Shown: in pieces, positions 1 through 64,000 of the stretch
Layout of the letters: the number at the start of each line of letters is the position of its first letter
Position numbering within the stretch: the first letter of the stretch is position 1
DNA from: Pseudoalteromonas spongiae UST010723-006
Lineage (GTDB): Bacteria > Pseudomonadota > Gammaproteobacteria > Enterobacterales > Alteromonadaceae
Assembly: GCF_000238255.3 (NCBI RefSeq)
Contig: NZ_CP011040.1
Span: forward strand, 496,001-560,000
Reading direction: 5' to 3'
DNA length: 64,000 bases
Translations under genes and position numbers: made by a program
Notes under the pieces: model-generated
What the model saw: the letters and a program-made list of their open reading frames with translations, nothing else
Databases searched by the model: none
Told to the model about the DNA's origin: nothing

Positions 1-235
1 ATATTCTAAATTGTGAATTCTTGATTATTTACATTAACTAGCACTTTTAAACTGCTGATTTCCGCTTATAACGCAGCCAATTTTCGGCTTTTAGGGGTGG
101 GAAAATCATTTATTTGATTTTTCCCCCTGTTAATTCGTATTTTCCCCCCACTTGTTGTTTTTGCATTAAAACGCGAAGTTTTTGTGGTTAGTCTAGACCC
201 TATCAGCTCATAACGACGAACAACGAGATAACAAC

Positions 236-973
236 ATGAATAACAACAACGTAGAAAAACAACTTACTGTACAAAAACGTATTAACGCAGCACTTAGCAT
301 TGGTTTAGTGTCACTGGCGGGCTATGTTGGCCTTGCCAAGCCAACGGTAGCTGAATTTGAAGAAATTAGTGTCGAGCGCTTAAACATTGTAGAGAAAAAT
401 GGTTATAACCGCATGGTACTCGCTAACTCAGATAAATCGCCAGGTGCCATTAAGCAAGGTAAAGAAGTGTTTAAACACAATTCACCGCGCCCAGGTATGA
501 TTTTCTACAACGATGAAGGTACAGAAAACGGTGGCTTTGTGTTTCGCGGCGAAAAGGTAAATGACAAAGTAAATCATGGTCTGCACATGTCATTTGACCG
601 TTACAACCAAGACCAAACTTTAATGATGCAACACATCGAAATGGATGATTACATGATCACTGGTTTAACCGTGATGGATAGACCAGACAGCGCAATGGAC
701 TTTGACATGACCAACCGCTTTATGGAAGCGCAAAAAGCGGGCGATACAAAAACCATGAATGAAATTGAAAACTACATGGTTGAGAATAAATTACTCGGTG
801 CACGCCGCGCATTTTACGGCACGCTAAATGGTGATTCTCGCCTGCAATTAAATGATGCAGATGGTAAAAAACGTATTCAAATGGTTGTAACGAAAGACGG
901 TGAAGCCAAACTAGAGTTTTTAGATGCCAATGGAAAGGTTATTATGCGCCTTCCAGAAACCGCTGAACAATAA
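236..973 (+). CDS. Membrane-anchored hypothetical protein upstream of LytS/LytT pair
   Basis: I do not recognise this 245-residue protein by name. It starts with an Asn-rich stretch (MNNNN), then a hydrophobic segment at about residues 18-34 that could be a signal anchor, so most of the protein is probably periplasmic or on the outer face of the inner membrane. The C-terminal ~40 residues (DADGKKRIQMVV...LEFLDANGKVI) form a short beta-hairpin-like module of the kind seen in many secreted proteins of unknown role. The ATG follows an ACGAGATAAC leader with only a weak ribosome site. The next two genes on the same strand, 16 and 5 bases apart, are a LytS-like kinase and a LytTR regulator, so all three are probably one operon and this protein may be the sensed or controlled partner. 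That link is inference from position only. Confidence 0.75.
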   Translation: MNNNNVEKQLTVQKRINAALSIGLVSLAGYVGLAKPTVAEFEEISVERLNIVEKNGYNRMVLANSDKSPGAIKQGKEVFKHNSPRPGMIFYNDEGTENGGFVFRGEKVNDKVNHGLHMSFDRYNQDQTLMMQHIEMDDYMITGLTVMDRPDSAMDFDMTNRFMEAQKAGDTKTMNEIENYMVENKLLGARRAFYGTLNGDSRLQLNDADGKKRIQMVVTKDGEAKLEFLDANGKVIMRLPETAEQ

Positions 974-989
974 TAATAGGAATAAGCAC

Positions 990-1988
990 GTGCCAAAGGC
1001 AATTAATTATCTGGTTCTATTTGTATTTTCATTGTTAATAGTGCTTTACGCAGCACTATTAACTACCCCAAATGGGCAAAGCCTTAATATTCATTTAGAT
1101 GCGCCGTTTTGGATATTTTTGCAGTGCGTAATTGCCCAGTGGCTAACCCTTAAGGTTTATCGCGTTGTAAAACAAGGTAACAGCTCAATAACGGCGCACA
1201 TTGCTAAAGTGTTTTTTACCAGTAACTTAGTGTTTAGTACGTTAGTGACTTCGCTTGTTATAGCGCTTGAAACTGCCATTGGTATTCAGCAAGTCGATAG
1301 CATGCACATGGTTGCAACGCTTGGTATGAATGCCTTGTTACATGCATTAGTAGGCGCTTATTCGCTGGCCTTTGAGTTGGTAACACGACTACAAAGGCAG
1401 CAATTAGTTTTGGCGAAAAAAGACAAAGCCTTGCTCGATAGCCAAGTAAAAACCCTGCAACAGCATATCGACCCGCATTTTTTATTTAATAACTTAAATG
1501 TCTTGTCGGCCTTAATTGTGAAAGATCCCGATGAGGCCGAGGAATATTTAGCCCAGTTCAGCGATATTTATCGTTATATTCTTGAACATAAGTCAAAAAA
1601 TTTAGTGCCACTTAGCCATGAGTTGGCGTTTGCTAACCATTATATGGCACTTATCAATACACGCTTTAATGGTGCCTACACGCTCAATGTGACACAAGGC
1701 GAGGAGACTAATACATCAGAAATTATCCCGTGTGCGCTGCAACTTGCCATTGAAAATGTGGTAAAACATAACGCAGCAAGTAACGATAACCCGCTTGAAA
1801 TTACAATAGATATTCAAAGCGATTGCATCGTAATTAGAAACCCGCTTCGCTTAAAAGAATTTAAAGCACCCTCGAGCAAAATAGGTTTGACGCATTTAAA
1901 TGCCCAGTGCCAAGCCATTTTTAACCAACCTATTTTAGTAGATGAAAGCGACAGCCATTTTACACTCACATTGCCTCTTGGAGTTTAA
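990..1988 (+). CDS. LytS/YehU-like sensor histidine kinase (His_kinase family)
   Basis: This 332-residue membrane kinase probably phosphorylates the LytTR regulator encoded 5 bases downstream. The N-terminal ~125 residues hold about four membrane segments. The phospho-acceptor region reads QQHIDPHFLFNNLNVLSALI, the hallmark of the His_kinase (PF06580) family, and a short HATPase-like C-terminus follows, with an N box around LAIENVVKHN. I chose the GTG at 990 because an AGG lies nine bases upstream and the protein then opens just before the first membrane helix. An in-frame start at 924 is possible but would overlap the upstream gene by 50 bases. No extracellular sensor domain is visible, so the signal is probably sensed in or near the membrane. 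Confidence 0.88.
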   Translation: MPKAINYLVLFVFSLLIVLYAALLTTPNGQSLNIHLDAPFWIFLQCVIAQWLTLKVYRVVKQGNSSITAHIAKVFFTSNLVFSTLVTSLVIALETAIGIQQVDSMHMVATLGMNALLHALVGAYSLAFELVTRLQRQQLVLAKKDKALLDSQVKTLQQHIDPHFLFNNLNVLSALIVKDPDEAEEYLAQFSDIYRYILEHKSKNLVPLSHELAFANHYMALINTRFNGAYTLNVTQGEETNTSEIIPCALQLAIENVVKHNAASNDNPLEITIDIQSDCIVIRNPLRLKEFKAPSSKIGLTHLNAQCQAIFNQPILVDESDSHFTLTLPLGV

Positions 1989-1993
1989 GTAGC

Positions 1994-2737
1994 ATGAATA
2001 TTGTCATTATTGAAGATGAGCCGCTGGCGGCGGAAAAACTGGTTAATTACATCACGCGCTTTGATGCTAATGCCAATGTGCTAAAAATATGCGACAAGGT
2101 CGCCGATGTCATTGCGTTTTTTCAAACTGAACCTGAAGTTGACCTAATCTTTTCTGATATTGAATTGCTCGATGGCCAAGTATTTAACGCCTTTAAAGAA
2201 ATCGATTTACCTTGCCCCGTTATATTTACGACCTCATATAACGCATTTTGGACCGAGGCTTTTGATAACCAAGGCATCGCGTATTTATTAAAGCCCTTTA
2301 CCTATAAGCGCTTTACAAATGCAATGACAAATTATGAGTCGTTAAAAGCAAATTTAACTCAAACCAAACAGCTTATTCAAAATCAAAGTGAAAAACGCTA
2401 TAAATCGCGTTTTTTACTGAAACACGCCAATGCCGTGAGCATTTTAAATGTAGAAGATGTGGTGTGCATTCGCGCCGCGTCGGGCGTACTTTCGGCGTAC
2501 GATAGTGCGGGTAATCACCATTTGTTATCGGGCAATTCGATGACCGAGCTTGAAGCTGAACTTAACCCCGATCACTTTTTTCGGCTTAATCGCAGTGATA
2601 TTGTGAATATTCACTTTGTTACGTCATTTGAAAATTACGGTAAAGAAACGCTGGCGGTAAACGTAAGTCACATTAACGAACCCCTGATCACCAGTAAAAC
2701 ACGCACCAGCGAGTTTAAAAAGTGGCTAGCCAGTTAA
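1994..2737 (+). CDS. LytTR-family response regulator
   Basis: A 247-residue response regulator with an N-terminal receiver domain (about residues 1-120) and a C-terminal LytTR DNA-binding domain (about 140-245). The receiver starts IVIIEDEPLAAEKL, which supplies the acidic pocket. The phospho-accepting aspartate is in the LIFSDIELLDG stretch near residue 55, and the conserved lysine is in YLLKPF. The DNA-binding half has the FLLKHAN...VCIRAASGVLSAY...FFRLNRSDIVNI pattern of the family. A GGAG ribosome site lies in the last codons of the kinase gene, giving tight coupling. The likely target is its own operon, since the leader before 236 has repeated C-tract elements, but no LytTR site could be assigned with confidence. 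Confidence 0.92.
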   Translation: MNIVIIEDEPLAAEKLVNYITRFDANANVLKICDKVADVIAFFQTEPEVDLIFSDIELLDGQVFNAFKEIDLPCPVIFTTSYNAFWTEAFDNQGIAYLLKPFTYKRFTNAMTNYESLKANLTQTKQLIQNQSEKRYKSRFLLKHANAVSILNVEDVVCIRAASGVLSAYDSAGNHHLLSGNSMTELEAELNPDHFFRLNRSDIVNIHFVTSFENYGKETLAVNVSHINEPLITSKTRTSEFKKWLAS

Positions 2738-2755
2738 CCGCGCATAGATTGGATT

Positions 2756-3685
2756 TCACGTAACAGCTGGGTTGTCGTGACCCGTTGAACTCATTTCACT
2801 TTTTAGCCACGCTGTAAACGCAGCAAGTCGTTGATTACTTTTAAGCGCTGTAGGATAAACAAAATAGCGCTTTACTGTGTTTGGGTGGGCAATATTAATC
2901 GGCACACATAATTTGTTCTGTGCAATTAGCTCTTTGCATAAGTACTCTGCTGCTAAGGTAAATCCATGACCGTTAAGCACAGCATTGATTGCCATATCGG
3001 TACTTGGCACATAGGTCCATTTATTATGAGTTTGATAGTCTAGGTTACCGTGTGATTCAAACCAGCTTGCCCAATCATAAGGGTTGGGTTTATCTAAACT
3101 TACAAGCCAAGTGCTCAATAGGTCGCTTGCTTTACTAAACCTGTGTTGTTGCTGAAGCGACACAGCACACACTGGCAGCACCTTATCCTCACCAAACTGT
3201 TCGCATTGATAATTTTTAGGCGTATGCTGCTCTACTGTTTGCCCAAATCGAATCGCTAAATCAATATCGCTGTTAGCTAAGTCTTCGAAATTAGGTGATG
3301 GCACCACGTTTATTTGAATGTTGGGATATAAATTTGCAAATTTACTAAGCCTAGGCATTAGCCATAAGTTAGTAAATGCCACAGTGGAGGTAATGGTTAA
3401 ACTACCAAACAGGTCGTTTTCGCGAAGTGTATTAAGTGCCGTTTGTACCGTATTGAGTGCGTTAAATGTGGCCGTGTAGAAGCGCTTACCGTGTTTAGTC
3501 AGTACCATGTTTTTGTTTTGCCTGTTAAACAATGTAATACCTATAGCTTGCTCTAACATTCGCATTTGTTGGCTAACTGCGGCTTGTGAAATACATAACT
3601 CTTGCGCTGCCAAGCCATAACTTTGGTGGCGTGCAGCTGCTTCAAACGTACGTAATAACTTTAGGTTAGGTAGATTTTTAAACAT
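2756..3685 (-). CDS. LysR-family transcriptional regulator (GcvA-like)
   Basis: This 309-residue protein has the classic LysR layout: a winged helix-turn-helix at residues ~8-65 (LKLLRTFEAAARHQSYGLAA, then ISQAAVSQQMRML) and a substrate-binding domain from ~90 on. The N-terminal pattern and the SSTVAFTNLWLMPRL-like start of the sensor domain place it in the GcvA-like subgroup. It is divergent from a PEP mutase-family enzyme whose start lies 125 bases away, and a perfect dyad sits between them, so it most likely controls that gene and itself. The effector is unknown. On the other side it converges with the LytTR gene, 18 bases away. Confidence 0.92.
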   Translation of the reverse strand: MFKNLPNLKLLRTFEAAARHQSYGLAAQELCISQAAVSQQMRMLEQAIGITLFNRQNKNMVLTKHGKRFYTATFNALNTVQTALNTLRENDLFGSLTITSTVAFTNLWLMPRLSKFANLYPNIQINVVPSPNFEDLANSDIDLAIRFGQTVEQHTPKNYQCEQFGEDKVLPVCAVSLQQQHRFSKASDLLSTWLVSLDKPNPYDWASWFESHGNLDYQTHNKWTYVPSTDMAINAVLNGHGFTLAAEYLCKELIAQNKLCVPINIAHPNTVKRYFVYPTALKSNQRLAAFTAWLKSEMSSTGHDNPAVT

Positions 3686-3708
3686 GACTTTAGGTTATTG
3701 TTTTTTAG

Positions 3709-3731
3709 TATTATAAGTTTATCTTATAATA
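3709..3731. promoter_or_regulatory. LysR-type operator overlapping both divergent promoters
   Basis: A perfect inverted repeat, TATTATAAG - 5 bases - CTTATAATA, lies between the divergent LysR and PEP mutase-family genes. It contains the T-N11-A arrangement expected for LysR regulators. Each arm also holds a TATAAT -10 hexamer, one per strand, so binding would cover both start-proximal promoter elements at once. No good -35 is visible on either side, which fits promoters that need an activator. The function is inferred; the symmetry is seen directly. Confidence 0.6.
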
Positions 3732-3810
3732 CAAGTCGATTTATATCGTTGGTTTAGTAACACTCCATTACGCACACTACGCCTAACATTTATTTAGTTA
3801 GGAAAACATA

Positions 3811-4581
3811 ATGACTTATACACTCTTCAATCAACTCCATTTTGGTCAAACAGCAGTATTAATAGCTAACGTGTGGGATGTACCTAGCGCGCTCGCAGCA
3901 AAACACGCTGGCTTTAATGCTATTGGTACATCAAGTGCTGCGGTTGCCGCTCAATTTGGCTATGAAGACGGCGAAAGCATGCCGTTTGAAACGTTACTAA
4001 TGGTTGTTGAACGGATTTTAGTAAATACCGATTTACCACTGACGGTCGATTTGGAATCTGGTTATAGCGATGATCCAGAAGTGGTTGCAACCAATATTAT
4101 GCGACTTGTAAACCTCGGTGTCGTAGGTATAAATATTGAAGACAGCAAGGTGAATAATGGTACCCGAGTGCTCAAAAATGCAGATGAGTTCGCCAGTTTT
4201 CTTTCGCACATTCAACAGGTATTAAAACAACATAACTGTGATGTGTTTATAAATGTGCGCACTGATACCTATATTTTAGAGTGCGACGATAAACTACAAG
4301 AAACCATTAAACGTGGGCAGCTCTATCAGGCAGTTGGCGCAACGGGGCTGTTTGTACCGTGTATTACTGACCTTAACGAGATTTCAAAAGTACGTGAATG
4401 TGTATCACTGCCGTTAAATGTGATGTGTATGCCAGATCTAGCTGATTTCGATACGTTAGCGAAGCTAGGAGTAAATCGTATTAGTATGGGAAATTTTGTG
4501 TTTGAGAAGCATCAAACTAATTTATCGATACTTTTATCAACAATAAACAAACAAAAACGCTTTACAGCACTTTTCGATTAA
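3811..4581 (+). CDS. PEP mutase / isocitrate lyase superfamily enzyme
   Basis: A 256-residue TIM-barrel protein of the isocitrate lyase/PEP mutase superfamily, whose members cleave or rearrange C-C or P-C bonds in small oxo-acids using Mg2+. Visible signatures are the opening VLIANVWDVPSALAAKHAGF, the metal-site stretch VDLESGYSDDP, GINIEDS, and INVRTDTY. The classic isocitrate lyase KKCGH motif is absent, so the substrate is not isocitrate, and no exact reaction can be assigned. Length matches the small oxaloacetate-hydrolase-like or unassigned members. An AGGAAA ribosome site precedes the ATG. It stands alone on its strand, with the divergent LysR gene as likely regulator and a strong hairpin terminator downstream. 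Confidence 0.85.
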   Translation: MTYTLFNQLHFGQTAVLIANVWDVPSALAAKHAGFNAIGTSSAAVAAQFGYEDGESMPFETLLMVVERILVNTDLPLTVDLESGYSDDPEVVATNIMRLVNLGVVGINIEDSKVNNGTRVLKNADEFASFLSHIQQVLKQHNCDVFINVRTDTYILECDDKLQETIKRGQLYQAVGATGLFVPCITDLNEISKVRECVSLPLNVMCMPDLADFDTLAKLGVNRISMGNFVFEKHQTNLSILLSTINKQKRFTALFD

Positions 4582-4615
4582 TTTAGTAGTTTGGGTAATA
4601 TTTGCTGTGTGAAAC

Positions 4616-4639
4616 AAGGCTAACCATACGGTTAGCCTT
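4616..4639. terminator. Bidirectional terminator
   Basis: A ten-base perfect stem AAGGCTAACC with an ATAC loop is followed on the + strand by TTTAATTTT. It sits between the convergent PEP mutase-family gene and exbD, so it can serve both. Confidence 0.8.
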
Positions 4640-4645
4640 TTAATT

Positions 4646-5041
4646 TTATAGTGCGCTGCCCAGTGATACTGGTGCTGAGGTATAGCCTTTAATTTCATTT
4701 AACAAATGCACTAAGGTGTTATGCGTGCTTTCTTTATCGGCAGTAACTGAAATCGCTGTAATCTCGCCATTAGCGTCAAGGCGGGCCAAATTTATGGCGA
4801 TTGATTGTGAGTCAATTACCTTATTATTTAGCATTACACGATTATCTTCGGTGATATGAAATTGCGGTGTAATTGTTTGCGTAAGCGTTTGTTTGTTTTC
4901 TTTCATACGGTTTAAATCAAGCGCAGTTGGCCGATTAAAGCTGGTGGTAACAATAAAAAAGATAAGCAGGATAAACACAATATCCAGCATTGGGTTCATG
5001 TCTACTTCTGCGTTTTGTGTATTTACCTTGTGTTTGGTCAT
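4646..5041 (-). CDS. ExbD/TolR-family biopolymer transport protein
   Basis: A 131-residue ExbD/TolR family protein. The N-terminus (VDMNPMLDIVFILLIFFIVTTSF) carries the single membrane helix with the conserved aspartate that conducts protons when paired with ExbB. The rest is the small periplasmic domain. ExbD works as an ExbB-ExbD stator that energises TonB, or a TolQR-like machine, for transport through outer-membrane receptors. No exbB, tonB or second exbD lies nearby, so its partner must be encoded elsewhere. A GAGGAG ribosome site precedes the ATG. The 268 bases upstream contain no recognisable gene or exbB remnant. Confidence 0.9.
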   Translation of the reverse strand: MTKHKVNTQNAEVDMNPMLDIVFILLIFFIVTTSFNRPTALDLNRMKENKQTLTQTITPQFHITEDNRVMLNNKVIDSQSIAINLARLDANGEITAISVTADKESTHNTLVHLLNEIKGYTSAPVSLGSAL

Positions 5042-5309
5042 GTAAGACTCCTCGTTGATTGTTATTTTTCCATCAACTTAAGCCTAGGCAAGAGTTGTAA
5101 CCTGCTATTTAACCCATTGTTAATATTAATGTTTGGTTACATTTTATTTATGCTTATTCGTTACAGCTTAGTAAGTGGGTAGGGTGTCGGAAAACTAGGG
5201 TATGGCTAGAAAAGCTGATACGCGGTGAGATGTATTAACGTTGCGAAACTGAGACGGCCGTGTTTTATGGGCTAAACGCTAACAGTTTCGCTTGTAAAAT
5301 TCGCAAGTT

Positions 5310-5645
5310 TTATACTATTACTTTTGCATAGCTAGTGCGGTCAATATCTTGCACTTCTACAGAGATTGAGCAGTTTGTAAGTGAAAGACCGCTTAACTTA
5401 TCTAATACGGTATTAGATAACATCGTTTTTTGTTCGACTGTGCGCCCTGAGAGTATTTTAAGTGTTACATGCGCAAAGTTAAAGTCGACAACGCCAGTTT
5501 TGTACTCTGAAAATGAAGTCGCCCTCACTTTGATATCGCTGCCCGTCGGTTCAAACAATTCAGACGCTAACGCCCCTTTATGAACAGCTTCAATTAACAT
5601 ATTTCCATCAATATCATCTGAATGCTCAATTACGCAATGTGGCAT
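5310..5645 (-). CDS. 5-carboxymethyl-2-hydroxymuconate isomerase (CHMI) family protein
   Basis: A 111-residue protein of the CHMI branch of the tautomerase fold. After removal of Met it would expose the catalytic N-terminal proline (MPHCVIEHSDDI). The C-terminal half has the family pattern HVTLKILSGRTVEQK. The founding enzyme isomerises an intermediate of homoprotocatechuate degradation, but no other gene of that pathway is nearby, so the true substrate is unknown. A clear AGGAGA ribosome site precedes the start, and it appears to be a single-gene unit. Confidence 0.85.
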   Translation of the reverse strand: MPHCVIEHSDDIDGNMLIEAVHKGALASELFEPTGSDIKVRATSFSEYKTGVVDFNFAHVTLKILSGRTVEQKTMLSNTVLDKLSGLSLTNCSISVEVQDIDRTSYAKVIV

Positions 5646-5860
5646 TAGCTTCTCCTGTACTTAATTTTGCAAAATGCCCAGCTATCGGGCCAGTATTGGT
5701 TTGTTAAAAAAGGATGAGTTTCGACTCAAACACTGCCATTTCGAGTAGCACTTATAAATAGCTTAAACTCTTGTTTTTTGAAACGTTCGGACTACTCGGA
5801 ACTTCCTTTACATCTAACTTCCAGCATTGATTACCGCTCGACTTTTGCTTGTTAATCTTT

Positions 5861-6325
5861 TTATTCTATGTTGTAGGGGCCTAACACTAAGCTAAACTTT
5901 ATTTCGCCATCGGTTTGGCTTTTATGTGCTTCACATACACCTGTAATTTTTCCGTCCTTTATCTCTAGAGAGCTTTGGTGAAAGGATACAGTTGGAGATG
6001 GGCAGAGCTGGCGAACGCCTACCAACCTGTATTTTGGTTTCCCAAATTGTTGAAAAGGCGGCTGATCAGCAGTTTTGAACTCGGGCTTATAGACGGCAAC
6101 ATACTGTTGAAAGTTATTGCCCCCAAGAAAGCCTTCGAGTGAAAAAGTTGCAACAATGAAACTATTTTCTTCACTCTCTTTTAGATAAACCGATTTTTTT
6201 ACCAACTCTGCGTTTTGATCTGATAGTAGTTTTGATAGTACTTGTATTTCCTTCTCAATACTGCCACCTGCGTATACAGCTAAAGAAAAAAATATCAAGA
6301 TACTAAAAATCAAGAATTTCAACAT
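5861..6325 (-). CDS. Secreted hypothetical protein
   Basis: I do not recognise this 154-residue protein. It starts with a clear Sec signal peptide (MLKFLIFSILIFFSLAVYAGG, cleavage after AYAG-type site near residue 20) and is predicted to be periplasmic or exported. The mature part is mixed alpha/beta with two cysteines (in RQLCPSP and GVCEAHK) that may form a disulphide bond. It lies in an AT-rich stretch with two small membrane ORFs upstream on the same strand. Nothing in context suggests a function. Confidence 0.65.
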   Translation of the reverse strand: MLKFLIFSILIFFSLAVYAGGSIEKEIQVLSKLLSDQNAELVKKSVYLKESEENSFIVATFSLEGFLGGNNFQQYVAVYKPEFKTADQPPFQQFGKPKYRLVGVRQLCPSPTVSFHQSSLEIKDGKITGVCEAHKSQTDGEIKFSLVLGPYNIE

Positions 6326-6352
6326 GCTATTTAATCTGCCTGTGGCTACTTG

Positions 6353-6490
6353 TTATGAATCATTTTCAATTTCATGAAGATGACGTAATCCTTCTTTTCG
6401 TAAAAAGTACGCAGGTATAAACATAAGATTACCTGCAGAAAATGTTACAAGTAATTGTTCATGATTAACCAAAAAATAACTGGAACCCAT
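6353..6490 (-). CDS. Possible small ORF overlapping the upstream membrane protein gene
   Basis: A 45-codon reading frame starts at an ATG inside the last codons of the 6465-6719 gene, shifted in frame, and ends at TAA. Its product (MGSSYFLVNHEQLLVTFSAG...) has one hydrophobic stretch (LVTFSAGNLMFIPAYFL) followed by a charged tail. It could be a translationally coupled small membrane protein, or the continuation of the upstream gene after a frameshift. No separate ribosome site is obvious. Confidence 0.3.
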   Translation of the reverse strand: MGSSYFLVNHEQLLVTFSAGNLMFIPAYFLRKEGLRHLHEIENDS

Positions 6491-6719
6491 GATAAGCACT
6501 TTGGAATAAACCAATTATCGTTAATACGACACCTATTAAAATTAAAAGTTTTTCGAAAACTGAGGAAAAGATCATCGAACTATAAGAACTATATTCTTCT
6601 ATACCAGCTTCATTTCGTCGAAGAAAAGCTCTTTTATCAATATACAAAAATATGGCAGCCGCTGAAATTAAAAAAGCGACCCCAAGAGGTAGCCCAATCC
6701 AATTTGGTAAACTTAGCAT
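6465..6719 (-). CDS. Small two-helix membrane protein, unknown function
   Basis: This 84-residue protein has two hydrophobic helices, about residues 8-26 (LPLGVAFLISAAAIFLYI) and 58-80 (LLILIGVVLTIIGLFQSA), separated by a charged loop with KRAFLRRNEAGIEEYSSY. This predicts an inner-membrane hairpin. The ATG is preceded by AAGGAATG-like purines on the minus strand. I cannot assign a family. It sits in a locally very AT-rich stretch (6720-6840) and may be co-transcribed with the small ORF and the secreted protein downstream. An 88-codon frame on the opposite strand covers the same bases but has no hydrophobic pattern and is rejected. Confidence 0.55.
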   Translation of the reverse strand: MLSLPNWIGLPLGVAFLISAAAIFLYIDKRAFLRRNEAGIEEYSSYSSMIFSSVFEKLLILIGVVLTIIGLFQSAYHGFQLFFG

Positions 6720-6895
6720 GATTCATTCCTTGAATTACGAACACATTATTAATGCAAATCTTTGTTATATTAATTATGAAAAAAACAAAATTTTTGAACT
6801 AACAAATTATTATATAAAACCTTCTTAAGGTTATCAGTACTTTTTATTGCGAACAACGTATAAGTGTTTTGGCAAATTAGGGGGTGCTAAATAAC

Positions 6896-6919
6896 AAGGC
6901 TAACACACGCGTTAGCCTT
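6896..6919 (-). terminator. Terminator after PepSY membrane protein gene
   Basis: A nine-base stem AAGGCTAAC / GTTAGCCTT with a six-base loop lies just beyond the stop codon of the minus-strand PepSY gene. The U tract on that strand is weak. The stem sequence is the same as in the terminator at 4616. Confidence 0.6.
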
Positions 6920-6934
6920 TTATGATTAATTGTA

Positions 6935-8068
6935 TTAAGCGGTTCCTAGCGCTAATTTAGCTTTGCGCGCGCGATAGTTTTGCCAGCGGCGCCACGATAA
7001 CATAATGCCTGTATAAACGATCAAGCACGCTAATAATGAGGCAAATCCTGCGATGGTTTGGCCGATAATGCCGTATGCTTCGCCTGTGTGTAAAAAGCGA
7101 ATGTAACTACGTGCTTTTCGATATGTTGATAAATCATCAAAGGTGAGCGTTTGTAATACAGCGCCAGTTTGTGTATCTACCGTTACCGTTAAGCGTTTTT
7201 GTGGCTCGCCCCCTGTGCCGGTATCAAGACTAAACGCTATTTTATCCATAGGTTTAGTAGTAAGTGTAAACTGTGCACGTTGCCACTCTGGTTTGTGGTT
7301 AATTGCATTTTCAAATAGTACATTAAGCGATTTTGGCGTGCCATTATTTAATGGCGACGCTTTTAGCTGCTCAACTTTCGCATCGTTAGATACCATTTCT
7401 TTTAAGGTATTACCCGGCCATTTAAAAGAGAAAAAGAAAGCCGTTGCAATGAGTACCGCAAGTACCGGCGCTAAATAAATACCGTACACATTATGCCATT
7501 GGTAATCGCGCGCATTGGTGTTTGGGTAAGACTTACCAAAAGTAAGCTTTTGTTTAAACGCGCGTTTATTAAAGCGTTTTGGTAACCACAAATAAAGACC
7601 CGAAAGCACTAACACAAAGAAAATAACATTAGCGATGCCATTAACCCAGCGACCTGTCTCACTAAACTTACCGTCAAGGGTTAGCCAGCGATGAAAAGCG
7701 CGCAATTTACGCATGAATGTTTTAGTTGCAAGCCCAGGTTCGTTAATTTGTTCGCCGTTGTATGGGTTTAAATAGGCAAGGGTTTTGCGGCCTTCTTTAA
7801 TTTGAATAAAGGCGTTTTGTTCGTTTCTAATCGCAATACTTAACGGCTTTTTATGCTCTAGGGTACTGGCAATAGTATTTATTTGTTCAAGCGTAAGTTT
7901 TTGCGTGTTTGCAGAAGGTGCTTGCGGATAATCTTGTTGCTCTGCGCTGTGAATAATTTGGCGTTCATAGGTAAGTAGTGCACCGGTGACCGACATTAAA
8001 AAAATAAATAGGGCAGCGATGCAACCAATAATTAGGTGAAGCCAAAAAAAGGCTTTTCTTATACTCAT
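6935..8068 (-). CDS. PepSY-associated TM helix protein (iron-uptake linked)
   Basis: A 377-residue inner-membrane protein of the PepSY_TM family (PF03929). The N-terminal helix (FWLHLIIGCIAALFIFLMSVTGALLTYE) carries the first conserved His and the TGALL motif. Further helices lie at about residues 140-160, 195-215 and 335-355, with periplasmic PepSY-like segments between (LEQINTIAS..., VTVDTQTGAVLQTLTFDDL). Members are usually encoded with siderophore receptors and are thought to help reduce ferric siderophores. This fits the upstream TonB-dependent receptor gene on the same strand, 100 bases away. A hairpin between the two may reduce read-through, so this gene could be expressed at a lower level than the receptor. 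Confidence 0.88.
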   Translation of the reverse strand: MSIRKAFFWLHLIIGCIAALFIFLMSVTGALLTYERQIIHSAEQQDYPQAPSANTQKLTLEQINTIASTLEHKKPLSIAIRNEQNAFIQIKEGRKTLAYLNPYNGEQINEPGLATKTFMRKLRAFHRWLTLDGKFSETGRWVNGIANVIFFVLVLSGLYLWLPKRFNKRAFKQKLTFGKSYPNTNARDYQWHNVYGIYLAPVLAVLIATAFFFSFKWPGNTLKEMVSNDAKVEQLKASPLNNGTPKSLNVLFENAINHKPEWQRAQFTLTTKPMDKIAFSLDTGTGGEPQKRLTVTVDTQTGAVLQTLTFDDLSTYRKARSYIRFLHTGEAYGIIGQTIAGFASLLACLIVYTGIMLSWRRWQNYRARKAKLALGTA

Positions 8069-8091
8069 ATTTTATTGCTCATTATAACGGT

Positions 8092-8124
8092 AAAAGCGAG
8101 CTAAACACTGTTTAGCTCGCTTTT
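8092..8124 (-). terminator. Hairpin between receptor and PepSY genes
   Basis: A perfect 15-base inverted repeat (AAAAGCGAGCTAAAC / GTTTAGCTCGCTTTT) with a three-base loop lies directly after the TonB receptor stop on the minus strand and before the PepSY start. With its terminal U run it looks like an intrinsic terminator, possibly a leaky one within an operon. Confidence 0.75.
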
Positions 8125-8167
8125 GATATGTATTAAGTTGACGGATTAATACGTTGTAAAGGTATGT

Positions 8168-10243
8168 CTATAGTGACACTCGTACCTCAAAGCGTGCTGT
8201 GCGCGCATCACCAATGGTGACATTATTTACACCGCCACCTGCAAGGTAGTCTTCATCTAAGGCGTTTTCGATATTGAATCGGAAATCAGTATCTTGTCCT
8301 GCAATTTGTGTGCTGAATGTAGCACCTAGGTCAAGACGGTAATATGCGTCTTTTGTGATGGTATTATTAGCGTCTGCAAAGCGCTCGCCCTGATAAATTA
8401 GGCCGGCGTTTAATGCAAGATTTTCTGTCATTTCGTAGCGAGACCAAAGCGATGCAGACCACTTAGGTGCATCAACAGGTGTTTTACCTTCGTAGTTACT
8501 ATCGCGTTCGTACTGAGCATCTAAGTACATTGTTGATGCCATTAAGAAAAGGGTATCCGTAACTGCACCTTGCGCGGACGCTTCAAAACCTTTATGGCGC
8601 TGCAGACCTGCTTGGGTTGTTATAGTGTCAAAGTTAGGGTCGTCAACCAGTGACTCACTGACTAAAACGCCACTTTTTTCTATATCAAACACAGCTGTAT
8701 CTAGCATTAAACGGTCAGATACTTGCCATTTTAAACCAAGCTCTATTTGCTCTGATGTCACTGCATCAAGTTTCATGCCGTGGTTTTTGTCGGTTTCGTC
8801 ATTTAATGTTTCGCTACGTTGAGGTTCAAACCCTTCTGCATAGCTTAAGTAAATTGTTGCATCTGAAATAGGGTGGAATAGTACGCCAAATTTCGGCACA
8901 AATGACTCGCTGTCAGCACCTTCTTTATTTTGTTTATCAAAACGACCACCAACAGATACTTGCCATTTATCGTTGAAGGTAATTAAATCTTGTAAATAAA
9001 TGCCGTAGAAATCGTACTCGCTAGTGTACAGCGTATCGTCTGTTTTATAACTTATATCAGGGCGACTAGGCTCTGTGCCACCGGGTATGTAATCAACACT
9101 TGCTGCTTTTACACGTAACTGACCATAGTAATAATCTAGGCTATTTACACCTACAAGTAGATTATGACGGATGCTACCGGTATTAAATTCACCTTTTACA
9201 TCGAAATACATTGTTTTGAATTGCCAATCATCAAAGCGATCATATGGGCGTGATTGATAGCTATCGCCAACCACATAATCTGCAGGTTTACGCGGTGCAG
9301 ACTCAAAGCGTTGGCGCTCAAAGGTTTGCTCGTTGTAACCAAAGGTCATTTGCCAGTCATTTGTTAGGTGATAATCGATTTTTGTGCCAAAGTTGTTTAC
9401 GCGAATATCAGTAAATGCCCATGAAAAATCATAAATGTAGTCTTTGTCACCAATTACTTCACCATTGCTGTTTAACCAAGCACCTGTATCAAGACCCGCT
9501 TTGTCGTCTGTTTGGTCATAGTACACATTCACAATGAGGTCTTCAGTGATTGCATAATCCAAAGCAAGGTAACCTAGAAAGCGATCGCGCTCACGGTTGT
9601 CGCCATTTGCATACTCTCGTTCAAATACCACATCTTGCTTAACTAAAACACCACGATAGTTTAGGTTTTCTAATATGTTACCGCCGGCATCAAGCATAAA
9701 ACGCGTTGAACCGTTTTGGTCTGCATCAGCACTGATGTCTAATAATGACGAGGAAGTTGGCTTTTTAGTTACCATATTAACTAAACCACCCGGAGCAGAT
9801 TGACCATAAAGCACACTTGAAGGCCCTTTTACTACTTCTACTCGCGAAAGTGTTTCGATAGGTTGTTGGTAGTGCGACCAGTGTTGATGTCCATCACGTA
9901 AATAGCCGTTTGATGAACTAAGAGTAAAGCCTCGTGCGTTAAATACTTCACGGTTGCGTTGTTTTGAACCTGGTGAAAGGCTAGCGTCGTTAATTAATAC
10001 TTCACCTAAGGTTGTTGCTAGCTGCTCGTCGATAATTGTTTCTGGAATAACGGTTACTGATTGCGCTGTTTCGAGTAGCGATGTGTTTGTACGCATTGCG
10101 CCAGAGGCGTCATCAACTTTGTAATCGTTAAAGTAAGTACCTTTAACTTCAATAACTTCTATTTTCTTTTCGTCTGCTACAACAGTTGGTGAAAGCGATA
10201 AAAGTGAAAGTGTAATTGCTTTGGTAATGTGATTTAACTTCAT
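8168..10243 (-). CDS. TonB-dependent siderophore receptor
   Basis: A 691-residue outer-membrane ferric-siderophore receptor. A signal peptide (about residues 1-23, ending VVADEKK) is followed by a TonB-box-like stretch (IEVIEVKG), then the plug domain with QSVTVIPETIIDEQ, FNARGF, and the signature RVEVVKGPSSVLYGQSAPGGLVNMVTKKP at about 130-160. The 22-strand barrel ends in FEVRVSL. The pattern is that of the TonB-siderophore receptor family (FhuA/FpvA-like). It lacks an N-terminal signalling domain, so no sigma/anti-sigma regulation is expected. A Fur-box-like site is 65 bases upstream, and the PepSY protein follows. The siderophore cannot be predicted and no siderophore synthesis genes are in the window. 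Confidence 0.95.
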   Translation of the reverse strand: MKLNHITKAITLSLLSLSPTVVADEKKIEVIEVKGTYFNDYKVDDASGAMRTNTSLLETAQSVTVIPETIIDEQLATTLGEVLINDASLSPGSKQRNREVFNARGFTLSSSNGYLRDGHQHWSHYQQPIETLSRVEVVKGPSSVLYGQSAPGGLVNMVTKKPTSSSLLDISADADQNGSTRFMLDAGGNILENLNYRGVLVKQDVVFEREYANGDNRERDRFLGYLALDYAITEDLIVNVYYDQTDDKAGLDTGAWLNSNGEVIGDKDYIYDFSWAFTDIRVNNFGTKIDYHLTNDWQMTFGYNEQTFERQRFESAPRKPADYVVGDSYQSRPYDRFDDWQFKTMYFDVKGEFNTGSIRHNLLVGVNSLDYYYGQLRVKAASVDYIPGGTEPSRPDISYKTDDTLYTSEYDFYGIYLQDLITFNDKWQVSVGGRFDKQNKEGADSESFVPKFGVLFHPISDATIYLSYAEGFEPQRSETLNDETDKNHGMKLDAVTSEQIELGLKWQVSDRLMLDTAVFDIEKSGVLVSESLVDDPNFDTITTQAGLQRHKGFEASAQGAVTDTLFLMASTMYLDAQYERDSNYEGKTPVDAPKWSASLWSRYEMTENLALNAGLIYQGERFADANNTITKDAYYRLDLGATFSTQIAGQDTDFRFNIENALDEDYLAGGGVNNVTIGDARTARFEVRVSL

Positions 10244-10307
10244 ACTAAACCTAAATATCCCTGAAAAAGTGCGGGCATTCTATGTAAATCACAATAAAAT
10301 TGGAATA

Positions 10308-10326
10308 GGTAATGATAATAATTTTT
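10308..10326 (-). promoter_or_regulatory. Candidate Fur box
   Basis: GGTAATGATAATAATTTTT matches 15 of 19 positions of the Fur consensus GATAATGATAATCATTATC. It lies about 65 bases upstream of the siderophore receptor start, at or just before a plausible minus-strand promoter (weak TTCCAA, 17-base spacer, TAGAAT). This suggests iron repression of the receptor. Confidence 0.65.
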
Positions 10327-10528
10327 ATTTATTAGTGTATTTTATTCATTATGTTTCTGTTATAGGTTTAATATTGGTGATTTATACACAAGTTAACAGT
10401 GTGTGTTTAAAGCTCTTTATTATCAATAGATTTTGGCAGTTAAGATATAAAAAGAGCTTAGAACTGTTGCTGAGATTTGATACGAATACACTGTAAGCAT
10501 TTGTTTTACTCTGTATTCGCATTGTGAT

Positions 10529-10924
10529 TTAGTTAAACGTATCTGAACGCTCAATTACTTCAATCGCGTAACCGTCTGGATCGTTGATGAAAAAGAATTT
10601 CGCAACGAGTGAGTCACCGTTATAAAACTCTTTAACGTCTTTTGGTTGATAACCAAGAGAAACTGCTTTTTGATGTAGTGCCTCTATATTTTCAGCGCTT
10701 ACTGCGAGGTGGCCGTAACCGTTACCCAAATCATACTGTGCTTTTTGGTCAAAATTTACAGTCAGTTCAAGTTCAAAATCTGATTCATCATTACCTAAGT
10801 AAATTAAGCAAAAGCTATCGAAAGTAATCCGGCGTTTTTCTGTTAAGTTAAGTATGTTTTGATAGAATTGCAGTGATTTTGATTCGTCTACTACGCGGAT
10901 CATACTGTGAATCATTTTTGCCAT
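10529..10924 (-). CDS. VOC-family protein, lactoylglutathione lyase-like
   Basis: A 131-residue vicinal-oxygen-chelate protein resembling glyoxalase I, which converts the methylglyoxal-glutathione hemithioacetal to S-lactoylglutathione. Features are the two beta-alpha-beta-beta-beta modules: residues ~4-50 (MIHSMIRVVDESKSLQFYQNIL) and ~65-128 (GYGHLAVSAENIEALHQKA, then FFINDPDGYAIEVIER). Candidate metal ligands are the His near the start, a Glu in the FELEL strand, the His of GHLAV and the Glu of AIEVIE. Length fits GloA. Its start is only 15 bases from the divergent RHH gene, so the two leaders must overlap. Specific substrate is not proved by sequence. Confidence 0.82.
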   Translation of the reverse strand: MAKMIHSMIRVVDESKSLQFYQNILNLTEKRRITFDSFCLIYLGNDESDFELELTVNFDQKAQYDLGNGYGHLAVSAENIEALHQKAVSLGYQPKDVKEFYNGDSLVAKFFFINDPDGYAIEVIERSDTFN

Positions 10925-10939
10925 TGTTAGGAATACCTT

Positions 10940-11212
10940 ATGTGTGAATTATATGCTCAAGAGCCGCAAACATCTTACGATAGCACCAAGCGTTCAATAC
11001 GCATTCAGGGGGTGGTGACAAGTATTTCGCTAGAAAATAAAATCTGGCAAATTCTCGAGCGTATAGCAGCCGATGAAAAAGTAACAGTGCCGGAGTTTAT
11101 TTCCACCTTGTATCAAGAAGTAATTGAACGCCATGGCAGTGTTAAAAATCTCGCATCAATGCTGCGTGTAACGTGTTTAACCTATGCGCTAAATAGTAAA
11201 CCACTTGGTTAA
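10940..11212 (+). CDS. Ribbon-helix-helix domain protein (RHH_4 type)
   Basis: A 90-residue protein with a ribbon-helix-helix core: strand at about residues 18-30 (RSIRIQGVVTSISLENKIW), then two helices (WQILERIAADEKVTVPEFISTLYQEVIE). It resembles the RHH_4 (PF13467) proteins, small putative DNA-binding dimers common in proteobacteria. The C-terminal LRVTCLTYAL segment is also typical. An AGGA ribosome site lies about nine bases upstream of the ATG. It is divergent from the VOC gene with 15 bases between start codons, so it may control that promoter, though this is only inference. Confidence 0.75.
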   Translation: MCELYAQEPQTSYDSTKRSIRIQGVVTSISLENKIWQILERIAADEKVTVPEFISTLYQEVIERHGSVKNLASMLRVTCLTYALNSKPLG

Positions 11213-11346
11213 TTAACGGGTAGTATCTAGGTACTACATTGGGTGTTAACCATTAATCACCGCATTTTGCCGCTGAGCATTTTTTGCCAAGTTATTTCTC
11301 ATAGCCAAGTAGTCTGGCCCCAGTTACTTTTATTGAGAATACGATT

Positions 11347-11625
11347 ATGGAAACACTTACTTTTTTTGAAGATCTTTTTGCCAACGCAGAACCGGTGTTT
11401 ATATTAGCTGTTGCATTAGCAAGCTTAGTTTTATGGTTTTTACCGGCAGTTCTGGCGTTTTTCTTTAATCGCAAACATGCAAAATTAATCGCAGCGGCAT
11501 GTGTGCCAGCGGGTTTTTCACTTATTGCGTGGTCGGGCCTGATGATTTGGGCTGTAACCGGTAAAAGTGTTGAAAAAGCGGTGACTAAATCGCGCAAACC
11601 TGCGTCATCAAGCGAAGCAAGCTAA
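11347..11625 (+). CDS. Small membrane protein resembling superinfection immunity family
   Basis: A 92-residue protein with two hydrophobic helices at about residues 17-42 (FILAVALASLVLWFLPAVLAFFF) and 52-70 (AACVPAGFSLIAWSGLMIWAV). The spacing LPAVLAF..R.HAK then W-GLMIWAV is similar to the Imm_superinfect family (PF14373; T4 Imm-like). Such proteins are widespread in bacteria and most are not known to block phage. The tail is Lys/Ser-rich and cytoplasmic. The ATG lies close after ATTGAGAATACG with a weak ribosome site. An opposite-strand frame of similar length is low complexity and is rejected. A two-hairpin terminator region follows. Confidence 0.6.
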   Translation: METLTFFEDLFANAEPVFILAVALASLVLWFLPAVLAFFFNRKHAKLIAAACVPAGFSLIAWSGLMIWAVTGKSVEKAVTKSRKPASSSEAS

Positions 11626-11632
11626 TATAAAA

Positions 11633-11666
11633 CGCCCTTTTTACAGCATTAGCAGTAAAAAGGGCG
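11633..11666 (-). terminator. Terminator for the minus-strand barrel gene
   Basis: A 12-base perfect stem CGCCCTTTTTAC / GTAAAAAGGGCG with a ten-base loop, followed by TTTTATATT on the minus strand. It lies between convergent genes and would end the outer-membrane barrel transcript. Confidence 0.75.
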
Positions 11667-11681
11667 AAAATATTAAAAATC

Positions 11682-11703
11682 ATCAGCGGCCGTTAGCGCT
11701 GAT
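11682..11703 (+). terminator. Terminator for the plus-strand small membrane gene
   Basis: A seven-base stem ATCAGCG / CGCTGAT with an eight-base loop, followed by TTTATTG on the plus strand. Paired with the hairpin at 11633, it separates the convergent genes. Confidence 0.5.
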
Positions 11704-11711
11704 TTTATTGA

Positions 11712-12287
11712 TTAAAAGGTGTATTGCACCGAAAGACTTGCGTAGTCGACTTCACCATTGAATTTATCTACATTTGAAAAAATGCCAATCTCATCATCTT
11801 CAAATTCAAAGTCGTAGCGGGTGTAATCTAGATTAAGTTGCCAGTTTTTTGAAATAGCAAATGATGCACCAGCGCCGTAAAATAGCTCATTGCCATCAAG
11901 TGATAGCGTATTATCAAAGCCGCTTAAATCGGCATCCCACCAATAATTACCGCCTTTTACAAACAGCGTTATACGTTCAGTAACAGGTAAACCAAGCTTA
12001 AGTCCTAACGTATAACCATCGAGTTTGGTGTTAAAGGTATCGTTGCCAAACTTACCAAAATCCAAATAGCCCGCTTCTAAACTGATCATTTGATTAAACT
12101 GGGTGCCAATAAACACATTGTATGCGTCGTCGTCATCATCAAAATCATCGTCACCACTGGCGCTTATTAATCCATAACCGCCACCCACATAAACACCGCG
12201 ATGATCTACATCAGCTTCTTCTTTCGCAAGAGCTGGTGCTACTAAAATTGACGATAAGATTAATGATAATAATGATGTGCTTTTCAT
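11712..12287 (-). CDS. Outer-membrane beta-barrel protein (OmpA-like transmembrane type)
   Basis: A 191-residue protein with a signal peptide (MKSTSLLSLILSSILVAPALA, cut after ALA near 21) and alternating beta strands ending in the outer-membrane signature Phe (SLSVQYTF). YVGGGYGLISASGDDDFDDDDDAYNVFIGTQF starts the first two strands, and an acidic loop (DDDFDDDDD) may bind cations at the cell surface. The size fits an eight-stranded barrel of the OmpA_membrane/OMP_b-brl group, without the peptidoglycan-binding OmpA C-domain. The function is unknown. It is a single gene between two terminator hairpins and an AT-rich leader. Confidence 0.85.
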   Translation of the reverse strand: MKSTSLLSLILSSILVAPALAKEEADVDHRGVYVGGGYGLISASGDDDFDDDDDAYNVFIGTQFNQMISLEAGYLDFGKFGNDTFNTKLDGYTLGLKLGLPVTERITLFVKGGNYWWDADLSGFDNTLSLDGNELFYGAGASFAISKNWQLNLDYTRYDFEFEDDEIGIFSNVDKFNGEVDYASLSVQYTF

Positions 12288-12476
12288 AGTAAATCCTTGT
12301 TAATGTTAAACTTTTAAAGTCAACTTTAAGTAGCAAACAATGTTCCAATAAATTTATTCTTTTAATTCAATTAGTTATATTTTTGGTATGCACCATTTAC
12401 CTACTTTGCTTTTGTAGTAACAACACAGTGTATGAATTTTTTACAGACTGAAAGTTTGAAATAACAACCAGTTAAA

Positions 12477-13556
12477 CTACTGTGTACTTGGTTTAGGCAC
12501 ATCATGAGTAGTTACGCTTTCTTTTTGTGTTAGGTGATCAGCTGTTTTCTTATCTTCTCTGTCTGCATCAACATGACTATCTTGCGACTTTGGTTCATAT
12601 ACTAAGGTCGTGAGCAGAGGGAAATGATCAGAACCGATGGATGGCAGACGAGTTATTTTATGTAAGGTAAAATGCTCGCTATGAAACATATGATCTAAAG
12701 GCCAACGGGCAAACCAATACTTAGTATGAAACGTATTAAACATGCCTCGGCCGATTCTTGGATCAAGTAACCCACTTATCTTTCTAAATAATCGAGTTGT
12801 ATAAGACCAAGCTACGTCGTTAAGATCGCCTGAAACTAAAATGGGTTGCTTTGATTTCGCTATTTTTTTCGCCACCACAATTAGCTCGGCATCACGTTCA
12901 GATGAATAGGTATTTTCCGAAGGGCTTGGCGGTGCAGGGTGTAAAAAGTGAGCTTGTAGCTTAACGCCGTTTTTTAGTGTAAATGACGCATGGATTGATG
13001 GTACGTATTGTTCAACTAAAAATTCGATACGTTCATCACTTATGGGTAATGTGGAGAAAACATGCATACCGTAAAGGTTATCTAGAGGACATTTAACACG
13101 GTAGGGATAGCGTTTTGTTATGCCCTTGAGTGCGTCTTCCCACCACCGATCGGATTCTAGCGTAACAATAATATCGGGCTTATGCGTTTTAATGAGTTCA
13201 ATAAGTGCTTTGGCGTTGTGGTTTGTCATCAATACGTTTGTGTTGAGAATTGTTATCTCGTCTAATGCACTGTGTTTAGAGGCCGCTTTCACCTCTGTTG
13301 GCCAGCATCGCGTGTAAGGCAATATCCACAACAAGTGCCAAATTATTGCGCAGAGTGTTAAAACAGGTAACACATAAAATATGTTGGGTTTATCACCCAA
13401 TATGAATATTTGCCATATCAGTAAACTTGTCCCAAGCGTACACAACTGAACCCTTGGAAAGTCAAATACCCTAATTACCCAATGCGACTTTCGCACGATA
13501 GGAATTAACGTTGCTGCTATAAATAAAACCGTTAGCGTAATAAGTGTCGCAATCAT
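12477..13556 (-). CDS. Membrane-anchored endonuclease/exonuclease/phosphatase (EEP) family protein
   Basis: A 359-residue protein with three N-terminal membrane helices (about residues 1-18, 36-52, 58-78) and a C-terminal EEP domain (~95-320). Motifs include LNTNVL (metal-site Asn), PDIIVTLESDRWW (metal Glu), VSGDLNDVAWS (Asp and Asn) and GSDHFPLLTTL (catalytic Asp-His). Related membrane proteins are often annotated as endonuclease/exonuclease/phosphatase or YafD-like. Substrates may be nucleic acid or phospholipid-type phosphodiesters, and sequence alone does not decide. The Lys/Asp/Ser-rich tail is likely disordered. It appears to be a single-gene unit. Confidence 0.87.
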   Translation of the reverse strand: MIATLITLTVLFIAATLIPIVRKSHWVIRVFDFPRVQLCTLGTSLLIWQIFILGDKPNIFYVLPVLTLCAIIWHLLWILPYTRCWPTEVKAASKHSALDEITILNTNVLMTNHNAKALIELIKTHKPDIIVTLESDRWWEDALKGITKRYPYRVKCPLDNLYGMHVFSTLPISDERIEFLVEQYVPSIHASFTLKNGVKLQAHFLHPAPPSPSENTYSSERDAELIVVAKKIAKSKQPILVSGDLNDVAWSYTTRLFRKISGLLDPRIGRGMFNTFHTKYWFARWPLDHMFHSEHFTLHKITRLPSIGSDHFPLLTTLVYEPKSQDSHVDADREDKKTADHLTQKESVTTHDVPKPSTQ

Positions 13557-14013
13557 TGAAATTCCTTATTTAAGTGGCGCACTTTAGTGGTGACTAAGTA
13601 CAGATTCATTGCACTCTTAGTTAGCTGATAGCCCTAACTTTGCGCATTTTAATATTTTAAAGATGGGTAACACCTTCTAACTAATCAATTGTTGTGCCAC
13701 TGTACATTTATCCGTAGCAATTCACTTGTTATGACGTTTAGTGCTGTTTTAACGCCTTATAACTTAACAAGAAATTAGTTTTAGGCAGAAAGGCACAAGT
13801 ACTTGTTGCAGGCGGAATTACGCGTTTGAAACGTAATCCTTGCACAGTGGTTTGAAAAATTTACCAGTAGATATGTAAAAGATTCACATAAGTTATCACT
13901 AAATAGCACGAAAAATATTTAAGTTATTGATTATATGAGAATTAAAAGTTGGTTTTATTGTTGCATCAAGTCTAAGCAAGATATTTTTACACGACAAAAG
14001 AAGGAAACTTGTA
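13557..14013. other. 457-base gene-free interval
   Basis: No convincing coding frame was found. It must hold the promoters of the minus-strand EEP gene and the plus-strand DUF883 gene. An imperfect inverted repeat at about 13806-13843 (arms TTGCAGGCGGAATTACG and CGTAATCCTTGCA) could form a hairpin. A ribosome site AGAAGGAAA precedes 14014. Confidence 0.5.
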
Positions 14014-14331
14014 ATGGCTACATCTAATCAAAATGCATCGAATTCAAAAGCTAAGCAAAACGCATCAAATGGTCATCCGATTGCCGATAAATTGAATAGC
14101 TCTATGCATGATTCAGTCGATACCATCACTGAAAAAGTTGGTACAGCGGAAGAAACATTGCGCGAAACCGCGCATTCAAGCTCAGAAACCCTATCTCAAA
14201 AGCAGCAGGAAATGAAAGCTAAGTGGGAAAAGTCAGCCGTTAAAAAATACGCAGTAGAAAACCCAGTAGCAACAGCAGGTATTGCATTTTCACTCGGTAT
14301 GTTGGTGTCTGCAATTATTAAACGTAAATAA
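14014..14331 (+). CDS. DUF883 family protein (ElaB/YqjD-like)
   Basis: A 105-residue DUF883 protein. The N-terminal ~75 residues are hydrophilic, Ser/Ala/Lys/Gln-rich and helical, and the C-terminus has one helix with glycines (ENPVATAGIAFSLGMLVSAIIKRK). In E. coli ElaB and YqjD are tail-anchored inner-membrane proteins, made in stationary phase, that bind ribosomes at the membrane. It is the first of three genes in the same order as the E. coli yqjD-yqjE-yqjK group, so an equivalent stress-related operon is likely. A good AAGAAGGAAA ribosome site precedes the ATG. Confidence 0.85.
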   Translation: MATSNQNASNSKAKQNASNGHPIADKLNSSMHDSVDTITEKVGTAEETLRETAHSSSETLSQKQQEMKAKWEKSAVKKYAVENPVATAGIAFSLGMLVSAIIKRK

Positions 14332-14346
14332 TATAGGTTTAAGACG

Positions 14347-14772
14347 ATGGACAACATGGGTCCCGAGCAGGGCGGTTTTAACAATCAAAGCGAGCCAAAT
14401 CAGCAGCCTGAAAACGAGGCGAAGCTGGCGCAAACATTCGAAAGCGTAACAGCATTGCTTGAAAGTAAAATTGCCAAGCTCATCACGTCAAAAAACCTAG
14501 TAGCGGCTGAGGCTAAAGTTAGCCTCAGCGCTGCGTTACTCTCATTCGCGATTTGTTTAACACTGGTCGTGATTGTCAGTGTAATTTGGCTCTTGCTTAA
14601 TGCAGTGGTTGGGCTAACGCTGTATAAAATGTATCCTAGTTTAGCCTTGGTAATTGGAAGCTTGTTACTTTTAAACAGTGCATTAGCTGTATGGCTATTT
14701 ATTCAGCTTAAGCGTATTTGGCATCGCGTGGGGTTTAAAGCGAGTGCGTCTTTACTTTTAAACGGAGACTAA
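14347..14772 (+). CDS. YqjE-like phage holin family membrane protein
   Basis: A 141-residue protein of the Phage_holin_3_6/YqjE family. An N-terminal hydrophilic helix (about residues 20-55) is followed by two membrane helices (ALLSFAICLTLVVIVSVIWLLLNAVV at ~58-85 and LALVIGSLLLLNSALAVWLFIQL at ~96-120). Despite the family name, such proteins are not lytic holins; E. coli YqjE is an inner-membrane protein of unknown role encoded after yqjD. It begins 15 bases after the DUF883 gene and its stop is two bases before the next start, supporting an operon. Confidence 0.85.
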   Translation: MDNMGPEQGGFNNQSEPNQQPENEAKLAQTFESVTALLESKIAKLITSKNLVAAEAKVSLSAALLSFAICLTLVVIVSVIWLLLNAVVGLTLYKMYPSLALVIGSLLLLNSALAVWLFIQLKRIWHRVGFKASASLLLNGD

Positions 14773-14773
14773 C

Positions 14774-15028
14774 ATGGAGTTTTTACTTAAAGATGATCTA
14801 CACCAACTTGAAAAAGCCAAAGCCGAATACCTCGCGGTAAAGGGGTTTGATGACTACAACACACAAGTTGCAAAAACGAATGTGAAATCGATTTTATCGT
14901 CAAAAGAAGGGCTTATGGCATCTTTTGGGGCGGGCTTTGTAAAAGGGTTAATGGATAATCCTGATAACCAAAAATGCGGTTCATCCCATTCCGACTTAAT
15001 TAAAATTATCAGCTTATTAATAAAGTAA
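14774..15028 (+). CDS. YqjK-position hypothetical protein
   Basis: An 84-residue protein that I do not recognise by sequence. It starts one base after the YqjE-like stop, with GGAG in the preceding codons, so translation is coupled. It is mainly amphipathic: an N-terminal helix (DDLHQLEKAKAEYLAVKGFDDY), then a Gly/Ala patch (MASFGAGFVKGLMD) and a hydrophobic C-terminus (LIKIISLLI). It occupies the slot of yqjK in the E. coli group but has no clear similarity to that protein by eye. It converges with the MgtC gene, eight bases away. Confidence 0.7.
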   Translation: MEFLLKDDLHQLEKAKAEYLAVKGFDDYNTQVAKTNVKSILSSKEGLMASFGAGFVKGLMDNPDNQKCGSSHSDLIKIISLLIK

Positions 15029-15035
15029 CGCGCTA

Positions 15036-15473
15036 TTATTTGGCGTTTTGTTTAGGCTTGAGTACTTCAGAGAACTGAAAGATTAAAAAACCAATAAACG
15101 ACAACACAATACTAATTTCATAGCGGCTGTACGCTACAGATACGCCAATTGCACCTGTATTCCAAAGTCCAGCTGCGGTAGCTGTGCCTTTTACGCTGTC
15201 TTTATCTCTGAAAATAGCACCGCCACCAATAAATCCCATACCTGTGATAATGCCATACATTACCCTTGCTTCGGCGTCAGAACCTTCAAACACATTAATA
15301 CCAACCAGCATAAAAGCGCACGAGGCAATGGTTACGAGTGGAAATGTTCGAAGACCAGCGCCGTTTTCTCTTGATTCACGGTTTAATGCAATCGGTAACG
15401 ACAACAAAAATGCGATACCAAGTTGTTTAAAGTGAAACATTATTAAGGTGAAATCTAAATCTATCTCGAACAT
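15036..15473 (-). CDS. MgtC/SapB family membrane protein
   Basis: A 145-residue MgtC/SapB family (PF02308) protein with four to five membrane helices. Conserved stretches are LSLPIALNRESRENGAGLRTFPLVTIASCAFMLVG, GIITGMGFIGGGAIFRD, and ATAAGLWNTGAIGVSVAYSRYEI. It has only the membrane domain and lacks the C-terminal ACT-like domain of Salmonella MgtC, as is common in non-pathogens. Roles proposed for the family are adaptation to low Mg2+ and modulation of ATP synthase; the role here is unknown. It is a single gene, convergent with the ElaB-like operon. Confidence 0.9.
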   Translation of the reverse strand: MFEIDLDFTLIMFHFKQLGIAFLLSLPIALNRESRENGAGLRTFPLVTIASCAFMLVGINVFEGSDAEARVMYGIITGMGFIGGGAIFRDKDSVKGTATAAGLWNTGAIGVSVAYSRYEISIVLSFIGFLIFQFSEVLKPKQNAK

Positions 15474-15802
15474 CCGTTTCTCATCTTTAACATGGGTTTA
15501 ATATACAGTGTGCGCAGGCAAACTGATCGTAACGTTACAAAACAGTGTATTGGATAAGGTCTATAATAAAACCAAACACTTATGTAAATACGCAGTGTGT
15601 CGACTAGGGCCACTCGTTTAAAACAGTGTAACGTAATTTATTATCCAAAGTCGATTGGCAACGACGTGATGCGTTTAACCAGGTGAGTTATTACTGTTAC
15701 CCTAAAGTAGCCTAGACTGTAAAGTTCGACACGCTCTAGTATTAGGCTAGCCACGTAAGAATAATGGCTGTTAATTGAAGTGTTCATAATTAAGGATAGT
15801 GT
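15474..15802. other. 329-base intergenic region between divergent mgtC-like and dehydrogenase genes
   Basis: No gene is seen. The sequence ACAGTGT recurs four times (near 15506, 15542, 15590 as GCAGTGTG, and 15622), an unusual density for a short region. TATAAT at about 15562 is a -10-like element without a good -35. The dehydrogenase has an AAGGATAGT ribosome site. Confidence 0.4.
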
Positions 15803-17098
15803 ATGAGTAATTCTGTATTGGTAAGTGCAATAGAGCGCTTGCAACGAATTGGAGAGCAAGCAAATACCTCCAAGCAAGTGATTGAAGCACTGAGTCACCC
15901 ACACGCTACATTAGCGTGTAATTTACCCGTACGTTTAGACAGTGGTCGTTTAGCTTATTTTAAAGGCTATCGTTGTCGCTATAACGATATCTTAGGCCCG
16001 TGCAAAGGCGGTATTCGCTTTCATCAAGCGGTGAATCAAGACGAAGTAGAAGCACTCGCGTTTTGGATGACACTAAAATGTGCTGTGGTGGGGTTACCGT
16101 TAGGTGGCGGTAAGGGTGGGGTTACTGTGAACCCAAAAACGCTATCGCCTATGGAACTTGAACGATTATCTCGTGCGTATGTGCGTGCGATGGCCGATTT
16201 TATTGGCCCCGATACCGATATTCCAGCACCTGATGTTTACACCAATGCACGTATTATGGGTTGGATGATGGACGAATACGAAAAAATAACGCGCAGTAAA
16301 GCGCCCGCGGTAATCACCGGAAAACCAATATCGCTTGGCGGTAGTTTAGGGCGCGAAAGTGCAACAGGTCGCGGGGCATTTATTTGTACGCAAATGTTGG
16401 TTAAAAAACTGGGCTTAAACCCACAAGAGCTCACTGTGGCGATACAAGGTTTTGGTAACGGTGGTTACCACTGCGCTAAATTGCTGCAGCAAGCAGGCTT
16501 TAATATCGTTGCTATAAGCGATTCGCAAGGGGGGATTTATCGAGAACAAGGACTGGATGTCGACAGTATTTTCCAAGAAAAGCAGCGCAGCAAAAAACTC
16601 TCTGCGGTGTACTGCGAACAATCGGTTTGCGAAGTGCAAGAGTTTAAACACATTAGCAATCAAGAACTGCTTACTTTAGATGTTGATATTTTAATCCCTG
16701 CAGCGCTCGATAGTGTGATCACCCGTGATAATGCCAATGATGTGCGCGCTAAGAACATTGTTGAAATTGCTAATGGTCCCGTTGAAAGCGAGGCAGATAG
16801 TGTTTTGCAGCAAAATAACGTAACAGTGGTGCCGGATATTTTGGCAAATGCTGGTGGTGTTATCGTAAGTTATTTTGAATGGCTGCAAAACAGACAAGGC
16901 GAGCAATGGTCACTCGATAAAGTAGAAGAAAAGCTGCATCAAAAGCTTGAAAAAGCGTTTGAAAATGCTTGGCAAATCTATCAAGAAAAAGACATTACAC
17001 TACGCGACAGTGTATATAACGTAGCGTTGCGTGCTTTAACCGAAGCTATTGAAGCGCACGGCACAACTGATTACTTTAATGCGCAATCGAATCGTTAA
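15803..17098 (+). CDS. Glu/Leu/Phe/Val dehydrogenase (NAD(P)-glutamate dehydrogenase type)
   Basis: A 431-residue amino-acid dehydrogenase that reversibly converts an amino acid, probably glutamate, to its oxo-acid and ammonia. The N-terminal dimerisation domain has the substrate-site sequence GPCKGGIRFH (Lys68), the catalytic lysine in LPLGGGKGGV (Lys104) and the catalytic aspartate in IPAPDVYTN (Asp144). The Rossmann domain starts at VAIQGFGNGGYHCAKLL (~213). The length (about 420) and KGGIRFH motif fit the glutamate dehydrogenase group of the family rather than leucine dehydrogenase (about 365 residues). It is a single-gene unit ending at a bidirectional terminator. Confidence 0.93.
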   Translation: MSNSVLVSAIERLQRIGEQANTSKQVIEALSHPHATLACNLPVRLDSGRLAYFKGYRCRYNDILGPCKGGIRFHQAVNQDEVEALAFWMTLKCAVVGLPLGGGKGGVTVNPKTLSPMELERLSRAYVRAMADFIGPDTDIPAPDVYTNARIMGWMMDEYEKITRSKAPAVITGKPISLGGSLGRESATGRGAFICTQMLVKKLGLNPQELTVAIQGFGNGGYHCAKLLQQAGFNIVAISDSQGGIYREQGLDVDSIFQEKQRSKKLSAVYCEQSVCEVQEFKHISNQELLTLDVDILIPAALDSVITRDNANDVRAKNIVEIANGPVESEADSVLQQNNVTVVPDILANAGGVIVSYFEWLQNRQGEQWSLDKVEEKLHQKLEKAFENAWQIYQEKDITLRDSVYNVALRALTEAIEAHGTTDYFNAQSNR

Positions 17099-17117
17099 AG
17101 AAAGTAGATTTGGATAA

Positions 17118-17141
17118 AAAGAGCAGCTTAAGCTGCTCTTT
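17118..17141. terminator. Bidirectional terminator
   Basis: A 24-base perfect palindrome with half-site AAAGAGCAGCTT and T/A tracts at both sides lies between the convergent dehydrogenase and DUF885 genes. Confidence 0.8.
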
Positions 17142-17162
17142 ATGTATTACGTTTTTAATAAA

Positions 17163-18998
17163 TTATTGTTTGCTTTTGACATAGTCATCAACAATCCGCG
17201 CTAAGATATCTAGAGGCACGGCGCCGTTTTTAAGCACCACATCATGAAACTCAGCTAAATCGAACTTATCACCTAGCGTTTGTTTGGCGTTTTCACGAAT
17301 TTCTAAGATTTTCATCATACCGACTTTATAGGCGGTTGCTTGGCCTGGCATCACAATATAACGCTCAATTTCAGAGGTAACATCGGACTCTGCCATGCCG
17401 GTATTTTTAAGCATATAGTCAATAGCTACTTCACGTGTCCAACGTTTATGGTGAATACCTGTATCGACTACTAAGCGTACTGCTCTGAAAAGCTCTGCTT
17501 GTAAGCGGCCAATATTATCGTAAGGGTCGTTTTGAAAGCCTAACTCCCACGCAACTTGTTCCGCATAAAGTGCCCAGCCTTCAGTGTAAGCAGTAAATGG
17601 CGACATGCGTCTAAAAAGCGGCAAGCCTTCAGCTTCCATTCCAATGGCAATTTGAAAATGGTGGCCAGGAATACCTTCGTGGTAGGCGAGGGTGCGCATT
17701 GAGTATTTCGGGGTGGCTTTAATATCGTATAAATTGGCAAAAAATAACCCAGGGCGTGAACCATCAATAGCGGGCTGTTGATAATAGGCACCCGGTGCGG
17801 TTTTTTCTTTAAATTCAGGAATGCGACGCACTTTCATACCTGCATTTGGTCGAATATTAAACGCGCCATCAAGTCCTTGGTCAATCTCATCTAGGATGGT
17901 TTGATAGTCCGCTAAAATTTGTTCGCGACCTTCATCGGTATCAGGATAATAAAAACGCTCATCGGCTTTTAACGCTTCAATAGCCGTGCTAAAGCCAAGG
18001 CTGGTATCAAATCCTTCGCTATTTAAAATTGTGAGAATTTCTCCCTGAATTCGCGCGACTTCACTTAACCCTGTTTGATGAATAAAGTCGGCAGTGTAGT
18101 TGGTGGTAGTGAAAAATTTAAGTGAGCTGGCATAAGCTTTATCACCATTTGGTAACTTCCAAAAGCCATCATCCGTATTGGCTTTATCGCGAAGTGCGCT
18201 AAAGTAATCGATAAACAGCTGATAAGCAGGATGCACTGATTCTGTCATTGCAATCTCAACGTCAGCAAGGATCTTCGCTTGAGTTTGGTCGTCAAAAACC
18301 GCACTACCACTTTCTCCTGCTTTAATCATTTTATCTTGCAATGAGGTGTAAAGAATATTCTCGTTGATAGGGGTTGCAACAAAGGTGGTCATTTCGTCAA
18401 GTACGCGGTCAATTACAAAACGCGGTGGAATAATGTTTTTTTCTTCACGTAATTTTAGCCCCTCTAAGCTTTGACTAAACTTGCGTTTAACTTGGTTTAA
18501 ACGGCTTATGTAGTTATTTGCATCTTCAACCGAATTAACTTGGTGCTGCGCATCCATAAAACTTGGGAAGCCGTTTTGAATGCCAAATAATTGGTTTACC
18601 GGATAACTGTGGTAGCGAAACTCGGTGGCATCAACAGCAAAATCAAGTAAATAGAGTGCAATCTCTTTCGACATTTGATCAGATTTGTCGAGTTCGCTGT
18701 CGTCATATTGCAGTACACCTTGTCTAATTTCAGGTAACAGGGCGAACATTTCGTCGTCTTTAGCAAGGCTTGCATCATCAAGCTCTGCATTGTGGCTGTT
18801 AAAGCCTAAACTTTCTAAAAAGCCAAGTGAGGTCAGTGTTTCTGGGCTGTCAAAGGCCATTTTTACCATAGTACGGTCAACGTACGATTTAAATCGCAAT
18901 GGTTTTTTGGCGTACCATTCATGGGCAACAAATGCCCCTGCTAAAAATGCCAGTAATAAAATACTCAGCACTAGCCACTTTATTATTTTTCTAATCAT
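17163..18998 (-). CDS. DUF885 family protein, putative membrane-anchored metallopeptidase
   Basis: A 611-residue DUF885 (PF05960) protein. The N-terminus (IIKWLVLSILLLAFLAGAFVAHEWY) is an uncleaved signal anchor, so the bulk is periplasmic. The key motif AYHEGIPGHHFQIAIG at about residue 435 contains a His-Glu-x3-His-His arrangement like the M32/gluzincin metal site, and YTEGWALYAEQV follows with the third ligand candidate. Family members are thought to be carboxypeptidase-like but few are characterised. Length matches the family (about 580-620). The upstream start at 18998 is favoured because it creates the anchor. The convergent dehydrogenase shares the terminator. Confidence 0.88.
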   Translation of the reverse strand: MIRKIIKWLVLSILLLAFLAGAFVAHEWYAKKPLRFKSYVDRTMVKMAFDSPETLTSLGFLESLGFNSHNAELDDASLAKDDEMFALLPEIRQGVLQYDDSELDKSDQMSKEIALYLLDFAVDATEFRYHSYPVNQLFGIQNGFPSFMDAQHQVNSVEDANNYISRLNQVKRKFSQSLEGLKLREEKNIIPPRFVIDRVLDEMTTFVATPINENILYTSLQDKMIKAGESGSAVFDDQTQAKILADVEIAMTESVHPAYQLFIDYFSALRDKANTDDGFWKLPNGDKAYASSLKFFTTTNYTADFIHQTGLSEVARIQGEILTILNSEGFDTSLGFSTAIEALKADERFYYPDTDEGREQILADYQTILDEIDQGLDGAFNIRPNAGMKVRRIPEFKEKTAPGAYYQQPAIDGSRPGLFFANLYDIKATPKYSMRTLAYHEGIPGHHFQIAIGMEAEGLPLFRRMSPFTAYTEGWALYAEQVAWELGFQNDPYDNIGRLQAELFRAVRLVVDTGIHHKRWTREVAIDYMLKNTGMAESDVTSEIERYIVMPGQATAYKVGMMKILEIRENAKQTLGDKFDLAEFHDVVLKNGAVPLDILARIVDDYVKSKQ

Positions 18999-19153
18999 TG
19001 GGCTTCCATATAAGTTGTTGTTTGCATCCCTTGCTATGATACCGAAATCAAATTAATTAACAATCGATTAACCTGGCTTTAAGGCTAAAGGGGCAGTGAG
19101 ATTATTAAGATATGACGTTTGACTACAATACATGTTGGTAGACGAAATAGCAG

Positions 19154-19525
19154 CTAACGGGACACTCGCCATGGCGGATTTAAGCGGTTTTCACCTGCCC
19201 AGTATAGCTTGATTTTATTGCCTGAAGGGTCAAATAACACGGCTTCTCGCCACAGGTATCGTTGAACAGTTGGTAGCTGGGAAAATATAACGCCTTTTGC
19301 TTGTAAGTCAGCAACCCAGTTATCGAGCTGTGCATGTTCAAAATAAATCGTGGCGCCATTAACGGCATTTTCTTCAAGTGACAGCGAAAATGTTGATTCG
19401 CCCTCTGGGCAGGCAAAACGCGCATAATGCGGTGTATCGACAATAAGTTCAAAACCGAGCGTTTGGTAAAATGTAACGGCATCACTCATTTGCGTTACCG
19501 GTAATGTTACTTGGTTTAAGTTCAT
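19154..19525 (-). CDS. VOC family protein
   Basis: A 123-residue vicinal-oxygen-chelate protein of the glyoxalase/bleomycin-resistance/dioxygenase fold. It has the paired modules MNLNQVTLPVTQMSDAVTFYQTLGFELI (1-28) and FEHAQLDNWVADLQAKG...LWREAVLFDPSGNKIKLYW (~70-115). Family metal ligands are only partly present, so the enzyme activity is uncertain. It is downstream of the MscS-type channel gene on the same strand, with a hairpin between them, so it is likely its own unit or a weakly read-through second gene. Confidence 0.8.
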   Translation of the reverse strand: MNLNQVTLPVTQMSDAVTFYQTLGFELIVDTPHYARFACPEGESTFSLSLEENAVNGATIYFEHAQLDNWVADLQAKGVIFSQLPTVQRYLWREAVLFDPSGNKIKLYWAGENRLNPPWRVSR

Positions 19526-19545
19526 TTAAATCCTTAAACTAAACT

Positions 19546-19574
19546 GTAGGCATGCGCTTTCAACGCATGCCTAC
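19546..19574 (-). terminator. Terminator after mscS-type gene
   Basis: An 11-base perfect stem GTAGGCATGCG / CGCATGCCTAC with a seven-base loop lies eight bases after the MscS-type stop on the minus strand. The U tract beyond it (AGTTTAGTTT) is imperfect. Confidence 0.65.
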
Positions 19575-19581
19575 ACGTTAT

Positions 19582-20412
19582 TTATTTGTTCTCATTAACT
19601 AAAATAACTTTACGGTGAGGGAATGGAATTTCAATATTGGCATCATCAAGCGCTTTTTTAACTTGCTCGGGTACCGAATACAAAATATCGAAATAATGTT
19701 CACCGGAACAAAACGGACGTACTAAGAAATCGACCGAACTGTTGTTGAGGGTTTCAACTTCAACAAAGGGTTTAGGGTCATTCAAAATATGTGGGTGCGC
19801 GTCTAATACCTTATTAATAACTGTGCGAGCAGCGTCGATGTTCTCGTCATAGGCGATGCCAAAACGCATATCAACACCACGTATCTTATGGTGAGAGTGA
19901 TTGACAATTTTATTGCCCCAAATATCGCTATTAGGAATGATAATACGCTGGTTATCAAAGGTTTGTAAAATGGTGGTGAACATGTCTATTTCAGCCACTT
20001 TGCCGAATTGGTCGCCCGTTTCAATAAAATCATCCACTTTATAAGGCCTAAATATAAGCAGCATTACACCCGCAGCAAGGTTCGATAAGGTGCCCTGCAG
20101 TGCTAAACCAACCGCAAGCCCAGCGGCACCTAGCAGTGCAATTATTGAGGCTGTTTGAACACCAAAACGGTTTAAGACCGCAATACCGACAAATGCCAAA
20201 ATGGTGTATTTAGCGACACTGCCAAAAAACTTAAACAAGGTATCGTCTAGTTGTGCATGACGATTAGAGATTTTGATGATGGCTTTATTTACTTTGCCAG
20301 CAAGCCAAATACCAATAATTAAAATGGCGAAGGCAAGTAATAGGTTGGTTGCCCAATCAAGTGCTGTTGGCAGATATTGATTGAGATCGAGCTGAGCGAT
20401 AAATTCTTCCAT
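19582..20412 (-). CDS. Small-conductance mechanosensitive channel, MscS family
   Basis: A 276-residue MscS channel, which opens under membrane tension to release solutes after hypo-osmotic shock. There are three membrane helices: ~17-40, ~62-82 and the pore-lining Gly/Ala-rich TM3 (LGAAGLAVGLALQGTLSNLAAGVMLLIFRPY, ~93-123). The beta domain follows (YKVDDFIETGDQFGKVAEIDMFTTIL...IIIPNSDIWGNKIVN) and then the alpha/beta C-domain. The length matches E. coli MscS (286). Single gene. It complements the choline-betaine genes later in the window functionally (osmotic balance) but is not linked to them. Confidence 0.93.
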   Translation of the reverse strand: MEEFIAQLDLNQYLPTALDWATNLLLAFAILIIGIWLAGKVNKAIIKISNRHAQLDDTLFKFFGSVAKYTILAFVGIAVLNRFGVQTASIIALLGAAGLAVGLALQGTLSNLAAGVMLLIFRPYKVDDFIETGDQFGKVAEIDMFTTILQTFDNQRIIIPNSDIWGNKIVNHSHHKIRGVDMRFGIAYDENIDAARTVINKVLDAHPHILNDPKPFVEVETLNNSSVDFLVRPFCSGEHYFDILYSVPEQVKKALDDANIEIPFPHRKVILVNENK

Positions 20413-20591
20413 ATTTTGTTAACCTAACGTTAAAAGCTATACACTAGGCTATCTTAAACGGTGCTTCAAGCGTCATAGCTATAATTTATACACATAGAAA
20501 GTTTATTAAACATTAACTTGCGGTTTGCACTTTTACATCACATAGTTTGTAAAGTAGTTTTATTCTATGTTGCGTGTTTAAAGGAAGAGGT

Positions 20592-20918
20592 ATGTCCTAT
20601 TTAAAATTAGCAATATGCTTTCGTTTAGAGCCTGGGTGTTTAGGGCCAACGGGTACTGATTACATTGAAGATTTTTGCCGATTGATAAATCGGGTTGATT
20701 TTACCTATCCGTTTGTCACCCTTGATGTGGTCCCTCGCTATGATAAAACCTTACCTGAATGGGAGTTTTTACTGAACGGTAAGTTAATTTCAGAAGAGCA
20801 AGCCGAACGTGTGTTAAGCGTAAATGACTTTACTGTCGACAGCATGGAAGAGCAGGTAGAGCAATTCCTGACCTTAAAAGTAGAGCAGTTTATGTTGTCG
20901 CTTAAAAATAAGCGTTAA
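20592..20918 (+). CDS. Hypothetical cytosolic protein
   Basis: A 108-residue protein that I cannot place in a family. It is soluble, acidic and without a signal. It starts SYLKLAICFRLEPGCLGPTGTDYIEDFCRLIN and ends in a glutamate-rich helix (MEEQVEQFLTLKVEQFMLSLKN). I chose the ATG at 20592 because a strong AAGGAAGAGG ribosome site ends two bases upstream, rather than the GTG at 20574. It is encoded just before a YaiI-type gene and may be cotranscribed with it; there is no clue to function. Confidence 0.7.
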   Translation: MSYLKLAICFRLEPGCLGPTGTDYIEDFCRLINRVDFTYPFVTLDVVPRYDKTLPEWEFLLNGKLISEEQAERVLSVNDFTVDSMEEQVEQFLTLKVEQFMLSLKNKR

Positions 20919-20999
20919 CACATTTCGCCGTTAAGAATCACTCGCATTCAGTTAGTCGCTTCCGTATACTGCATTTTTATTTAAGAGCCTAGGAACTTT

Positions 21000-21446
21000 A
21001 TGAATATCTGGGTCGATGCAGATGCATGCCCTGTTGCAATTAAAGAGATTTTATTTCGTGCAGCAGAGCGTACACAGATCAACACAACCTTTATTGCTAA
21101 TCACAGTTTCCGCATTCCACCGTCTCGTTTTATCAAGCGATTACAGGTAGAAAAAGGATTTGATGTTGCCGATAACGAAATTGCTAAACGTGTAGTCGCG
21201 GGCGATTTAATAATTACGCAAGATATTCCACTCGCCGATGAAGTGATCACTAAAGAAGCGATTGCGCTCACCCCGCGCGGCGAGTTATTAACTGCAAGTA
21301 ACATTAAAGCGCGTTTAAATATGCGTGATTTTTTTGATACTTTGCGTGCCAGTGGCGTTGAAACAGGTGGCCCGAGCGCGTTATCAAACACTGATAAAAA
21401 AGCCTTTGCAGATGAGCTTGATAAAGCGCTTGCAAGGCTCGGTTAG
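21000..21446 (+). CDS. yaiI: YaiI/YqxD family (UPF0178, DUF188) protein
   Basis: A 148-residue UPF0178 protein, conserved across bacteria. It begins [16 protein letters not shown], the family hallmark with clustered Asp residues and a Cys resembling a PIN-like nuclease metal site, and continues through [27 protein letters not shown] and [10 protein letters not shown]. The C-terminus [33 protein letters not shown] is also typical. The function has not been established; a nuclease role is only suggested by the fold. Length matches E. coli YaiI (152). Confidence 0.92.
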
Positions 21447-21477
21447 CTTTATTGTTTAAAAGGAAAGTTGCGCAGTT

Positions 21478-22857
21478 ATGCACGATCTTACGAAAGGAAG
21501 CATTCCAAAACACATTATTTCAATGGCAGTGCCAATCGCCATTGGTCTGCTTATTCAAACACTGTATTTCTTAGTTGATTTGTATTTTGTTGGTCAACTA
21601 GGCAGTGCCGCGATTGCCGCTGTGAGTAATGCATCAAGTGTGTTTTTCTTTGTTATGGCATTAACGCAAGTACTCAATATTGGTTGTGCAACACTAGTAT
21701 CGCATGCGGTCGGGCGAAAAAAGCAGCGCCAAGCCAGTCACGTATTTAATCAAACGTTAGCGCTTGCCAATTGGGCAACCCTGTTTTGCGCAGCGATAGG
21801 CTACGCATTTGGTCACGTATTTTTCGCCTTTATGACCGCCGATATTGCTACACAAGCATTAGCCGAGAGTTACTTTTATTGGTTTTTACCGTCATTACTG
21901 CTGCAGTTTGTATTTACCGCATTAAGTGCTGCGCTGCGCGGTACTGGTATTGTAAAACCGGTTATGTCGATTTCGGTGATTGGTATTATCGCTAACATTA
22001 TTCTATCGCCTATTCTGATCACGGGGTGGGGGCTTGGCATTGAGCTCGGTGTCGTTGGTGCGGGTCTGGCGAGCAGTATTTCAATGTTGCTATCGTTTGT
22101 GCTTTTGGTGCGTTATTTCAATAAACAAGAGCAATATCTTCAAGTGCGCTGGTTATCGTTTGCGTTAAAAGCGAAAACGATACGCAAAGTACTTAATATT
22201 GGTTTACCGTCGGGCGGCGAATTTTTACTGACCTTTTTGTACATGTCGTTAATTTATTGGGCGCTTAGTCGTGTATCTGCTGAAGCACAAGCCGGCTTTG
22301 GTTTAGGTGGGCGTATTATGCAATCGCTATTTTTACCGGTTATGGCTATTGCCTTTGCTGCGCCTGCTATCGCTGGACAAAATTTTGCAGCGCGGAAAAT
22401 CTCACGCGTATACGAAACCTTTCACATTACCGCGTTTTTAACGTGCTCATTAATGGGCATGTTAATGGTCCTGTGTTTATGGGTACCTGAGCTATTTGTT
22501 ACCGGTTTTAGTGACAATGTCAACGTGGTGTTGGTTGCAGCAACGTTCTTGAGTTTTGTTGGCCTTAATTTTGTTCCTGCTGGCTATGTATTTGCTATTT
22601 CAGGCATGTTTCAAGCGCTTGGAAATACGTGGCCCGCTTTACTGAGCACCTTTGTGCGCTTGTCACTGTTTGCGATTTCAGTTGTTTATTTAGTGAATCA
22701 AGACGACTTTTACATTGAACAAATTTGGTATTGTTCAATTGTTACTGTGTTTATTCAAGCTTTGGTCAGCCACCTGTTAATTCGTCGTGAATTTAATAAA
22801 AAGCTGGTTAAAGCGCCAAGTAACACGCCAGAGCAAACTTGCGCCGTGGCAAAATAA
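21478..22857 (+). CDS. MATE family multidrug/sodium antiporter
   Basis: A 459-residue MATE exporter with twelve membrane helices. It opens with the family pattern LTKGSIPKHIISMAVPIAIGLLIQTLYFLVDLYFVGQLGSAAIAAVS. The two halves are repeated, the second starting near residue 230 (IRKVLNIGLPSGGEFLLTFLYMSLIYWAL). Conserved Gln/Pro/Asp residues in the first helices suggest cation-coupled drug export, but the substrate is not predictable. It starts 31 bases after the yaiI stop with AAAGGAAAG as ribosome site, so the two may be cotranscribed. It converges with the GGDEF/EAL gene. Confidence 0.93.
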   Translation: MHDLTKGSIPKHIISMAVPIAIGLLIQTLYFLVDLYFVGQLGSAAIAAVSNASSVFFFVMALTQVLNIGCATLVSHAVGRKKQRQASHVFNQTLALANWATLFCAAIGYAFGHVFFAFMTADIATQALAESYFYWFLPSLLLQFVFTALSAALRGTGIVKPVMSISVIGIIANIILSPILITGWGLGIELGVVGAGLASSISMLLSFVLLVRYFNKQEQYLQVRWLSFALKAKTIRKVLNIGLPSGGEFLLTFLYMSLIYWALSRVSAEAQAGFGLGGRIMQSLFLPVMAIAFAAPAIAGQNFAARKISRVYETFHITAFLTCSLMGMLMVLCLWVPELFVTGFSDNVNVVLVAATFLSFVGLNFVPAGYVFAISGMFQALGNTWPALLSTFVRLSLFAISVVYLVNQDDFYIEQIWYCSIVTVFIQALVSHLLIRREFNKKLVKAPSNTPEQTCAVAK

Positions 22858-22883
22858 GTGAGTGGTATAGCTGAAAGGGGATG

Positions 22884-25475
22884 CTAACCGTTGTGCTCAG
22901 CGAGCAGCTCTTTAATCGTTAACGCATCAACGGGCTTGGCAAACCAATAGCCTTGAATTAGCGAGCAATCCGATGCGGTTAACCAGTGCATCTGCGCATT
23001 GAGCTCAACGCCTTCGGCAATTACTTCAAGTTTTAAGCTTTTACTCATCGCAATAATGGCTTTGGTAAGGGCTTGGCTTTCTGCGTTATGTTCAACGTCT
23101 TTGATGAAGCTTCTATCAATTTTGAGTTTATGCACCGGGAATTTCTTTAAATAGCTGAGCGATGAATAGCCAGTGCCAAAATCATCGATGGCTATTTTTA
23201 CGCCTAAATTAGCTAACATAGTGAGTTGGGCAATGGTTTTTTTATCGTTTTCAATGAGTAAGCTTTCGGTAATCTCTAAAATTAGCTTATTGCTTGGCAA
23301 GCCACTAACTTCAAGCGTACTTTTTATTGTGGCAATAAAATCATCGCGTTGGAATTGAATAGTCGAAATGTTTACGCTGATACCAGGTGCATTTTTATAT
23401 TCGTCTTGCCACTTTGCTGCGGTAACACAGGCCTGTTCTAAAACAAACTCACCAATATTGGCAATCACTCCAATTTCTTCAGCAAGTTCAATAAATTGGT
23501 CAGGTGAAACAAGACCTTTGGTGGGGTGATGCCAACGTACTAATGCTTCACACGCATAAATAATATTATGTTTAGCATCAAAAATTGGTTGGTAATCAAT
23601 GAAAAACTGTTGGTTATCGATTGCGGTTCGTAATTCGCCTTCAAGAGTGCGCCTTTTTTGTGCTTTTTCGTCCATTTCGGCGGTAAAAAATTGAAAGTTA
23701 TTTTTACCTTTTGCTTTCGCTTTATACATGGCGCTATCGGCTTTTCGCATCAGTGTTTCAACGTCTTTACCGTCATTCGGATAAGTTGTTATTCCGATGC
23801 TAGCAGAGACAAATCCTTGAGCGTTATCAAGTTGATAAGGGGCGGCTATTGCTGCTTGAATTTTATGGGCGACTCGGTCAACTTTAAACTGATTATTATC
23901 GCTTGCGATAAGCACCGCAAATTCATCTCCACCCAAACGAGAAATAGTATCTGATTTACGTAATGTACTACTCAGGCGCGTTGCGGTTTGCTGTAAAAGG
24001 GTATCGCCTTGTGAATGGCCAAGGGTATCATTTACGTGTTTAAAGCCATCTAAGTCGATGAACAATAGCGCCAGAAATGAGTGCTCACGCTGTGCTTTAT
24101 TTAGTGCTTGCTCAAAACGATCTGAGAATAAGTTGCGGTTAGCAAGTCCAGTAAGTGAGTCGAAGTTAGCTTGCTGGTAAATTTTATTTTCTGCTGTTTT
24201 CCGCTTTGTGATGTCGCTAAACAGTGCCACAAATGCATCAATCTCACCATTATTATCACGAAGGGCGGTGATTGAAAGCCATTCATAATAAAGCTCACCG
24301 TTTTTACGACGATTACAAATTTCACCTTGCCATTGGTTATTTTCATCAAGTTGATGTTGCATATTGGCGTAAAAAGGTTCAGTTTGCAGGTCGGAACTCA
24401 GTATATCAGGTGTCTTATTCAACACTTCGTCACTGTGATAGCCTGTGATTTCTGTAAAGGCTTCATTTACTGCTTGAATTCTATAATTTTTATCACAAAT
24501 CATTACCGCTTCATTGGCGGTACGAAATACAGTAGAGCTGAGTCTAAGCTGTTTCTCATCCTGCTTTTGCTTTGAAATATCATTGAGAATAAGGACATAG
24601 CCGTCTTTTTTTTGCTGGTTATTAATAAGTGGATAAAGGTGCACATGGAGCCACTGTTGCTCTTGTCCTAGATTAATACGGTCAACCCAAGGGGTATTGG
24701 TGCTAATAGCGTTATCAAATTCGTCGCGAAGTTGCGTTAAATCACGTAATTCATCAAATAAGCTTCGTTTACTTGATGATAATTTTGCAAAAAGTGCACT
24801 TTCAGAGTGCTTATTTTGATAATCAATGTAACCCTGTAGGTCAGTTGTGATAATTGCGGAAGGGCTTTGCTCTACTATTTGACTGAGTTTGATACTGTAT
24901 TTTTGCGCTTTTCGGGTGATGCGTAGCAAATAGGTTAAAAACAGTGCAAGCGTAATTAGTACCACTAAACCTGCAATGTAAATGGCATGTATTTTATTGT
25001 TTTTGGTCTTAATAATCGCAACTTGGCTATCAACCATTTGTTCTAAGTTTTTTTGGTATTGCCAAATTTCGCTTTGATATTGTCGTTGTGTGGAAATATC
25101 TTTAATGACCGAATAAAGCAGCGTTGCACCATGAAACTCAATGGGTATTGAATAAACTTCAACGGTTTTAATGTCACCCGTTGCAGTTTGATGGCGAAAG
25201 ATAAAATAGTTACGCTTTTGTCGGTGGGCGTTTTTACGCTCTTCTGCGACTTGCTCTGCGGTGAATAAGTTAATTTCTTGAATGGTTTTGCTTTGCAGTG
25301 TTTGCGAGCTGTAGCCATAAAAATCCGCCGCAGCCTGATTGGCTTTTACAATTTTCCCTGATTTTGGTTCAATCAACAGCATTACAGCGGTGTGATCATC
25401 AAAAATTTGCTCAAATTCGGTATTGGCAAATAAGAAAAGCGGAAAAAATAACAAACAAGCAAATACTACGGGCAT
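22884..25475 (-). CDS. Membrane PAS-PAS-PAS-GGDEF-EAL cyclic-di-GMP protein
   Basis: An 863-residue c-di-GMP signalling protein. N-terminal signal anchor (residues 1-17), a periplasmic PAS-like domain (~25-130), a coiled stretch, a membrane helix (~164-186), two cytoplasmic PAS domains (~195-305 and ~312-425), GGDEF (~435-600) and EAL (~610-860). The synthase motif RLGGDEF is intact (GGDEF at 515-519) with an inhibitory RxxD site five residues upstream (RKSD, 506-509). The phosphodiesterase motif EALVRW is intact (643-648), with DDFGTGYSSL later. Both activities are therefore possible; which one dominates cannot be read. Starting with a signal anchor and a periplasmic PAS suggests sensing outside the cytoplasm. 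Single gene. Confidence 0.94.
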   Translation of the reverse strand: MPVVFACLLFFPLFLFANTEFEQIFDDHTAVMLLIEPKSGKIVKANQAAADFYGYSSQTLQSKTIQEINLFTAEQVAEERKNAHRQKRNYFIFRHQTATGDIKTVEVYSIPIEFHGATLLYSVIKDISTQRQYQSEIWQYQKNLEQMVDSQVAIIKTKNNKIHAIYIAGLVVLITLALFLTYLLRITRKAQKYSIKLSQIVEQSPSAIITTDLQGYIDYQNKHSESALFAKLSSSKRSLFDELRDLTQLRDEFDNAISTNTPWVDRINLGQEQQWLHVHLYPLINNQQKKDGYVLILNDISKQKQDEKQLRLSSTVFRTANEAVMICDKNYRIQAVNEAFTEITGYHSDEVLNKTPDILSSDLQTEPFYANMQHQLDENNQWQGEICNRRKNGELYYEWLSITALRDNNGEIDAFVALFSDITKRKTAENKIYQQANFDSLTGLANRNLFSDRFEQALNKAQREHSFLALLFIDLDGFKHVNDTLGHSQGDTLLQQTATRLSSTLRKSDTISRLGGDEFAVLIASDNNQFKVDRVAHKIQAAIAAPYQLDNAQGFVSASIGITTYPNDGKDVETLMRKADSAMYKAKAKGKNNFQFFTAEMDEKAQKRRTLEGELRTAIDNQQFFIDYQPIFDAKHNIIYACEALVRWHHPTKGLVSPDQFIELAEEIGVIANIGEFVLEQACVTAAKWQDEYKNAPGISVNISTIQFQRDDFIATIKSTLEVSGLPSNKLILEITESLLIENDKKTIAQLTMLANLGVKIAIDDFGTGYSSLSYLKKFPVHKLKIDRSFIKDVEHNAESQALTKAIIAMSKSLKLEVIAEGVELNAQMHWLTASDCSLIQGYWFAKPVDALTIKELLAEHNG

Positions 25476-25711
25476 AATTAGTTAAATTTGGCTAACGACG
25501 GTACATTATTCAACTATAGTCGTAATTATTGCAATAAGTTGATGTAATTAATCGTTAACAAAAGGGTGTACGATCACGTTTATCGCAACTTTATTGCGCT
25601 ACACATGATGTATCAGCACAAATATCAAACACATGTTGCGCCTTTGCTGATTGTGATAATAAGATATTTATCAACAGGTAAGTTGCGTGTGACTAGCGCG
25701 AAGGGAATTCG

Positions 25712-26938
25712 ATGAGACATATTTTACTACTTTGCTGTGTTTTGAGCTTAATTGGTTGTCAGCATTTTCGCCAAGCTAAACAACAATCTCAATTACTCGA
25801 CAGTGTTGCTGAAATAAATGGCCGAGTTGATTATCAATCTAATTCAGATGGTGGCGAACTTGTAGTTGCTGTATTAAGCCGTAACGACAACACTTTCTCG
25901 ATAGAAAATCAGAAACTACTTGATAGCAATGGGCAGTTTAAATTCTACCTAAAACCAGGCACTTATTACGTTGCTGTATACCAAGACAGTAATCACAATT
26001 TGACCTACGACGACAATGAAACAGGCGTTGCTTATGTTGACTCGGTTGGCATGTTACAAGCAATTACGCTTAACGATAAAGCCAAATACAAAGCTAAACC
26101 AATTCACTTCGCAAAGCCTGTAAAAAAAGGGTATGCGGTTCAATACAGTGATAATTACAATATTAATAATATCGGCAAGTTAGCGAATTTAGAGCACGCT
26201 ATGTTTGATGCCCATAATGTTGATATGGGATTTTGGCGGCCGCTTGATTTTCTTGCACAAGTGGAGTCTGGTTTATTTATGTTGTCTCCGTATAACGCTA
26301 AAAAAGAACCGCTTATTCTAGTGCATGGCATGATGGGCAACCCGCGCGAATTTTCCACTTTAGTTGCGGCGCTTGAAGATTCTGACTATCAAGTGTGGGT
26401 ATTGTACTACCCAAGTGGCGTAGGACTGCATTTGGTTAAAGACTATTTGTTAGAAAGTATTGAGGTTATGCAAAAACGCTATGGTTTTGATGCGGTTTCG
26501 GTGTTAGCGCACAGCATGGGTGGGCTTATTACCCGAGGTTACGCACTAAGTCATCAAGGTCATGCACGTAACTATAAAATTAATCATTTTATTACGGTAA
26601 ACAGTCCGTTATTGGGTATGCAAAGTGCTCGAAAAGGGGTTGAAAGTTCGCCCCTTGTAATTAACTCATGGCGTGATGTTGCAACTAACAGTGACTATGT
26701 TAATCAGTTACATACTCAGACACTGCAGCCAGAAATTAATTACGCTTTGGTATTTTCCTATCAAGACGGTGCAAGTGATGATGGCGTTGTGGCATTATCT
26801 AGTCAAATTCCGCTTAATATTCAGCGTGAAGCAAATAAAATGATGGGCTTTAATGCATCGCATGCAGGGGTGTTGAAAGAGCCAAAGTTTATTAATTTTA
26901 TTATGAGCACGTTGTCAAATTCAGCATCCGCTAACTGA
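25712..26938 (+). CDS. Lipoprotein alpha/beta hydrolase (lipase-like)
   Basis: A 408-residue lipoprotein with a lipobox (LLCCVLSLIGCQ, lipidated Cys16). Residues ~30-130 form a beta-rich domain with the GTYYVAVYQDSNHNLTYDDNETG pattern of a prealbumin-like fold. The alpha/beta hydrolase domain starts near residue 205 with PLILVHGMMGNPREF (oxyanion hole), and the nucleophile is Ser268 in LAHSMGGLITRGY. The acid and His are probably Asp in SYQDGASDDGVV and His in NASHAGVL. It resembles triacylglycerol lipase/PGAP1-like esterases at the cell envelope. The substrate is unknown. It is immediately upstream of the aryl polyene cluster but separated by a promoter. Confidence 0.85.
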   Translation: MRHILLLCCVLSLIGCQHFRQAKQQSQLLDSVAEINGRVDYQSNSDGGELVVAVLSRNDNTFSIENQKLLDSNGQFKFYLKPGTYYVAVYQDSNHNLTYDDNETGVAYVDSVGMLQAITLNDKAKYKAKPIHFAKPVKKGYAVQYSDNYNINNIGKLANLEHAMFDAHNVDMGFWRPLDFLAQVESGLFMLSPYNAKKEPLILVHGMMGNPREFSTLVAALEDSDYQVWVLYYPSGVGLHLVKDYLLESIEVMQKRYGFDAVSVLAHSMGGLITRGYALSHQGHARNYKINHFITVNSPLLGMQSARKGVESSPLVINSWRDVATNSDYVNQLHTQTLQPEINYALVFSYQDGASDDGVVALSSQIPLNIQREANKMMGFNASHAGVLKEPKFINFIMSTLSNSASAN

Positions 26939-27027
26939 AACATGCTATTAACATGTCGTTAAATACAGTTATTTGAGTTAAAAATAGTCTAAAGTACGCA
27001 TAAATTTAACATTCTTGCGTTTTAGCA

Positions 27028-27056
27028 TTGCTTCTTTTGCGCAGTTTTTTTATAGT
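27028..27056 (+). promoter_or_regulatory. Candidate sigma70 promoter for the aryl polyene cluster
   Basis: TTGCTT and TATAGT are separated by exactly 17 bases and lie 22 bases before the first likely start codon of the cluster. This is the best promoter-like sequence between the hydrolase and the cluster. No obvious regulator-binding dyad was found nearby. Confidence 0.6.
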
Positions 27057-27077
27057 TTCGCCTCATTTTCAAACAAC

Positions 27078-27824
27078 ATGGACGCACATCACATGAAAAT
27101 GGTGCTCTCACATTTTAATTATTGGTGTAAAGCTAAGGACCAAGCACAGCTCGCCAACGCAAAAATTGAAATGTTTGATCCAACGAGCAAAAGCCCACAA
27201 TTGGATTGGGTTCCAGCAATGCAACGCCGACGACTCAGTCACTATGCAAAAATGGCGTTGTTTGTTGCAGCAAATAGCGCCGAGAAAAGTGGTGCAGAAT
27301 CGATGCCCGTTGTATTTGCATCGCAACATGGCGACTTTCACCGTACATCAAGTATTTTAAAAGATTTAGCTCACCAAGAAGTGATCAGCCCAACATCGTT
27401 TGGCCTATCTGTTCATAATGCAGTCATTGGGCTTTATTCGATTTTGACGAATAATCAACAGCCAATGAACAGTATTGCGGCTGGCGATAACACCCTGCTG
27501 ATGGCATTAATTGAAGCAAGCATTCAGTTAAATAACCCGAATATATCCGAAGTACTCGTTGTGTATTGCGATCAACCACTACCAGACGATTATGCACGAT
27601 TTGACGATGTGAATAGTTGTGATTTGGCGTGTGCATTTGTCGTATCTAAAGACAATGAAGATGGTATTACGCTGTCGTTAACTCCTAGCGATACGCCTAA
27701 CAATACACCGTTACAGGCAAAACAGTTTGTTGAATTTTTAGCGACAAACAAAACTAACGACGCGCTTGTGCTCGGTAGTCAAAGTGCATGGCACTTGCAT
27801 ATTGATGAGGTAACGCATTGTTAA
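27078..27824 (+). CDS. apeC: Aryl polyene chain-length factor (ketosynthase-like, no active Cys)
   Basis: A 248-residue protein of the short ketosynthase-like family (Ketoacyl-synt_2, PF13723) found first in aryl polyene clusters. It resembles the N-terminal half of a ketosynthase, but where the nucleophilic Cys should be it reads NSIAAGDNTLLMALIEAS, with no cysteine. It therefore probably acts as chain-length factor, partnering the downstream ketosynthase (39579). The ATG at 27078 is used; ATG at 27093 (MKMVLSHFNYW) fits the family N-terminus better and may be the real start. The upstream in-frame TTG at 27015 is unlikely because it would lie before the promoter. It overlaps the next gene by seven bases. 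Confidence 0.85.
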   Translation: MDAHHMKMVLSHFNYWCKAKDQAQLANAKIEMFDPTSKSPQLDWVPAMQRRRLSHYAKMALFVAANSAEKSGAESMPVVFASQHGDFHRTSSILKDLAHQEVISPTSFGLSVHNAVIGLYSILTNNQQPMNSIAAGDNTLLMALIEASIQLNNPNISEVLVVYCDQPLPDDYARFDDVNSCDLACAFVVSKDNEDGITLSLTPSDTPNNTPLQAKQFVEFLATNKTNDALVLGSQSAWHLHIDEVTHC

Positions 27825-28591
27825 CCAAGCTAGGACGCTGCTGGCGCATTGTCGCAACCGGATTTTGTTTTGCGGTGTTTGGCTTAGGTGGATTGTTAGT
27901 TCCGCTAATTGTATTGCCTATTCAGTACCTTATTTATCGCGATGAAGAAAAGCGCCGCAAGGCAGCGCGCTATACAGTGCATTTGCTGTTTAAGTTTTTT
28001 GTTGGCTTGATGGGCGCATTAGGAATCTTTAAATTCACTATTGCTGATCGAACTAAATTTGCCAATTTAACAGGCAAGTTAGTACTTGCTAATCACCCGA
28101 CCTTGATTGATGTTGTGGTACTTATTTCACTTATTCCCAATGCAGATTGTGTTGTTAAAGCACATTTATTTAGTAACCCATTTATGCGAGGTGTGATAAA
28201 ATCCACCGGTTATATAAGCAATGAAAGCCCTGAGGGCTTACTAACGGATTGTGCAGCATCACTTGCTGCGGGAAATAACTTGATCGTGTTTCCCGAGGGC
28301 ACTCGTACGACACCTGGTCAAGCGTTAAAATTTAAACGAGGCGCTGCAAATATCGCACTGCGCTGTCGTGCTGATATCGTTTCGGTGTTAATTCATGTTG
28401 CACCGTCAACGTTAACCAAGTCAGAAATGTGGTACGAAGTGGCGCCTACGCAGGCTAAATTTGATCTCGCAATGACGAAACAACAATTGCAATTACCCAG
28501 TTTTGAAGCGTCGAAATTGACGCAGCATGCGCGTAGTTTTACGCGCGATATGCAGGCATTTTTTCAAGGAGAATTAGACAGCTATGAGTGA
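27818..28591 (+). CDS. apeD: PlsC-like lysophospholipid acyltransferase of the aryl polyene cluster
   Basis: A 257-residue 1-acylglycerol-phosphate acyltransferase-family protein (LPLAT). An N-terminal membrane segment (FCFAVFGLGGLLVPLIVLPIQYLIY, ~14-38) is followed by the catalytic NHPTLID (HX4D-like, ~93), a substrate-binding FPEGTRTTPGQ at ~168 and a basic C-terminus. In aryl polyene clusters such enzymes are thought to attach the polyene, or an acyl chain, to a lipid carrier in the membrane. Its start lies inside the end of apeC and its end overlaps the ACP by eight bases, showing coupled translation. Confidence 0.85.
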   Translation: MLTKLGRCWRIVATGFCFAVFGLGGLLVPLIVLPIQYLIYRDEEKRRKAARYTVHLLFKFFVGLMGALGIFKFTIADRTKFANLTGKLVLANHPTLIDVVVLISLIPNADCVVKAHLFSNPFMRGVIKSTGYISNESPEGLLTDCAASLAAGNNLIVFPEGTRTTPGQALKFKRGAANIALRCRADIVSVLIHVAPSTLTKSEMWYEVAPTQAKFDLAMTKQQLQLPSFEASKLTQHARSFTRDMQAFFQGELDSYE

Positions 28592-28838
28592 TTTAAAAAT
28601 TAAAATCAAGAAGCTCATTATTGAATCATTAGATTTAGAAGATATTACCGTTGATGATATTAACGACAGCGAACCACTTTTTATTGATGGTTTGGGCCTT
28701 GATAGCATTGATGCGCTAGAGCTTGGCTTAGCGATTAAAAAAGAGTTTGATATTAAAATTGACGCAAACTCAGAAGAAACAAAGCAGCATTTTGCATCGG
28801 TTGATGCGTTAGCAGCGTTTATTGAACAAAACGCATAA
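28584..28838 (+). CDS. apeE: Acyl carrier protein 1 of the aryl polyene cluster
   Basis: An 84-residue acyl carrier protein. The phosphopantetheine-attachment serine is Ser41 in LGLDSIDALELGLA. It begins SDLKIKIKKLIIESLDLEDI and shows the usual four-helix length. It carries the growing polyene as a thioester. The second ACP gene is 13 bases downstream; both are kept in aryl polyene clusters, with one used in the main polyene assembly and the other of less certain use. I cannot tell from sequence which is which. Confidence 0.9.
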   Translation: MSDLKIKIKKLIIESLDLEDITVDDINDSEPLFIDGLGLDSIDALELGLAIKKEFDIKIDANSEETKQHFASVDALAAFIEQNA

Positions 28839-28851
28839 CAGCGGGTAGGGT

Positions 28852-29100
28852 ATGAAAACACAACAAGAAATCTTCGCAGTATTAACTGATATCTTGGTGG
28901 AAGAATTTGAAATAGATCAAGACGATATTTCGCTTGAGGCAAACCTTTATCAAGATTTAGATCTCGACAGTATTGATGCCGTTGATCTGGTAGTGAAATT
29001 GCGTGAAATCACAGGACAAAAGATTGATCCTGAAGCGTTTAAGCAAGTACGCACTGTAGAAGATGTGGTAAACGAAGTAAGCAAGTTGGTTTCAGCGTAA
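28852..29100 (+). CDS. apeF: Acyl carrier protein 2 of the aryl polyene cluster
   Basis: An 82-residue acyl carrier protein with the attachment serine Ser40 in LDLDSIDAVDLVVKL. It differs from ACP 1 over most of its length, so this is not a recent tandem copy. A GGGTAGGG ribosome site lies before the ATG. It is followed five bases later by the membrane protein gene. Confidence 0.9.
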   Translation: MKTQQEIFAVLTDILVEEFEIDQDDISLEANLYQDLDLDSIDAVDLVVKLREITGQKIDPEAFKQVRTVEDVVNEVSKLVSA

Positions 29101-29105
29101 AACAC

Positions 29106-29705
29106 ATGATAAAAGCAATACTGAATACAGTATTCATTGTATTATTACTGGCCTACCCAGTGCTTATTTATTTTGGCCTGCAGTATGCGAGTATTTCCAG
29201 TATTGCACCTGTTTTACTCATCGCCATTGTTGGTCGCTATGTATTTACACGGGCGGCCAGTAGCACCATGCCATGGCTTTTACCGGCAACGGTATTAGGC
29301 AGCGTATGTGTTGCATTGGCGTGGTTACTTGATAACAGCAAGGTTACTTTGTTTTACCCTGTGCTTATATCAGGCACTATGCTTGTCACGTTTGCGTATT
29401 CATTGTTCAAAGGGCCTACGGTGATAGAAACCTTTGCGCTACTCGATGAAAAACGTAAAAGCAAAGACAAGCAAAATGTAACATTACCAGAACATGTTAT
29501 TGCTTATACGCGAAATGTCACCAAAGTGTGGTGCCTATTCTTTAGCATTAATATTGCACTTGCATGTTACACCATATACCTTGGAGATATTGCGCTTTGG
29601 ACGCTATACAACGGATTGATTGCGTACATTTTAATGGGCGTACTAATGGCAGGTGAGTTACTTGTTCGTCATGTTGTAAAGCAGCGTCACGAGCTTAAGC
29701 ATTAA
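29106..29705 (+). CDS. apeG: Aryl polyene cluster membrane protein (COG4648 type)
   Basis: A 199-residue integral membrane protein with about five to six helices (ILNTVFIVLLLAYPVLIYFGL at 5-25, then ~30-48, 55-73, 80-98, and two between ~135 and 185). The C-terminal half includes NVTKVWCLFFSINIALACYTIY and LWTLYNGLIAYILMGVLMAGELLVR, a pattern found in COG4648 proteins encoded in aryl polyene clusters. Its role is unknown; possible roles are holding the assembly complex at the membrane or moving the lipid intermediate. It begins six bases after the ACP 2 stop and ends six bases before the ligase. Confidence 0.82.
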   Translation: MIKAILNTVFIVLLLAYPVLIYFGLQYASISSIAPVLLIAIVGRYVFTRAASSTMPWLLPATVLGSVCVALAWLLDNSKVTLFYPVLISGTMLVTFAYSLFKGPTVIETFALLDEKRKSKDKQNVTLPEHVIAYTRNVTKVWCLFFSINIALACYTIYLGDIALWTLYNGLIAYILMGVLMAGELLVRHVVKQRHELKH

Positions 29706-29711
29706 ATTAGT

Positions 29712-31025
29712 ATGCATACAACCAGCCCTTCGATTTTAGATAGAGATATCTGTGCTAATGCGGTAACGGCACTTGCCAATCAATTACGCGTGTTTAAACA
29801 GCAAACCGGTGCGCAGTCTTTGGTGTTATACCATGCTGCAAGTGATGTGTTTTTGGTACGTTTGCTCGCGGCCGCACATGCAGGTTTTGATGTTATATTT
29901 CCAGCCAACGGGCAGCCAGAAAATATCCAGATCGCCAGTGAAGATGCCGACTATGTGTTGGTAGATGAATTTAGTGGCGACAAACACCTTTCGCTTGACT
30001 CCCTTACTTTAACGGAATCGTTACAGCAATCTGCCGATGCGTTAACGCTACCAGAGTCTGGAAAACTTACATTTTATACTTCGGGCTCAACAGGTTACGG
30101 TAAGCCTGTGGTAAAGTCTTGGCAGCATATTAATGCTGAGCTTACAAATTTGTGCAATACCTTTGAATTTGATTCTGATTGCCAAATCGTTGCGACGGTA
30201 TCTCATCAGCACATTTATGGACTGCTATTTAAATTATTTTGGCCGTTACGTGCTAATTACACAGTAAACCTCACATTTGTTGAATTTCCTGAACAATTAC
30301 GCGCCTTAGTCGCGACACAGCCTTCGGTTATTATTACCAGTCCCGCATTTATTGACCGCCTTATACGCGACAATGTATGTGTTTCAGTTAAACACAATAT
30401 TGCGGGAGTATTTTCATCAGGCGGACCGCTTAGTGACAACAGTGCAGTGACCTTGGTTCAGCAATTGGGCGTTGCGGCGACGCAAATATATGGCAGCACT
30501 GAAACGGGCGGCATTGCGTATCGCCAAGTCTCTGAGTTTAAAACTGAACCATGGCAGTGCTTTGACGGTATAACGGTATTAAAGCATCAGCAGCAGCTGG
30601 CAGTTAAATCGCCTTATTTTGATGATGCAATGTTTGTCACTCAAGATTGTGGTGAGATTTTAGAAGACGGGCGCTTTAGTTTGTCCGGTCGTTTAGACCG
30701 CACCATTAAACTTGAAGAAAAACGCGTTAATTTAGATGCACTTGAGCGTGTATTAAGCGACGATAGTGCGATTACCCAGTGTAAAGTGGTTTTGTTAACG
30801 CACGGATTTCGCCAGCAACTTGGATTAGTTGCACAATTGTCTGCCGCTGGGCTTGGCGAATTGAATAAAAACGGTAAACTAGCGCTCAATAAGCGCTTAA
30901 AGCAAGTACTTGCTGGGCAGTTTGAGGCGGTGTGCATGCCACGTAAATTTCGTTATGTGGATGAGTTGCCAGTTAACAGCCAAGGTAAGTACGTATTTGC
31001 AGAATTGGAGAAGTTATTTGACTAA
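29712..31025 (+). CDS. apeH: AMP-dependent acyl-CoA/ACP ligase, aryl starter-loading
   Basis: A 437-residue adenylate-forming ligase. The ATP loop is FYTSGSTGYGK at 121-131, the adenine motif is QIYGSTETGGIAYR near 260, and the hinge/C-domain contains SGRLDRTIKLEEKRVNLDALE near 330. It is short compared with general acyl-CoA synthetases (500+), in line with aryl polyene ligases. In the studied system this enzyme activates an aromatic acid such as 4-hydroxybenzoate and loads it on an ACP. Here the ammonia-lyase in the same cluster could supply a cinnamate-type acid. It overlaps the dehydratase start by eight bases. Confidence 0.88.
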   Translation: MHTTSPSILDRDICANAVTALANQLRVFKQQTGAQSLVLYHAASDVFLVRLLAAAHAGFDVIFPANGQPENIQIASEDADYVLVDEFSGDKHLSLDSLTLTESLQQSADALTLPESGKLTFYTSGSTGYGKPVVKSWQHINAELTNLCNTFEFDSDCQIVATVSHQHIYGLLFKLFWPLRANYTVNLTFVEFPEQLRALVATQPSVIITSPAFIDRLIRDNVCVSVKHNIAGVFSSGGPLSDNSAVTLVQQLGVAATQIYGSTETGGIAYRQVSEFKTEPWQCFDGITVLKHQQQLAVKSPYFDDAMFVTQDCGEILEDGRFSLSGRLDRTIKLEEKRVNLDALERVLSDDSAITQCKVVLLTHGFRQQLGLVAQLSAAGLGELNKNGKLALNKRLKQVLAGQFEAVCMPRKFRYVDELPVNSQGKYVFAELEKLFD

Positions 31026-31374
31026 GTTACAAGAATCATTACCAGAAGTACGCGCCGTTGAAGAGCAAGACGATACGGTAAAACTCACTCTTTGGGTTGA
31101 CGGTAGTTTAGATTATTTTAACGGTCACTTTCCACAAGCACCGATTTTAGCCGGTGTTGTGCAGTTAGATTGGGCAGTAAAATACGCACAGCAATACTTT
31201 TCATTGAGTTCTGCGCTGGTTGATTCTGTTGAAGTATTGAAGTTTCAAGTGGTGATTGTTGCAAATTCAGAGGTTGAGCTGACTCTCACCAAGAAAAACG
31301 ACAACAAATTTACCTTTAGTTTTCACTCAGAACATGGTCAGCATTCATCAGGCCGTGTAGTGGTGCACTGCTAA
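31018..31374 (+). CDS. apeI: 3-hydroxyacyl-ACP dehydratase, hotdog fold (first)
   Basis: A 118-residue hotdog-fold dehydratase that removes water from the 3-hydroxyacyl-ACP during polyene formation. The key stretch is LDYFNGHFPQAPILAGVVQLDW, with the catalytic His in GHFPQAPILAGV as in FabZ. FabA/Z-type partner residues lie downstream (VDSVEVLKFQ). The TTG start at 31018 is proposed because it overlaps the ligase end and gives LTKLQESLPEV...; an in-frame ATG at 30910 would lie deep inside the ligase and is less likely. A second, unrelated-looking dehydratase is encoded at 40905, and heteromeric pairing is known for these enzymes. Confidence 0.82.
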   Translation: MTKLQESLPEVRAVEEQDDTVKLTLWVDGSLDYFNGHFPQAPILAGVVQLDWAVKYAQQYFSLSSALVDSVEVLKFQVVIVANSEVELTLTKKNDNKFTFSFHSEHGQHSSGRVVVHC

Positions 31375-31378
31375 CGTT

Positions 31379-32113
31379 ATGCACGCGTGTATTGTTATTC
31401 CAAATTATAATCATGTTGCTGTGATTGAATCGGTTCTAACGGAGCTAAGTGCCCTCGATTTACCGATTATTATGGTAAATGACGGCTCAACAGCGGATGC
31501 GAGCGCTGTCATGCGTCAATGCGAGTCTCAGTTTCCGTTATTAACTTTGATTGAACACAGTGAAAATCAGGGCAAAGGTGGCGCGGTACAAACTGGTTTA
31601 TTAACAGCCGATAAATTGGGTTATAGCCACGCAATACAAGTTGATGCAGATGGTCAACACGACCTAACCGATATTCAAACCTTAATCTACCTTGGCAAAA
31701 AGTATCCCGACAGCGTCATTAGCGGCCAGCCTATTTATGATGAATCTGTACCGAAAGTGCGTTTATACAGTCGTTACATTACTCATTTTTGGGTATGGAT
31801 TGAAACCTTATCGTTCAGTGTAAAAGATTCAATGTGTGGCTTTCGCTGTTATCCAGTGAAAGAAACGGCGGCACTGCTGCGTGATAAGCAGCTTGGCAAG
31901 CGCATGGATTTTGATATTGAAATCATGGTGCGCCTATTCTGGCGTGGTACGCCAAGTCGGTTTATGCCAACGAAAGTTATCTACCCAGAAGGCGGTAGCT
32001 CACACTTTCGCGCATTTGAAGATAACGTGCTAATCAGCTGGATGCACACACGCTTGTTTTTCGGCATGTTACCACGCATTCCATTACTGCTTTGGAGAAA
32101 ACTGCGTGGCTAA
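31379..32113 (+). CDS. Family 2 glycosyltransferase of the aryl polyene cluster
   Basis: A 244-residue GT2 glycosyltransferase resembling dolichol-phosphate mannosyltransferases. It has CIVIPNYNHVAVIESVL, VNDGSTAD and the metal-binding DXD-type VDADGQHD (~96-103), followed by QGKGGAVQTG. It has only a short hydrophobic C-terminus. In many aryl polyene clusters a glycosyltransferase and an acyltransferase are one fused protein (ApeJ); here they are two genes that overlap by eight bases. It may glycosylate the aryl polyene or its lipid anchor. The sugar is unknown. Confidence 0.85.
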   Translation: MHACIVIPNYNHVAVIESVLTELSALDLPIIMVNDGSTADASAVMRQCESQFPLLTLIEHSENQGKGGAVQTGLLTADKLGYSHAIQVDADGQHDLTDIQTLIYLGKKYPDSVISGQPIYDESVPKVRLYSRYITHFWVWIETLSFSVKDSMCGFRCYPVKETAALLRDKQLGKRMDFDIEIMVRLFWRGTPSRFMPTKVIYPEGGSSHFRAFEDNVLISWMHTRLFFGMLPRIPLLLWRKLRG

Positions 32114-33041
32114 ACATTGGTCGACAATGCAAGAGCGTGGTACCTTGCTTGGCATGCGCATTTTACTGGGCTTTTATCGCTTGGTTGGGCGTCGTGTATT
32201 GTGGTTAATGTTGTTTCCCGTGGTGTTTTATTTTTACTGCACAGGTAAAACGCAACGTGCGGCGAGCATCGCGTTTTTAAACCAAGTGGCTCAGCATAAC
32301 AATCAGCCAGTCAAAGCTGGTTTTTGGCAAGGGTTAAAACATTTTTGCAAATTTGCTGATTCAGCGTTTGATAAAATTGACGCGTGGCTTGGCAAAATCT
32401 CACTCGACGCCATTCAATATCAAAATCATGAAGAATTTGCTGAATTACAAAAAAGTAAGCAAGGCGCCATTTTCATTGGCTCTCATTTAGGTAATTTGGA
32501 AGTATGTAGGGCGCTCAGTCAAGGCCGTTACGCAGTAACTATAAACGTTTTAGTGTTTACCCATCATGCAGTTGAATTTAATAAGGTGCTGCAACAAATC
32601 AATGCCGATGCCAAAGTAAATCTCATCCAAGTTACGGACATGAGCCCAACCTTGGCGATTTTACTGAAACAAAAAATTGATGATGGCGAAGTAATAGTGA
32701 TTGTTGGTGACCGCACTAGCTCAAGCGTCGCTGGCAGGGTAAACTATTGTAATTTCATGGGTAAACCAGCACCGTTTTCACAAGGGCCATTTATTCTTGC
32801 GAGTTTACTCGAATGCCCGGTGTATTATTTATTTTGTTTAAAAGCGCATAACCGCTATTTAGTTATTTTTGAAAAAGTTGCGGATAAGTTAAAGTTTAGC
32901 CGTAAAACACGACAGCAGGATCTACAAACAACAATTCAGCATTTTTCAGATCGTCTGAGTTTTTTTGCGAGTCAGTATCCTTACCAATGGTTTAATTTTT
33001 ATGATTTTTGGACTGACGACAGTAAAGTCAGCCGAGATTAG
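32106..33041 (+). CDS. LpxL/HtrB-like acyltransferase of the aryl polyene cluster
   Basis: A 311-residue acyltransferase of the lipid A biosynthesis (LpxL/HtrB) family. An N-terminal membrane helix (LWLMLFPVVFYFYC, ~36-49) precedes the catalytic GSHLGNLEVCR (HX4E, His ~130) and the substrate motif IVGDRTSSS near 205. It likely transfers an acyl group to, or from, a glycolipid carrier of the aryl polyene. It overlaps the GT2 gene and probably corresponds to the second half of the fused ApeJ of other clusters. Its closeness to lipid A enzymes does not prove a role in LPS. Confidence 0.85.
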   Translation: MAKHWSTMQERGTLLGMRILLGFYRLVGRRVLWLMLFPVVFYFYCTGKTQRAASIAFLNQVAQHNNQPVKAGFWQGLKHFCKFADSAFDKIDAWLGKISLDAIQYQNHEEFAELQKSKQGAIFIGSHLGNLEVCRALSQGRYAVTINVLVFTHHAVEFNKVLQQINADAKVNLIQVTDMSPTLAILLKQKIDDGEVIVIVGDRTSSSVAGRVNYCNFMGKPAPFSQGPFILASLLECPVYYLFCLKAHNRYLVIFEKVADKLKFSRKTRQQDLQTTIQHFSDRLSFFASQYPYQWFNFYDFWTDDSKVSRD

Positions 33042-33054
33042 TTCGGAGTAAGAA

Positions 33055-34608
33055 GTGATTAATCAACAGCAAACAGGGCCACTGACATTCGGCCAAGGAC
33101 CGCTTTCAATTGAAGATATTGTCGCGATAGCAAAAGGACACACACAGGCTAAGCTGTCGAATGATACCGGATTTACTCAACGCATTGACGCAGGCGTTGC
33201 CTTTTTAGATAAATTACTCGCAGAAGACGGAGTAATTTACGGTGTAACAACTGGATACGGCGATTCCGTAACGCGCGCCGTACCCCTATCGCTAGTAAAT
33301 GAATTACCACTGCATTTAACGCGTTTTCACGGCTGTGGTTTAGGCGATGTATTTTCGAAAGAGCAGGGTCGCGCAATACTCGCGACCCGATTAAACTCTT
33401 TAGCACAAGGTTACTCGGGTGTTAGCTGGGATATGCTGACGCTGTTAAAAGAATACCTAAACCACGATGTTGTGCCTGTTATTCCACAAGAAGGTTCAGT
33501 GGGCGCAAGTGGTGATTTAACCCCACTTTCATACGTTGCCGGTGCCTTAGTTGGCGAACGCGATGTGTATTTTAATGGTGAAGTGGCAAATAGTGGCGAT
33601 GTGATGAAAGCCCTCAACCTAACGCCGCTTACGTTAAGACCTAAAGAAGGCTTGGCGATTATGAATGGTACGGCGGTGATGACAGCTCTTGCATGTCTTG
33701 CTTACGACCGCGCCGAATACCTTGTCAAACTTGCGACTCGCCTTACGTCACTTGCGAGCTTAGGGTTAATGGGAAATTCACACCATTTCGATGATATTTT
33801 ATTCTCGGTAAAACCGCATGCAGGGCAACAACAAGTGGCGGCTTGGATCCGTGACGACCTAAATTATCATACTCACCCGCGCAATGCCGACCGTCTACAA
33901 GACCGTTATTCTATTCGCTGTGCGCCGCACATTATTGGCGTGCTAGCAGATACCTTACCTTGGTTACGTCAGTTAATTGAAAACGAGCTAAACTCGGCAA
34001 ACGATAACCCAATTATTGATGGTATTGGTGAACACGTGTTGCACGGAGGTCATTTTTACGGTGGCCATATTGCAATGGCAATGGATACGCTGAAAACGGC
34101 GGTTGCTAACTTAGCTGATTTAGCCGACCGTCAAATTGCGTCATTAGTTGATAGTAAGTTTAACAATGGCTTGCCAAGTAACTTATCAAATGGCGACCCA
34201 GAGCGTCAGTACATTAACCATGGTTTTAAAGCTGTGCAAATTGGCGCATCTGCATATACTGCTGAAGCGTTAAAACTAACAATGCCGGCAAGTGTATTCT
34301 CTCGTTCTACTGAATGTCATAACCAAGATAAAGTGAGCATGGGCACCATTGCAGCGCGTGACGCACTGCGCGTTATTCAATTAACAGAGCAAGTATTAGC
34401 AAGTACGTTGTTAGCGTCAATTCAAGCATTACGTATTCGTAAAGAGCGCGGCGAAGTTGATGCCGACAGTCTTGCCAATGGATTAACCGAAATGTATCAA
34501 GACATTACTGGTTATTTCCCGAATCTTGATGAAGACCGCCCGCTTGAGCGTACTTTGCGTGACACAGTCGATGCAATTCAACAGCAGAAATGGAAGTTAT
34601 ATGAATAG
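33055..34608 (+). CDS. Aromatic amino-acid ammonia-lyase (HAL/PAL/TAL, MIO enzyme)
   Basis: A 517-residue MIO-dependent lyase that removes ammonia from an aromatic amino acid to give an acrylic acid, here probably cinnamate or 4-coumarate for the aryl starter. The MIO tripeptide Ala-Ser-Gly is at 151-153 (GSVGASGDLTPLSYVAG), the catalytic Tyr is Tyr62 (VIYGVTTGYGD), and ENELNSANDNPII supplies active-site residues near 310. The substrate-selecting pair in LTRFHGCG is Phe91-His92, mixing PAL-like and HAL-like residues. The gene starts with GTG. It has no hut neighbours, and lies between glycolipid and thioesterase genes, so histidine degradation is unlikely. Confidence 0.9.
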   Translation: MINQQQTGPLTFGQGPLSIEDIVAIAKGHTQAKLSNDTGFTQRIDAGVAFLDKLLAEDGVIYGVTTGYGDSVTRAVPLSLVNELPLHLTRFHGCGLGDVFSKEQGRAILATRLNSLAQGYSGVSWDMLTLLKEYLNHDVVPVIPQEGSVGASGDLTPLSYVAGALVGERDVYFNGEVANSGDVMKALNLTPLTLRPKEGLAIMNGTAVMTALACLAYDRAEYLVKLATRLTSLASLGLMGNSHHFDDILFSVKPHAGQQQVAAWIRDDLNYHTHPRNADRLQDRYSIRCAPHIIGVLADTLPWLRQLIENELNSANDNPIIDGIGEHVLHGGHFYGGHIAMAMDTLKTAVANLADLADRQIASLVDSKFNNGLPSNLSNGDPERQYINHGFKAVQIGASAYTAEALKLTMPASVFSRSTECHNQDKVSMGTIAARDALRVIQLTEQVLASTLLASIQALRIRKERGEVDADSLANGLTEMYQDITGYFPNLDEDRPLERTLRDTVDAIQQQKWKLYE

Positions 34609-35032
34609 TCGAGATGCGCTATTAACTACGCAGGTTGAAATTGATGTACCGTTCCACGATTGCGACCCAATGCAAGTGGTGTGGCATGGTAACTATGCCC
34701 GTTACTTTGAGGTAGCACGTTGTGAACTGTTGCGCTTGTTTGATTACGATTATGATGAAATGGCAGCCTCTGGCTTTATGTGGCCGATCATCGATATGCG
34801 TTGTAAATACATCAAACCTGCGCGTTTTCGCCAAGTGATTGTAGTAACTGCGTATTTAAAAGAATACGAAAACCGCATAAAAATTGATTATGTGATCAGC
34901 TGTAAAGAAACTGGCGAAAAGCTTACAAAAGGTTATTCGGTTCAGGTTGCGGTGGGCATTAGTGATGGTGAAATGCAGTATGTGAGCCCGCCAGCACTGA
35001 TTGAAAAACTATCAAAGGTGTTAGATGCGTAG
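34601..35032 (+). CDS. apeK: 4-hydroxybenzoyl-CoA thioesterase-family protein
   Basis: A 143-residue hotdog thioesterase of the 4HBT family. The motif VPFHDCDPMQVVWHGNYARYFEVARCELL at residues ~16-44 contains the catalytic Asp and the HGNY pocket. In aryl polyene clusters such an enzyme probably releases or edits acyl-ACP intermediates. The ATG at 34601 (MNSRDALLTT...) overlaps the ammonia-lyase end by eight bases and is preferred over the frame start 25 codons upstream. Its end overlaps the LolA-like gene by eight bases. Confidence 0.88.
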   Translation: MNSRDALLTTQVEIDVPFHDCDPMQVVWHGNYARYFEVARCELLRLFDYDYDEMAASGFMWPIIDMRCKYIKPARFRQVIVVTAYLKEYENRIKIDYVISCKETGEKLTKGYSVQVAVGISDGEMQYVSPPALIEKLSKVLDA

Positions 35033-35564
35033 CGCATTGTTAGTTTGTATTGCGTTTGTGGCGTTTTTTGCAAACGCAAATACCACGCTTGTTGATGCGT
35101 TTAGTGAGCTAAAGCTTGTTAATCAGAGCAAGGTTAGTGGACAATTTGAGCAACACAAAAAAATTAAAGTGTTAAAAAACAGTATTGTTTCCGCTGGTAG
35201 CTTTAGTGCCGATCAAAGCGGCTTTGTGTGGCAGCAAAAAACACCGATTGCTTCAACAATCCGCATGGATGAACAAGGCATTTACAGCAAAGATCATCGC
35301 GGAAATGAAAGCCAAATGACGAATGCTGATCTTTATATTCCGCTGCTACAAGCCTTGTTATTGCAAGATCCGGTTAAGTTGTCTGACTATTTACAGGTTC
35401 AATCGGTGGCAGATAATTGCATAAACTTGTCGGCAAATGAGCCGCTTGACCAAGTGTTTAGTGCGGTAAAACTGTGTGGAACAGGCACCATCTCGCGAAT
35501 TGTGCTCAGTGAGCAAGCGGGGCATACCACTGAGATCAATTTAACCTATGCCGCGGCTAATTAA
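35025..35564 (+). CDS. apeL: LolA-like outer-membrane lipid carrier
   Basis: A 179-residue periplasmic protein with a signal peptide (MRSALLVCIAFVAFFANANT, cut after ANA). The rest has the LolA-like half-barrel pattern: DAFSELKLVNQSKVSGQFEQHKKIKVLKNS, SAGSFSADQSGFVWQQKTP and IDAQGIYSKD-like stretches. LolA carries lipoproteins, and its homologues in aryl polyene clusters are thought to carry the polyene lipid across the periplasm to the outer membrane. It is encoded next to the MMPL exporter, whose start overlaps this gene by 17 bases. Confidence 0.85.
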   Translation: MRSALLVCIAFVAFFANANTTLVDAFSELKLVNQSKVSGQFEQHKKIKVLKNSIVSAGSFSADQSGFVWQQKTPIASTIRMDEQGIYSKDHRGNESQMTNADLYIPLLQALLLQDPVKLSDYLQVQSVADNCINLSANEPLDQVFSAVKLCGTGTISRIVLSEQAGHTTEINLTYAAAN

Positions 35565-37809
35565 GTTGAATTCTCACAGAATTTCCATCACGCTTGCCTT
35601 TGTTGTGATTGCTGCGTTGTTTTGTGCAATTATCGCAAAGCAGTTTACCAGCGGCGACACACAGTTTAGCAGTGATATTTTAGCAGTGGTGCCACAATCT
35701 GATGTAATTACGTCTCCTGCGATTACGCAAGCGAAGGCAATTATACAGCAGCGCTCATCAGGGCAGCTGGTGTTTAGTAGTGGCAACAAACACGCGTTAC
35801 TGGCGTTTAAGCAAAGGCTAGAGAAAAATGCTGCGCTGACTTACATACCACCACCTGATATTAAGCTCGACGAAGTGGTGGCGTTTTACTCCCGTTATCC
35901 AGGCAGTTTAATGTCGAGCAGTTATCCTAGCCAACTGTCAGAACCCAGTGAATTACTCAATTACACTTTGGCAGAATTAACCAAGCCAGACAGTACTTTA
36001 AGTGCAAGCTCGCTATCGAGCGACCCAACATTAGCATTGGCAAGTTTTCTAAATGGCGTGTCGCATACGGGCAGTATGGGGCAGCAAGATGGCTTGTTTA
36101 AAGTTCAGCTGTCACGGTCGCAACAACAGATTTTTGCCGCGGATGACGCGCACAAAACCTTTTATCTTGCGCGTTTTATGCTAACTGAAAACGGCGCAGA
36201 CTTTTCGCAAAATATCGCATTAACGCAACAAATTACCGGTTTAATTAGCCAGTTTGAGGCTGAATATAACAGCCGGATTTATTTCTCAGGCTTTGCCTTT
36301 CATGGCAGTGAAAATGCGCAACAAGCAGAATACGAAATTTCGACATTTGGCATTATTAGCTTGGTTGCAGTGGTGTTGCTTGTACTCGTATTTTTTAGAA
36401 ATTTAATTGTTATTGGGCTGATGCTGGTGACAATTTCAAACGCCTGCATTTGGGGTATGGCCGCGCTGGTATTAGTATTCGATAACATTGAATTGATTGG
36501 TTTAGTGTTTTCAGTGACCTTAATTGGCGTCGCCATAGATTACTTATTCCATGTGCTGTGCGCGGAAAAAAACACTATTACAACGAGCTTGGTTCTTGGC
36601 TTTGTAACAACTGCCGCAGGTTATGCACTTTATAGCTTTTCACCAATGGCCTTATTACAACAAGTCGCAGTGTTTATGATTTTTGGTCTGCTTGGTGCGC
36701 TTGTGTTTTCTCTTTTTTGTCAGTATGCGCTTGATCTTAAGCTTAAAAAACCGCGTATTGCTTGGGCGAATGTGTTAATGCTATTGAACCGTGAAAAAGC
36801 GAAGTTATTGGCAGTATTAGTTGTATTGTTCTCCCTTGGCTTTTTAGTGAAACCGATTGTGCATCAAGATGACGTGGCTGTTTTGAGTAATACAAGTGAG
36901 ACACTTAAACATAATGAAATGTTTAACCTCACTTTACTTGGCCAAAGTAATAAGCACCACTTTTTATTGACTGCTGACTCCATGCAGTCGGCGCTTGAAA
37001 AACAAGAGACGGTAGTTAAATGGTTGGAAAAAAACGCCAATCAGGTTGAAGTAAACAGTTTGGCAAATTACTTGCCGTCACTAAATGCGCAGCAAACTAC
37101 CTACACCTTACTACAAAATAAAGTAGTGGCGGGTCACTATACTGAGGTGAGTAATTCGCTTGGTATTAATGTGGGGGTTGAGCAATATTCGCCATTAACG
37201 GTGAGCGAATTTAAACAGTCGCCACTTAAGCAGCTGTTACCGCTTCATTTAGTGTTTGAAGATGTGCACAATGCGGTGCTTTGGTTTAATGTTGACACAT
37301 TAACGAGTGATACCCTGAATGAATTATTAAACGAACATGGAGATTTCTTGCATTTACTTGATAAACGTCAAGAAATTTCAGATGCATTAGGTCATTATCG
37401 CTCTACAGTAATGGGACTTATGGCATTAAGTGCAGTGGTTGCAATGCTCGTTATGGCACTGCGTTTTGACTTGGTTACGGCGTTATTGTCAGGGCTAATC
37501 ATTGGTTTAGTGACGCTGTGTGCATTGTTACTCTCGAGTTGGATACAAGGTGCGGTGAATTTATTTAATTACCTCGCAACAATTTTAATTTTAGCGCTGG
37601 CAATTGATTATCTAATTTTTTATCGTAGTAAAGGCTTGTGCCAAAGTAACTTGCAGGCAATAAGTTTATCATTATGTTCATCATGTTTGGTGTTTGGCAT
37701 ATTAATATTGAGTAAAACACCGGCTGTTTTTAGTTTTGGTTTAACCTTAGTTATCGGGTTAGTGAGCCTTTACCTATTGGCTCCCTGTATTGTCAAGGAA
37801 AGGAAATGA
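35548..37809 (+). CDS. apeM: MMPL/RND-family exporter of the aryl polyene cluster
   Basis: A 753-residue RND-type membrane protein related to MmpL and HpnN exporters. It has about twelve helices in two halves: TM1 near residues 9-30, a periplasmic domain (~35-255), a helix bundle (~260-405 with IISLVAVVLLVLVFF...IGVAIDYLFH), a second periplasmic domain (~435-620), and a final bundle (~625-750, with ILILALAIDYLIFYRS). The repeated AIDYL stretch carries the acidic proton-relay residue. It probably exports the lipid-linked aryl polyene to the LolA-like carrier, energised by proton flow. The apeN-side flavoprotein gene overlaps its end by four bases (ATGA). Confidence 0.9.
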   Translation: MPRLIKLNSHRISITLAFVVIAALFCAIIAKQFTSGDTQFSSDILAVVPQSDVITSPAITQAKAIIQQRSSGQLVFSSGNKHALLAFKQRLEKNAALTYIPPPDIKLDEVVAFYSRYPGSLMSSSYPSQLSEPSELLNYTLAELTKPDSTLSASSLSSDPTLALASFLNGVSHTGSMGQQDGLFKVQLSRSQQQIFAADDAHKTFYLARFMLTENGADFSQNIALTQQITGLISQFEAEYNSRIYFSGFAFHGSENAQQAEYEISTFGIISLVAVVLLVLVFFRNLIVIGLMLVTISNACIWGMAALVLVFDNIELIGLVFSVTLIGVAIDYLFHVLCAEKNTITTSLVLGFVTTAAGYALYSFSPMALLQQVAVFMIFGLLGALVFSLFCQYALDLKLKKPRIAWANVLMLLNREKAKLLAVLVVLFSLGFLVKPIVHQDDVAVLSNTSETLKHNEMFNLTLLGQSNKHHFLLTADSMQSALEKQETVVKWLEKNANQVEVNSLANYLPSLNAQQTTYTLLQNKVVAGHYTEVSNSLGINVGVEQYSPLTVSEFKQSPLKQLLPLHLVFEDVHNAVLWFNVDTLTSDTLNELLNEHGDFLHLLDKRQEISDALGHYRSTVMGLMALSAVVAMLVMALRFDLVTALLSGLIIGLVTLCALLLSSWIQGAVNLFNYLATILILALAIDYLIFYRSKGLCQSNLQAISLSLCSSCLVFGILILSKTPAVFSFGLTLVIGLVSLYLLAPCIVKERK

Positions 37810-39053
37810 AGGTAGAAAAAGTTGATGTAGTTGTAATTGGTGCAGGTCCTTCAGGCGCAGTTGCAAGTAGTTTATTAAATAAACAAGGAAAAAAGGTTGT
37901 CGTGCTTGAGCGTGAAACATTCCCACGCTTTTCAATTGGCGAGAGCTTATTACCTCAGTGCATGACCTATTTAGCTGAAGCTGGCTTAGTTGATAGTTTA
38001 AATTCACAAGCGGATGCACTTGGCTTTCAGTTTAAAAATGGTGCCGCATTTGAAAAATCAGGCGAACACACCTTTTTCGACTTTACCGATAAATTTACCG
38101 AAGGACCGGGTACTACGTTTCAAGTAAAACGTGCAGACTTTGATAAATTACTTGCCGATGGTGCAGCGCAGCAAGGGGTTACAATTCGTTATCGTCATAC
38201 TGTAATTGAAGTGACTGAACACGCAGATTTTATGCGTTTAATTGTGATTGACCAAAGCGGTGAAACCTACACGGTTGAGGCAAAATTTGTATTAGACGCA
38301 AGCGGCTTTGGTCGCGTGTTACCGCGTTTACTCGATTTAGAAAAACCGTCAAAATTCCCGGTGCGCAGTTCTTATTTCACGCATGTTGAAGACAATATTG
38401 ATGATGCTAACTTTGATCGCAATAAAATTCTAATTACTGTTCATCCAGAGCATTCAGATGTGTGGTATTGGTTAATTCCATTTTCAGATGGTACGGCAAG
38501 TATTGGTGTAGTAATTGAGCCTGAAAAAGTTGTGGCAGCTGAGCGCGAACACCAAGAGATTTTGTTTGATTATATCAATCAAGTACCCAACTTATCTCAA
38601 TTACTAAAAAATGCCAAAGCGATTGCACCTGCGCGCCAAATTAAAGGCTATTCAGCGGACGTAACACGTTTACATGGCGAGCGTTTTGCACTGTTAGGCA
38701 ATGCTGGTGAGTTCCTAGATCCTGTATTTTCAAGTGGCGTAACCATTGCACTTCGCTCTGCGTGTTTAATTGCACCTGTGGTAAATGATTTGCTCGATGG
38801 CAAAGAAGTAGATCTTGCTACACAATATGCAGATCCGCTTAAGCAAGGTGTTGATTGCTTTAAAACCTTTGTTACCGCGTGGTATGACGGTCGTTTCCAA
38901 GACGTTATCTTCCATAAAGAGCAAGATCCGCAAATCAGACAAATGGTATGCTCAATTCTTGCTGGTTATGCGTGGGATACAAGTAATCCATACGTTGCGC
39001 ATAGCGAGCGTCGTTTAGATGTATTAGCGAAGTTATGCAAAGAGTATCAGTAA
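37806..39053 (+). CDS. Flavin-dependent halogenase-like / geranylgeranyl reductase-like oxidoreductase
   Basis: A 415-residue FAD protein. FAD fingerprint VVVIGAGPSGAVASSLL (GxGxxG at 12-17), then RETFPRFSIGESLLP, an FAD-binding pattern shared by tryptophan/phenolic halogenases and geranylgeranyl reductases. It also has WYWLIP at 220-225, matching the halogenase WxWxIP motif, and Lys77 (GFQFKNGA) at the place of the catalytic halogenase lysine. It is shorter than tryptophan halogenases (about 500-540) but similar to phenol/pyrrole halogenases. Halogenase, or a polyene/aryl oxidoreductase, are both possible. It lies in the middle of the aryl polyene operon, so the substrate is probably an ACP-bound or free aryl polyene intermediate. 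Confidence 0.75.
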   Translation: MKVEKVDVVVIGAGPSGAVASSLLNKQGKKVVVLERETFPRFSIGESLLPQCMTYLAEAGLVDSLNSQADALGFQFKNGAAFEKSGEHTFFDFTDKFTEGPGTTFQVKRADFDKLLADGAAQQGVTIRYRHTVIEVTEHADFMRLIVIDQSGETYTVEAKFVLDASGFGRVLPRLLDLEKPSKFPVRSSYFTHVEDNIDDANFDRNKILITVHPEHSDVWYWLIPFSDGTASIGVVIEPEKVVAAEREHQEILFDYINQVPNLSQLLKNAKAIAPARQIKGYSADVTRLHGERFALLGNAGEFLDPVFSSGVTIALRSACLIAPVVNDLLDGKEVDLATQYADPLKQGVDCFKTFVTAWYDGRFQDVIFHKEQDPQIRQMVCSILAGYAWDTSNPYVAHSERRLDVLAKLCKEYQ

Positions 39054-39577
39054 CCTTACTAATACTGTGTTTATTGGTAGTAGGTTGTTCAAGTGCACAC
39101 CGTATTGATACGGTGTCGCTTGATCACGAAATTCACTATAAATTACAAGCAGTACCTGAAAGTTGGCCAAAAATGTCTGCATTGCAATTGGTCACAGTAA
39201 CACGGGGTGATGAGGAAAATACCTTGTTGTTACAAAGCGAACGTTCCGAGCAGCAACTCAATTTAGTTGCGCTAACAGCGCAAGGAATAAGTTTATTCTC
39301 ATTATCGCTGTTCAAAGACGGTAATTATCACGTTGAAAACCATTTACCCGGCATTAATTTGTACCCAAGCCATATGCTAGCCGATATGCAATTGGCAACA
39401 TGGCCGCTTACAAATGTAAAGCAAGGGCTACTTGGTGCATCCATTACGCAGCAGCAAGACGCACGCATTATTAGCGACCTAAATGGCGAGGTAATGCGCA
39501 TTCGCTACACAGACACCACTACGACAATTACCCACATGCGTCGTCACTACACAATCACTATCGAAGAGATAAACTAA
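39035..39577 (+). CDS. apeN: DUF3261 lipoprotein of the aryl polyene cluster
   Basis: A 180-residue DUF3261 lipoprotein, a family found mainly in aryl polyene clusters. Signal with lipobox (LLILCLLVVGCSSA, lipidated Cys18). The mature region has conserved DTVSLDHEIHYKL-like and DEENTLLLQSERSEQQLNLVALTAQGISLFSLSL stretches and ends IEEIN. It has the length and strand pattern of a LolB-like outer-membrane receptor for the exported polyene, though no function is established. It overlaps the flavoprotein gene by 19 bases and ends one base before the ketosynthase. Confidence 0.83.
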   Translation: MQRVSVTLLILCLLVVGCSSAHRIDTVSLDHEIHYKLQAVPESWPKMSALQLVTVTRGDEENTLLLQSERSEQQLNLVALTAQGISLFSLSLFKDGNYHVENHLPGINLYPSHMLADMQLATWPLTNVKQGLLGASITQQQDARIISDLNGEVMRIRYTDTTTTITHMRRHYTITIEEIN

Positions 39578-39578
39578 T

Positions 39579-40754
39579 ATGGCAATCGGTTTAAATGACT
39601 TAGGGCTTGTTTGTAGCCTAGGCGACAGTAAGCAAAGTGTGATGGCAGCACTGTCAAACAGTGAATTATCACCGCCGCAATTACTGACCAAATTTGATAA
39701 ACCGGGCAATGACGGAACTGAATTTTTTGTCGGTGCTGTAAGCGCAACGTTACCAGAAATTTGCGAACCACATTTTAATACGCGCAATAATCAATTGTTG
39801 TTAACCGCGTTCAAACAAATTGAGCAAACATTTTCAGCGCTAACAAAACAATTTGAAAAACAACGTATTGCCATTGTTTTAGGCACCAGCACTAGCGCTA
39901 TTAGTGAAGGCGAAAGCGCCTATCAGCAATTTACAGATGCGGGTGATTACCCAGCGCATTTTAATTATCGTCAGCAAGAATTACACGCGCCAAGTGAATA
40001 TTTAGCGCATATTACGGGTGCGAGTGGCCCTTGTTACACCATTTCAACAGCCTGTAGCTCAAGCGGTAAAGCATTAGTCAGTGCGCGCGGTTTAATTGAA
40101 TCGGGTATCGCAGATGTGGTGCTTTGTGGCGGCGTAGATAGTTTATGTAAAATGACCTTAAATGGTTTTAAAGCGCTTGAATCGACCGCAGCTGAATACT
40201 GTAAACCGTTTCACAGCGAGCGTGATGGTATTAATATTGGCGAGGCAGCGGCACTTTTTGTGATGAGTAAACAGCCTGCTACTGTGCGTTTATGTGGTGC
40301 AGGTGAAAGCTCTGATGCGTATCATGTTTCAGCGCCTGAACCGTCTGGCCGTGGTGCGATTGCAAGCATGACGAAAGCCTTGCAAGACGCAGGTATCGAT
40401 GCCAAAGAGATTGGTTACATTAACGCCCATGGTACCGGCACACCGAAAAACGATGAAATGGAAGCGAATGCCATTCATACTCTTGGTTTTGATTGTTTAG
40501 TGAGTTCAACCAAAGGTGTTACCGGTCATACGCTTGGTGCGGCTGGGGCATTGGAAGCGGGGATCTGTTGGTTGCTACTAAGTGATTTCAATAAAGGCGA
40601 GATTATTCCTGCCAATTACCCCGTAGCGGAACTGGATGAAAAACTTTCGCCAATTAGACTCGCAGCATCGAATTCTTCTGGTAAAATACGCTTTTGTTTA
40701 TCCAACTCGTTTGCGTTTGGTGGCAATAATGTGTCACTTGTTTTTGGTAATTAG
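39579..40754 (+). CDS. apeO: Aryl polyene ketosynthase (main condensing enzyme)
   Basis: A 391-residue beta-ketoacyl-ACP synthase with a complete Cys-His-His set: Cys159 (TISTACSSSGKAL), His284 (INAHGTGTPKNDE) and His317 (STKGVTGHTLGAAG). It probably forms the heterodimer with the cysteine-less chain-length factor and condenses malonyl units on the aryl starter. It is shorter than FabF (about 413) and lacks the usual N-terminal VVVTGxG. A 150-base gap with an internal hairpin follows it, whereas all other cluster junctions are tight. Confidence 0.9.
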   Translation: MAIGLNDLGLVCSLGDSKQSVMAALSNSELSPPQLLTKFDKPGNDGTEFFVGAVSATLPEICEPHFNTRNNQLLLTAFKQIEQTFSALTKQFEKQRIAIVLGTSTSAISEGESAYQQFTDAGDYPAHFNYRQQELHAPSEYLAHITGASGPCYTISTACSSSGKALVSARGLIESGIADVVLCGGVDSLCKMTLNGFKALESTAAEYCKPFHSERDGINIGEAAALFVMSKQPATVRLCGAGESSDAYHVSAPEPSGRGAIASMTKALQDAGIDAKEIGYINAHGTGTPKNDEMEANAIHTLGFDCLVSSTKGVTGHTLGAAGALEAGICWLLLSDFNKGEIIPANYPVAELDEKLSPIRLAASNSSGKIRFCLSNSFAFGGNNVSLVFGN

Positions 40755-40847
40755 CGCATCAACGGAAAAACACCGAATTAAAAATGTAACGCTAGGCACC
40801 TGTGCTAATTACTAAGTGCCAGCGCAAGTAAACTCGATTAAGTGCTC

Positions 40848-40864
40848 ACGCCCTATTTGGGCGT
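40848..40864 (+). terminator. Internal hairpin in the aryl polyene operon, possible attenuator
   Basis: A six-base stem ACGCCC / GGGCGT with a TATTT loop is followed by TGTTTATTTT on the + strand. It is in the only long gap of the cluster, between the first ketosynthase and the second dehydratase, and could reduce read-through into the last four genes. Confidence 0.45.
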
Positions 40865-40904
40865 TGTTTATTTTGCACCCTTAATCCGAAACTTAGGTTA
40901 ATTC

Positions 40905-41360
40905 ATGACACATTATTCGATTGAAGCGGTGCTTCCTCACGCCGACCCAATGATCTTACTCACTCGCTTGGTGAGCTATGATCAAGACTCTGCAGTTTGC
41001 GAGGTCGATATCTCTGCACAATCAGCGTTTTTTAACGAACAAACTCAATCAGTTGCAAGTTACATTGGTACTGAATATATGGCACAATCTATCGCAGCAT
41101 ACGCAGGTGCTTTAGCACTCGATGACAATGCTGCGGTTAAAATTGGATTTTTAATTGGTTCGCGTAAATATAAGACATTTACTCCTGAGTTTACGCTAGG
41201 GCAGACGTTAGCTGTTTCGGTTAAAAAACTGTTTCAAGAAGAAACAGGGTTAAGTGTATTTGAATGCCAAATTCTGCATGCAGATACGGTTCTTGCTGAA
41301 GCTAAAATCAATGTCTTTCAACCAGATGATCCTGTGCAGTTTTTAAAGGAACAACAATGA
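40905..41360 (+). CDS. apeP: 3-hydroxyacyl-ACP dehydratase, hotdog fold (second)
   Basis: A 151-residue hotdog-fold dehydratase (FabA/Z-like or 3-hydroxydecanoyl-ACP dehydratase-like of aryl polyene clusters). It contains IEAVLPHADPMILLTRLVSYDQDSAVCEVDIS and YIGTEYMAQSIAAYAGALA, the latter aligning with the active-site helix. The FabZ-type catalytic His motif is replaced by LPHADPMILL (His12), as in its family. It probably pairs with the first dehydratase. An overlap of four bases with the ketoreductase (ATGA) shows coupling. Confidence 0.85.
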   Translation: MTHYSIEAVLPHADPMILLTRLVSYDQDSAVCEVDISAQSAFFNEQTQSVASYIGTEYMAQSIAAYAGALALDDNAAVKIGFLIGSRKYKTFTPEFTLGQTLAVSVKKLFQEETGLSVFECQILHADTVLAEAKINVFQPDDPVQFLKEQQ

Positions 41361-42082
41361 CAAAACGTGTATTAGTAACTGGCTCAAGTCGCGGAATTGG
41401 CAAGGCCATCGCATTAAGATTGGCCGAAGACGGATTCGATATTACGCTTCATTGCCGCAGTGGCATTGACGCGGCAATGCAAGTAAAAGAACAAATAGAA
41501 GCACTTGGCCGTCACGTTAGCCTTGTTCAATTTGACGTATGTGACCGTAAAAAAACGCAGCAAGCATTGCTTGCGGATGTCGAAGCCCATGGAGCGTATT
41601 ATGGCGTTGTCTGCAATGCCGGTGTAACACGCGATACTGCCTTTCCTGCAATGACAGGTGAAGAGTGGGATGAAGTATTAACCACAGGATTAGATGGTTT
41701 TTACAACGTAGTGCAACCTTTGGTGATGCCGATGATCCAAACTCGTAAAGGCGGCCGCATTATCACTATGGCGTCGGTATCGGGCATTGCAGGTAACCGT
41801 GGTCAGGTTAACTATAGCGCAGCAAAAGCGGGTTTAATTGGTGCAACTAAGGCACTGGCGCTGGAAGTGGCAAAACGTAAAATTACAGTAAATTGCGTCG
41901 CACCGGGTTTAGTTGCAACCGATATGGTTGATGATTTACCAGTCGATGAGATTTTAAAAATGGTACCTATGCGCCGTATGGCAGAGCCAAAAGAAGTGGC
42001 GGGTACAGTGGCATTTTTAATGTCAGATGACGCTGCCTATATTACGCGTCAGGTTATTTCGGTAAATGGTGGGTTAGTTTAG
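41357..42082 (+). CDS. apeQ: 3-oxoacyl-ACP reductase (FabG-like) of the aryl polyene cluster
   Basis: A 241-residue short-chain dehydrogenase/reductase. NADPH motif TGSSRGIG (8-15), structural CNAGV (86-90), catalytic Ser140-Tyr153-Lys157 (MASVSGIAGNRGQVNYSAAKAG), and FabG-like C-terminus APGLVATDM. It reduces the 3-oxo-acyl intermediate during each elongation cycle. Length matches FabG (244). It overlaps the upstream dehydratase by four bases and the downstream ketosynthase by one. Confidence 0.93.
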   Translation: MTKRVLVTGSSRGIGKAIALRLAEDGFDITLHCRSGIDAAMQVKEQIEALGRHVSLVQFDVCDRKKTQQALLADVEAHGAYYGVVCNAGVTRDTAFPAMTGEEWDEVLTTGLDGFYNVVQPLVMPMIQTRKGGRIITMASVSGIAGNRGQVNYSAAKAGLIGATKALALEVAKRKITVNCVAPGLVATDMVDDLPVDEILKMVPMRRMAEPKEVAGTVAFLMSDDAAYITRQVISVNGGLV

Positions 42083-43305
42083 TGAAACGCGTTGTTGTAA
42101 CAGGAATGTCTGCGATTACTGCGCTAGGCGATGATTGGCAAACGTTTAAAAGTGCCTTAAAAACAGGTGAAAACGCAGTAGAGACAATGCCAGATTGGAC
42201 ATTTATTAATGGCTTAAATACCAATTTGGGCGCGCCAGTGAAGCATTTTGAAAAGCCTAAGCATTATTCACGCAAAAAGATCCGTTCAATGGGACGGGTA
42301 TCACTTATGGCAACGCGCGCAACAGAATTAGCTCTCGAACAAGCTGGCCTTTTAGAGCACCCATCGTTGACTAATGGCGATACAGGTATCGCGTACGGCT
42401 CATCAATCGGGTCTACTGCGCCGCTTATTCCATTTGGCCGCATGATGGACAGTGGCGAAATGACGGGTGTGACAGCAACGAGTTATATTCAAATGATGGC
42501 GCATACCGCGCCAGTTAACGTGGGCGTATTTTTTGGCTTAAAAGGCCGTGTTATTACGACAAGCTCGGCATGTACATCGGGTTCACAAGGTTTGGGCTAT
42601 GCCTTTGAGGCGATTAAATTTGGTCGTCAAAAGCTAATGGTGGCCGGTGGCGCAGAAGAGCTGTGTGTAACCGAAGCTGCAGTATTTGATACCTTGTACG
42701 CAACCAGCTGCAAAAATGACACGCCAAAACAAACCCCACGCCCGTTTGATAAAGACCGTGATGGCCTAGTGATTGGTGAAGGTGCATGTACCTTTATTTT
42801 AGAAGAGTTAGAACACGCACAAGCGCGTGGCGCACATATTATTGCCGAAATTGTTGGCTTTGGCTGTAATTCAGACGGGCAACATGTAACCCAACCAACC
42901 AGCGAAACCATGCAAGTGGCGATTGAGCAAGCAATTGCCGAGGCGGGTATAGAAAAATCTCAAATTGGTTACGTGAATGCTCACGGCACTTCAACTGACC
43001 GTGGTGACATTGCTGAATCTCATGCAACTTTCAATGCGTTAGGTAAGGTGCCGATTAGTTCGTTAAAGAGTTATTTAGGACACACCTTAGGCGCGTGCGG
43101 CGCTATTGAAGCGTGGGCGAGCATTCATATGATGCAAGACAATTGGTTTGGTGGCACGACGAACTTAGATAATGTCGACCCAGAATGTGCGCCACTCGAT
43201 TACTTAAATGTAGAGGGGCGTGAAATCAACACCGATTATGTGATGAGTAACAACTTTGCGTTTGGTGGGATCAATACCTCGTTAATCTTCAAACGCTGGT
43301 CGTAA
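42082..43305 (+). CDS. apeR: Second ketosynthase of the aryl polyene cluster
   Basis: A 407-residue ketosynthase of the KAS I/II type with complete residues Cys164 (TTSSACTSGSQGL), His301 (YVNAHGTSTDRGD) and His334 (SYLGHTLGACGAIE), and C-terminal NNFAFGGINTSL. The start is GTG, overlapping the ketoreductase stop by one base. In studied aryl polyene systems the second ketosynthase is needed for product formation but its exact step (starter extension, or making a fatty chain for the lipid anchor) is less certain. Confidence 0.92.
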   Translation: MKRVVVTGMSAITALGDDWQTFKSALKTGENAVETMPDWTFINGLNTNLGAPVKHFEKPKHYSRKKIRSMGRVSLMATRATELALEQAGLLEHPSLTNGDTGIAYGSSIGSTAPLIPFGRMMDSGEMTGVTATSYIQMMAHTAPVNVGVFFGLKGRVITTSSACTSGSQGLGYAFEAIKFGRQKLMVAGGAEELCVTEAAVFDTLYATSCKNDTPKQTPRPFDKDRDGLVIGEGACTFILEELEHAQARGAHIIAEIVGFGCNSDGQHVTQPTSETMQVAIEQAIAEAGIEKSQIGYVNAHGTSTDRGDIAESHATFNALGKVPISSLKSYLGHTLGACGAIEAWASIHMMQDNWFGGTTNLDNVDPECAPLDYLNVEGREINTDYVMSNNFAFGGINTSLIFKRWS

Positions 43306-43308
43306 ATC

Positions 43309-44112
43309 ATGTTGATGCGATGGATTGCACTTAGCTTGCTGTTTATCTCAACACTCAGTGTTGCCGATGAAGTCACGTTTGGTATTGGCGCGTTTTATTC
43401 ATCGCTCCCGCATTATTTAGGCGCGGAACAAAACGAAAGTTATATGGTGCCGCTGCCGTACATTCACATTGAGAAAGAACACTATAAAGTAGAGCGCAAC
43501 GAATTCGAATCATTTTATGAAGTTGCAACTAATCATTATATTAGTGTCAGTGCAGGTGGTGCCATTGCCGTATCAAGTAAAGATAATCGTGCCCGCGAAG
43601 GCATGGACGACCTTGCCTGGGTCGGCGAAATAGGCCCAAGCTATCAATATTTTAGTTTTGGTAATCCTACCTCAGACGACTATTTATATATTTCACCTTT
43701 TATTCGAAAAGCGTACGCATTTGATGGCGGAGATATTGACGATATCGGCAGTGTGTATGGCGTTATGCTAGAGGCGGGGCAGCAGATTTATCAAGACGGT
43801 CCGCATCAGGTAAACCTTACTGGACGTTTTAGTACCCGTTTTGGCAGCCATGCATACAACAGCTACTTTTATCACGTTGCTGAACAATTTCAAACAATTG
43901 ACCGTTTGTCTTTTGATGCTGATGCGGGTTATCTTGCATCGGTATTTAGTTTAGGATTAACTTACGATAACGATTGGCTTTGGGCCGGCGGTTTTCTTCG
44001 TTATTATAATTATTCACACAGTGCAAATCAGCAAAGTCCCCTGTTGCGTGATAATCACAACGTTGCACTTGGTTTTGGCTTTGCATGGAAGTTTTATTCA
44101 TTAAAAAATTAG
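43309..44112 (+). CDS. MipA/OmpV-family outer-membrane protein
   Basis: A 267-residue outer-membrane barrel of the MipA/OmpV family. A signal peptide (MLMRWIALSLLFISTLSVADE, cut after SVA near 18) is followed by the family start FGIGAFYSSLPHYLGAEQNESYMVPLPYIHI and a ladder of aromatic-ended strands. The end is AFGFAWKFYSLKN, an atypical barrel terminus. An alternative ATG at 43315 removes two residues. It begins three bases after the second ketosynthase, so it is in the same operon. Some family members scaffold peptidoglycan enzymes, but here it may serve display or stability of the pigment in the outer membrane. Confidence 0.83.
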   Translation: MLMRWIALSLLFISTLSVADEVTFGIGAFYSSLPHYLGAEQNESYMVPLPYIHIEKEHYKVERNEFESFYEVATNHYISVSAGGAIAVSSKDNRAREGMDDLAWVGEIGPSYQYFSFGNPTSDDYLYISPFIRKAYAFDGGDIDDIGSVYGVMLEAGQQIYQDGPHQVNLTGRFSTRFGSHAYNSYFYHVAEQFQTIDRLSFDADAGYLASVFSLGLTYDNDWLWAGGFLRYYNYSHSANQQSPLLRDNHNVALGFGFAWKFYSLKN

Positions 44113-44121
44113 GGAGAAGTA

Positions 44122-44550
44122 ATGAAAAAATTAATTCTTGGTGTTTCGCTTGCACTTGCTGCAAGTACTGCAACGGCGCGTGATGATATTGGTCGTTACT
44201 CGGTTGAAGAGCTACTAAGCACAGCAAAAGCTGAGCAAGCGCTTGATCCAAACATTAAACTATTTTTTGGTAAGCAAAAAGCGGGCGAAGTAAAGTCAAC
44301 TTACGGTGAAGTGCAAACCAATAAAAAAACCAACGCGTTCAACAAAAGCGATAAAGAAGCGTGCCAATGGGTAATGCTTAGCGCATTGAAATCATTACAA
44401 GAGCGCGCGCGTAGAGAAGGCATGAATGCCGTAATGAATATCAGTTCGTACTACAAAAAACGCGAATTTGTAAGTGATACTGAATTTGAATGTGGCGCAG
44501 GTTTTGTAATGGCCGGTGTGACATTAAAAGGTGATTTGGTTAAACTATAA
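44122..44550 (+). CDS. Small periplasmic protein, often labelled excinuclease-like
   Basis: A 142-residue protein with a signal peptide ([19 protein letters not shown], cut after ATA near 19). The mature part includes [14 protein letters not shown] and [30 protein letters not shown], ending in [20 protein letters not shown], a fold like YbjQ/heavy-metal-binding domain proteins. Databases often name such proteins excinuclease ATPase subunit, which is misleading because no ATPase or UvrA motif is present. Two cysteines could form a disulphide. It starts nine bases after the MipA gene with GGGAGAAG as ribosome site and closes the aryl polyene operon before a strong terminator. Confidence 0.72.
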
Positions 44551-44568
44551 GAGTTCAACCATTCTTTA

Positions 44569-44593
44569 AAAAAAGCCCGTTTAGGGCTTTTTT
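44569..44593 (+). terminator. Terminator at the end of the aryl polyene operon
   Basis: A ten-base stem AAAAAAGCCC / GGGCTTTTTT with loop GTTTA, ending in a U run. It lies 18 bases after the last cluster gene. Confidence 0.85.
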
Positions 44594-44612
44594 AATATTT
44601 AAGGCAGCAAAA

Positions 44613-44828
44613 ATGCAAAACCAACCAAATAACCCATTACATGGCTTAACGTTAGAGAAAATTGTGACACAATTGGTCGAAGAGTATGGTTGGGATGGTC
44701 TTTACCGCGAGATTAAAATTAACTGTTTTTCAAACGATCCTTCAATCAAATCATCGCTAAAATTTTTACGTCGTACCCAATGGGCACGTGATAAAGTTGA
44801 AGCACTTTACCTTGATACGTTCCGCTAA
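44613..44828 (+). CDS. VF530-family (DUF2132) putative DNA-binding protein
   Basis: A 71-residue VF530-type protein (PF09905, named from Vibrio fischeri). It starts [62 protein letters not shown], which is the whole family consensus. A helical DNA-binding-like fold is known for the family, but biological function is not. It is a single small gene between the cluster terminator and the DUF3081 gene, with AAGG as ribosome site. Confidence 0.88.
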
Positions 44829-44895
44829 CTGATCTAAACGTCCAGTAACTCACTATAATTAAGTAACAATTTGAGAAATCAGGGAGTGCTTAATT

Positions 44896-45156
44896 ATGAA
44901 AAACGAGCTAGACGCCAAACTATTATTGAAAGTATTCGACCTTATCTACCAAAAAGGCGAAGACTTTGAAGACGGTAAACTCTATCAAGGGATCACCGCG
45001 TTTTCTGATATTGACGGCTACACCATTTACCTGAAAGGAAATGGTGTATTGCTACGTTTTGGCTTTCACAACACCTATCATCTTGATTATGAACACAGTA
45101 AATTAAAAGACGTGTTTATGAGCAAACTCGAATCTTTGGTTAAAGAAGTAGAATAG
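44896..45156 (+). CDS. DUF3081 family protein
   Basis: An 86-residue DUF3081 protein, a family restricted mostly to Vibrionales and Alteromonadales. Features are KNELDAKLLLKVFDLIYQKGEDFEDGKLYQGITAFSDIDGYTIYL and the end FHNTYHLDYEHSKLKDVFMSKL. It is a soluble, unlabelled small protein with no known activity. TATAAT at 44854 may be part of its promoter, but no convincing -35 was seen. The CAGGGAG ribosome site is good. Confidence 0.85.
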   Translation: MKNELDAKLLLKVFDLIYQKGEDFEDGKLYQGITAFSDIDGYTIYLKGNGVLLRFGFHNTYHLDYEHSKLKDVFMSKLESLVKEVE

Positions 45157-45224
45157 CGCGTTCCCTTAGCTACCTAACTTAAATCTAAAAATTTAATTTA
45201 AAAAACGATACGCGCGAGGAGCTT

Positions 45225-45752
45225 ATGAGACAGATAGTTATTGTAATTCTTTTACTGTTAGTTACCGGATGCACAACGCATTATCCAAACCAAGATATTG
45301 AAGGTAAACGGTTTCCAAATGTCACAGGCACGAGTTTAGAAAAGCAAACAGTGAGTTTACCAGCGCATGTTGCTGGCAAGCCGAGTGTATATTTAATTGG
45401 CTATAAACAAGATTCGCAATTTGATATTGATCGCTGGTTAATTGGACTTGATATGAAAGAAGTGGATGTGGTTGCTTTTGAATTACCCACTATTGCAGGC
45501 ATGTTTCCGCGCATGTTTAGCACGCAAATAGACGAGGGTATGCGGCGCGGCATTCCAAAAGAGTTATGGGGTGGGGTAATTACAATTTATGAGGACGGTG
45601 AGCGTATTCAGGCTTTTACCGGCAATGAAAAACCAAACAACGCAAGGGTTTTGTTGTTAGATGAAAAGGGTAACGTTGTTTATTTTTATGACAGCGGTTT
45701 TAGTGTTGCTGCGCTCAATGAGCTAATTGCCCGTTTGGCAGAGCTAGGTTAA
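45225..45752 (+). CDS. Lipoprotein with thioredoxin-like fold, unknown function
   Basis: A 175-residue lipoprotein with a lipobox (IVILLLLVTGCTTH, Cys16). The mature chain looks like a thioredoxin/ATP10-like fold: GKRFPNVTGTSLEKQTVSLPAHVAGKPSVYLIGYKQDS, then ELWGGVITIYEDGERIQAFTG and NARVLLLDEKGNVVYFYDSGFSVAALNEL. There is no CXXC motif, so it is not a disulphide enzyme; the only cysteine is the lipidated one. The function is unknown. GAGGAGC is a good ribosome site, and a bidirectional terminator follows. Confidence 0.72.
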   Translation: MRQIVIVILLLLVTGCTTHYPNQDIEGKRFPNVTGTSLEKQTVSLPAHVAGKPSVYLIGYKQDSQFDIDRWLIGLDMKEVDVVAFELPTIAGMFPRMFSTQIDEGMRRGIPKELWGGVITIYEDGERIQAFTGNEKPNNARVLLLDEKGNVVYFYDSGFSVAALNELIARLAELG

Positions 45753-45770
45753 TTTAATTTAGGTAAAAGA

Positions 45771-45791
45771 AAAGGCGCAATGTGCGCCTTT
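45771..45791. terminator. Bidirectional terminator
   Basis: A nine-base stem AAAGGCGCA / TGCGCCTTT with a three-base loop, flanked by A and T runs, between the convergent lipoprotein and TorF-porin genes. Confidence 0.85.
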
Positions 45792-45819
45792 TTACTTTTA
45801 TGCGTTTAAATATTGCAGG

Positions 45820-46518
45820 TTACAGCGAGAATGTTCTTGAAATAGAGAACACTAAGCGCTCATCTGCGGTGTCCCAATCAAGGTTTGTGTTTTCTGCCGC
45901 AAGCTCTAGGTTAAACCCTTTAAAGCTGGTTTGATAGGCTAACCGATAGTGATGGTATGACGAATTATTGCCATCCCATAACCACTTATCGCCATCAAGT
46001 GAGTTTGATACATCAAAACTTGCACGTAGTGCATGATTTGGCGCGATTTCATAAGAATGCGCTAGCATCGCAATAGTGTGGCCTGCACCTGTGCCAAAGT
46101 AATCCCAGCTGTACCAGAAGTTAAACTCGGTGTTACCCAAGGCTGATGAATAGCCAAATTTTGCGTAAGCTTCAGGGTAGTTACCATCATCTGAATAGCT
46201 TGCGCCGTGGTAGGTGTAATACGCGATACCATAATCAAGGCTTAACGCATCGTTAAGGCTGATATAGTGACCAGCGTAAAAATCCCACTCAATGTTAGTA
46301 TCGTCACCAAAATCGACATTTGATGCCCAACTACCCGCGTAAAAGCCATTTTCAAATGATTTGTCGAGACTAACCTGTAGCGCTGGGTCGTTCATGGTTT
46401 GGCTAACACCGTTGAAAGTGTAGTCAGATGCCCCAGTTACCGTTGTACTCCAATCGGCATGCGCCACGCTTGTCATTACTGCAACCGGGATTAGTGATAA
46501 TTTAATTAAATTTTTCAT
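45820..46518 (-). CDS. TorF-family putative outer-membrane porin
   Basis: A 232-residue outer-membrane protein of the TorF/Gcw_chp family. Signal peptide (MKNLIKLSLIPVAVMTSVAHA, cut after AHA near 21), then WSTTVTGASDYTFNGVSQTMNDPALQVSLDKSFENGFYAGSWASNVDFG, the family start, and a barrel ending in VFSISRTFSL. Its start is only four bases after the stop of the BCCT-like gene, so the two are one operon with the bet genes. A role in passing choline or betaine through the outer membrane is plausible but inferred. The real substrate is unknown. Confidence 0.87.
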   Translation of the reverse strand: MKNLIKLSLIPVAVMTSVAHADWSTTVTGASDYTFNGVSQTMNDPALQVSLDKSFENGFYAGSWASNVDFGDDTNIEWDFYAGHYISLNDALSLDYGIAYYTYHGASYSDDGNYPEAYAKFGYSSALGNTEFNFWYSWDYFGTGAGHTIAMLAHSYEIAPNHALRASFDVSNSLDGDKWLWDGNNSSYHHYRLAYQTSFKGFNLELAAENTNLDWDTADERLVFSISRTFSL

Positions 46519-46522
46519 ATGA

Positions 46523-47746
46523 TTAGCTTATTGTCTCTATTTTATTAAAATCAATTGCGTTTTCTTTTGGAGAACTTTGAATAGTCTTAACCGTTTTGAA
46601 TTTATTAACCAAAATAAAACCAAAACCAGCAAAGAAAATCGCAATAACAATGGCACCAACCCATTGGATTTGTAAAAAGTTCAGTTTAAATAATAGTGTT
46701 AAAAGTGAAAGTGCAACAATATTTAGCAACAGATAATTGCGCTTACCTAAACGGGCGACGGTAAGGTTAAGGTTATCTGTGTACAAGCGGATCAGTGAGT
46801 CTAGTGAGTTGATCACAAACACAATACCGACAAATACCATGGCAAAGTTCACCAGACCATCGGTTGCAATACCAGCATCATGGTAGTGATACAGCACGGC
46901 AAACCAAGCAGCAATTGGAATTGACGGGAAAATTAACATCGCTGCGAGTACTTGGTAAGTTTTAAGTCCACCAACAAAACGAGAGGTGAATTGACCTATC
47001 ATAATGCTCCACGCAAACCACCAGAATAAATAGAATTCATGGTAGTCGTTAAGCGGCAATACAAAATGGTGAATATTCGCAAAGTAGTCGCCAATCAGTG
47101 CTAAGTTATTTGTATAGGCACTCATTTCGCTGTCGCCAAATACAAAGGCGCCTGCCCACATAGCAACAATTAACGCGATAAATACCCAGGTTGTTGTAAT
47201 ACTTAAAAAGCGTACATAACGAATACTGGTACTTGAATAAGCAGCAAAACAAATTGCAGCAAATACAATTAAGTAAAATGTTGGCACAATTGATTCGCCA
47301 TCACCTACCGCAGGTAGGTACCATGGCAAGTTACTCAGTAACAAAAAGGCGGTAAACGCACATGTGCCGATAATCACCACGTTGTTAACCAATTTTACCA
47401 GTGGAATTTCGAAAAATTTCACTTTAGGTTCAATTACACAGAAATAAAAACAGGTCAAAAAGTAGAAACCCCAAATTAAGAATCCCCAAAAACCAAACTC
47501 AATCGCGAGTGGGTTTGTGAAGCCATATTCTGGGCTTGCTTTTATGTCTGCATAACCGGCAAACTCGGTTAGCGGAAACATGATCAGGCCAACGTCGAGG
47601 CCAGATGTAAACAGAATTGCAATAAAGGTAAAGGTTTTAACAGGGGTGACACCCACTACTTGCATATTGCCCCATTTATATAAAATAAAGGCGATTGAAA
47701 GTAAGGTGAACAAAATGCCAGCACTAAGCCATAAGGTCATTGTCAC
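46523..47746 (-). CDS. Short BCCT-like (choline/betaine/carnitine) transporter
   Basis: A 407-residue polytopic membrane protein that resembles, but is shorter than, typical BCCT carriers (about 500-680). Diagnostic stretches are FTSGLDVGLIMFPLTEFAGYA, like the BCCT TM3 Gly motif, and EFYLFWWFAWSIMIGQFTSRFVGG, like the Trp-rich TM8 signature. It lacks the long C-terminal osmosensing tail, so it may not be gated by osmotic stress. It lies downstream of betI-betB-betA on the same strand and probably imports choline for BetA. Because similarity is modest by eye, other sodium-coupled carriers cannot be excluded. Confidence 0.78.
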   Translation of the reverse strand: MTMTLWLSAGILFTLLSIAFILYKWGNMQVVGVTPVKTFTFIAILFTSGLDVGLIMFPLTEFAGYADIKASPEYGFTNPLAIEFGFWGFLIWGFYFLTCFYFCVIEPKVKFFEIPLVKLVNNVVIIGTCAFTAFLLLSNLPWYLPAVGDGESIVPTFYLIVFAAICFAAYSSTSIRYVRFLSITTTWVFIALIVAMWAGAFVFGDSEMSAYTNNLALIGDYFANIHHFVLPLNDYHEFYLFWWFAWSIMIGQFTSRFVGGLKTYQVLAAMLIFPSIPIAAWFAVLYHYHDAGIATDGLVNFAMVFVGIVFVINSLDSLIRLYTDNLNLTVARLGKRNYLLLNIVALSLLTLLFKLNFLQIQWVGAIVIAIFFAGFGFILVNKFKTVKTIQSSPKENAIDFNKIETIS

Positions 47747-47874
47747 CCTCCCAGTATAAGTAAAAATAGTCCATAGTTTTCCTATTTGTTGTTGTCATAG
47801 TTAATCAATAGCGAGTTGCTATTTGTTGAAAATAACGATGAAAGTTGTGATGCTTTAATCGCTACTACCAATTT

Positions 47875-49524
47875 TTAGCGCTGTTGCTGCTGCCAATCTG
47901 GCTTAATGCCAACAGGCACTGCGGTTGAATTAAGCGCTGGCTTTGCCAAAATGATGTCAGCCGCCTTTTCTGCAACCATAATGGTTGGCGCATTTAAATT
48001 GCCATTCGGTATGGTTGGGAAAATTGAAGAGTCCACCACGCATAAATTACTTATTCCACGCACTTGCGTATTTGAATTTACTACCGCCATATCGTCTTCA
48101 CCCATTTTGCATGAGCAACTTGGGTGATAAGCACTTTCAACGGCATCACGCACAAAGGCATCAATTTCTTCGTCAGTTTGAATTTGTTCGCCAGGTTGAA
48201 TTTCACTGTCGCGGTAATCATCAAACGCAGGCTGTGCGATAATTTCGCGAGTTAAGCGTACGCAAGCGCGGAACCCTTCAATATCGTCGGGGTGCTGTAA
48301 GTAATTAAACTGAATCTTTGGTGCAATACTCGGATCAGAGGATTGAATTGTCACTGCACCACGGCTTTTCGGTTTGTTGTGGCCTACATGTACCTGAAAA
48401 CCATGGCCATCAAATGCCGATTTACCATCGTAACGAATCGCCGCAGGTAAAAAGTGATATTGAATATCAGGCCATTCAACGCCCGCTTTTGAGCGAATAA
48501 ACGCACAGGATTCAAAGTGGTTAGTAACTCCAAGACCTGATTTTGCAAACAACCATTGTGCGCCAATTAAACCTTTTGAAATCAGCCCCAATTTACCGTT
48601 TAACGTAATTGGCTTTTTACATTTGTACTGAAAATAAAACTCTAGATGATCTTGTAAGTTTTGACCGACGCCTGGTAACTCGTGCTGCACTTTTACGCCG
48701 GCTTGTTCAAGCACGTCGCGTGGTCCAATGCCCGATAATTGCAAAATATGGGGTGAGCCAATCGGCCCCGCGCTTAAAATAACCTCTTTATTAACAATGG
48801 CACGATGCGCTTTCCCTTTAATGGTGTAGTTTACACCCGTGGCTTTTTTGCCTTCCAAACGCACTTTAGTTACCAGTGCATTGGTTATGATAGTTAAATT
48901 TTTGCGGTGCTTTATTGGATCTAAATAAGCGCGACTTGCCGAGCAGCGAATGCCGTTTTTAACGGTCATATGCATTGGGCCAAAACCTTCTTGGTTTTCA
49001 CCGTTGTAGTCGTGAGTATGGTCATAGCCTGCTTGTTTACCCGCTTCGATAAACGCCCGGTACAAAGGGTTAGCCATCTCATTACCGTTATTAACGCCAA
49101 GTTCACCATTGCCGCCGCGATAATTATCTTCACCTAAATACCAGCTTTCGGCTTTTTTAAAGTAAGGTAAGCACGCTTGGTAATCCCAGTTTTCTGCGCC
49201 GTGTTCGGCCCATTCGTCAAAATCTTTTGCATGACCACGTACGTACACCATGCCATTAATTGACGAAGAGCCACCCAATACCTTGCCACGCGGGCAGTGC
49301 ATACTGCGATTATTAAGATACGGCTCTTTTTCAGTATGGAATTGCCATGCGTATTTATCGCCATTCATTGGAATTGATAACGCCGTTGGCATTTGAATAA
49401 AAATACTTTTATCTGAACCACCGGTTTCCAATAAAAGTACCGAATGATCAGGATTTTCAGATAAACGGTTGGCGAGCACACACCCAGCTGAGCCTGCGCC
49501 GACAATAATATAATCGTACTGCAT
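47875..49524 (-). CDS. betA: Choline dehydrogenase BetA
   Basis: A 549-residue GMC-family flavoprotein (E. coli BetA has 556) that oxidises choline to betaine aldehyde at the inner membrane. FAD motif [19 protein letters not shown] at 4-22, GMC signature 1 ([18 protein letters not shown], ~79-96), GMC signature 2 ([17 protein letters not shown], ~251) and the catalytic His467 in [12 protein letters not shown]. It begins 11 bases after betB. Its product is passed to BetB. The 128-base gap before the transporter gene is the only longer one in the operon. Confidence 0.96.
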
Positions 49525-49535
49525 AAAATTACTCG

Positions 49536-50999
49536 CTAAAATGGGCTTTCAATTTGGCTCATGCCAACATAAATTGATTTGGTTTGGGTGTAACTATTCA
49601 GTGTTTCAACACCGTTTTCGCGGCCGATACCTGAGCGCTTGTATCCGCCAACGGGCATTTCAGCAGGCGAATTGCCATAGCTGTTTATCCAACAAATACC
49701 GGCATTTAATTGATGAATCACGCGGTGAGCGCGTTTTATGTTTTGACTAAACACACCCGCGGCTAAACCAAGTTCTGTGTTATTAGCGCGTTTAATCACG
49801 TCGTCTTCATCGTCAAACGGCAGTACACACATTACCGGGCCAAAAATTTCTTCTTTGACTATGGTCATGTCGTCACTGCAATCGACAAAAATAGTTGGCG
49901 CAACGAAGTTACCGTTAGGTGCAGATTCTGGTGTTGCCTGATAACCCCCAGTTAAAACCGTGGCACCTTGCTGTTTACCAAGCTCGATGTAGTTTAAAAC
50001 CAAGGCTAAGTGTTTTTTCGAAATTAGCGCGCCTAAATTAACATTTGGATCGAGTGGATCGCCCATTACAATGTTATTCTCGGCGCGGCTTTTTAACTCT
50101 TCGATAAACTTATCATAAACATTTCTTTGAACATAAACACGGGTACAGTTGGTACACACTTCACCTTGGGTATAGAAGTTACCAAGCATTGCAGCGCTTA
50201 CCGCTTCGCTGATTTCGGCATCATCGAACACGATTAGCGGCGATTTACCGCCCAGTTCCATGGTCACTTCTTTTAAGTTACTGGCCGCACTTTGCATCAC
50301 TTTTTGGCCTGTGCCCACTTCACCAGTGAACGAGACTTTTTCAATATCTGAATGTGTTGTTAACCATTGACCAACATCGCCTGCGCCGTGTACCACGTTG
50401 AATACACCTGCTGGCATGCCAGCTTCAATAAATATTTTGGCTAGTTCAACCGCACCGCGAGGTGTTTCTTCAGATGGTTTGAAAATTAATACGTTACCTG
50501 CCGCAAGTGCTGGGCCCGATTTCCAGCAGGCAATTTGAAGTGGATAGTTCCATGCGCCAATACCGGCGCAAATGCCTAAAGGTTCTTTTCGCGTATAAAA
50601 GAAGTCATTACCAACCGTTTGCTGTGAACCTAGTTGTGTTGGGGCAAGACCTGCAAAATACTCGATAACATCGGCACCCGTTTCAATATCCACACAATCG
50701 GCTTCTTGAATTGGCTTACCTGTATCCAGTACTTCAATTTTTGCCAAATCGTCGTTGCGCTCACGCAATAGGGCAACCGCTTTTAATAAAATTCGGCTAC
50801 GTTCTACAGCGCTCATTGCTGACCAAGTGGCAAAACCTTGCTTGGCACTTTCAATGGCTTGCTCTTTTATAAAGTCGTCTGCGATTTCAGTTTGGTAAAT
50901 AACCTCGTTTGTAGCGGGATTGATAACATCAAACGACTGACCTGATTTGTTTTCAAGCAGTTCGCCATGAATAAAGTTGAGCAATTTAGGAAGAGACAT
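49536..50999 (-). CDS. betB: Betaine aldehyde dehydrogenase BetB
   Basis: A 487-residue aldehyde dehydrogenase (E. coli BetB 490) that makes glycine betaine from betaine aldehyde with NAD+. Motifs are the NAD-binding GSNF-type stretch FTGEVGTG, the catalytic Glu in [14 protein letters not shown], and the catalytic Cys in [13 protein letters not shown] (the family-specific TNCTR sequence of betaine aldehyde dehydrogenases). Start at ATG 50999 is chosen because AGGA lies eight bases upstream and it follows the betI stop by two bases; a GTG five codons earlier is less likely. Confidence 0.96.
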
Positions 51000-51001
51000 A
51001 A

Positions 51002-51592
51002 TTAATCCTGACACACGGGAATTAGAGAGTTAACGTAGTTTTTAGCAAGCAATTCGGCATTGCTAAATTCGGCTTCGTTTGCTTTGGTTAATACGGCACG
51101 TAACCAAAGGCCGTCGATCATCGCTGCGCTAAGGGTTGCAGCTTGTAATGCTTGTTCATAAGGCAATAACGTTTTGAACGAATACAGTAAATTGCTGTAC
51201 AGACGTTTTGCGTTAACCGCTTGCAAGCGGTGTAATTGTTCGTCATGCATTGATTCTGCCCAAAAACTCAGCCACGTTTTGGTGACATGAGCCTGCTTTT
51301 GTACAACTGAGAAATTTGCTTCGACGATTAACATAAGACGTTGTTGCTGACTTATGTTTTCGTCGATTTTTGAGATTAAGCTGGATTTTAAACTAGTTAG
51401 TAAGTAACGCACGGTCGCTTCAATTAACCCATTCTTACTGCCAAAGTAGTGACTGATAATGCCCGAGGACAATCCAGCACGTTTGCTAATGGTATTAATC
51501 GTTGTCGCTTTTAATCCGAGCTCGGCAACTGAGTTTAATGTGGCGTCAATCAGCTGTTGACGACGTATGGGTTCGTATCCAACTTTAGGCAT
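51002..51592 (-). CDS. betI: TetR-family repressor BetI
   Basis: A 196-residue TetR-type regulator (E. coli BetI 195). Helix-turn-helix in residues ~8-55 ([55 protein letters not shown]), the BetI-type C-terminal ligand domain after it. In known systems BetI represses the bet genes and choline relieves repression. It is first in its own operon, so it is autoregulated, and a dyad lies between its start and the promoter. Confidence 0.95.
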
Positions 51593-51602
51593 ATTTTTAT
51601 TA

Positions 51603-51616
51603 ATTGATTGTTCAAT
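51603..51616 (-). promoter_or_regulatory. Candidate BetI operator
   Basis: The dyad ATTGA-TTGT-TCAAT sits ten to thirty bases after the bet promoter, where RNA polymerase would start, and just before the betI start. Its half-sites resemble the TTGA/TCAA halves of known BetI sites. The repression is inferred. Confidence 0.55.
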
Positions 51617-51624
51617 AAAAATAA

Positions 51625-51653
51625 ATTCTAATGAACTCTAACTAATATTTCAA
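51625..51653 (-). promoter_or_regulatory. Promoter of the bet operon
   Basis: On the minus strand TTGAAA is followed by 17 bases and TAGAAT, a good sigma70 match. The transcript would start near 51618, within the dyad proposed as BetI operator. Confidence 0.65.
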
Positions 51654-52137
51654 ATCTAAGGTCGTGTTAATGTTTGTGTTTATGTATGTTTTTGCAATGA
51701 TGTCAAATTGCAAGTTATTGAATTTATTGGTTCTATCCCGTTATTGAAATTGTTTAAAAATAATTTGTTTTGTTGTCATATTATTACAATTAAAACTATT
51801 TCTACTGTAAGTAAATTGATATTCCGATAAATGCGGGGCAATTTTTAGCTGGCGTTAATATAAGAAATGGCTCTCAAAAAGAGGCTGTTTGGTTAATGAA
51901 GTTTATGTGGATGCATAGGGTATTAAGGCAACAATACCGATTCACTTAAGTAGCTGATCATCGTAGTGGACTAAACATCATGCTAACTGCGTTAGAATTT
52001 ATCAATGTAGAACACGTACATAAGAAAAATTCCGCCTTGTTATCAGTTCATTTATCCAGGACTATTCCTGATTTCATACTTAACAGAATTGGCATAATAA
52101 AAAAGAATAGCAGGAAGTTTTTTTGAGATGGGTAAAC

Positions 52138-52172
52138 AGGGTAACTAACCTTTAATTACGGTAAGTTACCCT
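52138..52172 (-). terminator. Hairpin after the 52183 gene
   Basis: A 13-base stem with one mismatch (AGGGTAACTAACC / GGTAAGTTACCCT) and a nine-base loop lies ten bases beyond the stop of the minus-strand hypothetical gene. It has only a weak U tract on that strand. Confidence 0.5.
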
Positions 52173-52182
52173 TATTTTAGTG

Positions 52183-52575
52183 TTAAGCAATGAGTTGCTT
52201 TACTACAGCAAGTTGTTGTTCGTTTGTGGTGGCTGTGGCGAGCTGCGATGCCAAGTTGCTGCCATTTATGTCAGACAGTAATTTTGCTAATGCATGTTTT
52301 GATAAGGTTACGTCAAAATAATCATTAAGCTCATGGCCTCCAAACCAAATTAGTCCGGCTTTTTCCAGCCAATCAATAGCGGCGCTAATTTCAATTGCTA
52401 AATCAAGCGCCGAATCGCAATTAAAGCCACCTTGATTAATTAACATGTGCGCTAACGTAGAGCATGAAATGTCTATTTTATTGGGAAATGCCGTTTGAGT
52501 TTGTTTCATTACATGGCATACCACAACCTGAAACAAGGGCATATTAGGCAGGTTTTTACTGATTGTATCGTTCAT
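52183..52575 (-). CDS. Hypothetical protein, divergent from TonB receptor
   Basis: A 130-residue soluble protein that I do not recognise. It has a helical layout with a possible winged-helix-like core (SCSTLAHMLINQGGFNCDSALDLAIEISAAIDWLEKAGLIWFGGHELNDYFDVTLSKHALAKLL): an initial helix, a second helix, then strands and a final helix. There is no catalytic motif. It is divergent from the TonB receptor gene with a short AT-rich region containing the palindrome AAAATATATATTTT (52621-52634), so it may regulate or be co-regulated with that receptor. That is speculation. Confidence 0.6.
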   Translation of the reverse strand: MNDTISKNLPNMPLFQVVVCHVMKQTQTAFPNKIDISCSTLAHMLINQGGFNCDSALDLAIEISAAIDWLEKAGLIWFGGHELNDYFDVTLSKHALAKLLSDINGSNLASQLATATTNEQQLAVVKQLIA

Positions 52576-52657
52576 ATTTTTCTTTAACCACTTGCTGTTG
52601 CGGCACTTTTTACTATTCTTAAAATATATATTTTGTAAGTATCATACACTAATAATA

Positions 52658-54655
52658 ATGCCAATATTGCCTTTTCGTTGTGTAACACTGCTGCCGTTTG
52701 CGCTTATGCTAAGTGTGTCTGAACATGCTTTTTGTGCAACAAATTCCGATCTCTTCGCGCTCGATTTGTATCAGCTGAGTGAAATTGAAGTCACTATTGC
52801 CAGTAATACACTGGAAACAAAAGCAACGGTTCCCTCTACTATTACGGTGTTTGATGAAAAGCAGCTCACAGCCTTAGGTGTAAACAATGCGTTTGATGTA
52901 TTGAACTATGTACCTGGTATGCAAATGGCTCGTGGAGATTGGGTTGGTGCTGTGCCAAAAGAGCATGCCAGAGGGGTAAGGTTAGACAATGGCTATTTGT
53001 TAATTTTACTTGATGGTGTGCGTTTAAACGAAACATCGTTTGGTAAAGCCACGGTTTATACTCCCTTTATTGCGGCGTCTGTGCTTGAAAAAGTTGAAAT
53101 TATTCGTGGCCCTGGTTCGGCCCTTTACGGCAGCAATGCGTTTTTAGGTGTGGTTAATTTTATTACTAAAAAAGCACACAAAAGGTTTGAAGTTGCGATT
53201 GGCGAGCACGGTTATAAAGCGCTCAGTGGCAGTTACGCAAATGCACAGGAGCAAATGAGCTTCAGTGCGAATGTGTCGTTACAACACAGTGATGGGCAAT
53301 CATACCACGTAGGGGAGCAATTAACGGTTAACGACCCTTTGAAGCATGTATTTGTAAACGCACAATTGGACTACCAAAATAGCGAATTGCGTTTTCATTT
53401 TATTGAAAACCAACTGGATGAGTTTATAAACCTCGGTGGTTTTAGTAAACAAAATGTACATGCCAGTCAGTCTGCCAGCATTAGTTTGCAGCATCAATTA
53501 TGGCAAAATGATCATCATGAAATTGATGTGCTGGCAAGCTACGCTAATTTTCAAATTGATTCTTCTGGCATGGTGTTACCAAAAGAAGCGGGTATTGTCA
53601 GTAATGATTTTCTCACTGGGCCAAACTGGCGAACGCAGTGGAGTAAGTTAAAGTTTACCCATAACTACAAGTTATCAAACGATAAGCAATTAAACTCAGG
53701 TTTTGAATACCGACATGCCAGCCAATATCAAGCGGGTGTTACCACCAATTTTTATGATTTTGATAGTCAGGTAATTATTCCAAACGATGCGTTTTATTTA
53801 GGCGGATTACAACGGATTGAGAACATTCCTGAATTTGCAGCGCTACGTGCTTCGCATGATTTTTATGGCGCATATAGCCAATTAAAATGGCAGTTAAATC
53901 CAAGCTGGTTGTTTTTTATTGGTGCGCGATACGATGACATTAAAGACCTAGATAGTAAATTATCACCACGTTTTTCAGCGATTTGGCATGCATTTGATAA
54001 TCAAACTATTAAGCTTCAATACGGCGAGTCATTTAGAACTCCGGTTAATAATGAGCTTTACTCAAGCGACAGTGTTACTAAAGGTAACCCTAACTTAACG
54101 TCTGAATACGTTAAAACAACCGAGCTGGCGTGGCTTTACAATGGCAAAAGTACATCACTTGAAGCTGTGTTATTTAACAATCAATTAAGGGATTTTATTA
54201 ATTTAGTACCAACCGCCGGAACCAGCTTTTTTACCTTTGAAAACAGTGTTAATGAGAATATGTCTGGGGTGGAATTATCCGCTAAAAAGCTCTATCACAA
54301 GCTACAAATAACCGCTAACTACACGCAGTTATTTGACGAGCCAATTAATCAAAGCTTTAAGCGTTTTGCTAATCTACAGTTGAGTTATCCAACCGATTTT
54401 ATCGATATTCATATCAATGCCTTGTGGCGTGACAAAATTGAAGCTGAGCGCAGTGATGATTTTCGCTATTATCAACCGAGGTACACGTTAGTAAACATAA
54501 AATTAGCGCGTAGTTTTGAGCGGCATACGCTGTCACTAACAGGTGAAAACCTATTTGATAAAGACTATAGCATTTTTGATCCGCGAGTTTGGGATGGCGC
54601 GGTGCCAGGAAAAGGCAGGCAACTGGTGTTAAGTTACCAATATGCCTTTAACTAA
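52658..54655 (+). CDS. TonB-dependent outer-membrane receptor (vitamin/colicin-type)
   Basis: A ~665-residue TonB-dependent receptor. Signal peptide (MPILPFRCVTLLPFALMLSVSEHAFCATN), a TonB-box-like SEIEVTIASNT, then a plug with ATVPSTITVFDEKQLTALGVNNAFDVLNYVPGMQMARGD and the signature VEIIRGPGSALYGSNAFLGVVNFITKK. The barrel ends in LVLSYQYAFN, with the penultimate Phe. It belongs to the BtuB/colicin-receptor type more than the siderophore type, so vitamin, haem or other ligand remains open. The ATG at 52658 starts a proper signal peptide; a TTG 22 codons upstream would give a poorer N-terminus. Confidence 0.9.
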   Translation: MPILPFRCVTLLPFALMLSVSEHAFCATNSDLFALDLYQLSEIEVTIASNTLETKATVPSTITVFDEKQLTALGVNNAFDVLNYVPGMQMARGDWVGAVPKEHARGVRLDNGYLLILLDGVRLNETSFGKATVYTPFIAASVLEKVEIIRGPGSALYGSNAFLGVVNFITKKAHKRFEVAIGEHGYKALSGSYANAQEQMSFSANVSLQHSDGQSYHVGEQLTVNDPLKHVFVNAQLDYQNSELRFHFIENQLDEFINLGGFSKQNVHASQSASISLQHQLWQNDHHEIDVLASYANFQIDSSGMVLPKEAGIVSNDFLTGPNWRTQWSKLKFTHNYKLSNDKQLNSGFEYRHASQYQAGVTTNFYDFDSQVIIPNDAFYLGGLQRIENIPEFAALRASHDFYGAYSQLKWQLNPSWLFFIGARYDDIKDLDSKLSPRFSAIWHAFDNQTIKLQYGESFRTPVNNELYSSDSVTKGNPNLTSEYVKTTELAWLYNGKSTSLEAVLFNNQLRDFINLVPTAGTSFFTFENSVNENMSGVELSAKKLYHKLQITANYTQLFDEPINQSFKRFANLQLSYPTDFIDIHINALWRDKIEAERSDDFRYYQPRYTLVNIKLARSFERHTLSLTGENLFDKDYSIFDPRVWDGAVPGKGRQLVLSYQYAFN

Positions 54656-54715
54656 CACATAAACGATTGCTTCGCTCTCGTTTAAATTACGCTTTAGTTT
54701 AGTTCTAAGAGAGCC

Positions 54716-56086
54716 CTAATCAGGCATTGCTTCAATGCTGACAATCGCAGAGCGGTTTAAGGTAATTTTATAGCGTTTAGCTGTTTTTGTGCCATTAGCC
54801 GAATAGGTAACCACTAAGTTTATCTGATAACGTCTTTCTACCGATTGACCCGATACTTTGCTGCCATCCAAACTGTAGAGTTTGCCTGCACCTTTTTTTA
54901 AGTATCTGACAAATGGGGTTAAGTTAAAAAACACTTGCTGCTGAATTTCTTCATAGCCCGGTAAAAACGCTTTAGCAATCACTTTACTATCACAGCGATA
55001 ATGAATTAAGTGTGCCGCTTGCTTATTCTGCTGACGTCGTTTTTTAAATAAATTCTCGACATCATCGGGTAGTGCTTTTCGACGAATATGCTCAAGCCAT
55101 ACAGTTTGGGTATGAATGGTTTTATTATCTGCACTGCTCTTAAATATATGTCGCCATTTGGGGCGCCCTTGCCTTATTTTGCGCCAAATTACGCGGGTTA
55201 AATCTTCTTTGAATGTTTCACGTAGGCCATAAATAACCCCCAACATGGCAATCAGCGCTAATGTAACTTCTTGGAAATTTGAACGCGCATTAAGAACTAA
55301 AAACATCACAAACGCCATCATAACCGCTGTGACGGTGCCACGTACCAAACGCTGCAGGTTTAAGTTAAGGTTTTTGGTTTCTTTACTAAACACCACACCA
55401 TATTCGATTAGCCTTTGCAGTAAGCGCATTTTGTTGGTGATGCGATTGGGGTCCTCTAGGGTTTGTTTAGAATTGTACTCACGCTCTTCACGGTAGGCAC
55501 TTTCACTGCGACAAAAATCACGCAATGTATCACGCGCTTTTGCAAACTCACTGCTTTTCGGACCTTTTGACAACAGCTTTAAAAACATTTGTTCACAGTG
55601 CCAACTTAAGTAGTTATCGGCGTTGTCGAAATAAGATTTTAGTTTTTTATCTGGTGGTGTGTAGCGGCGTAATTTCTTCAATAGCACGCCTGCTTGTTCA
55701 ACCAATTCAGTGGCTGCCGGGTAAAACACCTCGGCATCCTTAATGTTTAACGTGTGTTTAATATCAGCCTCAAGTGCCAAGCGAATTTGGTATGAGTACA
55801 GATTTAAATTCAAGCGATAGTCGGATTTTTCACCTTTTGACTGACTAATAAAACGGCTGCGCACTAAGGGTAAATGTAATTGCTCAGAATAATAGGCACT
55901 GTGGCTTTTCACATGGGCGTGAAAATAGTCTTCTTCGTTTAAGGTGCTGGTGTTGATGCCCATTTCTACGGGCAAAGAAAAATACAGGTCGAGGCGCTGC
56001 GTTTCTTTGGGAAGCAATAAATAGCTTAACTTAATTGATAAGCTTTCATCTTGACTGAGTTTTACGTCTCTGTCGATATTGAGCAC
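54716..56086 (-). CDS. Unrecognised membrane protein of 456 residues
   Basis: I do not recognise this protein. The first ~260 residues are soluble, with many charged helices (TELVEQAGVLLKKLRRYTPPDKKL, YLSWHCEQMFLKLL, LRDFCRSESAYREEREYNSKQTLEDPNRITNKMRLLQRLIEYGVVF). Two hydrophobic helices follow at about residues 268-305 (GTVTAVMMAFVMFLVL and VTLALIAMLGVIYGLRE). The final ~140 residues are basic and then beta-rich (QINLVVTYSANGTKTAKRYKITLN). Topology suggests large cytoplasmic domains on both sides of a helical hairpin. It is a single minus-strand gene between the TonB receptor and the S9 peptidase gene, with no functional link visible. Confidence 0.75.
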   Translation of the reverse strand: MLNIDRDVKLSQDESLSIKLSYLLLPKETQRLDLYFSLPVEMGINTSTLNEEDYFHAHVKSHSAYYSEQLHLPLVRSRFISQSKGEKSDYRLNLNLYSYQIRLALEADIKHTLNIKDAEVFYPAATELVEQAGVLLKKLRRYTPPDKKLKSYFDNADNYLSWHCEQMFLKLLSKGPKSSEFAKARDTLRDFCRSESAYREEREYNSKQTLEDPNRITNKMRLLQRLIEYGVVFSKETKNLNLNLQRLVRGTVTAVMMAFVMFLVLNARSNFQEVTLALIAMLGVIYGLRETFKEDLTRVIWRKIRQGRPKWRHIFKSSADNKTIHTQTVWLEHIRRKALPDDVENLFKKRRQQNKQAAHLIHYRCDSKVIAKAFLPGYEEIQQQVFFNLTPFVRYLKKGAGKLYSLDGSKVSGQSVERRYQINLVVTYSANGTKTAKRYKITLNRSAIVSIEAMPD

Positions 56087-56261
56087 TCCTTTTCTGCTTT
56101 AGTTATCGCTATTAAGCATAGCATAAATCTACTTTAATAACATGATGTTAAATTATAAAGCGCGTTTAAACCCGTCAATATGCAATCTATCTTAGGCATG
56201 TTGCAAAAATGAATTGAGTTGCTACATTGCCTAAGCAACCAATAAAAATGGATCCTTTTTT

Positions 56262-58301
56262 ATGAGTAAAATAATAAAAACGACGCTGTTAGCAGGATTA
56301 GTCAGTTTAAGCGCAGGCCCGGCAATTGCCAGTGATAATGCAACTTGGCAATATGAAGATGTGTTTAACATTGAATATGCAGCATCACCTCAAGTTAGCC
56401 CAAGTGGTGACAGTATTGTTTATGAGCGTCGTAGCATGGACATTATGAGTGACAGTACACGCATCAACTTGTGGCAGTATAATCTCAGCAGCAAAGCCCA
56501 CACGCCGCTACTTTCAGGTAAGGCTCAGTATCGCATGGCGCGTTTTTCACCGGATGGAAAAAAGCTGGCGTATATTTCAAATGAAGAGGGCGACAATCAA
56601 CTTTATGTGCGTTGGTTGCAAAGTGGCGACACGGCTCGCGTAACGAATGTGGAGCATGGCGTAAGTAGTATAAGTTGGTCACCAAATGGTCAATGGATCG
56701 CGTTTTCTATGTTTAAACCACAAGAGGCGAAAGGTATTTTTAGCGAAATGCCGAAAAAACCAAAAGGGGCTAATTGGGCCGGTACTGCAAAGTATATTGA
56801 TCAAATGAGTTATCGTAGCGACGGACGTGGATTTTTACCCCATGGCTATCGCCATATTTATATTGTGCCAGCAGAAGGCGGCACGCCTCGTCAAATCACT
56901 ACAGGCGATTTCCATCATGACGGCAATATCGCGTGGAGCCAAGATGGTGAGCAGATATTTATTAGTGGCGACCGTCACCCTGATTGGCAAGACAGACCAC
57001 GTGAGTCAGACATTTATCAAATTAATGTTGCTTCGGGCGAAACCACTAATGTGACCAAGCGCGAAGGCCCTGATGCTGCGCCAGTGATATCGCCAAATGG
57101 TAAAAAGATTGCGTATTTGCGTTTTGATGATAAAAAACTATCGAGCCAAAATAACGACATTTTTATTATGAACAATGACGGTTCTGATGTTGAAAATTTA
57201 ACTGCGAAACTCGATAGACCAATAGGCAACCCTAAGTGGGATACAAAAGGTCGTGGTCTTTACTTTAGCTACGACGATTTTGGCCAAAAATATGTAGGCT
57301 ATGTAAACCTGAAAGGAAAAATCACAGAGAAAATTGCCAAACTGGGCGGTCAGTCTTTAGGGCGTCCGTATACTTCGGGTGAATTTGCGGTAGTAGATAC
57401 TAATGAACTGGTTGTGACACTAGCCAATGCTAATCGACCTGCTGACCTTGCGATGGTTAAAAAGGGAAAAACGCGTAAAGTCACCTCTTTAAATGAAGAT
57501 TTACTCGCCCATAAAACAACCGCTGAAATGGGTGAAATAACTGTTAAATCAACGGTTGATGGTCGTGATATTCAAGCTTGGTATGCGCTGCCACCTAATT
57601 TTGATAAAAATAAAAAGTATCCGCTGATTTTAGAAATTCACGGAGGCCCACATACTGCTTATGGTCCAAATTTTAGTACCGAAGTGCAGTTAATGGCTGC
57701 AAAAGGCTATGTTGTTGTGTGGGCGAATCCGCGCGGCAGTACGTCTTATGGTGAAGATTTCGCGAATCTTATCCATCACAATTATCCTTCGCAAGATTAC
57801 AACGATTTAATGGATGTTGTTGATGGCATGGTTGCGAAACCGTATATTGATAGTAATAACTTGTTTGTTACGGGTGGCTCTGGTGGTGGTGTTTTAACTG
57901 CTTGGATTGTGGGTAAAACTGATCGCTTTAAGGCCGCGGTAGTGGCAAAGCCTGTGATTAACTGGCTTAGCTTTGCTCTGACCGCTGATGGTTACTCGTA
58001 TTTTACAAAATATTGGATGCCAGGCATGCCATGGGATCACGTTGAACATTTATGGGCACGTTCGCCACTCTCGCTGGTGGGCAATGTCACTACACCAACA
58101 ATGCTATTAACTGGCGAAGAAGATGTGCGTACGCCGATGAGTGAAACTGAGCAGTATTATCAAGCATTACAACTGCGTAAAGTAGATTCGGCAATGGTGC
58201 GTATTCCTAAAGCAAGTCATGGTATTGCGGCAAGGCCAAGTAACTTGATCCAGAAAGTTGGCAATATAATGGCGTGGTTTGAAAAATATCGCACCCAATA
58301 A
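56262..58301 (+). CDS. S9-family prolyl oligopeptidase-type serine peptidase, exported
   Basis: A 679-residue S9 peptidase. Signal peptide (MSKIIKTTLLAGLVSLSAGPAIASDN, cut after AIA near 23), then an N-terminal WD40-like beta-propeller (~30-400; repeats such as SPSGDSIVYERR, SPDGKKLAYISN, SPNGQWIAFSM) and an alpha/beta hydrolase domain (~430-679). The catalytic set is Ser540 (TGGSGGGVLTAW), Asp621 (TGEEDVRTP) and His653 (KASHGIA). It resembles acylaminoacyl-peptidase/DPP-like periplasmic enzymes that trim short peptides. Single gene with a strong bidirectional terminator after it. Confidence 0.93.
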   Translation: MSKIIKTTLLAGLVSLSAGPAIASDNATWQYEDVFNIEYAASPQVSPSGDSIVYERRSMDIMSDSTRINLWQYNLSSKAHTPLLSGKAQYRMARFSPDGKKLAYISNEEGDNQLYVRWLQSGDTARVTNVEHGVSSISWSPNGQWIAFSMFKPQEAKGIFSEMPKKPKGANWAGTAKYIDQMSYRSDGRGFLPHGYRHIYIVPAEGGTPRQITTGDFHHDGNIAWSQDGEQIFISGDRHPDWQDRPRESDIYQINVASGETTNVTKREGPDAAPVISPNGKKIAYLRFDDKKLSSQNNDIFIMNNDGSDVENLTAKLDRPIGNPKWDTKGRGLYFSYDDFGQKYVGYVNLKGKITEKIAKLGGQSLGRPYTSGEFAVVDTNELVVTLANANRPADLAMVKKGKTRKVTSLNEDLLAHKTTAEMGEITVKSTVDGRDIQAWYALPPNFDKNKKYPLILEIHGGPHTAYGPNFSTEVQLMAAKGYVVVWANPRGSTSYGEDFANLIHHNYPSQDYNDLMDVVDGMVAKPYIDSNNLFVTGGSGGGVLTAWIVGKTDRFKAAVVAKPVINWLSFALTADGYSYFTKYWMPGMPWDHVEHLWARSPLSLVGNVTTPTMLLTGEEDVRTPMSETEQYYQALQLRKVDSAMVRIPKASHGIAARPSNLIQKVGNIMAWFEKYRTQ

Positions 58302-58312
58302 AGTGTGTTTTA

Positions 58313-58352
58313 GATAATAAAAAGCCCCGAATTATCGGGGCTTTTTATTATC
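58313..58352. terminator. Bidirectional terminator
   Basis: An 18-base perfect stem (GATAATAAAAAGCCCCGA) with an ATTA loop lies between the convergent S9 peptidase and nitronate monooxygenase genes. Confidence 0.92.
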
Positions 58353-58373
58353 TAACTAACTGGGAGTAACACA

Positions 58374-59408
58374 TTAAGTTTGTTTATTAGCGAGTGTTTG
58401 AATACGCGTTTCGGCCCCTGAAACAACATCGTTCATTATTTGTTGTACCGACTTAACCTCATGAATAACCCCTTGCGATTGACCGATAAATTGCACACCG
58501 TTTTCTAAATCGCCATCGATGGTTGCAGCTTCAAGTTTTTCGGTAGCGGCACCAAATAATGACAACATTTTTATTTTATCAAACTGGGCTACTAAGCCGA
58601 TAAGCAGTTTCCACATTGGCATATCGACCATTTTTGCTGCTTTAAAGGACTTAATGGTGGCGATTAAAAAGTTCATTGGCTTTTTAGTGGCTTTTTGTGC
58701 TGCCGGTGTTTTCATTACGCGCGCATAAAGACCATCAAAATTCTTAGAATAAATAGTATCTGCGACGCGCTTTTCTATCACCGCATTTTTAACATTTTGG
58801 TGCACCGGGCTCTCAAGACTGGTTGCAAAACGAGAGCCCATTGCGACTGCGTCTGCGCCAAGGGCGAGAGCTGCCACTAAACCTCGACTGTCGGCAAAAC
58901 CACCTGCAGCGATTACAGGAATATCCACAATATCGACAATATTGGGTACTAAACATAGCGATGTAACTTCGCCGCCATGAGCGGCGGCTTCATGTCCGGT
59001 CACTAGCAGTGCGTCGACCCCTGATTTTTGTGCGGCAAGGGCATGTTTCTCTGTCACCACTGTGGCGATTACTTTACCGCCATATTGTTTCGCGCCTTCG
59101 ACAAGCCAATCACCTTTACCAAGTGAAAAGTTAATCACAGGTACTTGTAGCTCGAGTGCGATTTTGGCGTTTTGCTTCGCGCCAGGCATCATTAACGTAA
59201 TGCCAATGCCAAATGGCTTATCGGTAAGCGAGCGGATTGTTGCAATTGCATCTCGGGTTTGTTGTTGGCTAAGTGGACCTGACGCCAAAATACCTAAACC
59301 GCCAGCATTACACACTGCCGCGACTAATTCTGGGGTTGAAATCCAGCTCATGCCGGGTAATACGATAGGGTGTTCAATGCCAAAAAGTTCGGTAATGCGC
59401 GTTTGCAT
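58374..59408 (-). CDS. Nitronate monooxygenase (2-nitropropane dioxygenase family)
   Basis: A 344-residue FMN-dependent TIM-barrel protein of the nitronate monooxygenase family, which oxidises alkyl nitronates. It starts RITELFGIEHPIVLPGMSWISTPELVAAVCNAGGLGILASG (FMN-site pattern), with LLVTGHEAAAHGGE (catalytic His region, GHEAGGH-like) near residue 138 and AAGGFADSRGLVAALALGADAVAMGSRF (phosphate binding) near 168. Related proteins include enoyl-ACP reductase FabK-like members, so the label is a family one. Single gene, between terminators. Confidence 0.88.
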   Translation of the reverse strand: MQTRITELFGIEHPIVLPGMSWISTPELVAAVCNAGGLGILASGPLSQQQTRDAIATIRSLTDKPFGIGITLMMPGAKQNAKIALELQVPVINFSLGKGDWLVEGAKQYGGKVIATVVTEKHALAAQKSGVDALLVTGHEAAAHGGEVTSLCLVPNIVDIVDIPVIAAGGFADSRGLVAALALGADAVAMGSRFATSLESPVHQNVKNAVIEKRVADTIYSKNFDGLYARVMKTPAAQKATKKPMNFLIATIKSFKAAKMVDMPMWKLLIGLVAQFDKIKMLSLFGAATEKLEAATIDGDLENGVQFIGQSQGVIHEVKSVQQIMNDVVSGAETRIQTLANKQT

Positions 59409-59487
59409 AGGTATTGCCTATTTAACTGGTCAGATGTGTTAGAGTTTACAAACTATTAACCCAAGATGGAATAGTTTTCGGCAATAA

Positions 59488-59511
59488 AAAGGCCTGCAAT
59501 TGCAGGCCTTT
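59488..59511. terminator. Terminator for the giant surface protein gene
   Basis: A 24-base perfect palindrome with half-site AAAGGCCTGCAA is followed by TTTTTATTG on the minus strand, 22 bases past the stop of the large repeat protein. Confidence 0.88.
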
Positions 59512-59532
59512 AATAAGCTGACTCAACGAGTG

Positions 59533-62500
59533 TTATTTACACACACCATTTGCATTGGTGATACGGAAGCGAAGCTGCGTATCATTATAGTCGCCATCAC
59601 CACCGGTATCGTCACAGTTTATGTAACCTGTGTTATTGCTACCTAAAACGGTGTTACAGCTACCATACTTCCAAGTACGGTTATGTTCTTTAAACTTGTA
59701 CGTTATCGAGAATGTATTGCCACCTGTTAGTGTTGCGCGTTCTACCCAACTGCTAGTATTCTCTGGGTATTGCCAATTGGATATCGCAGTACCATTAGAG
59801 AGCACTTTATACGCTTGTTGATAATCGGCACTACGTTTGTGGGCAAATGCAATACTGGTACCTGGTGCAAATGTTAAACCATTGCCAGATTCTGTAATAC
59901 ATTGGGCTAATGCTTTAGTTACATTGATATTCACTTGGCTTGAAGCGGTGCCACCTTTGCCATCACTAATACCGTATGTAACGACTACTAGACCCTCATA
60001 ATTTTCAGGTGCTTGATAACGCACTGTACCGTTACTGTTAATTGTTGCACTACCATGGCTGGCACTAACACTGGTTACGGTTAGAGTATCGCCATCAGGG
60101 TCGTTGTCGTTACCGAGTACATTAATTGACGATAAACGCTCACCTTGCGTTACCGATGCTGAATCTGGGTTCGCAACGGGTGCTTGGTTAGTCGAAAGTA
60201 CTGTCACTTCAAGTACCGCTTGTGCAGTACCGTTTGTTTTACCATCGCTCACAGTGTAAGTAATACGTGCTTTACCAACCCAGTTTGCAGGTGGCGTAAA
60301 GGTAATGGTTTTATCACTGTTTACCTGTGCTACGCCAACGTTTGCAACAGCGTTTGTAACGCTAAGGGCATCGGAGTCTTGGTCGCTATCGTTTGCAAGT
60401 ACATTGAAGCGTGTTAGCGACGTATCTTGATCAATTGTTGCAACATCGTTATTTGCTGACGGTGCGTTGTTTTGTTTAACACGTACATCTACTAAAGCAC
60501 TGTCAGTTAAACCTTCAGGATCTTTGATGGTGTATGTAATCCAATCTTGACCATGGAAGCCAACATCTGGTGTGTAGGTCAGGTTTTGGTTGCTATCAAT
60601 TACCACGGTACCGTGATTAGCAACCGCAGAAATCAGCGTTAAATCATCACCGTTAAGATCTGAGTCGTTCCAAAGTACATCAACGTTGTAAAGTGGCGTG
60701 TCTTGGAATGCTTGAATGCCATCATCTACAGCCAGCGGTGGTTGATTTACCGAGTTTACTACCACAGTAATGGAGCCGGTTACTGAACCACCGTTACCAT
60801 CTGACACTGTGACATCAATTTTCGCCGTTCCAACAAAGTCTTTGGTTGGCGTAAAGTAAATAATCCCATTGCCATCTACTGAAACGATACCGTCATCAGT
60901 TGATACTGAAACCGGTTTAGCGTTGTCACCATCTTTATCTTCAATTTTATCGAGAATATTAATCGCGTTATTTTTTGAGTTTTCATCAACGGCAACTGAT
61001 ACTGGTTGCATGGTAGGCGCATCGTTAACAGGCATTACATCAATTGTAATGTAGCCAGTTGATTGATTTTCGCCATCAGTAATGGTGTACTCAATGCCGA
61101 CTTCGCCATTAAAATCAGCATCTGGTTTGTAATTAATAAGATTACCGTTAACCGTTACTTTGCCTTTTGCAGTTGTTGCAGAGACCAATGAAATTGATTG
61201 ACCGTCTGGGTCTTCATCATTTTTTAGTGCATCAAAGCCAGTAACTGATTCATCTTCATTGATTGAAAGGTAATCACTACGTGTAATTGGCGCATCATCA
61301 AGTGGTTTTACGGTTACTTTTACAACACCTTCTGCTGTGCCACCTTTACCATCTTCAACTTGGTAAGTGATGGTATCGTCACCGTAGTAATTTAGGTTTG
61401 GTGTATAACGCAAGCTACCGTCTGATTTTACTTCTACGCTACCGTGTAACGCAGTAGCCGATACTGCTTTTGCAGGGTCTTCATCAACATCTGAAATATG
61501 TTGAGTTAAATCAACGACATTATTTTTAGAGTCTTCATCCACTTCAATGATTTTTTCAGTTGTTGTTGGATCGTCGTTTACCGCATTTACCGTAACAACA
61601 ACCACTGCACTGTCACTTAATTCACCATCGTTAATGGTGTAGCGAATAGTATCTTTACCGAAGAAGTTATCGTTTGGCTGGTAACTTAGCGTGCCATTAG
61701 CGTTGATAGTAACAACACCGTGGTCAGACTCTGCTTGAGTTACTGTTAATGTATCGTTGTCAGGATCACTATCGTTTGCTAGCACATCAATCACATCGAT
61801 TTTCTGGTCTTCATCGGTTTGTGCTTCATCGTTATTTGCGTTTGGTGCATCCGTTTCACCTGTTACCAGTACATTGATAATACCGACTACCGAACCACCG
61901 TTACCATCGACTACCGTGTAGCTAATCTGATCGCTACCAGCATAATTTTCTTTTGGCGAATAGCTTAGTGTGCCATCAGGGTTAACGCTTACTTCACCGT
62001 GGTTAGCTGTGGCATTCGTTACCGTTAAGGTATCACCATCTACATCATGGGTATAAGGGCTGGTATCAACAATCTCGTTTTTGCTGTCTTCTGCAACCGT
62101 TAGCGAAGCAGTTTCTGCGGTAGGTAGATCATTAACTGGTGTCACTGTAACGGCAATCTTTGCGTTTAATTCGGTTTCACCATCACTTACCACGAAAAGG
62201 ATTTCATCGTCACCAAAGTAATTTTCATTTGGTTTGTAAGTGAACTGTCCGTTACCGGCATCAATTAATTGGCCGTTTGTTGCAACTGGGTTGCCAATAA
62301 TTGAAAGTGCTTCACCTTCTGGATCAGTTACGCCTTCTAGCAAGTTAATATTGGTAATCTCAACATCTTCTTTTGTTGTAAGCGTGCGTTCTGTTTGACG
62401 TGGTTCATCATTTACAGCCGCAATTTCAACGGTAACTTGGCTTGTTGCTACGCCACCACGACCATCGCTAATGCTATAAATGATAATATCTTTACCATTG

Positions 62501-64000
62501 TAATCAGCTTTTGGTTGATAGTTGATACTGTTGTCGTCGTTTACAGTCACTACGCCGTGTAATGATGTAGGCGTACCTAAAATAACCAGCGGATCGAAGT
62601 TTGGATCTTCGTCGTTTGCGATAATCGCAATTGATTCAGCGAACTCATCTTCATTGATTTCAAGGGTATCTGGGTTTGCGATCGGCTCGGCATTGTCATC
62701 GTCATTAATAAATACATTGCCAACCACGTTATCTACCACTAACGCAAAGCTTTCAGACTGCTCAAACTCGTCATTCGTAAGTGTTGCTACTTTAACAAGT
62801 ACAGTATCTGTGTTTTCAGGTAACGTAATATCTTGTGTTGAAGCAAGTAAAACGGTTTGCCAGCTCTGGCCTAAGTCAAAGCTGACCTCAACGGTTGTAT
62901 CGTAATCTTCTTGTGCAAGCGCATTACCGTCAACTAACTGGAACGGGAAGCTAATTTCGCGTTCTACTTTGCTATCTAACGTAACCTCAAATGTGGTTGT
63001 AGCACCTTCTGACACAGGATCTGGCATTGCTATAACCGACATTACTTGTGGTTTTGGTGCTGTGCCGTCAGTTACTGATACTGCTTTAGCGTGTTTGCTG
63101 GTTTCTTCAAACCATGCCGATAGCTCATAAGCTTCATTTTCTTCAACCCTATCATCAACTAAAGAGGTTACTTTAATTAATACATTTTGAATTTCAGCTG
63201 GTACGTTAACCGATTTATTTTCAACCAGCGACATTTCTTGCCAGGTAACGCCGTTATCAAGTGAAACGTATCCTGAATTTAAGAAGTCGTCATTGGTAGT
63301 ATCATTTAAACCAATCACATTGAAGCTGAGTGATTGTGATTTCTCTAACTTACGGTCAAACACAACATTGAAAGTGACTTCTTCACCTTCCATCATTGGA
63401 TTTTTATCAGTGCTGATAAAATCAATTACCGCATTTTTAGGCGTCGCATCAATAAGTAATACTGGCGCTTCAATTAAATCGAGTTGCTCTTGCTGAGTCC
63501 ATGCATGTAATTGCAGGGTTTCAATTTCTTCGTCTGCGTGTTGATCTTTAATAATCGATACGCGAACAAGGAAATCTTGCGTATCTTTTTCAAGCAAGAA
63601 TGAATTCGCTGCGCTAAGGTCGATTGTCTGCCAGAAAGCGCCATCGTCAAATGAGAATTCAGCTTGAGAATCAAAGTCGTCATTTGCTGTTGCGTCGTCT
63701 GACTTTAATTCTACAAATACGTTTTGTGTCGTGAATACTTGTTTATCTAAACTTAACTCAAATACCGCGTAGTTGCCTTCAGCAACTTCATACTCTCGCG
63801 GTGCATTTTCGATTAAGCGTGCCGGTATAGAATTTGGGTTATCCAGAATTTGCGCTGCAATAGTGTCTTCATTCACGCTGAAGTTATATGTTTCGGTGTC
63901 TTCAGCTTCTTCGTCTGCTAATGTTGCAACCTTAACCTTAAACTGATTAATTCCCTCTGGAATAGTGATTTCCAACTCATTGGTAATCGTTGTGGTTGTC
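59533..64000 (-). CDS. Giant Calx-beta / cadherin-like repeat surface protein (5' end outside window)
   Basis: Only the C-terminal ~1,490 residues are visible; the frame is open through the right edge, so the start lies beyond 64000. The visible N-terminal part holds the end of one and three more Calx-beta-like repeats of about 105 residues (e.g. VAEGNYAVFELSLDKQVF, then FSFDDGAFWQTIDL). Then follow ten cadherin/Ig-like repeats of ~95 residues with the pattern EDxxxxxxVLxNDxDPDxDxLTV and FxGxDxIxYTVxDGxG, typical Ca2+-binding adhesion modules. A separate ~120-residue Cys-containing tail ends the protein (DDTGGDGDYNDTQLRF, four Cys). No RTX nonapeptides, sortase or autotransporter end is seen. 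Likely a secreted or surface adhesin or biofilm protein. Confidence 0.88.
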   Translation of the reverse strand, partial: TTTTITNELEITIPEGINQFKVKVATLADEEAEDTETYNFSVNEDTIAAQILDNPNSIPARLIENAPREYEVAEGNYAVFELSLDKQVFTTQNVFVELKSDDATANDDFDSQAEFSFDDGAFWQTIDLSAANSFLLEKDTQDFLVRVSIIKDQHADEEIETLQLHAWTQQEQLDLIEAPVLLIDATPKNAVIDFISTDKNPMMEGEEVTFNVVFDRKLEKSQSLSFNVIGLNDTTNDDFLNSGYVSLDNGVTWQEMSLVENKSVNVPAEIQNVLIKVTSLVDDRVEENEAYELSAWFEETSKHAKAVSVTDGTAPKPQVMSVIAMPDPVSEGATTTFEVTLDSKVEREISFPFQLVDGNALAQEDYDTTVEVSFDLGQSWQTVLLASTQDITLPENTDTVLVKVATLTNDEFEQSESFALVVDNVVGNVFINDDDNAEPIANPDTLEINEDEFAESIAIIANDEDPNFDPLVILGTPTSLHGVVTVNDDNSINYQPKADYNGKDIIIYSISDGRGGVATSQVTVEIAAVNDEPRQTERTLTTKEDVEITNINLLEGVTDPEGEALSIIGNPVATNGQLIDAGNGQFTYKPNENYFGDDEILFVVSDGETELNAKIAVTVTPVNDLPTAETASLTVAEDSKNEIVDTSPYTHDVDGDTLTVTNATANHGEVSVNPDGTLSYSPKENYAGSDQISYTVVDGNGGSVVGIINVLVTGETDAPNANNDEAQTDEDQKIDVIDVLANDSDPDNDTLTVTQAESDHGVVTINANGTLSYQPNDNFFGKDTIRYTINDGELSDSAVVVVTVNAVNDDPTTTEKIIEVDEDSKNNVVDLTQHISDVDEDPAKAVSATALHGSVEVKSDGSLRYTPNLNYYGDDTITYQVEDGKGGTAEGVVKVTVKPLDDAPITRSDYLSINEDESVTGFDALKNDEDPDGQSISLVSATTAKGKVTVNGNLINYKPDADFNGEVGIEYTITDGENQSTGYITIDVMPVNDAPTMQPVSVAVDENSKNNAINILDKIEDKDGDNAKPVSVSTDDGIVSVDGNGIIYFTPTKDFVGTAKIDVTVSDGNGGSVTGSITVVVNSVNQPPLAVDDGIQAFQDTPLYNVDVLWNDSDLNGDDLTLISAVANHGTVVIDSNQNLTYTPDVGFHGQDWITYTIKDPEGLTDSALVDVRVKQNNAPSANNDVATIDQDTSLTRFNVLANDSDQDSDALSVTNAVANVGVAQVNSDKTITFTPPANWVGKARITYTVSDGKTNGTAQAVLEVTVLSTNQAPVANPDSASVTQGERLSSINVLGNDNDPDGDTLTVTSVSASHGSATINSNGTVRYQAPENYEGLVVVTYGISDGKGGTASSQVNINVTKALAQCITESGNGLTFAPGTSIAFAHKRSADYQQAYKVLSNGTAISNWQYPENTSSWVERATLTGGNTFSITYKFKEHNRTWKYGSCNTVLGSNNTGYINCDDTGGDGDYNDTQLRFRITNANGVCK

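Follow-up and report, generated by a model that had tools for sequence, protein, structure and literature searches.

The window, by which we mean the whole 64,000-nucleotide stretch of DNA analysed here, almost certainly contains a complete aryl polyene (APE) cluster, as judged from its sequence. The cluster, found in a marine Pseudoalteromonas, is of the marine gammaproteobacterial, Vibrio fischeri-like APE type, and its expected product is a yellow pigment of the membrane. This pigment is probably a lyase-primed aryl polyene without ring methyls, possibly ring-brominated.

Gene content and order of the cluster

Each of the 16 ApeC to ApeR proteins of E. coli Nissle found its best tblastn match in the window in strictly the same order. 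Nineteen co-directional genes on the + strand run from 27015 (ApeC-like) to 43305 (ApeR-like), followed by a MipA gene and a gene for a small, exported-looking protein (43309-44550). The eighteen or nineteen co-directional genes in ape order from C to R reported in the preliminary description are therefore counted at 19. Gene functions were assigned after the E. coli CFT073 ape list (PMC8253772, in excerpt).

27015..27824, +, apeC-like chain-length factor (ApeC 31% over 140 aa, E 2e-16; PF13723 192.6 bits)
27818..28591, +, apeD-like lysophospholipid acyltransferase (ApeD 38%, E 1e-64)
28584..28838, +, apeE-like acyl carrier protein (ApeE 64% over 66 aa; PF00550)
28852..29100, +, apeF-like acyl carrier protein (ApeF 56%; NF003757 125.6 bits, cut-off 65)
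29106..29705, +, apeG-like membrane protein (ApeG 36%, E 7e-34; no Pfam family above cut-off)
29712..31025, +, apeH-like aryl acid adenylating enzyme, an acyl-ACP ligase (ApeH 30%, E 4e-48)
31018..31374, +, apeI-like dehydratase (PF22818 ApeI-like 56.2 bits, cut-off 28.5; probable start TTG 31018 by eye, frame open from 30910)
31379..32113, +, apeJ N-terminal half, GT2 glycosyltransferase (ApeJ 8-242, 57%)
32106..33041, +, apeJ C-terminal half, LpxL-like acyltransferase (ApeJ 247-549, 41%; PF03279 26.3 bits, cut-off 22.3)
33055..34608, +, MIO-type aromatic amino acid ammonia-lyase, probably a tyrosine lyase (PF00221 543.7 bits, cut-off 27.3; ASG)
34601..35032, +, apeK-like 4HBT thioesterase (ApeK 49%, E 2e-47; PF13279; probable start ATG 34601, frame open from 34526)
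35025..35564, +, apeL-like LolA chaperone (ApeL 25%, E 4e-9; TIGR00547 30.9 bits, under cut-off 112; no Pfam match)
35548..37809, +, apeM-like MMPL/RND exporter (ApeM 26%, E 6e-39; PF03176 30 bits, cut-off 20.5)
37806..39053, +, FAD enzyme, putatively of the flavin-dependent halogenase kind, AltN-like (PF04820 Trp_halogenase 77.8 bits, cut-off 21)
39035..39577, +, apeN-like DUF3261 protein (PF11659 107.8 bits; ApeN 27%, E 9e-7)
39579..40754, +, apeO-like ketosynthase (ApeO 43%, E 2e-93; NF006618 472.8 bits, cut-off 407)
40905..41360, +, apeP-like dehydratase (PF22817 ApeP-like 79.8 bits, cut-off 27)
41357..42082, +, apeQ-like ketoreductase (ApeQ 56%, E 8e-104; NF004200 402.7 bits, cut-off 273)
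42082..43305, +, apeR-like ketosynthase (ApeR 62%; NF006587 721 bits, cut-off 470)
43309..44112, +, MipA/OmpV-family protein, operon end (PF06629 75.2 bits, cut-off 24.2)
44122..44550, +, small protein with a signal-like start (no Pfam match, even at E<=10)
44568..44595, +, likely intrinsic terminator (hairpin with T tract, by eye)

The APE core is present (ApeO with the ApeC chain-length factor, ApeR, ApeQ, ApeI/ApeP, two acyl carrier proteins and the ApeH ligase), with both the ApeI- and the ApeP-specific Pfam models above cut-off, and the lipid attachment and export genes ApeD, J, L, M and N are all matched. ApeJ corresponds to two adjacent genes, both matched by E. coli ApeJ. The MIO ammonia-lyase gene is placed between apeJ and apeK and the flavin enzyme gene between apeM and apeN, both on the same strand as the rest. 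The E. coli ApeA query had no match within the window. Among 25 Pseudoalteromonas loci, a MipA match lies downstream of the ApeR-like gene in 19, and copies of the small protein (62-100% identical) lie downstream in 22.

A ketosynthase phylogeny, named beforehand as the analysis able to overturn the assignment, kept both ketosynthases with those of APE clusters. The ApeR-like enzyme groups there with strong support (99/100) and the ApeO-like enzyme with weak support (44/74), and the alterochromide ketosynthases form a separate branch in the same tree. Together with the full ApeC to ApeR set in order, this bears out the complete APE cluster proposed earlier. The cluster ends agree less well with that proposal. 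Position 27028, given as the start, is outside the ApeC-like frame, which opens at TTG 27015 and has a further ATG downstream at 27078. The likely main promoter found no counterpart, as the pattern scan listed no sigma-70-like site from 26938 to 27028; such sites in the region numbered 29, fewer than the 41.3 in shuffled sequence. The terminator is visible as a hairpin with a T tract but is absent from the pattern-scan list.

Proposed pathway and aromatic head

In the proposed pathway, the lyase would deaminate tyrosine to 4-coumarate, in the manner of FlxA in flexirubin and AltA in alterochromide biosynthesis, and the ApeH-like enzyme would load 4-coumarate on the ApeE/F carrier. ApeO-ApeC, ApeQ and ApeI/P would extend it to an aryl polyene, which ApeD and the split ApeJ would attach to lipid and ApeM/L/N would export to the outer membrane. 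The phenol ring would be modified by the flavin enzyme, most probably through halogenation with sea-water bromide, where E. coli has a methyltransferase instead. The expected pigment would be a lipid-bound 4-hydroxyphenyl polyene with no ring methyls and possibly a ring bromine.

The reported lack of a recognisable methyltransferase was confirmed. No methyltransferase family occurs among the Pfam matches of the 19 genes, and the E. coli ApeB query had no tblastn match in the window (E<=0.01) and none in the whole genome (E<=1e-20). The suggested step from the lyase to a different kind of aromatic head is not justified, because a tyrosine lyase would give 4-coumarate and so lead into the 4-hydroxyphenyl polyene series that 4-hydroxybenzoate also gives. 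The head would be altered only by a phenylalanine lyase, or by missing methylation or possible halogenation; lost methylation with possible bromination would make a 4-hydroxyphenyl head unusual.

We surveyed 295 genomes of the order, 132 with an ApeR-type synthase and 163 without. Near this synthase, the lyase occurs in 90 of the 132 genomes and the flavin enzyme in 57, so neither gene is a special insertion of the window: both are added relative to the E. coli layout, as the preliminary description held, but are common in related bacteria, and related clusters are already likened to the V. fischeri class. Lyase and methylation are independent, since 42/132 genomes have both the lyase and ApeB close to the synthase (18 without a flavin match, 8 with a distant one and 16 with all three). 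Near ApeR, the flavin enzyme and ApeB show a negative association (16 genomes with both, 41 with the flavin enzyme only, 49 with ApeB only and 26 with neither; odds ratio 0.21, uncorrected for kinship). Their exclusion is not strict, as 16 of 132 genomes have both, 14 of these in one Vibrio-type family. Ten genomes have the flavin enzyme at a distance from the cluster or on a separate contig.

The flavin enzyme

For the flavin enzyme we lean towards a halogenase, probably acting on the ring, because it shares 39% identity with an AltN-like enzyme and retains halogenase motifs. These motifs are GxGxxG, WxWxIP and a lysine (Lys77) aligned with that of solved halogenases, which we take to be their catalytic lysine. 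Lys77 and WxWxIP recur in the AltN-like protein and in 168/168 closely related sequences; with the GNAGEFLDPVFSSG block, also kept, they are largely common to both enzymes. The 168 flavin-enzyme rows and the 173 lyase rows discussed below were chosen by similarity, so that conservation among them is partly expected. The AltN-like protein (locus L094) aligns over 412 residues (E 5e-98), and such a match was found in one of the three alterochromide-like genomes examined, with loci covered in part.

It is quite conceivable that the enzyme is instead a dehydrogenase, reductase or hydroxylase working on the chain or ring. Its closest solved relative, 3nix, was deposited as a 'flavoprotein/dehydrogenase' and scores 350 bits, more than twice any halogenase (3e1t, 5buk and 8zop, 146-150 bits). 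No halogenase NCBIfam cut-off is passed, and TIGR02032 geranylgeranyl reductase (124 bits) and CmlS (158 bits) both stay under theirs. The retained residues shared with the AltN-like enzyme argue against this reading, as does the need for AltN in bromination: deletion of altN removes alterochromide bromination (PMC5577590, in excerpt). For the favoured halogenase, the reaction is probably bromination rather than another oxidation.

The ammonia-lyase and the starter unit

The window lyase carries the ASG triad, RFHGCG (Phe-His) at motif 1 and NQDKVSMG at the second motif, and it probably prefers tyrosine over phenylalanine. NQDKVSMG is found in 172 of 173 aligned rows, the window included, and Phe-His in 168 of 173; FH and NQ do not separate tyrosine from phenylalanine lyases. 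A phenylalanine lyase, with cinnamate priming a phenyl polyene whose ring undergoes hydroxylation or another oxidation by the flavin enzyme, seems unlikely. Phenylalanine at this pocket position is a classical PAL sign, and Phe also occupies this column in 2nyn (titled phenylalanine/histidine ammonia-lyase). Monooxygenases are found among the related flavin families (QhpG, for example, at 107.9 bits under a cut-off of 240), and phenylalanine-derived polyene heads exist in the Clostridium flavoaffinins (PMC11839114, in excerpt). However, the flavin enzyme retains halogenase residues, and a variable residue before His combined with NQ went with tyrosine in the aminomutase 2ohy (Ser-His, NQ), in FlxA and in alterochromide-type lyases, which have Tyr-His where the window lyase has Phe-His. 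FlxA is a tyrosine lyase by assay, 1010-fold tyrosine-specific despite a histidine-like motif 1 (PMC3992019), and loss of altA stops alterochromide production, which coumaric acid restores (PMC5577590, in excerpt).

The lyase, in our preferred reading a tyrosine enzyme, very likely feeds the APE pathway, because every genome with a close lyase also has an ApeR-type synthase. A close lyase (E<=1e-180) was present in 92/295 genomes, in 90 of them within 30 kb of the synthase on the same contig and in the other 2 on different contigs. APE pathway steps in E. coli and Xenorhabdus start from 4-hydroxybenzoate (PMC8253772, in excerpt), and it is improbable that this acid is still the starter here, with a lyase that serves another need and merely travels with the cluster. 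A chorismate lyase in the genome means that 4-hydroxybenzoate should be available. The ligase sequence also fails to split lyase-bearing from lyase-free clusters, because TIGR02372 scores overlap (82-107 in five lyase-bearing, 71-107 in five lyase-free); this 4-coumarate-CoA ligase family is the best NCBIfam match of the window ApeH-like protein, at 98.3 bits far under its cut-off of 334.7. Against a travelling lyase, a close lyase is absent from all 163 sampled genomes that lack an ApeR-type match, and the gene lies between apeJ and apeK in every lyase-bearing cluster laid out (12 lyase-bearing among 20 fetched loci plus 5 same-genus loci).

A catabolic histidine lyase paralogue is highly implausible, although such proteins are often named histidine ammonia-lyase in the sources: judged by its FH and NQ motifs, which speak against that type, the window lyase is of another kind, and a second PF00221 gene of the genome (C2, 21003-22373) scores higher (606.8 versus 543.7 bits) and encodes QEDHVSMG (QED) at the second motif instead of NQD.

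Implications

The survey suggests that in most of the sampled ApeR-bearing genomes (90/132) the cluster includes an aromatic amino acid lyase, and in 57/132 an AltN-like flavin enzyme, with or without a methyltransferase. This yields a prediction of the marine bacteria in which tyrosine-derived or halogenated membrane polyenes are to be expected. Tentatively, the marine gammaproteobacterial APE head may consist of exchangeable parts, namely a built-in tyrosine lyase with ApeB or an AltN-like brominase, sometimes both, the window being of the brominase type. If true, this would mean that brominated aryl polyenes bound to lipid are produced by many Alteromonadales, as a marine counterpart of xanthomonadin; such a lipid is not reported in the literature listings searched.

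Comparison with known systems

Xanthomonadin is likewise an aryl polyene with a halogenase gene, but its likely precursor is 3-hydroxybenzoate, requiring XanB2 (PMC3691225, in excerpt). Luteibacter/Rhodanobacter/Dyella-type loci, with no Xanthomonas locus included, gave no lyase or flavin match (E<=1e-4, 10 kb flanks). In flexirubin biosynthesis (flxA-Y, Bacteroidota), a tyrosine lyase and a coumarate ligase also start an aryl polyene (PMC3992019), whereas the window lyase stays under the FlxA model cut-off (353.2 of 700 bits), and no cluster gene passed a dialkylresorcinol family cut-off. The alterochromide pathway (altA-N) similarly runs from tyrosine to coumarate, with an acyl carrier protein, condensation, reduction and dehydration, and has a gene needed to brominate the phenol-ended chain (PMC5577590, in excerpt). 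Three same-genus loci with alterochromide gene order hold a homologous lyase (40-41% identical), and one the homologous flavin enzyme (39%). However, the alterochromide polyene is joined to a peptide and its ketosynthases branch separately.

The E. coli cluster (apeA-R) shares ApeC to ApeR with the window in the same order; the window differs in lacking apeA and apeB, in its split apeJ and in the added lyase and flavin enzyme. A Vibrio-type locus (L108) has the gene order of the window, with the lyase between J and K, but also ApeA and ApeB, on the opposite strand and adjoining the flavin enzyme. The APE clusters of Pseudoalteromonas MB41 and Vibrio MA64 are described as most similar to the V. 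fischeri 'flexirubin-like' class and are displayed together with that of P. lipolytica (PMC10286705, in excerpt). The likeness of the window to this class is drawn through that source and related loci, not the V. fischeri cluster itself: two P. lipolytica loci (L020 and L023) have both the lyase and the flavin enzyme next to the ApeR-type synthase, as the window does.

Results

Gene set and identity of the cluster

The preliminary description had read the window cluster as an aryl polyene (APE) cluster, a reading with which ketosynthases placed outside the APE clade would conflict. In a tree of 23 ketosynthases both window proteins stay with the APE proteins: the ApeR-like protein groups with ApeR of E. 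coli and seven other loci (support 99/100), and a single branch sets the nine ApeO-like proteins apart, though its support is weak (44/74; 45% of bootstrap trees). Outside the ApeR and ApeO groups fall five further ketosynthases, three encoded elsewhere in the host genome and two of alterochromide type; some of these five are on long branches, so that their exact placement is unsure. Window proteins also pass the cut-offs of NCBIfam NF006618 and NF006587 and of the Pfam ApeI-like and ApeP-like models. From the tree and these models, the cluster is an APE cluster.

The host genome comprises 4.75 Mb in two contigs, with the window at C2:496001-560000, and the ApeR-like protein is 99% identical to its counterpart in Pseudoalteromonas sp. 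P1-9. Neighbouring genes of the cluster overlap or lie a few bases apart, with one gap as the single exception, and all 16 best window matches of E. coli Nissle ApeC-ApeR (16/16) are collinear with the E. coli order. The features are as follows.

27015-43305, + strand: 19 same-strand genes, including ApeC- to ApeR-like genes
31379-32113 and 32106-33041: split apeJ, two adjoining genes both matched by ApeJ
33055-34608, + strand: MIO ammonia-lyase gene, between apeJ and apeK
37806-39053, + strand: halogenase-like flavoprotein gene (flavin enzyme), between apeM and apeN
40755-40904: 150-base gap with a small hairpin, between the ApeO-like and ApeP-like genes
43309-44550: MipA-family gene and small gene, 3' of the ApeR-like gene
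3' of the small gene (44122-44550): hairpin with a T tract

The gap at 40755-40904 is apparently present in a near-identical locus (L048) and absent in another (L003), as judged from tblastn coordinates. A promoter scan gave no evidence for the promoter proposed earlier. Neither ApeA nor ApeB of E. coli finds a match in the window, and for ApeB there is none at E<=1e-20 across the host genome; ApeB is described as a likely ring methyltransferase in the cited part of PMC8253772.

Several further genes lie beside or within the ends of this stretch. An alpha/beta hydrolase with DUF915/DUF676 matches (25712-26938) lies on the same strand just upstream. The MipA/OmpV-family protein (43309-44112), encoded directly 3' of the ApeR-like gene and matched in 19 of 25 Pseudoalteromonas loci, may partner the pigment in the envelope. 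The small protein (44122-44550), often found alongside APE clusters, has no Pfam match. Among the 295 genomes sampled from the order, 33 have it, all but one of these (32) together with an ApeR-type synthase, and by eye it lies within 30 kb of the synthase in 13 of the 33; related stretches (34-42%) occur in about 11 Xanthomonadales-type APE loci.

The ammonia-lyase and its substrate

The window lyase is a full-length PF00221 protein with the ASG motif. A second PF00221 gene of the host genome (C2:21003-22373) encodes QEDHVSMG at the second motif, whereas the window lyase carries NQDKVSMG; Glu at this position is a mark of histidine lyases. We aligned 173 rows, namely 52 locus proteins (including the host's second gene and the window gene again), the best 120 of 8000 matches and the window protein. 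Motif 1 is Phe-His in 168 rows, Tyr-His in four and different in one, the host's second gene. Lyases of three alterochromide-like loci carry Tyr-His and NQD, and FlxA, the flexirubin lyase, is tyrosine-specific despite a histidine-like motif 1; its authors hold that substrate is not predictable from sequence alone (PMC3992019, in part). Tyrosine is therefore probably the substrate of the window lyase.

The active site of these enzymes is shared between chains, and single-chain models would not separate tyrosine from phenylalanine. The ApeH-like ligase is uninformative as a readout of the starter, as TIGR02372 scores overlap among ten proteins, five from loci with the lyase and five from loci without. 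Lack of a chorismate lyase as the cause for the lyase is ruled out by the presence of PF04345 in the genome.

The flavin enzyme

The best PDB match of the flavin enzyme is 3nix (350 bits), followed by the halogenases 3e1t, 5buk, 8zop and others. The lysine of its FQFKNG motif aligns with a lysine in these four structures; in the fifth alignment inspected, 5dbj, the alignment is shifted at this residue. Lys77 and WxWxIP are kept in all 168 aligned rows (47 loci, the best 120 of 8000 matches and the window protein). In G073, a genome of the same genus, a protein that matches the flavin enzyme over 412 residues at 39% identity (E 5e-98) adjoins large open frames of an alterochromide-like locus, shares the lysine and has WxWLIPF at the WxWxIP region. 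The label AltN-like is given to it on gene order and review text rather than on the P. piscicida sequence. Its placement in the flavin-enzyme tree is unsure because its branch is very long (4.9), and the fetched parts of the G009 and G031 loci hold no AltN-like match.

Distribution in the genus and order

The lyase is present in 12 of 20 fetched loci, always between J and K, as it is in five same-genus loci compared with them. Three of the 20 have the flavin enzyme between M and N, one has it after R and one beside a divergent ApeB. In one locus (L113) O to R alone are visible, and two others (L110, L117) have no ApeB within the fetched stretch, though otherwise E. coli-like.

At E<=1e-100, 60 of 108 Pseudoalteromonas genomes have a lyase match: 42 of a close kind (>=70% identity; one partial) and 20 of a 41-44% kind, two genomes having both. 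The second type thus occurs in about one fifth of the genus sample (20/108). The three of its loci that were fetched, from G073, G009 and G031 (L084-L086, L094), look like alterochromide pathways and show lyase, ACP, ligase, ketosynthase and reductase.

Table. Genes in 295 genomes of the order, and within 30 kb of the synthase in the 132 genomes that have one.
Gene; threshold; genomes of the order; near the synthase
ApeR-type synthase; E<=1e-120; 132/295; not applicable
Close lyase; E<=1e-180; 92/295; 90/132
Flavin enzyme; E<=1e-100; 68/295; 57/132
ApeB relative; E<=1e-20; 81/295; 65/132

Among the 132, lyase and flavin enzyme lie near the synthase in 28 genomes without ApeB and in 10 with a distant ApeB, lyase and ApeB in 18 plus eight with a distant flavin enzyme, ApeB only in 23, all three in 16, none in 14 and other patterns in 15. 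Strict exchange of the methyltransferase for the flavin enzyme is rejected because 16 of 132 genomes hold both. Exchange stands as a tendency: both genes lie near the synthase in 16 genomes, the flavin enzyme only in 41, ApeB only in 49 and neither in 26 (odds ratio 0.21, Fisher p 2.4e-5, uncorrected for kinship). Fourteen of the 16 genomes with all three genes belong to one family (f21), and in its member G172 the lyase shares 99% identity with a Vibrio kanaloae lyase.

Close relatives of the flavin enzyme also occur away from the synthase, on another contig or far from it in ten genomes and in one (G134) without a synthase match. These 11 include G225, G121 and G323; the fetched loci L118, L119 and L120 encode proteins 54-57% identical to the flavin enzyme and have no ape gene match within the fetched stretch. 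Such stand-alone relatives are either relocated tailoring genes or genes with another use. Ten genomes of family f6 have an APE cluster with the flavin enzyme and, on another contig or at a distance from that cluster, an ApeB-like methyltransferase; in the one example fetched (G320, L125) no other ape gene matches within 15 kb of the methyltransferase.

Discussion

4-Coumarate equals 4-hydroxybenzoate plus one vinyl unit, and therefore both starters give 4-hydroxyphenyl polyenes. By this pathway chemistry, a tyrosine route would alter the source of the arene, not its identity, and the window cluster would be distinguished by lacking ApeB and carrying the flavin enzyme. The predicted product is a membrane polyene, tyrosine-derived, unmethylated and perhaps brominated.

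Among the literature titles and abstract openings listed we noticed no description of an ammonia-lyase in a proteobacterial APE cluster, and none of a halogenase beyond xanthomonadin and alterochromide work; an earlier report of either is possible. In the alterochromide pathway, as given in the cited section of PMC5577590, altA deletion halts production and coumaric acid brings it back, while altN deletion removes the brominated forms only. According to the cited passages of PMC9966250, ten of 21 Pseudoalteromonas genomes carry APE clusters and three strains have an APE-resorcinol hybrid. In another comparison, two clusters, one from Pseudoalteromonas MB41 and one from Vibrio MA64, are closest to the 'flexirubin-like' APE class of V. 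fischeri, and the figure concerned also includes P. lipolytica (PMC10286705, in part).
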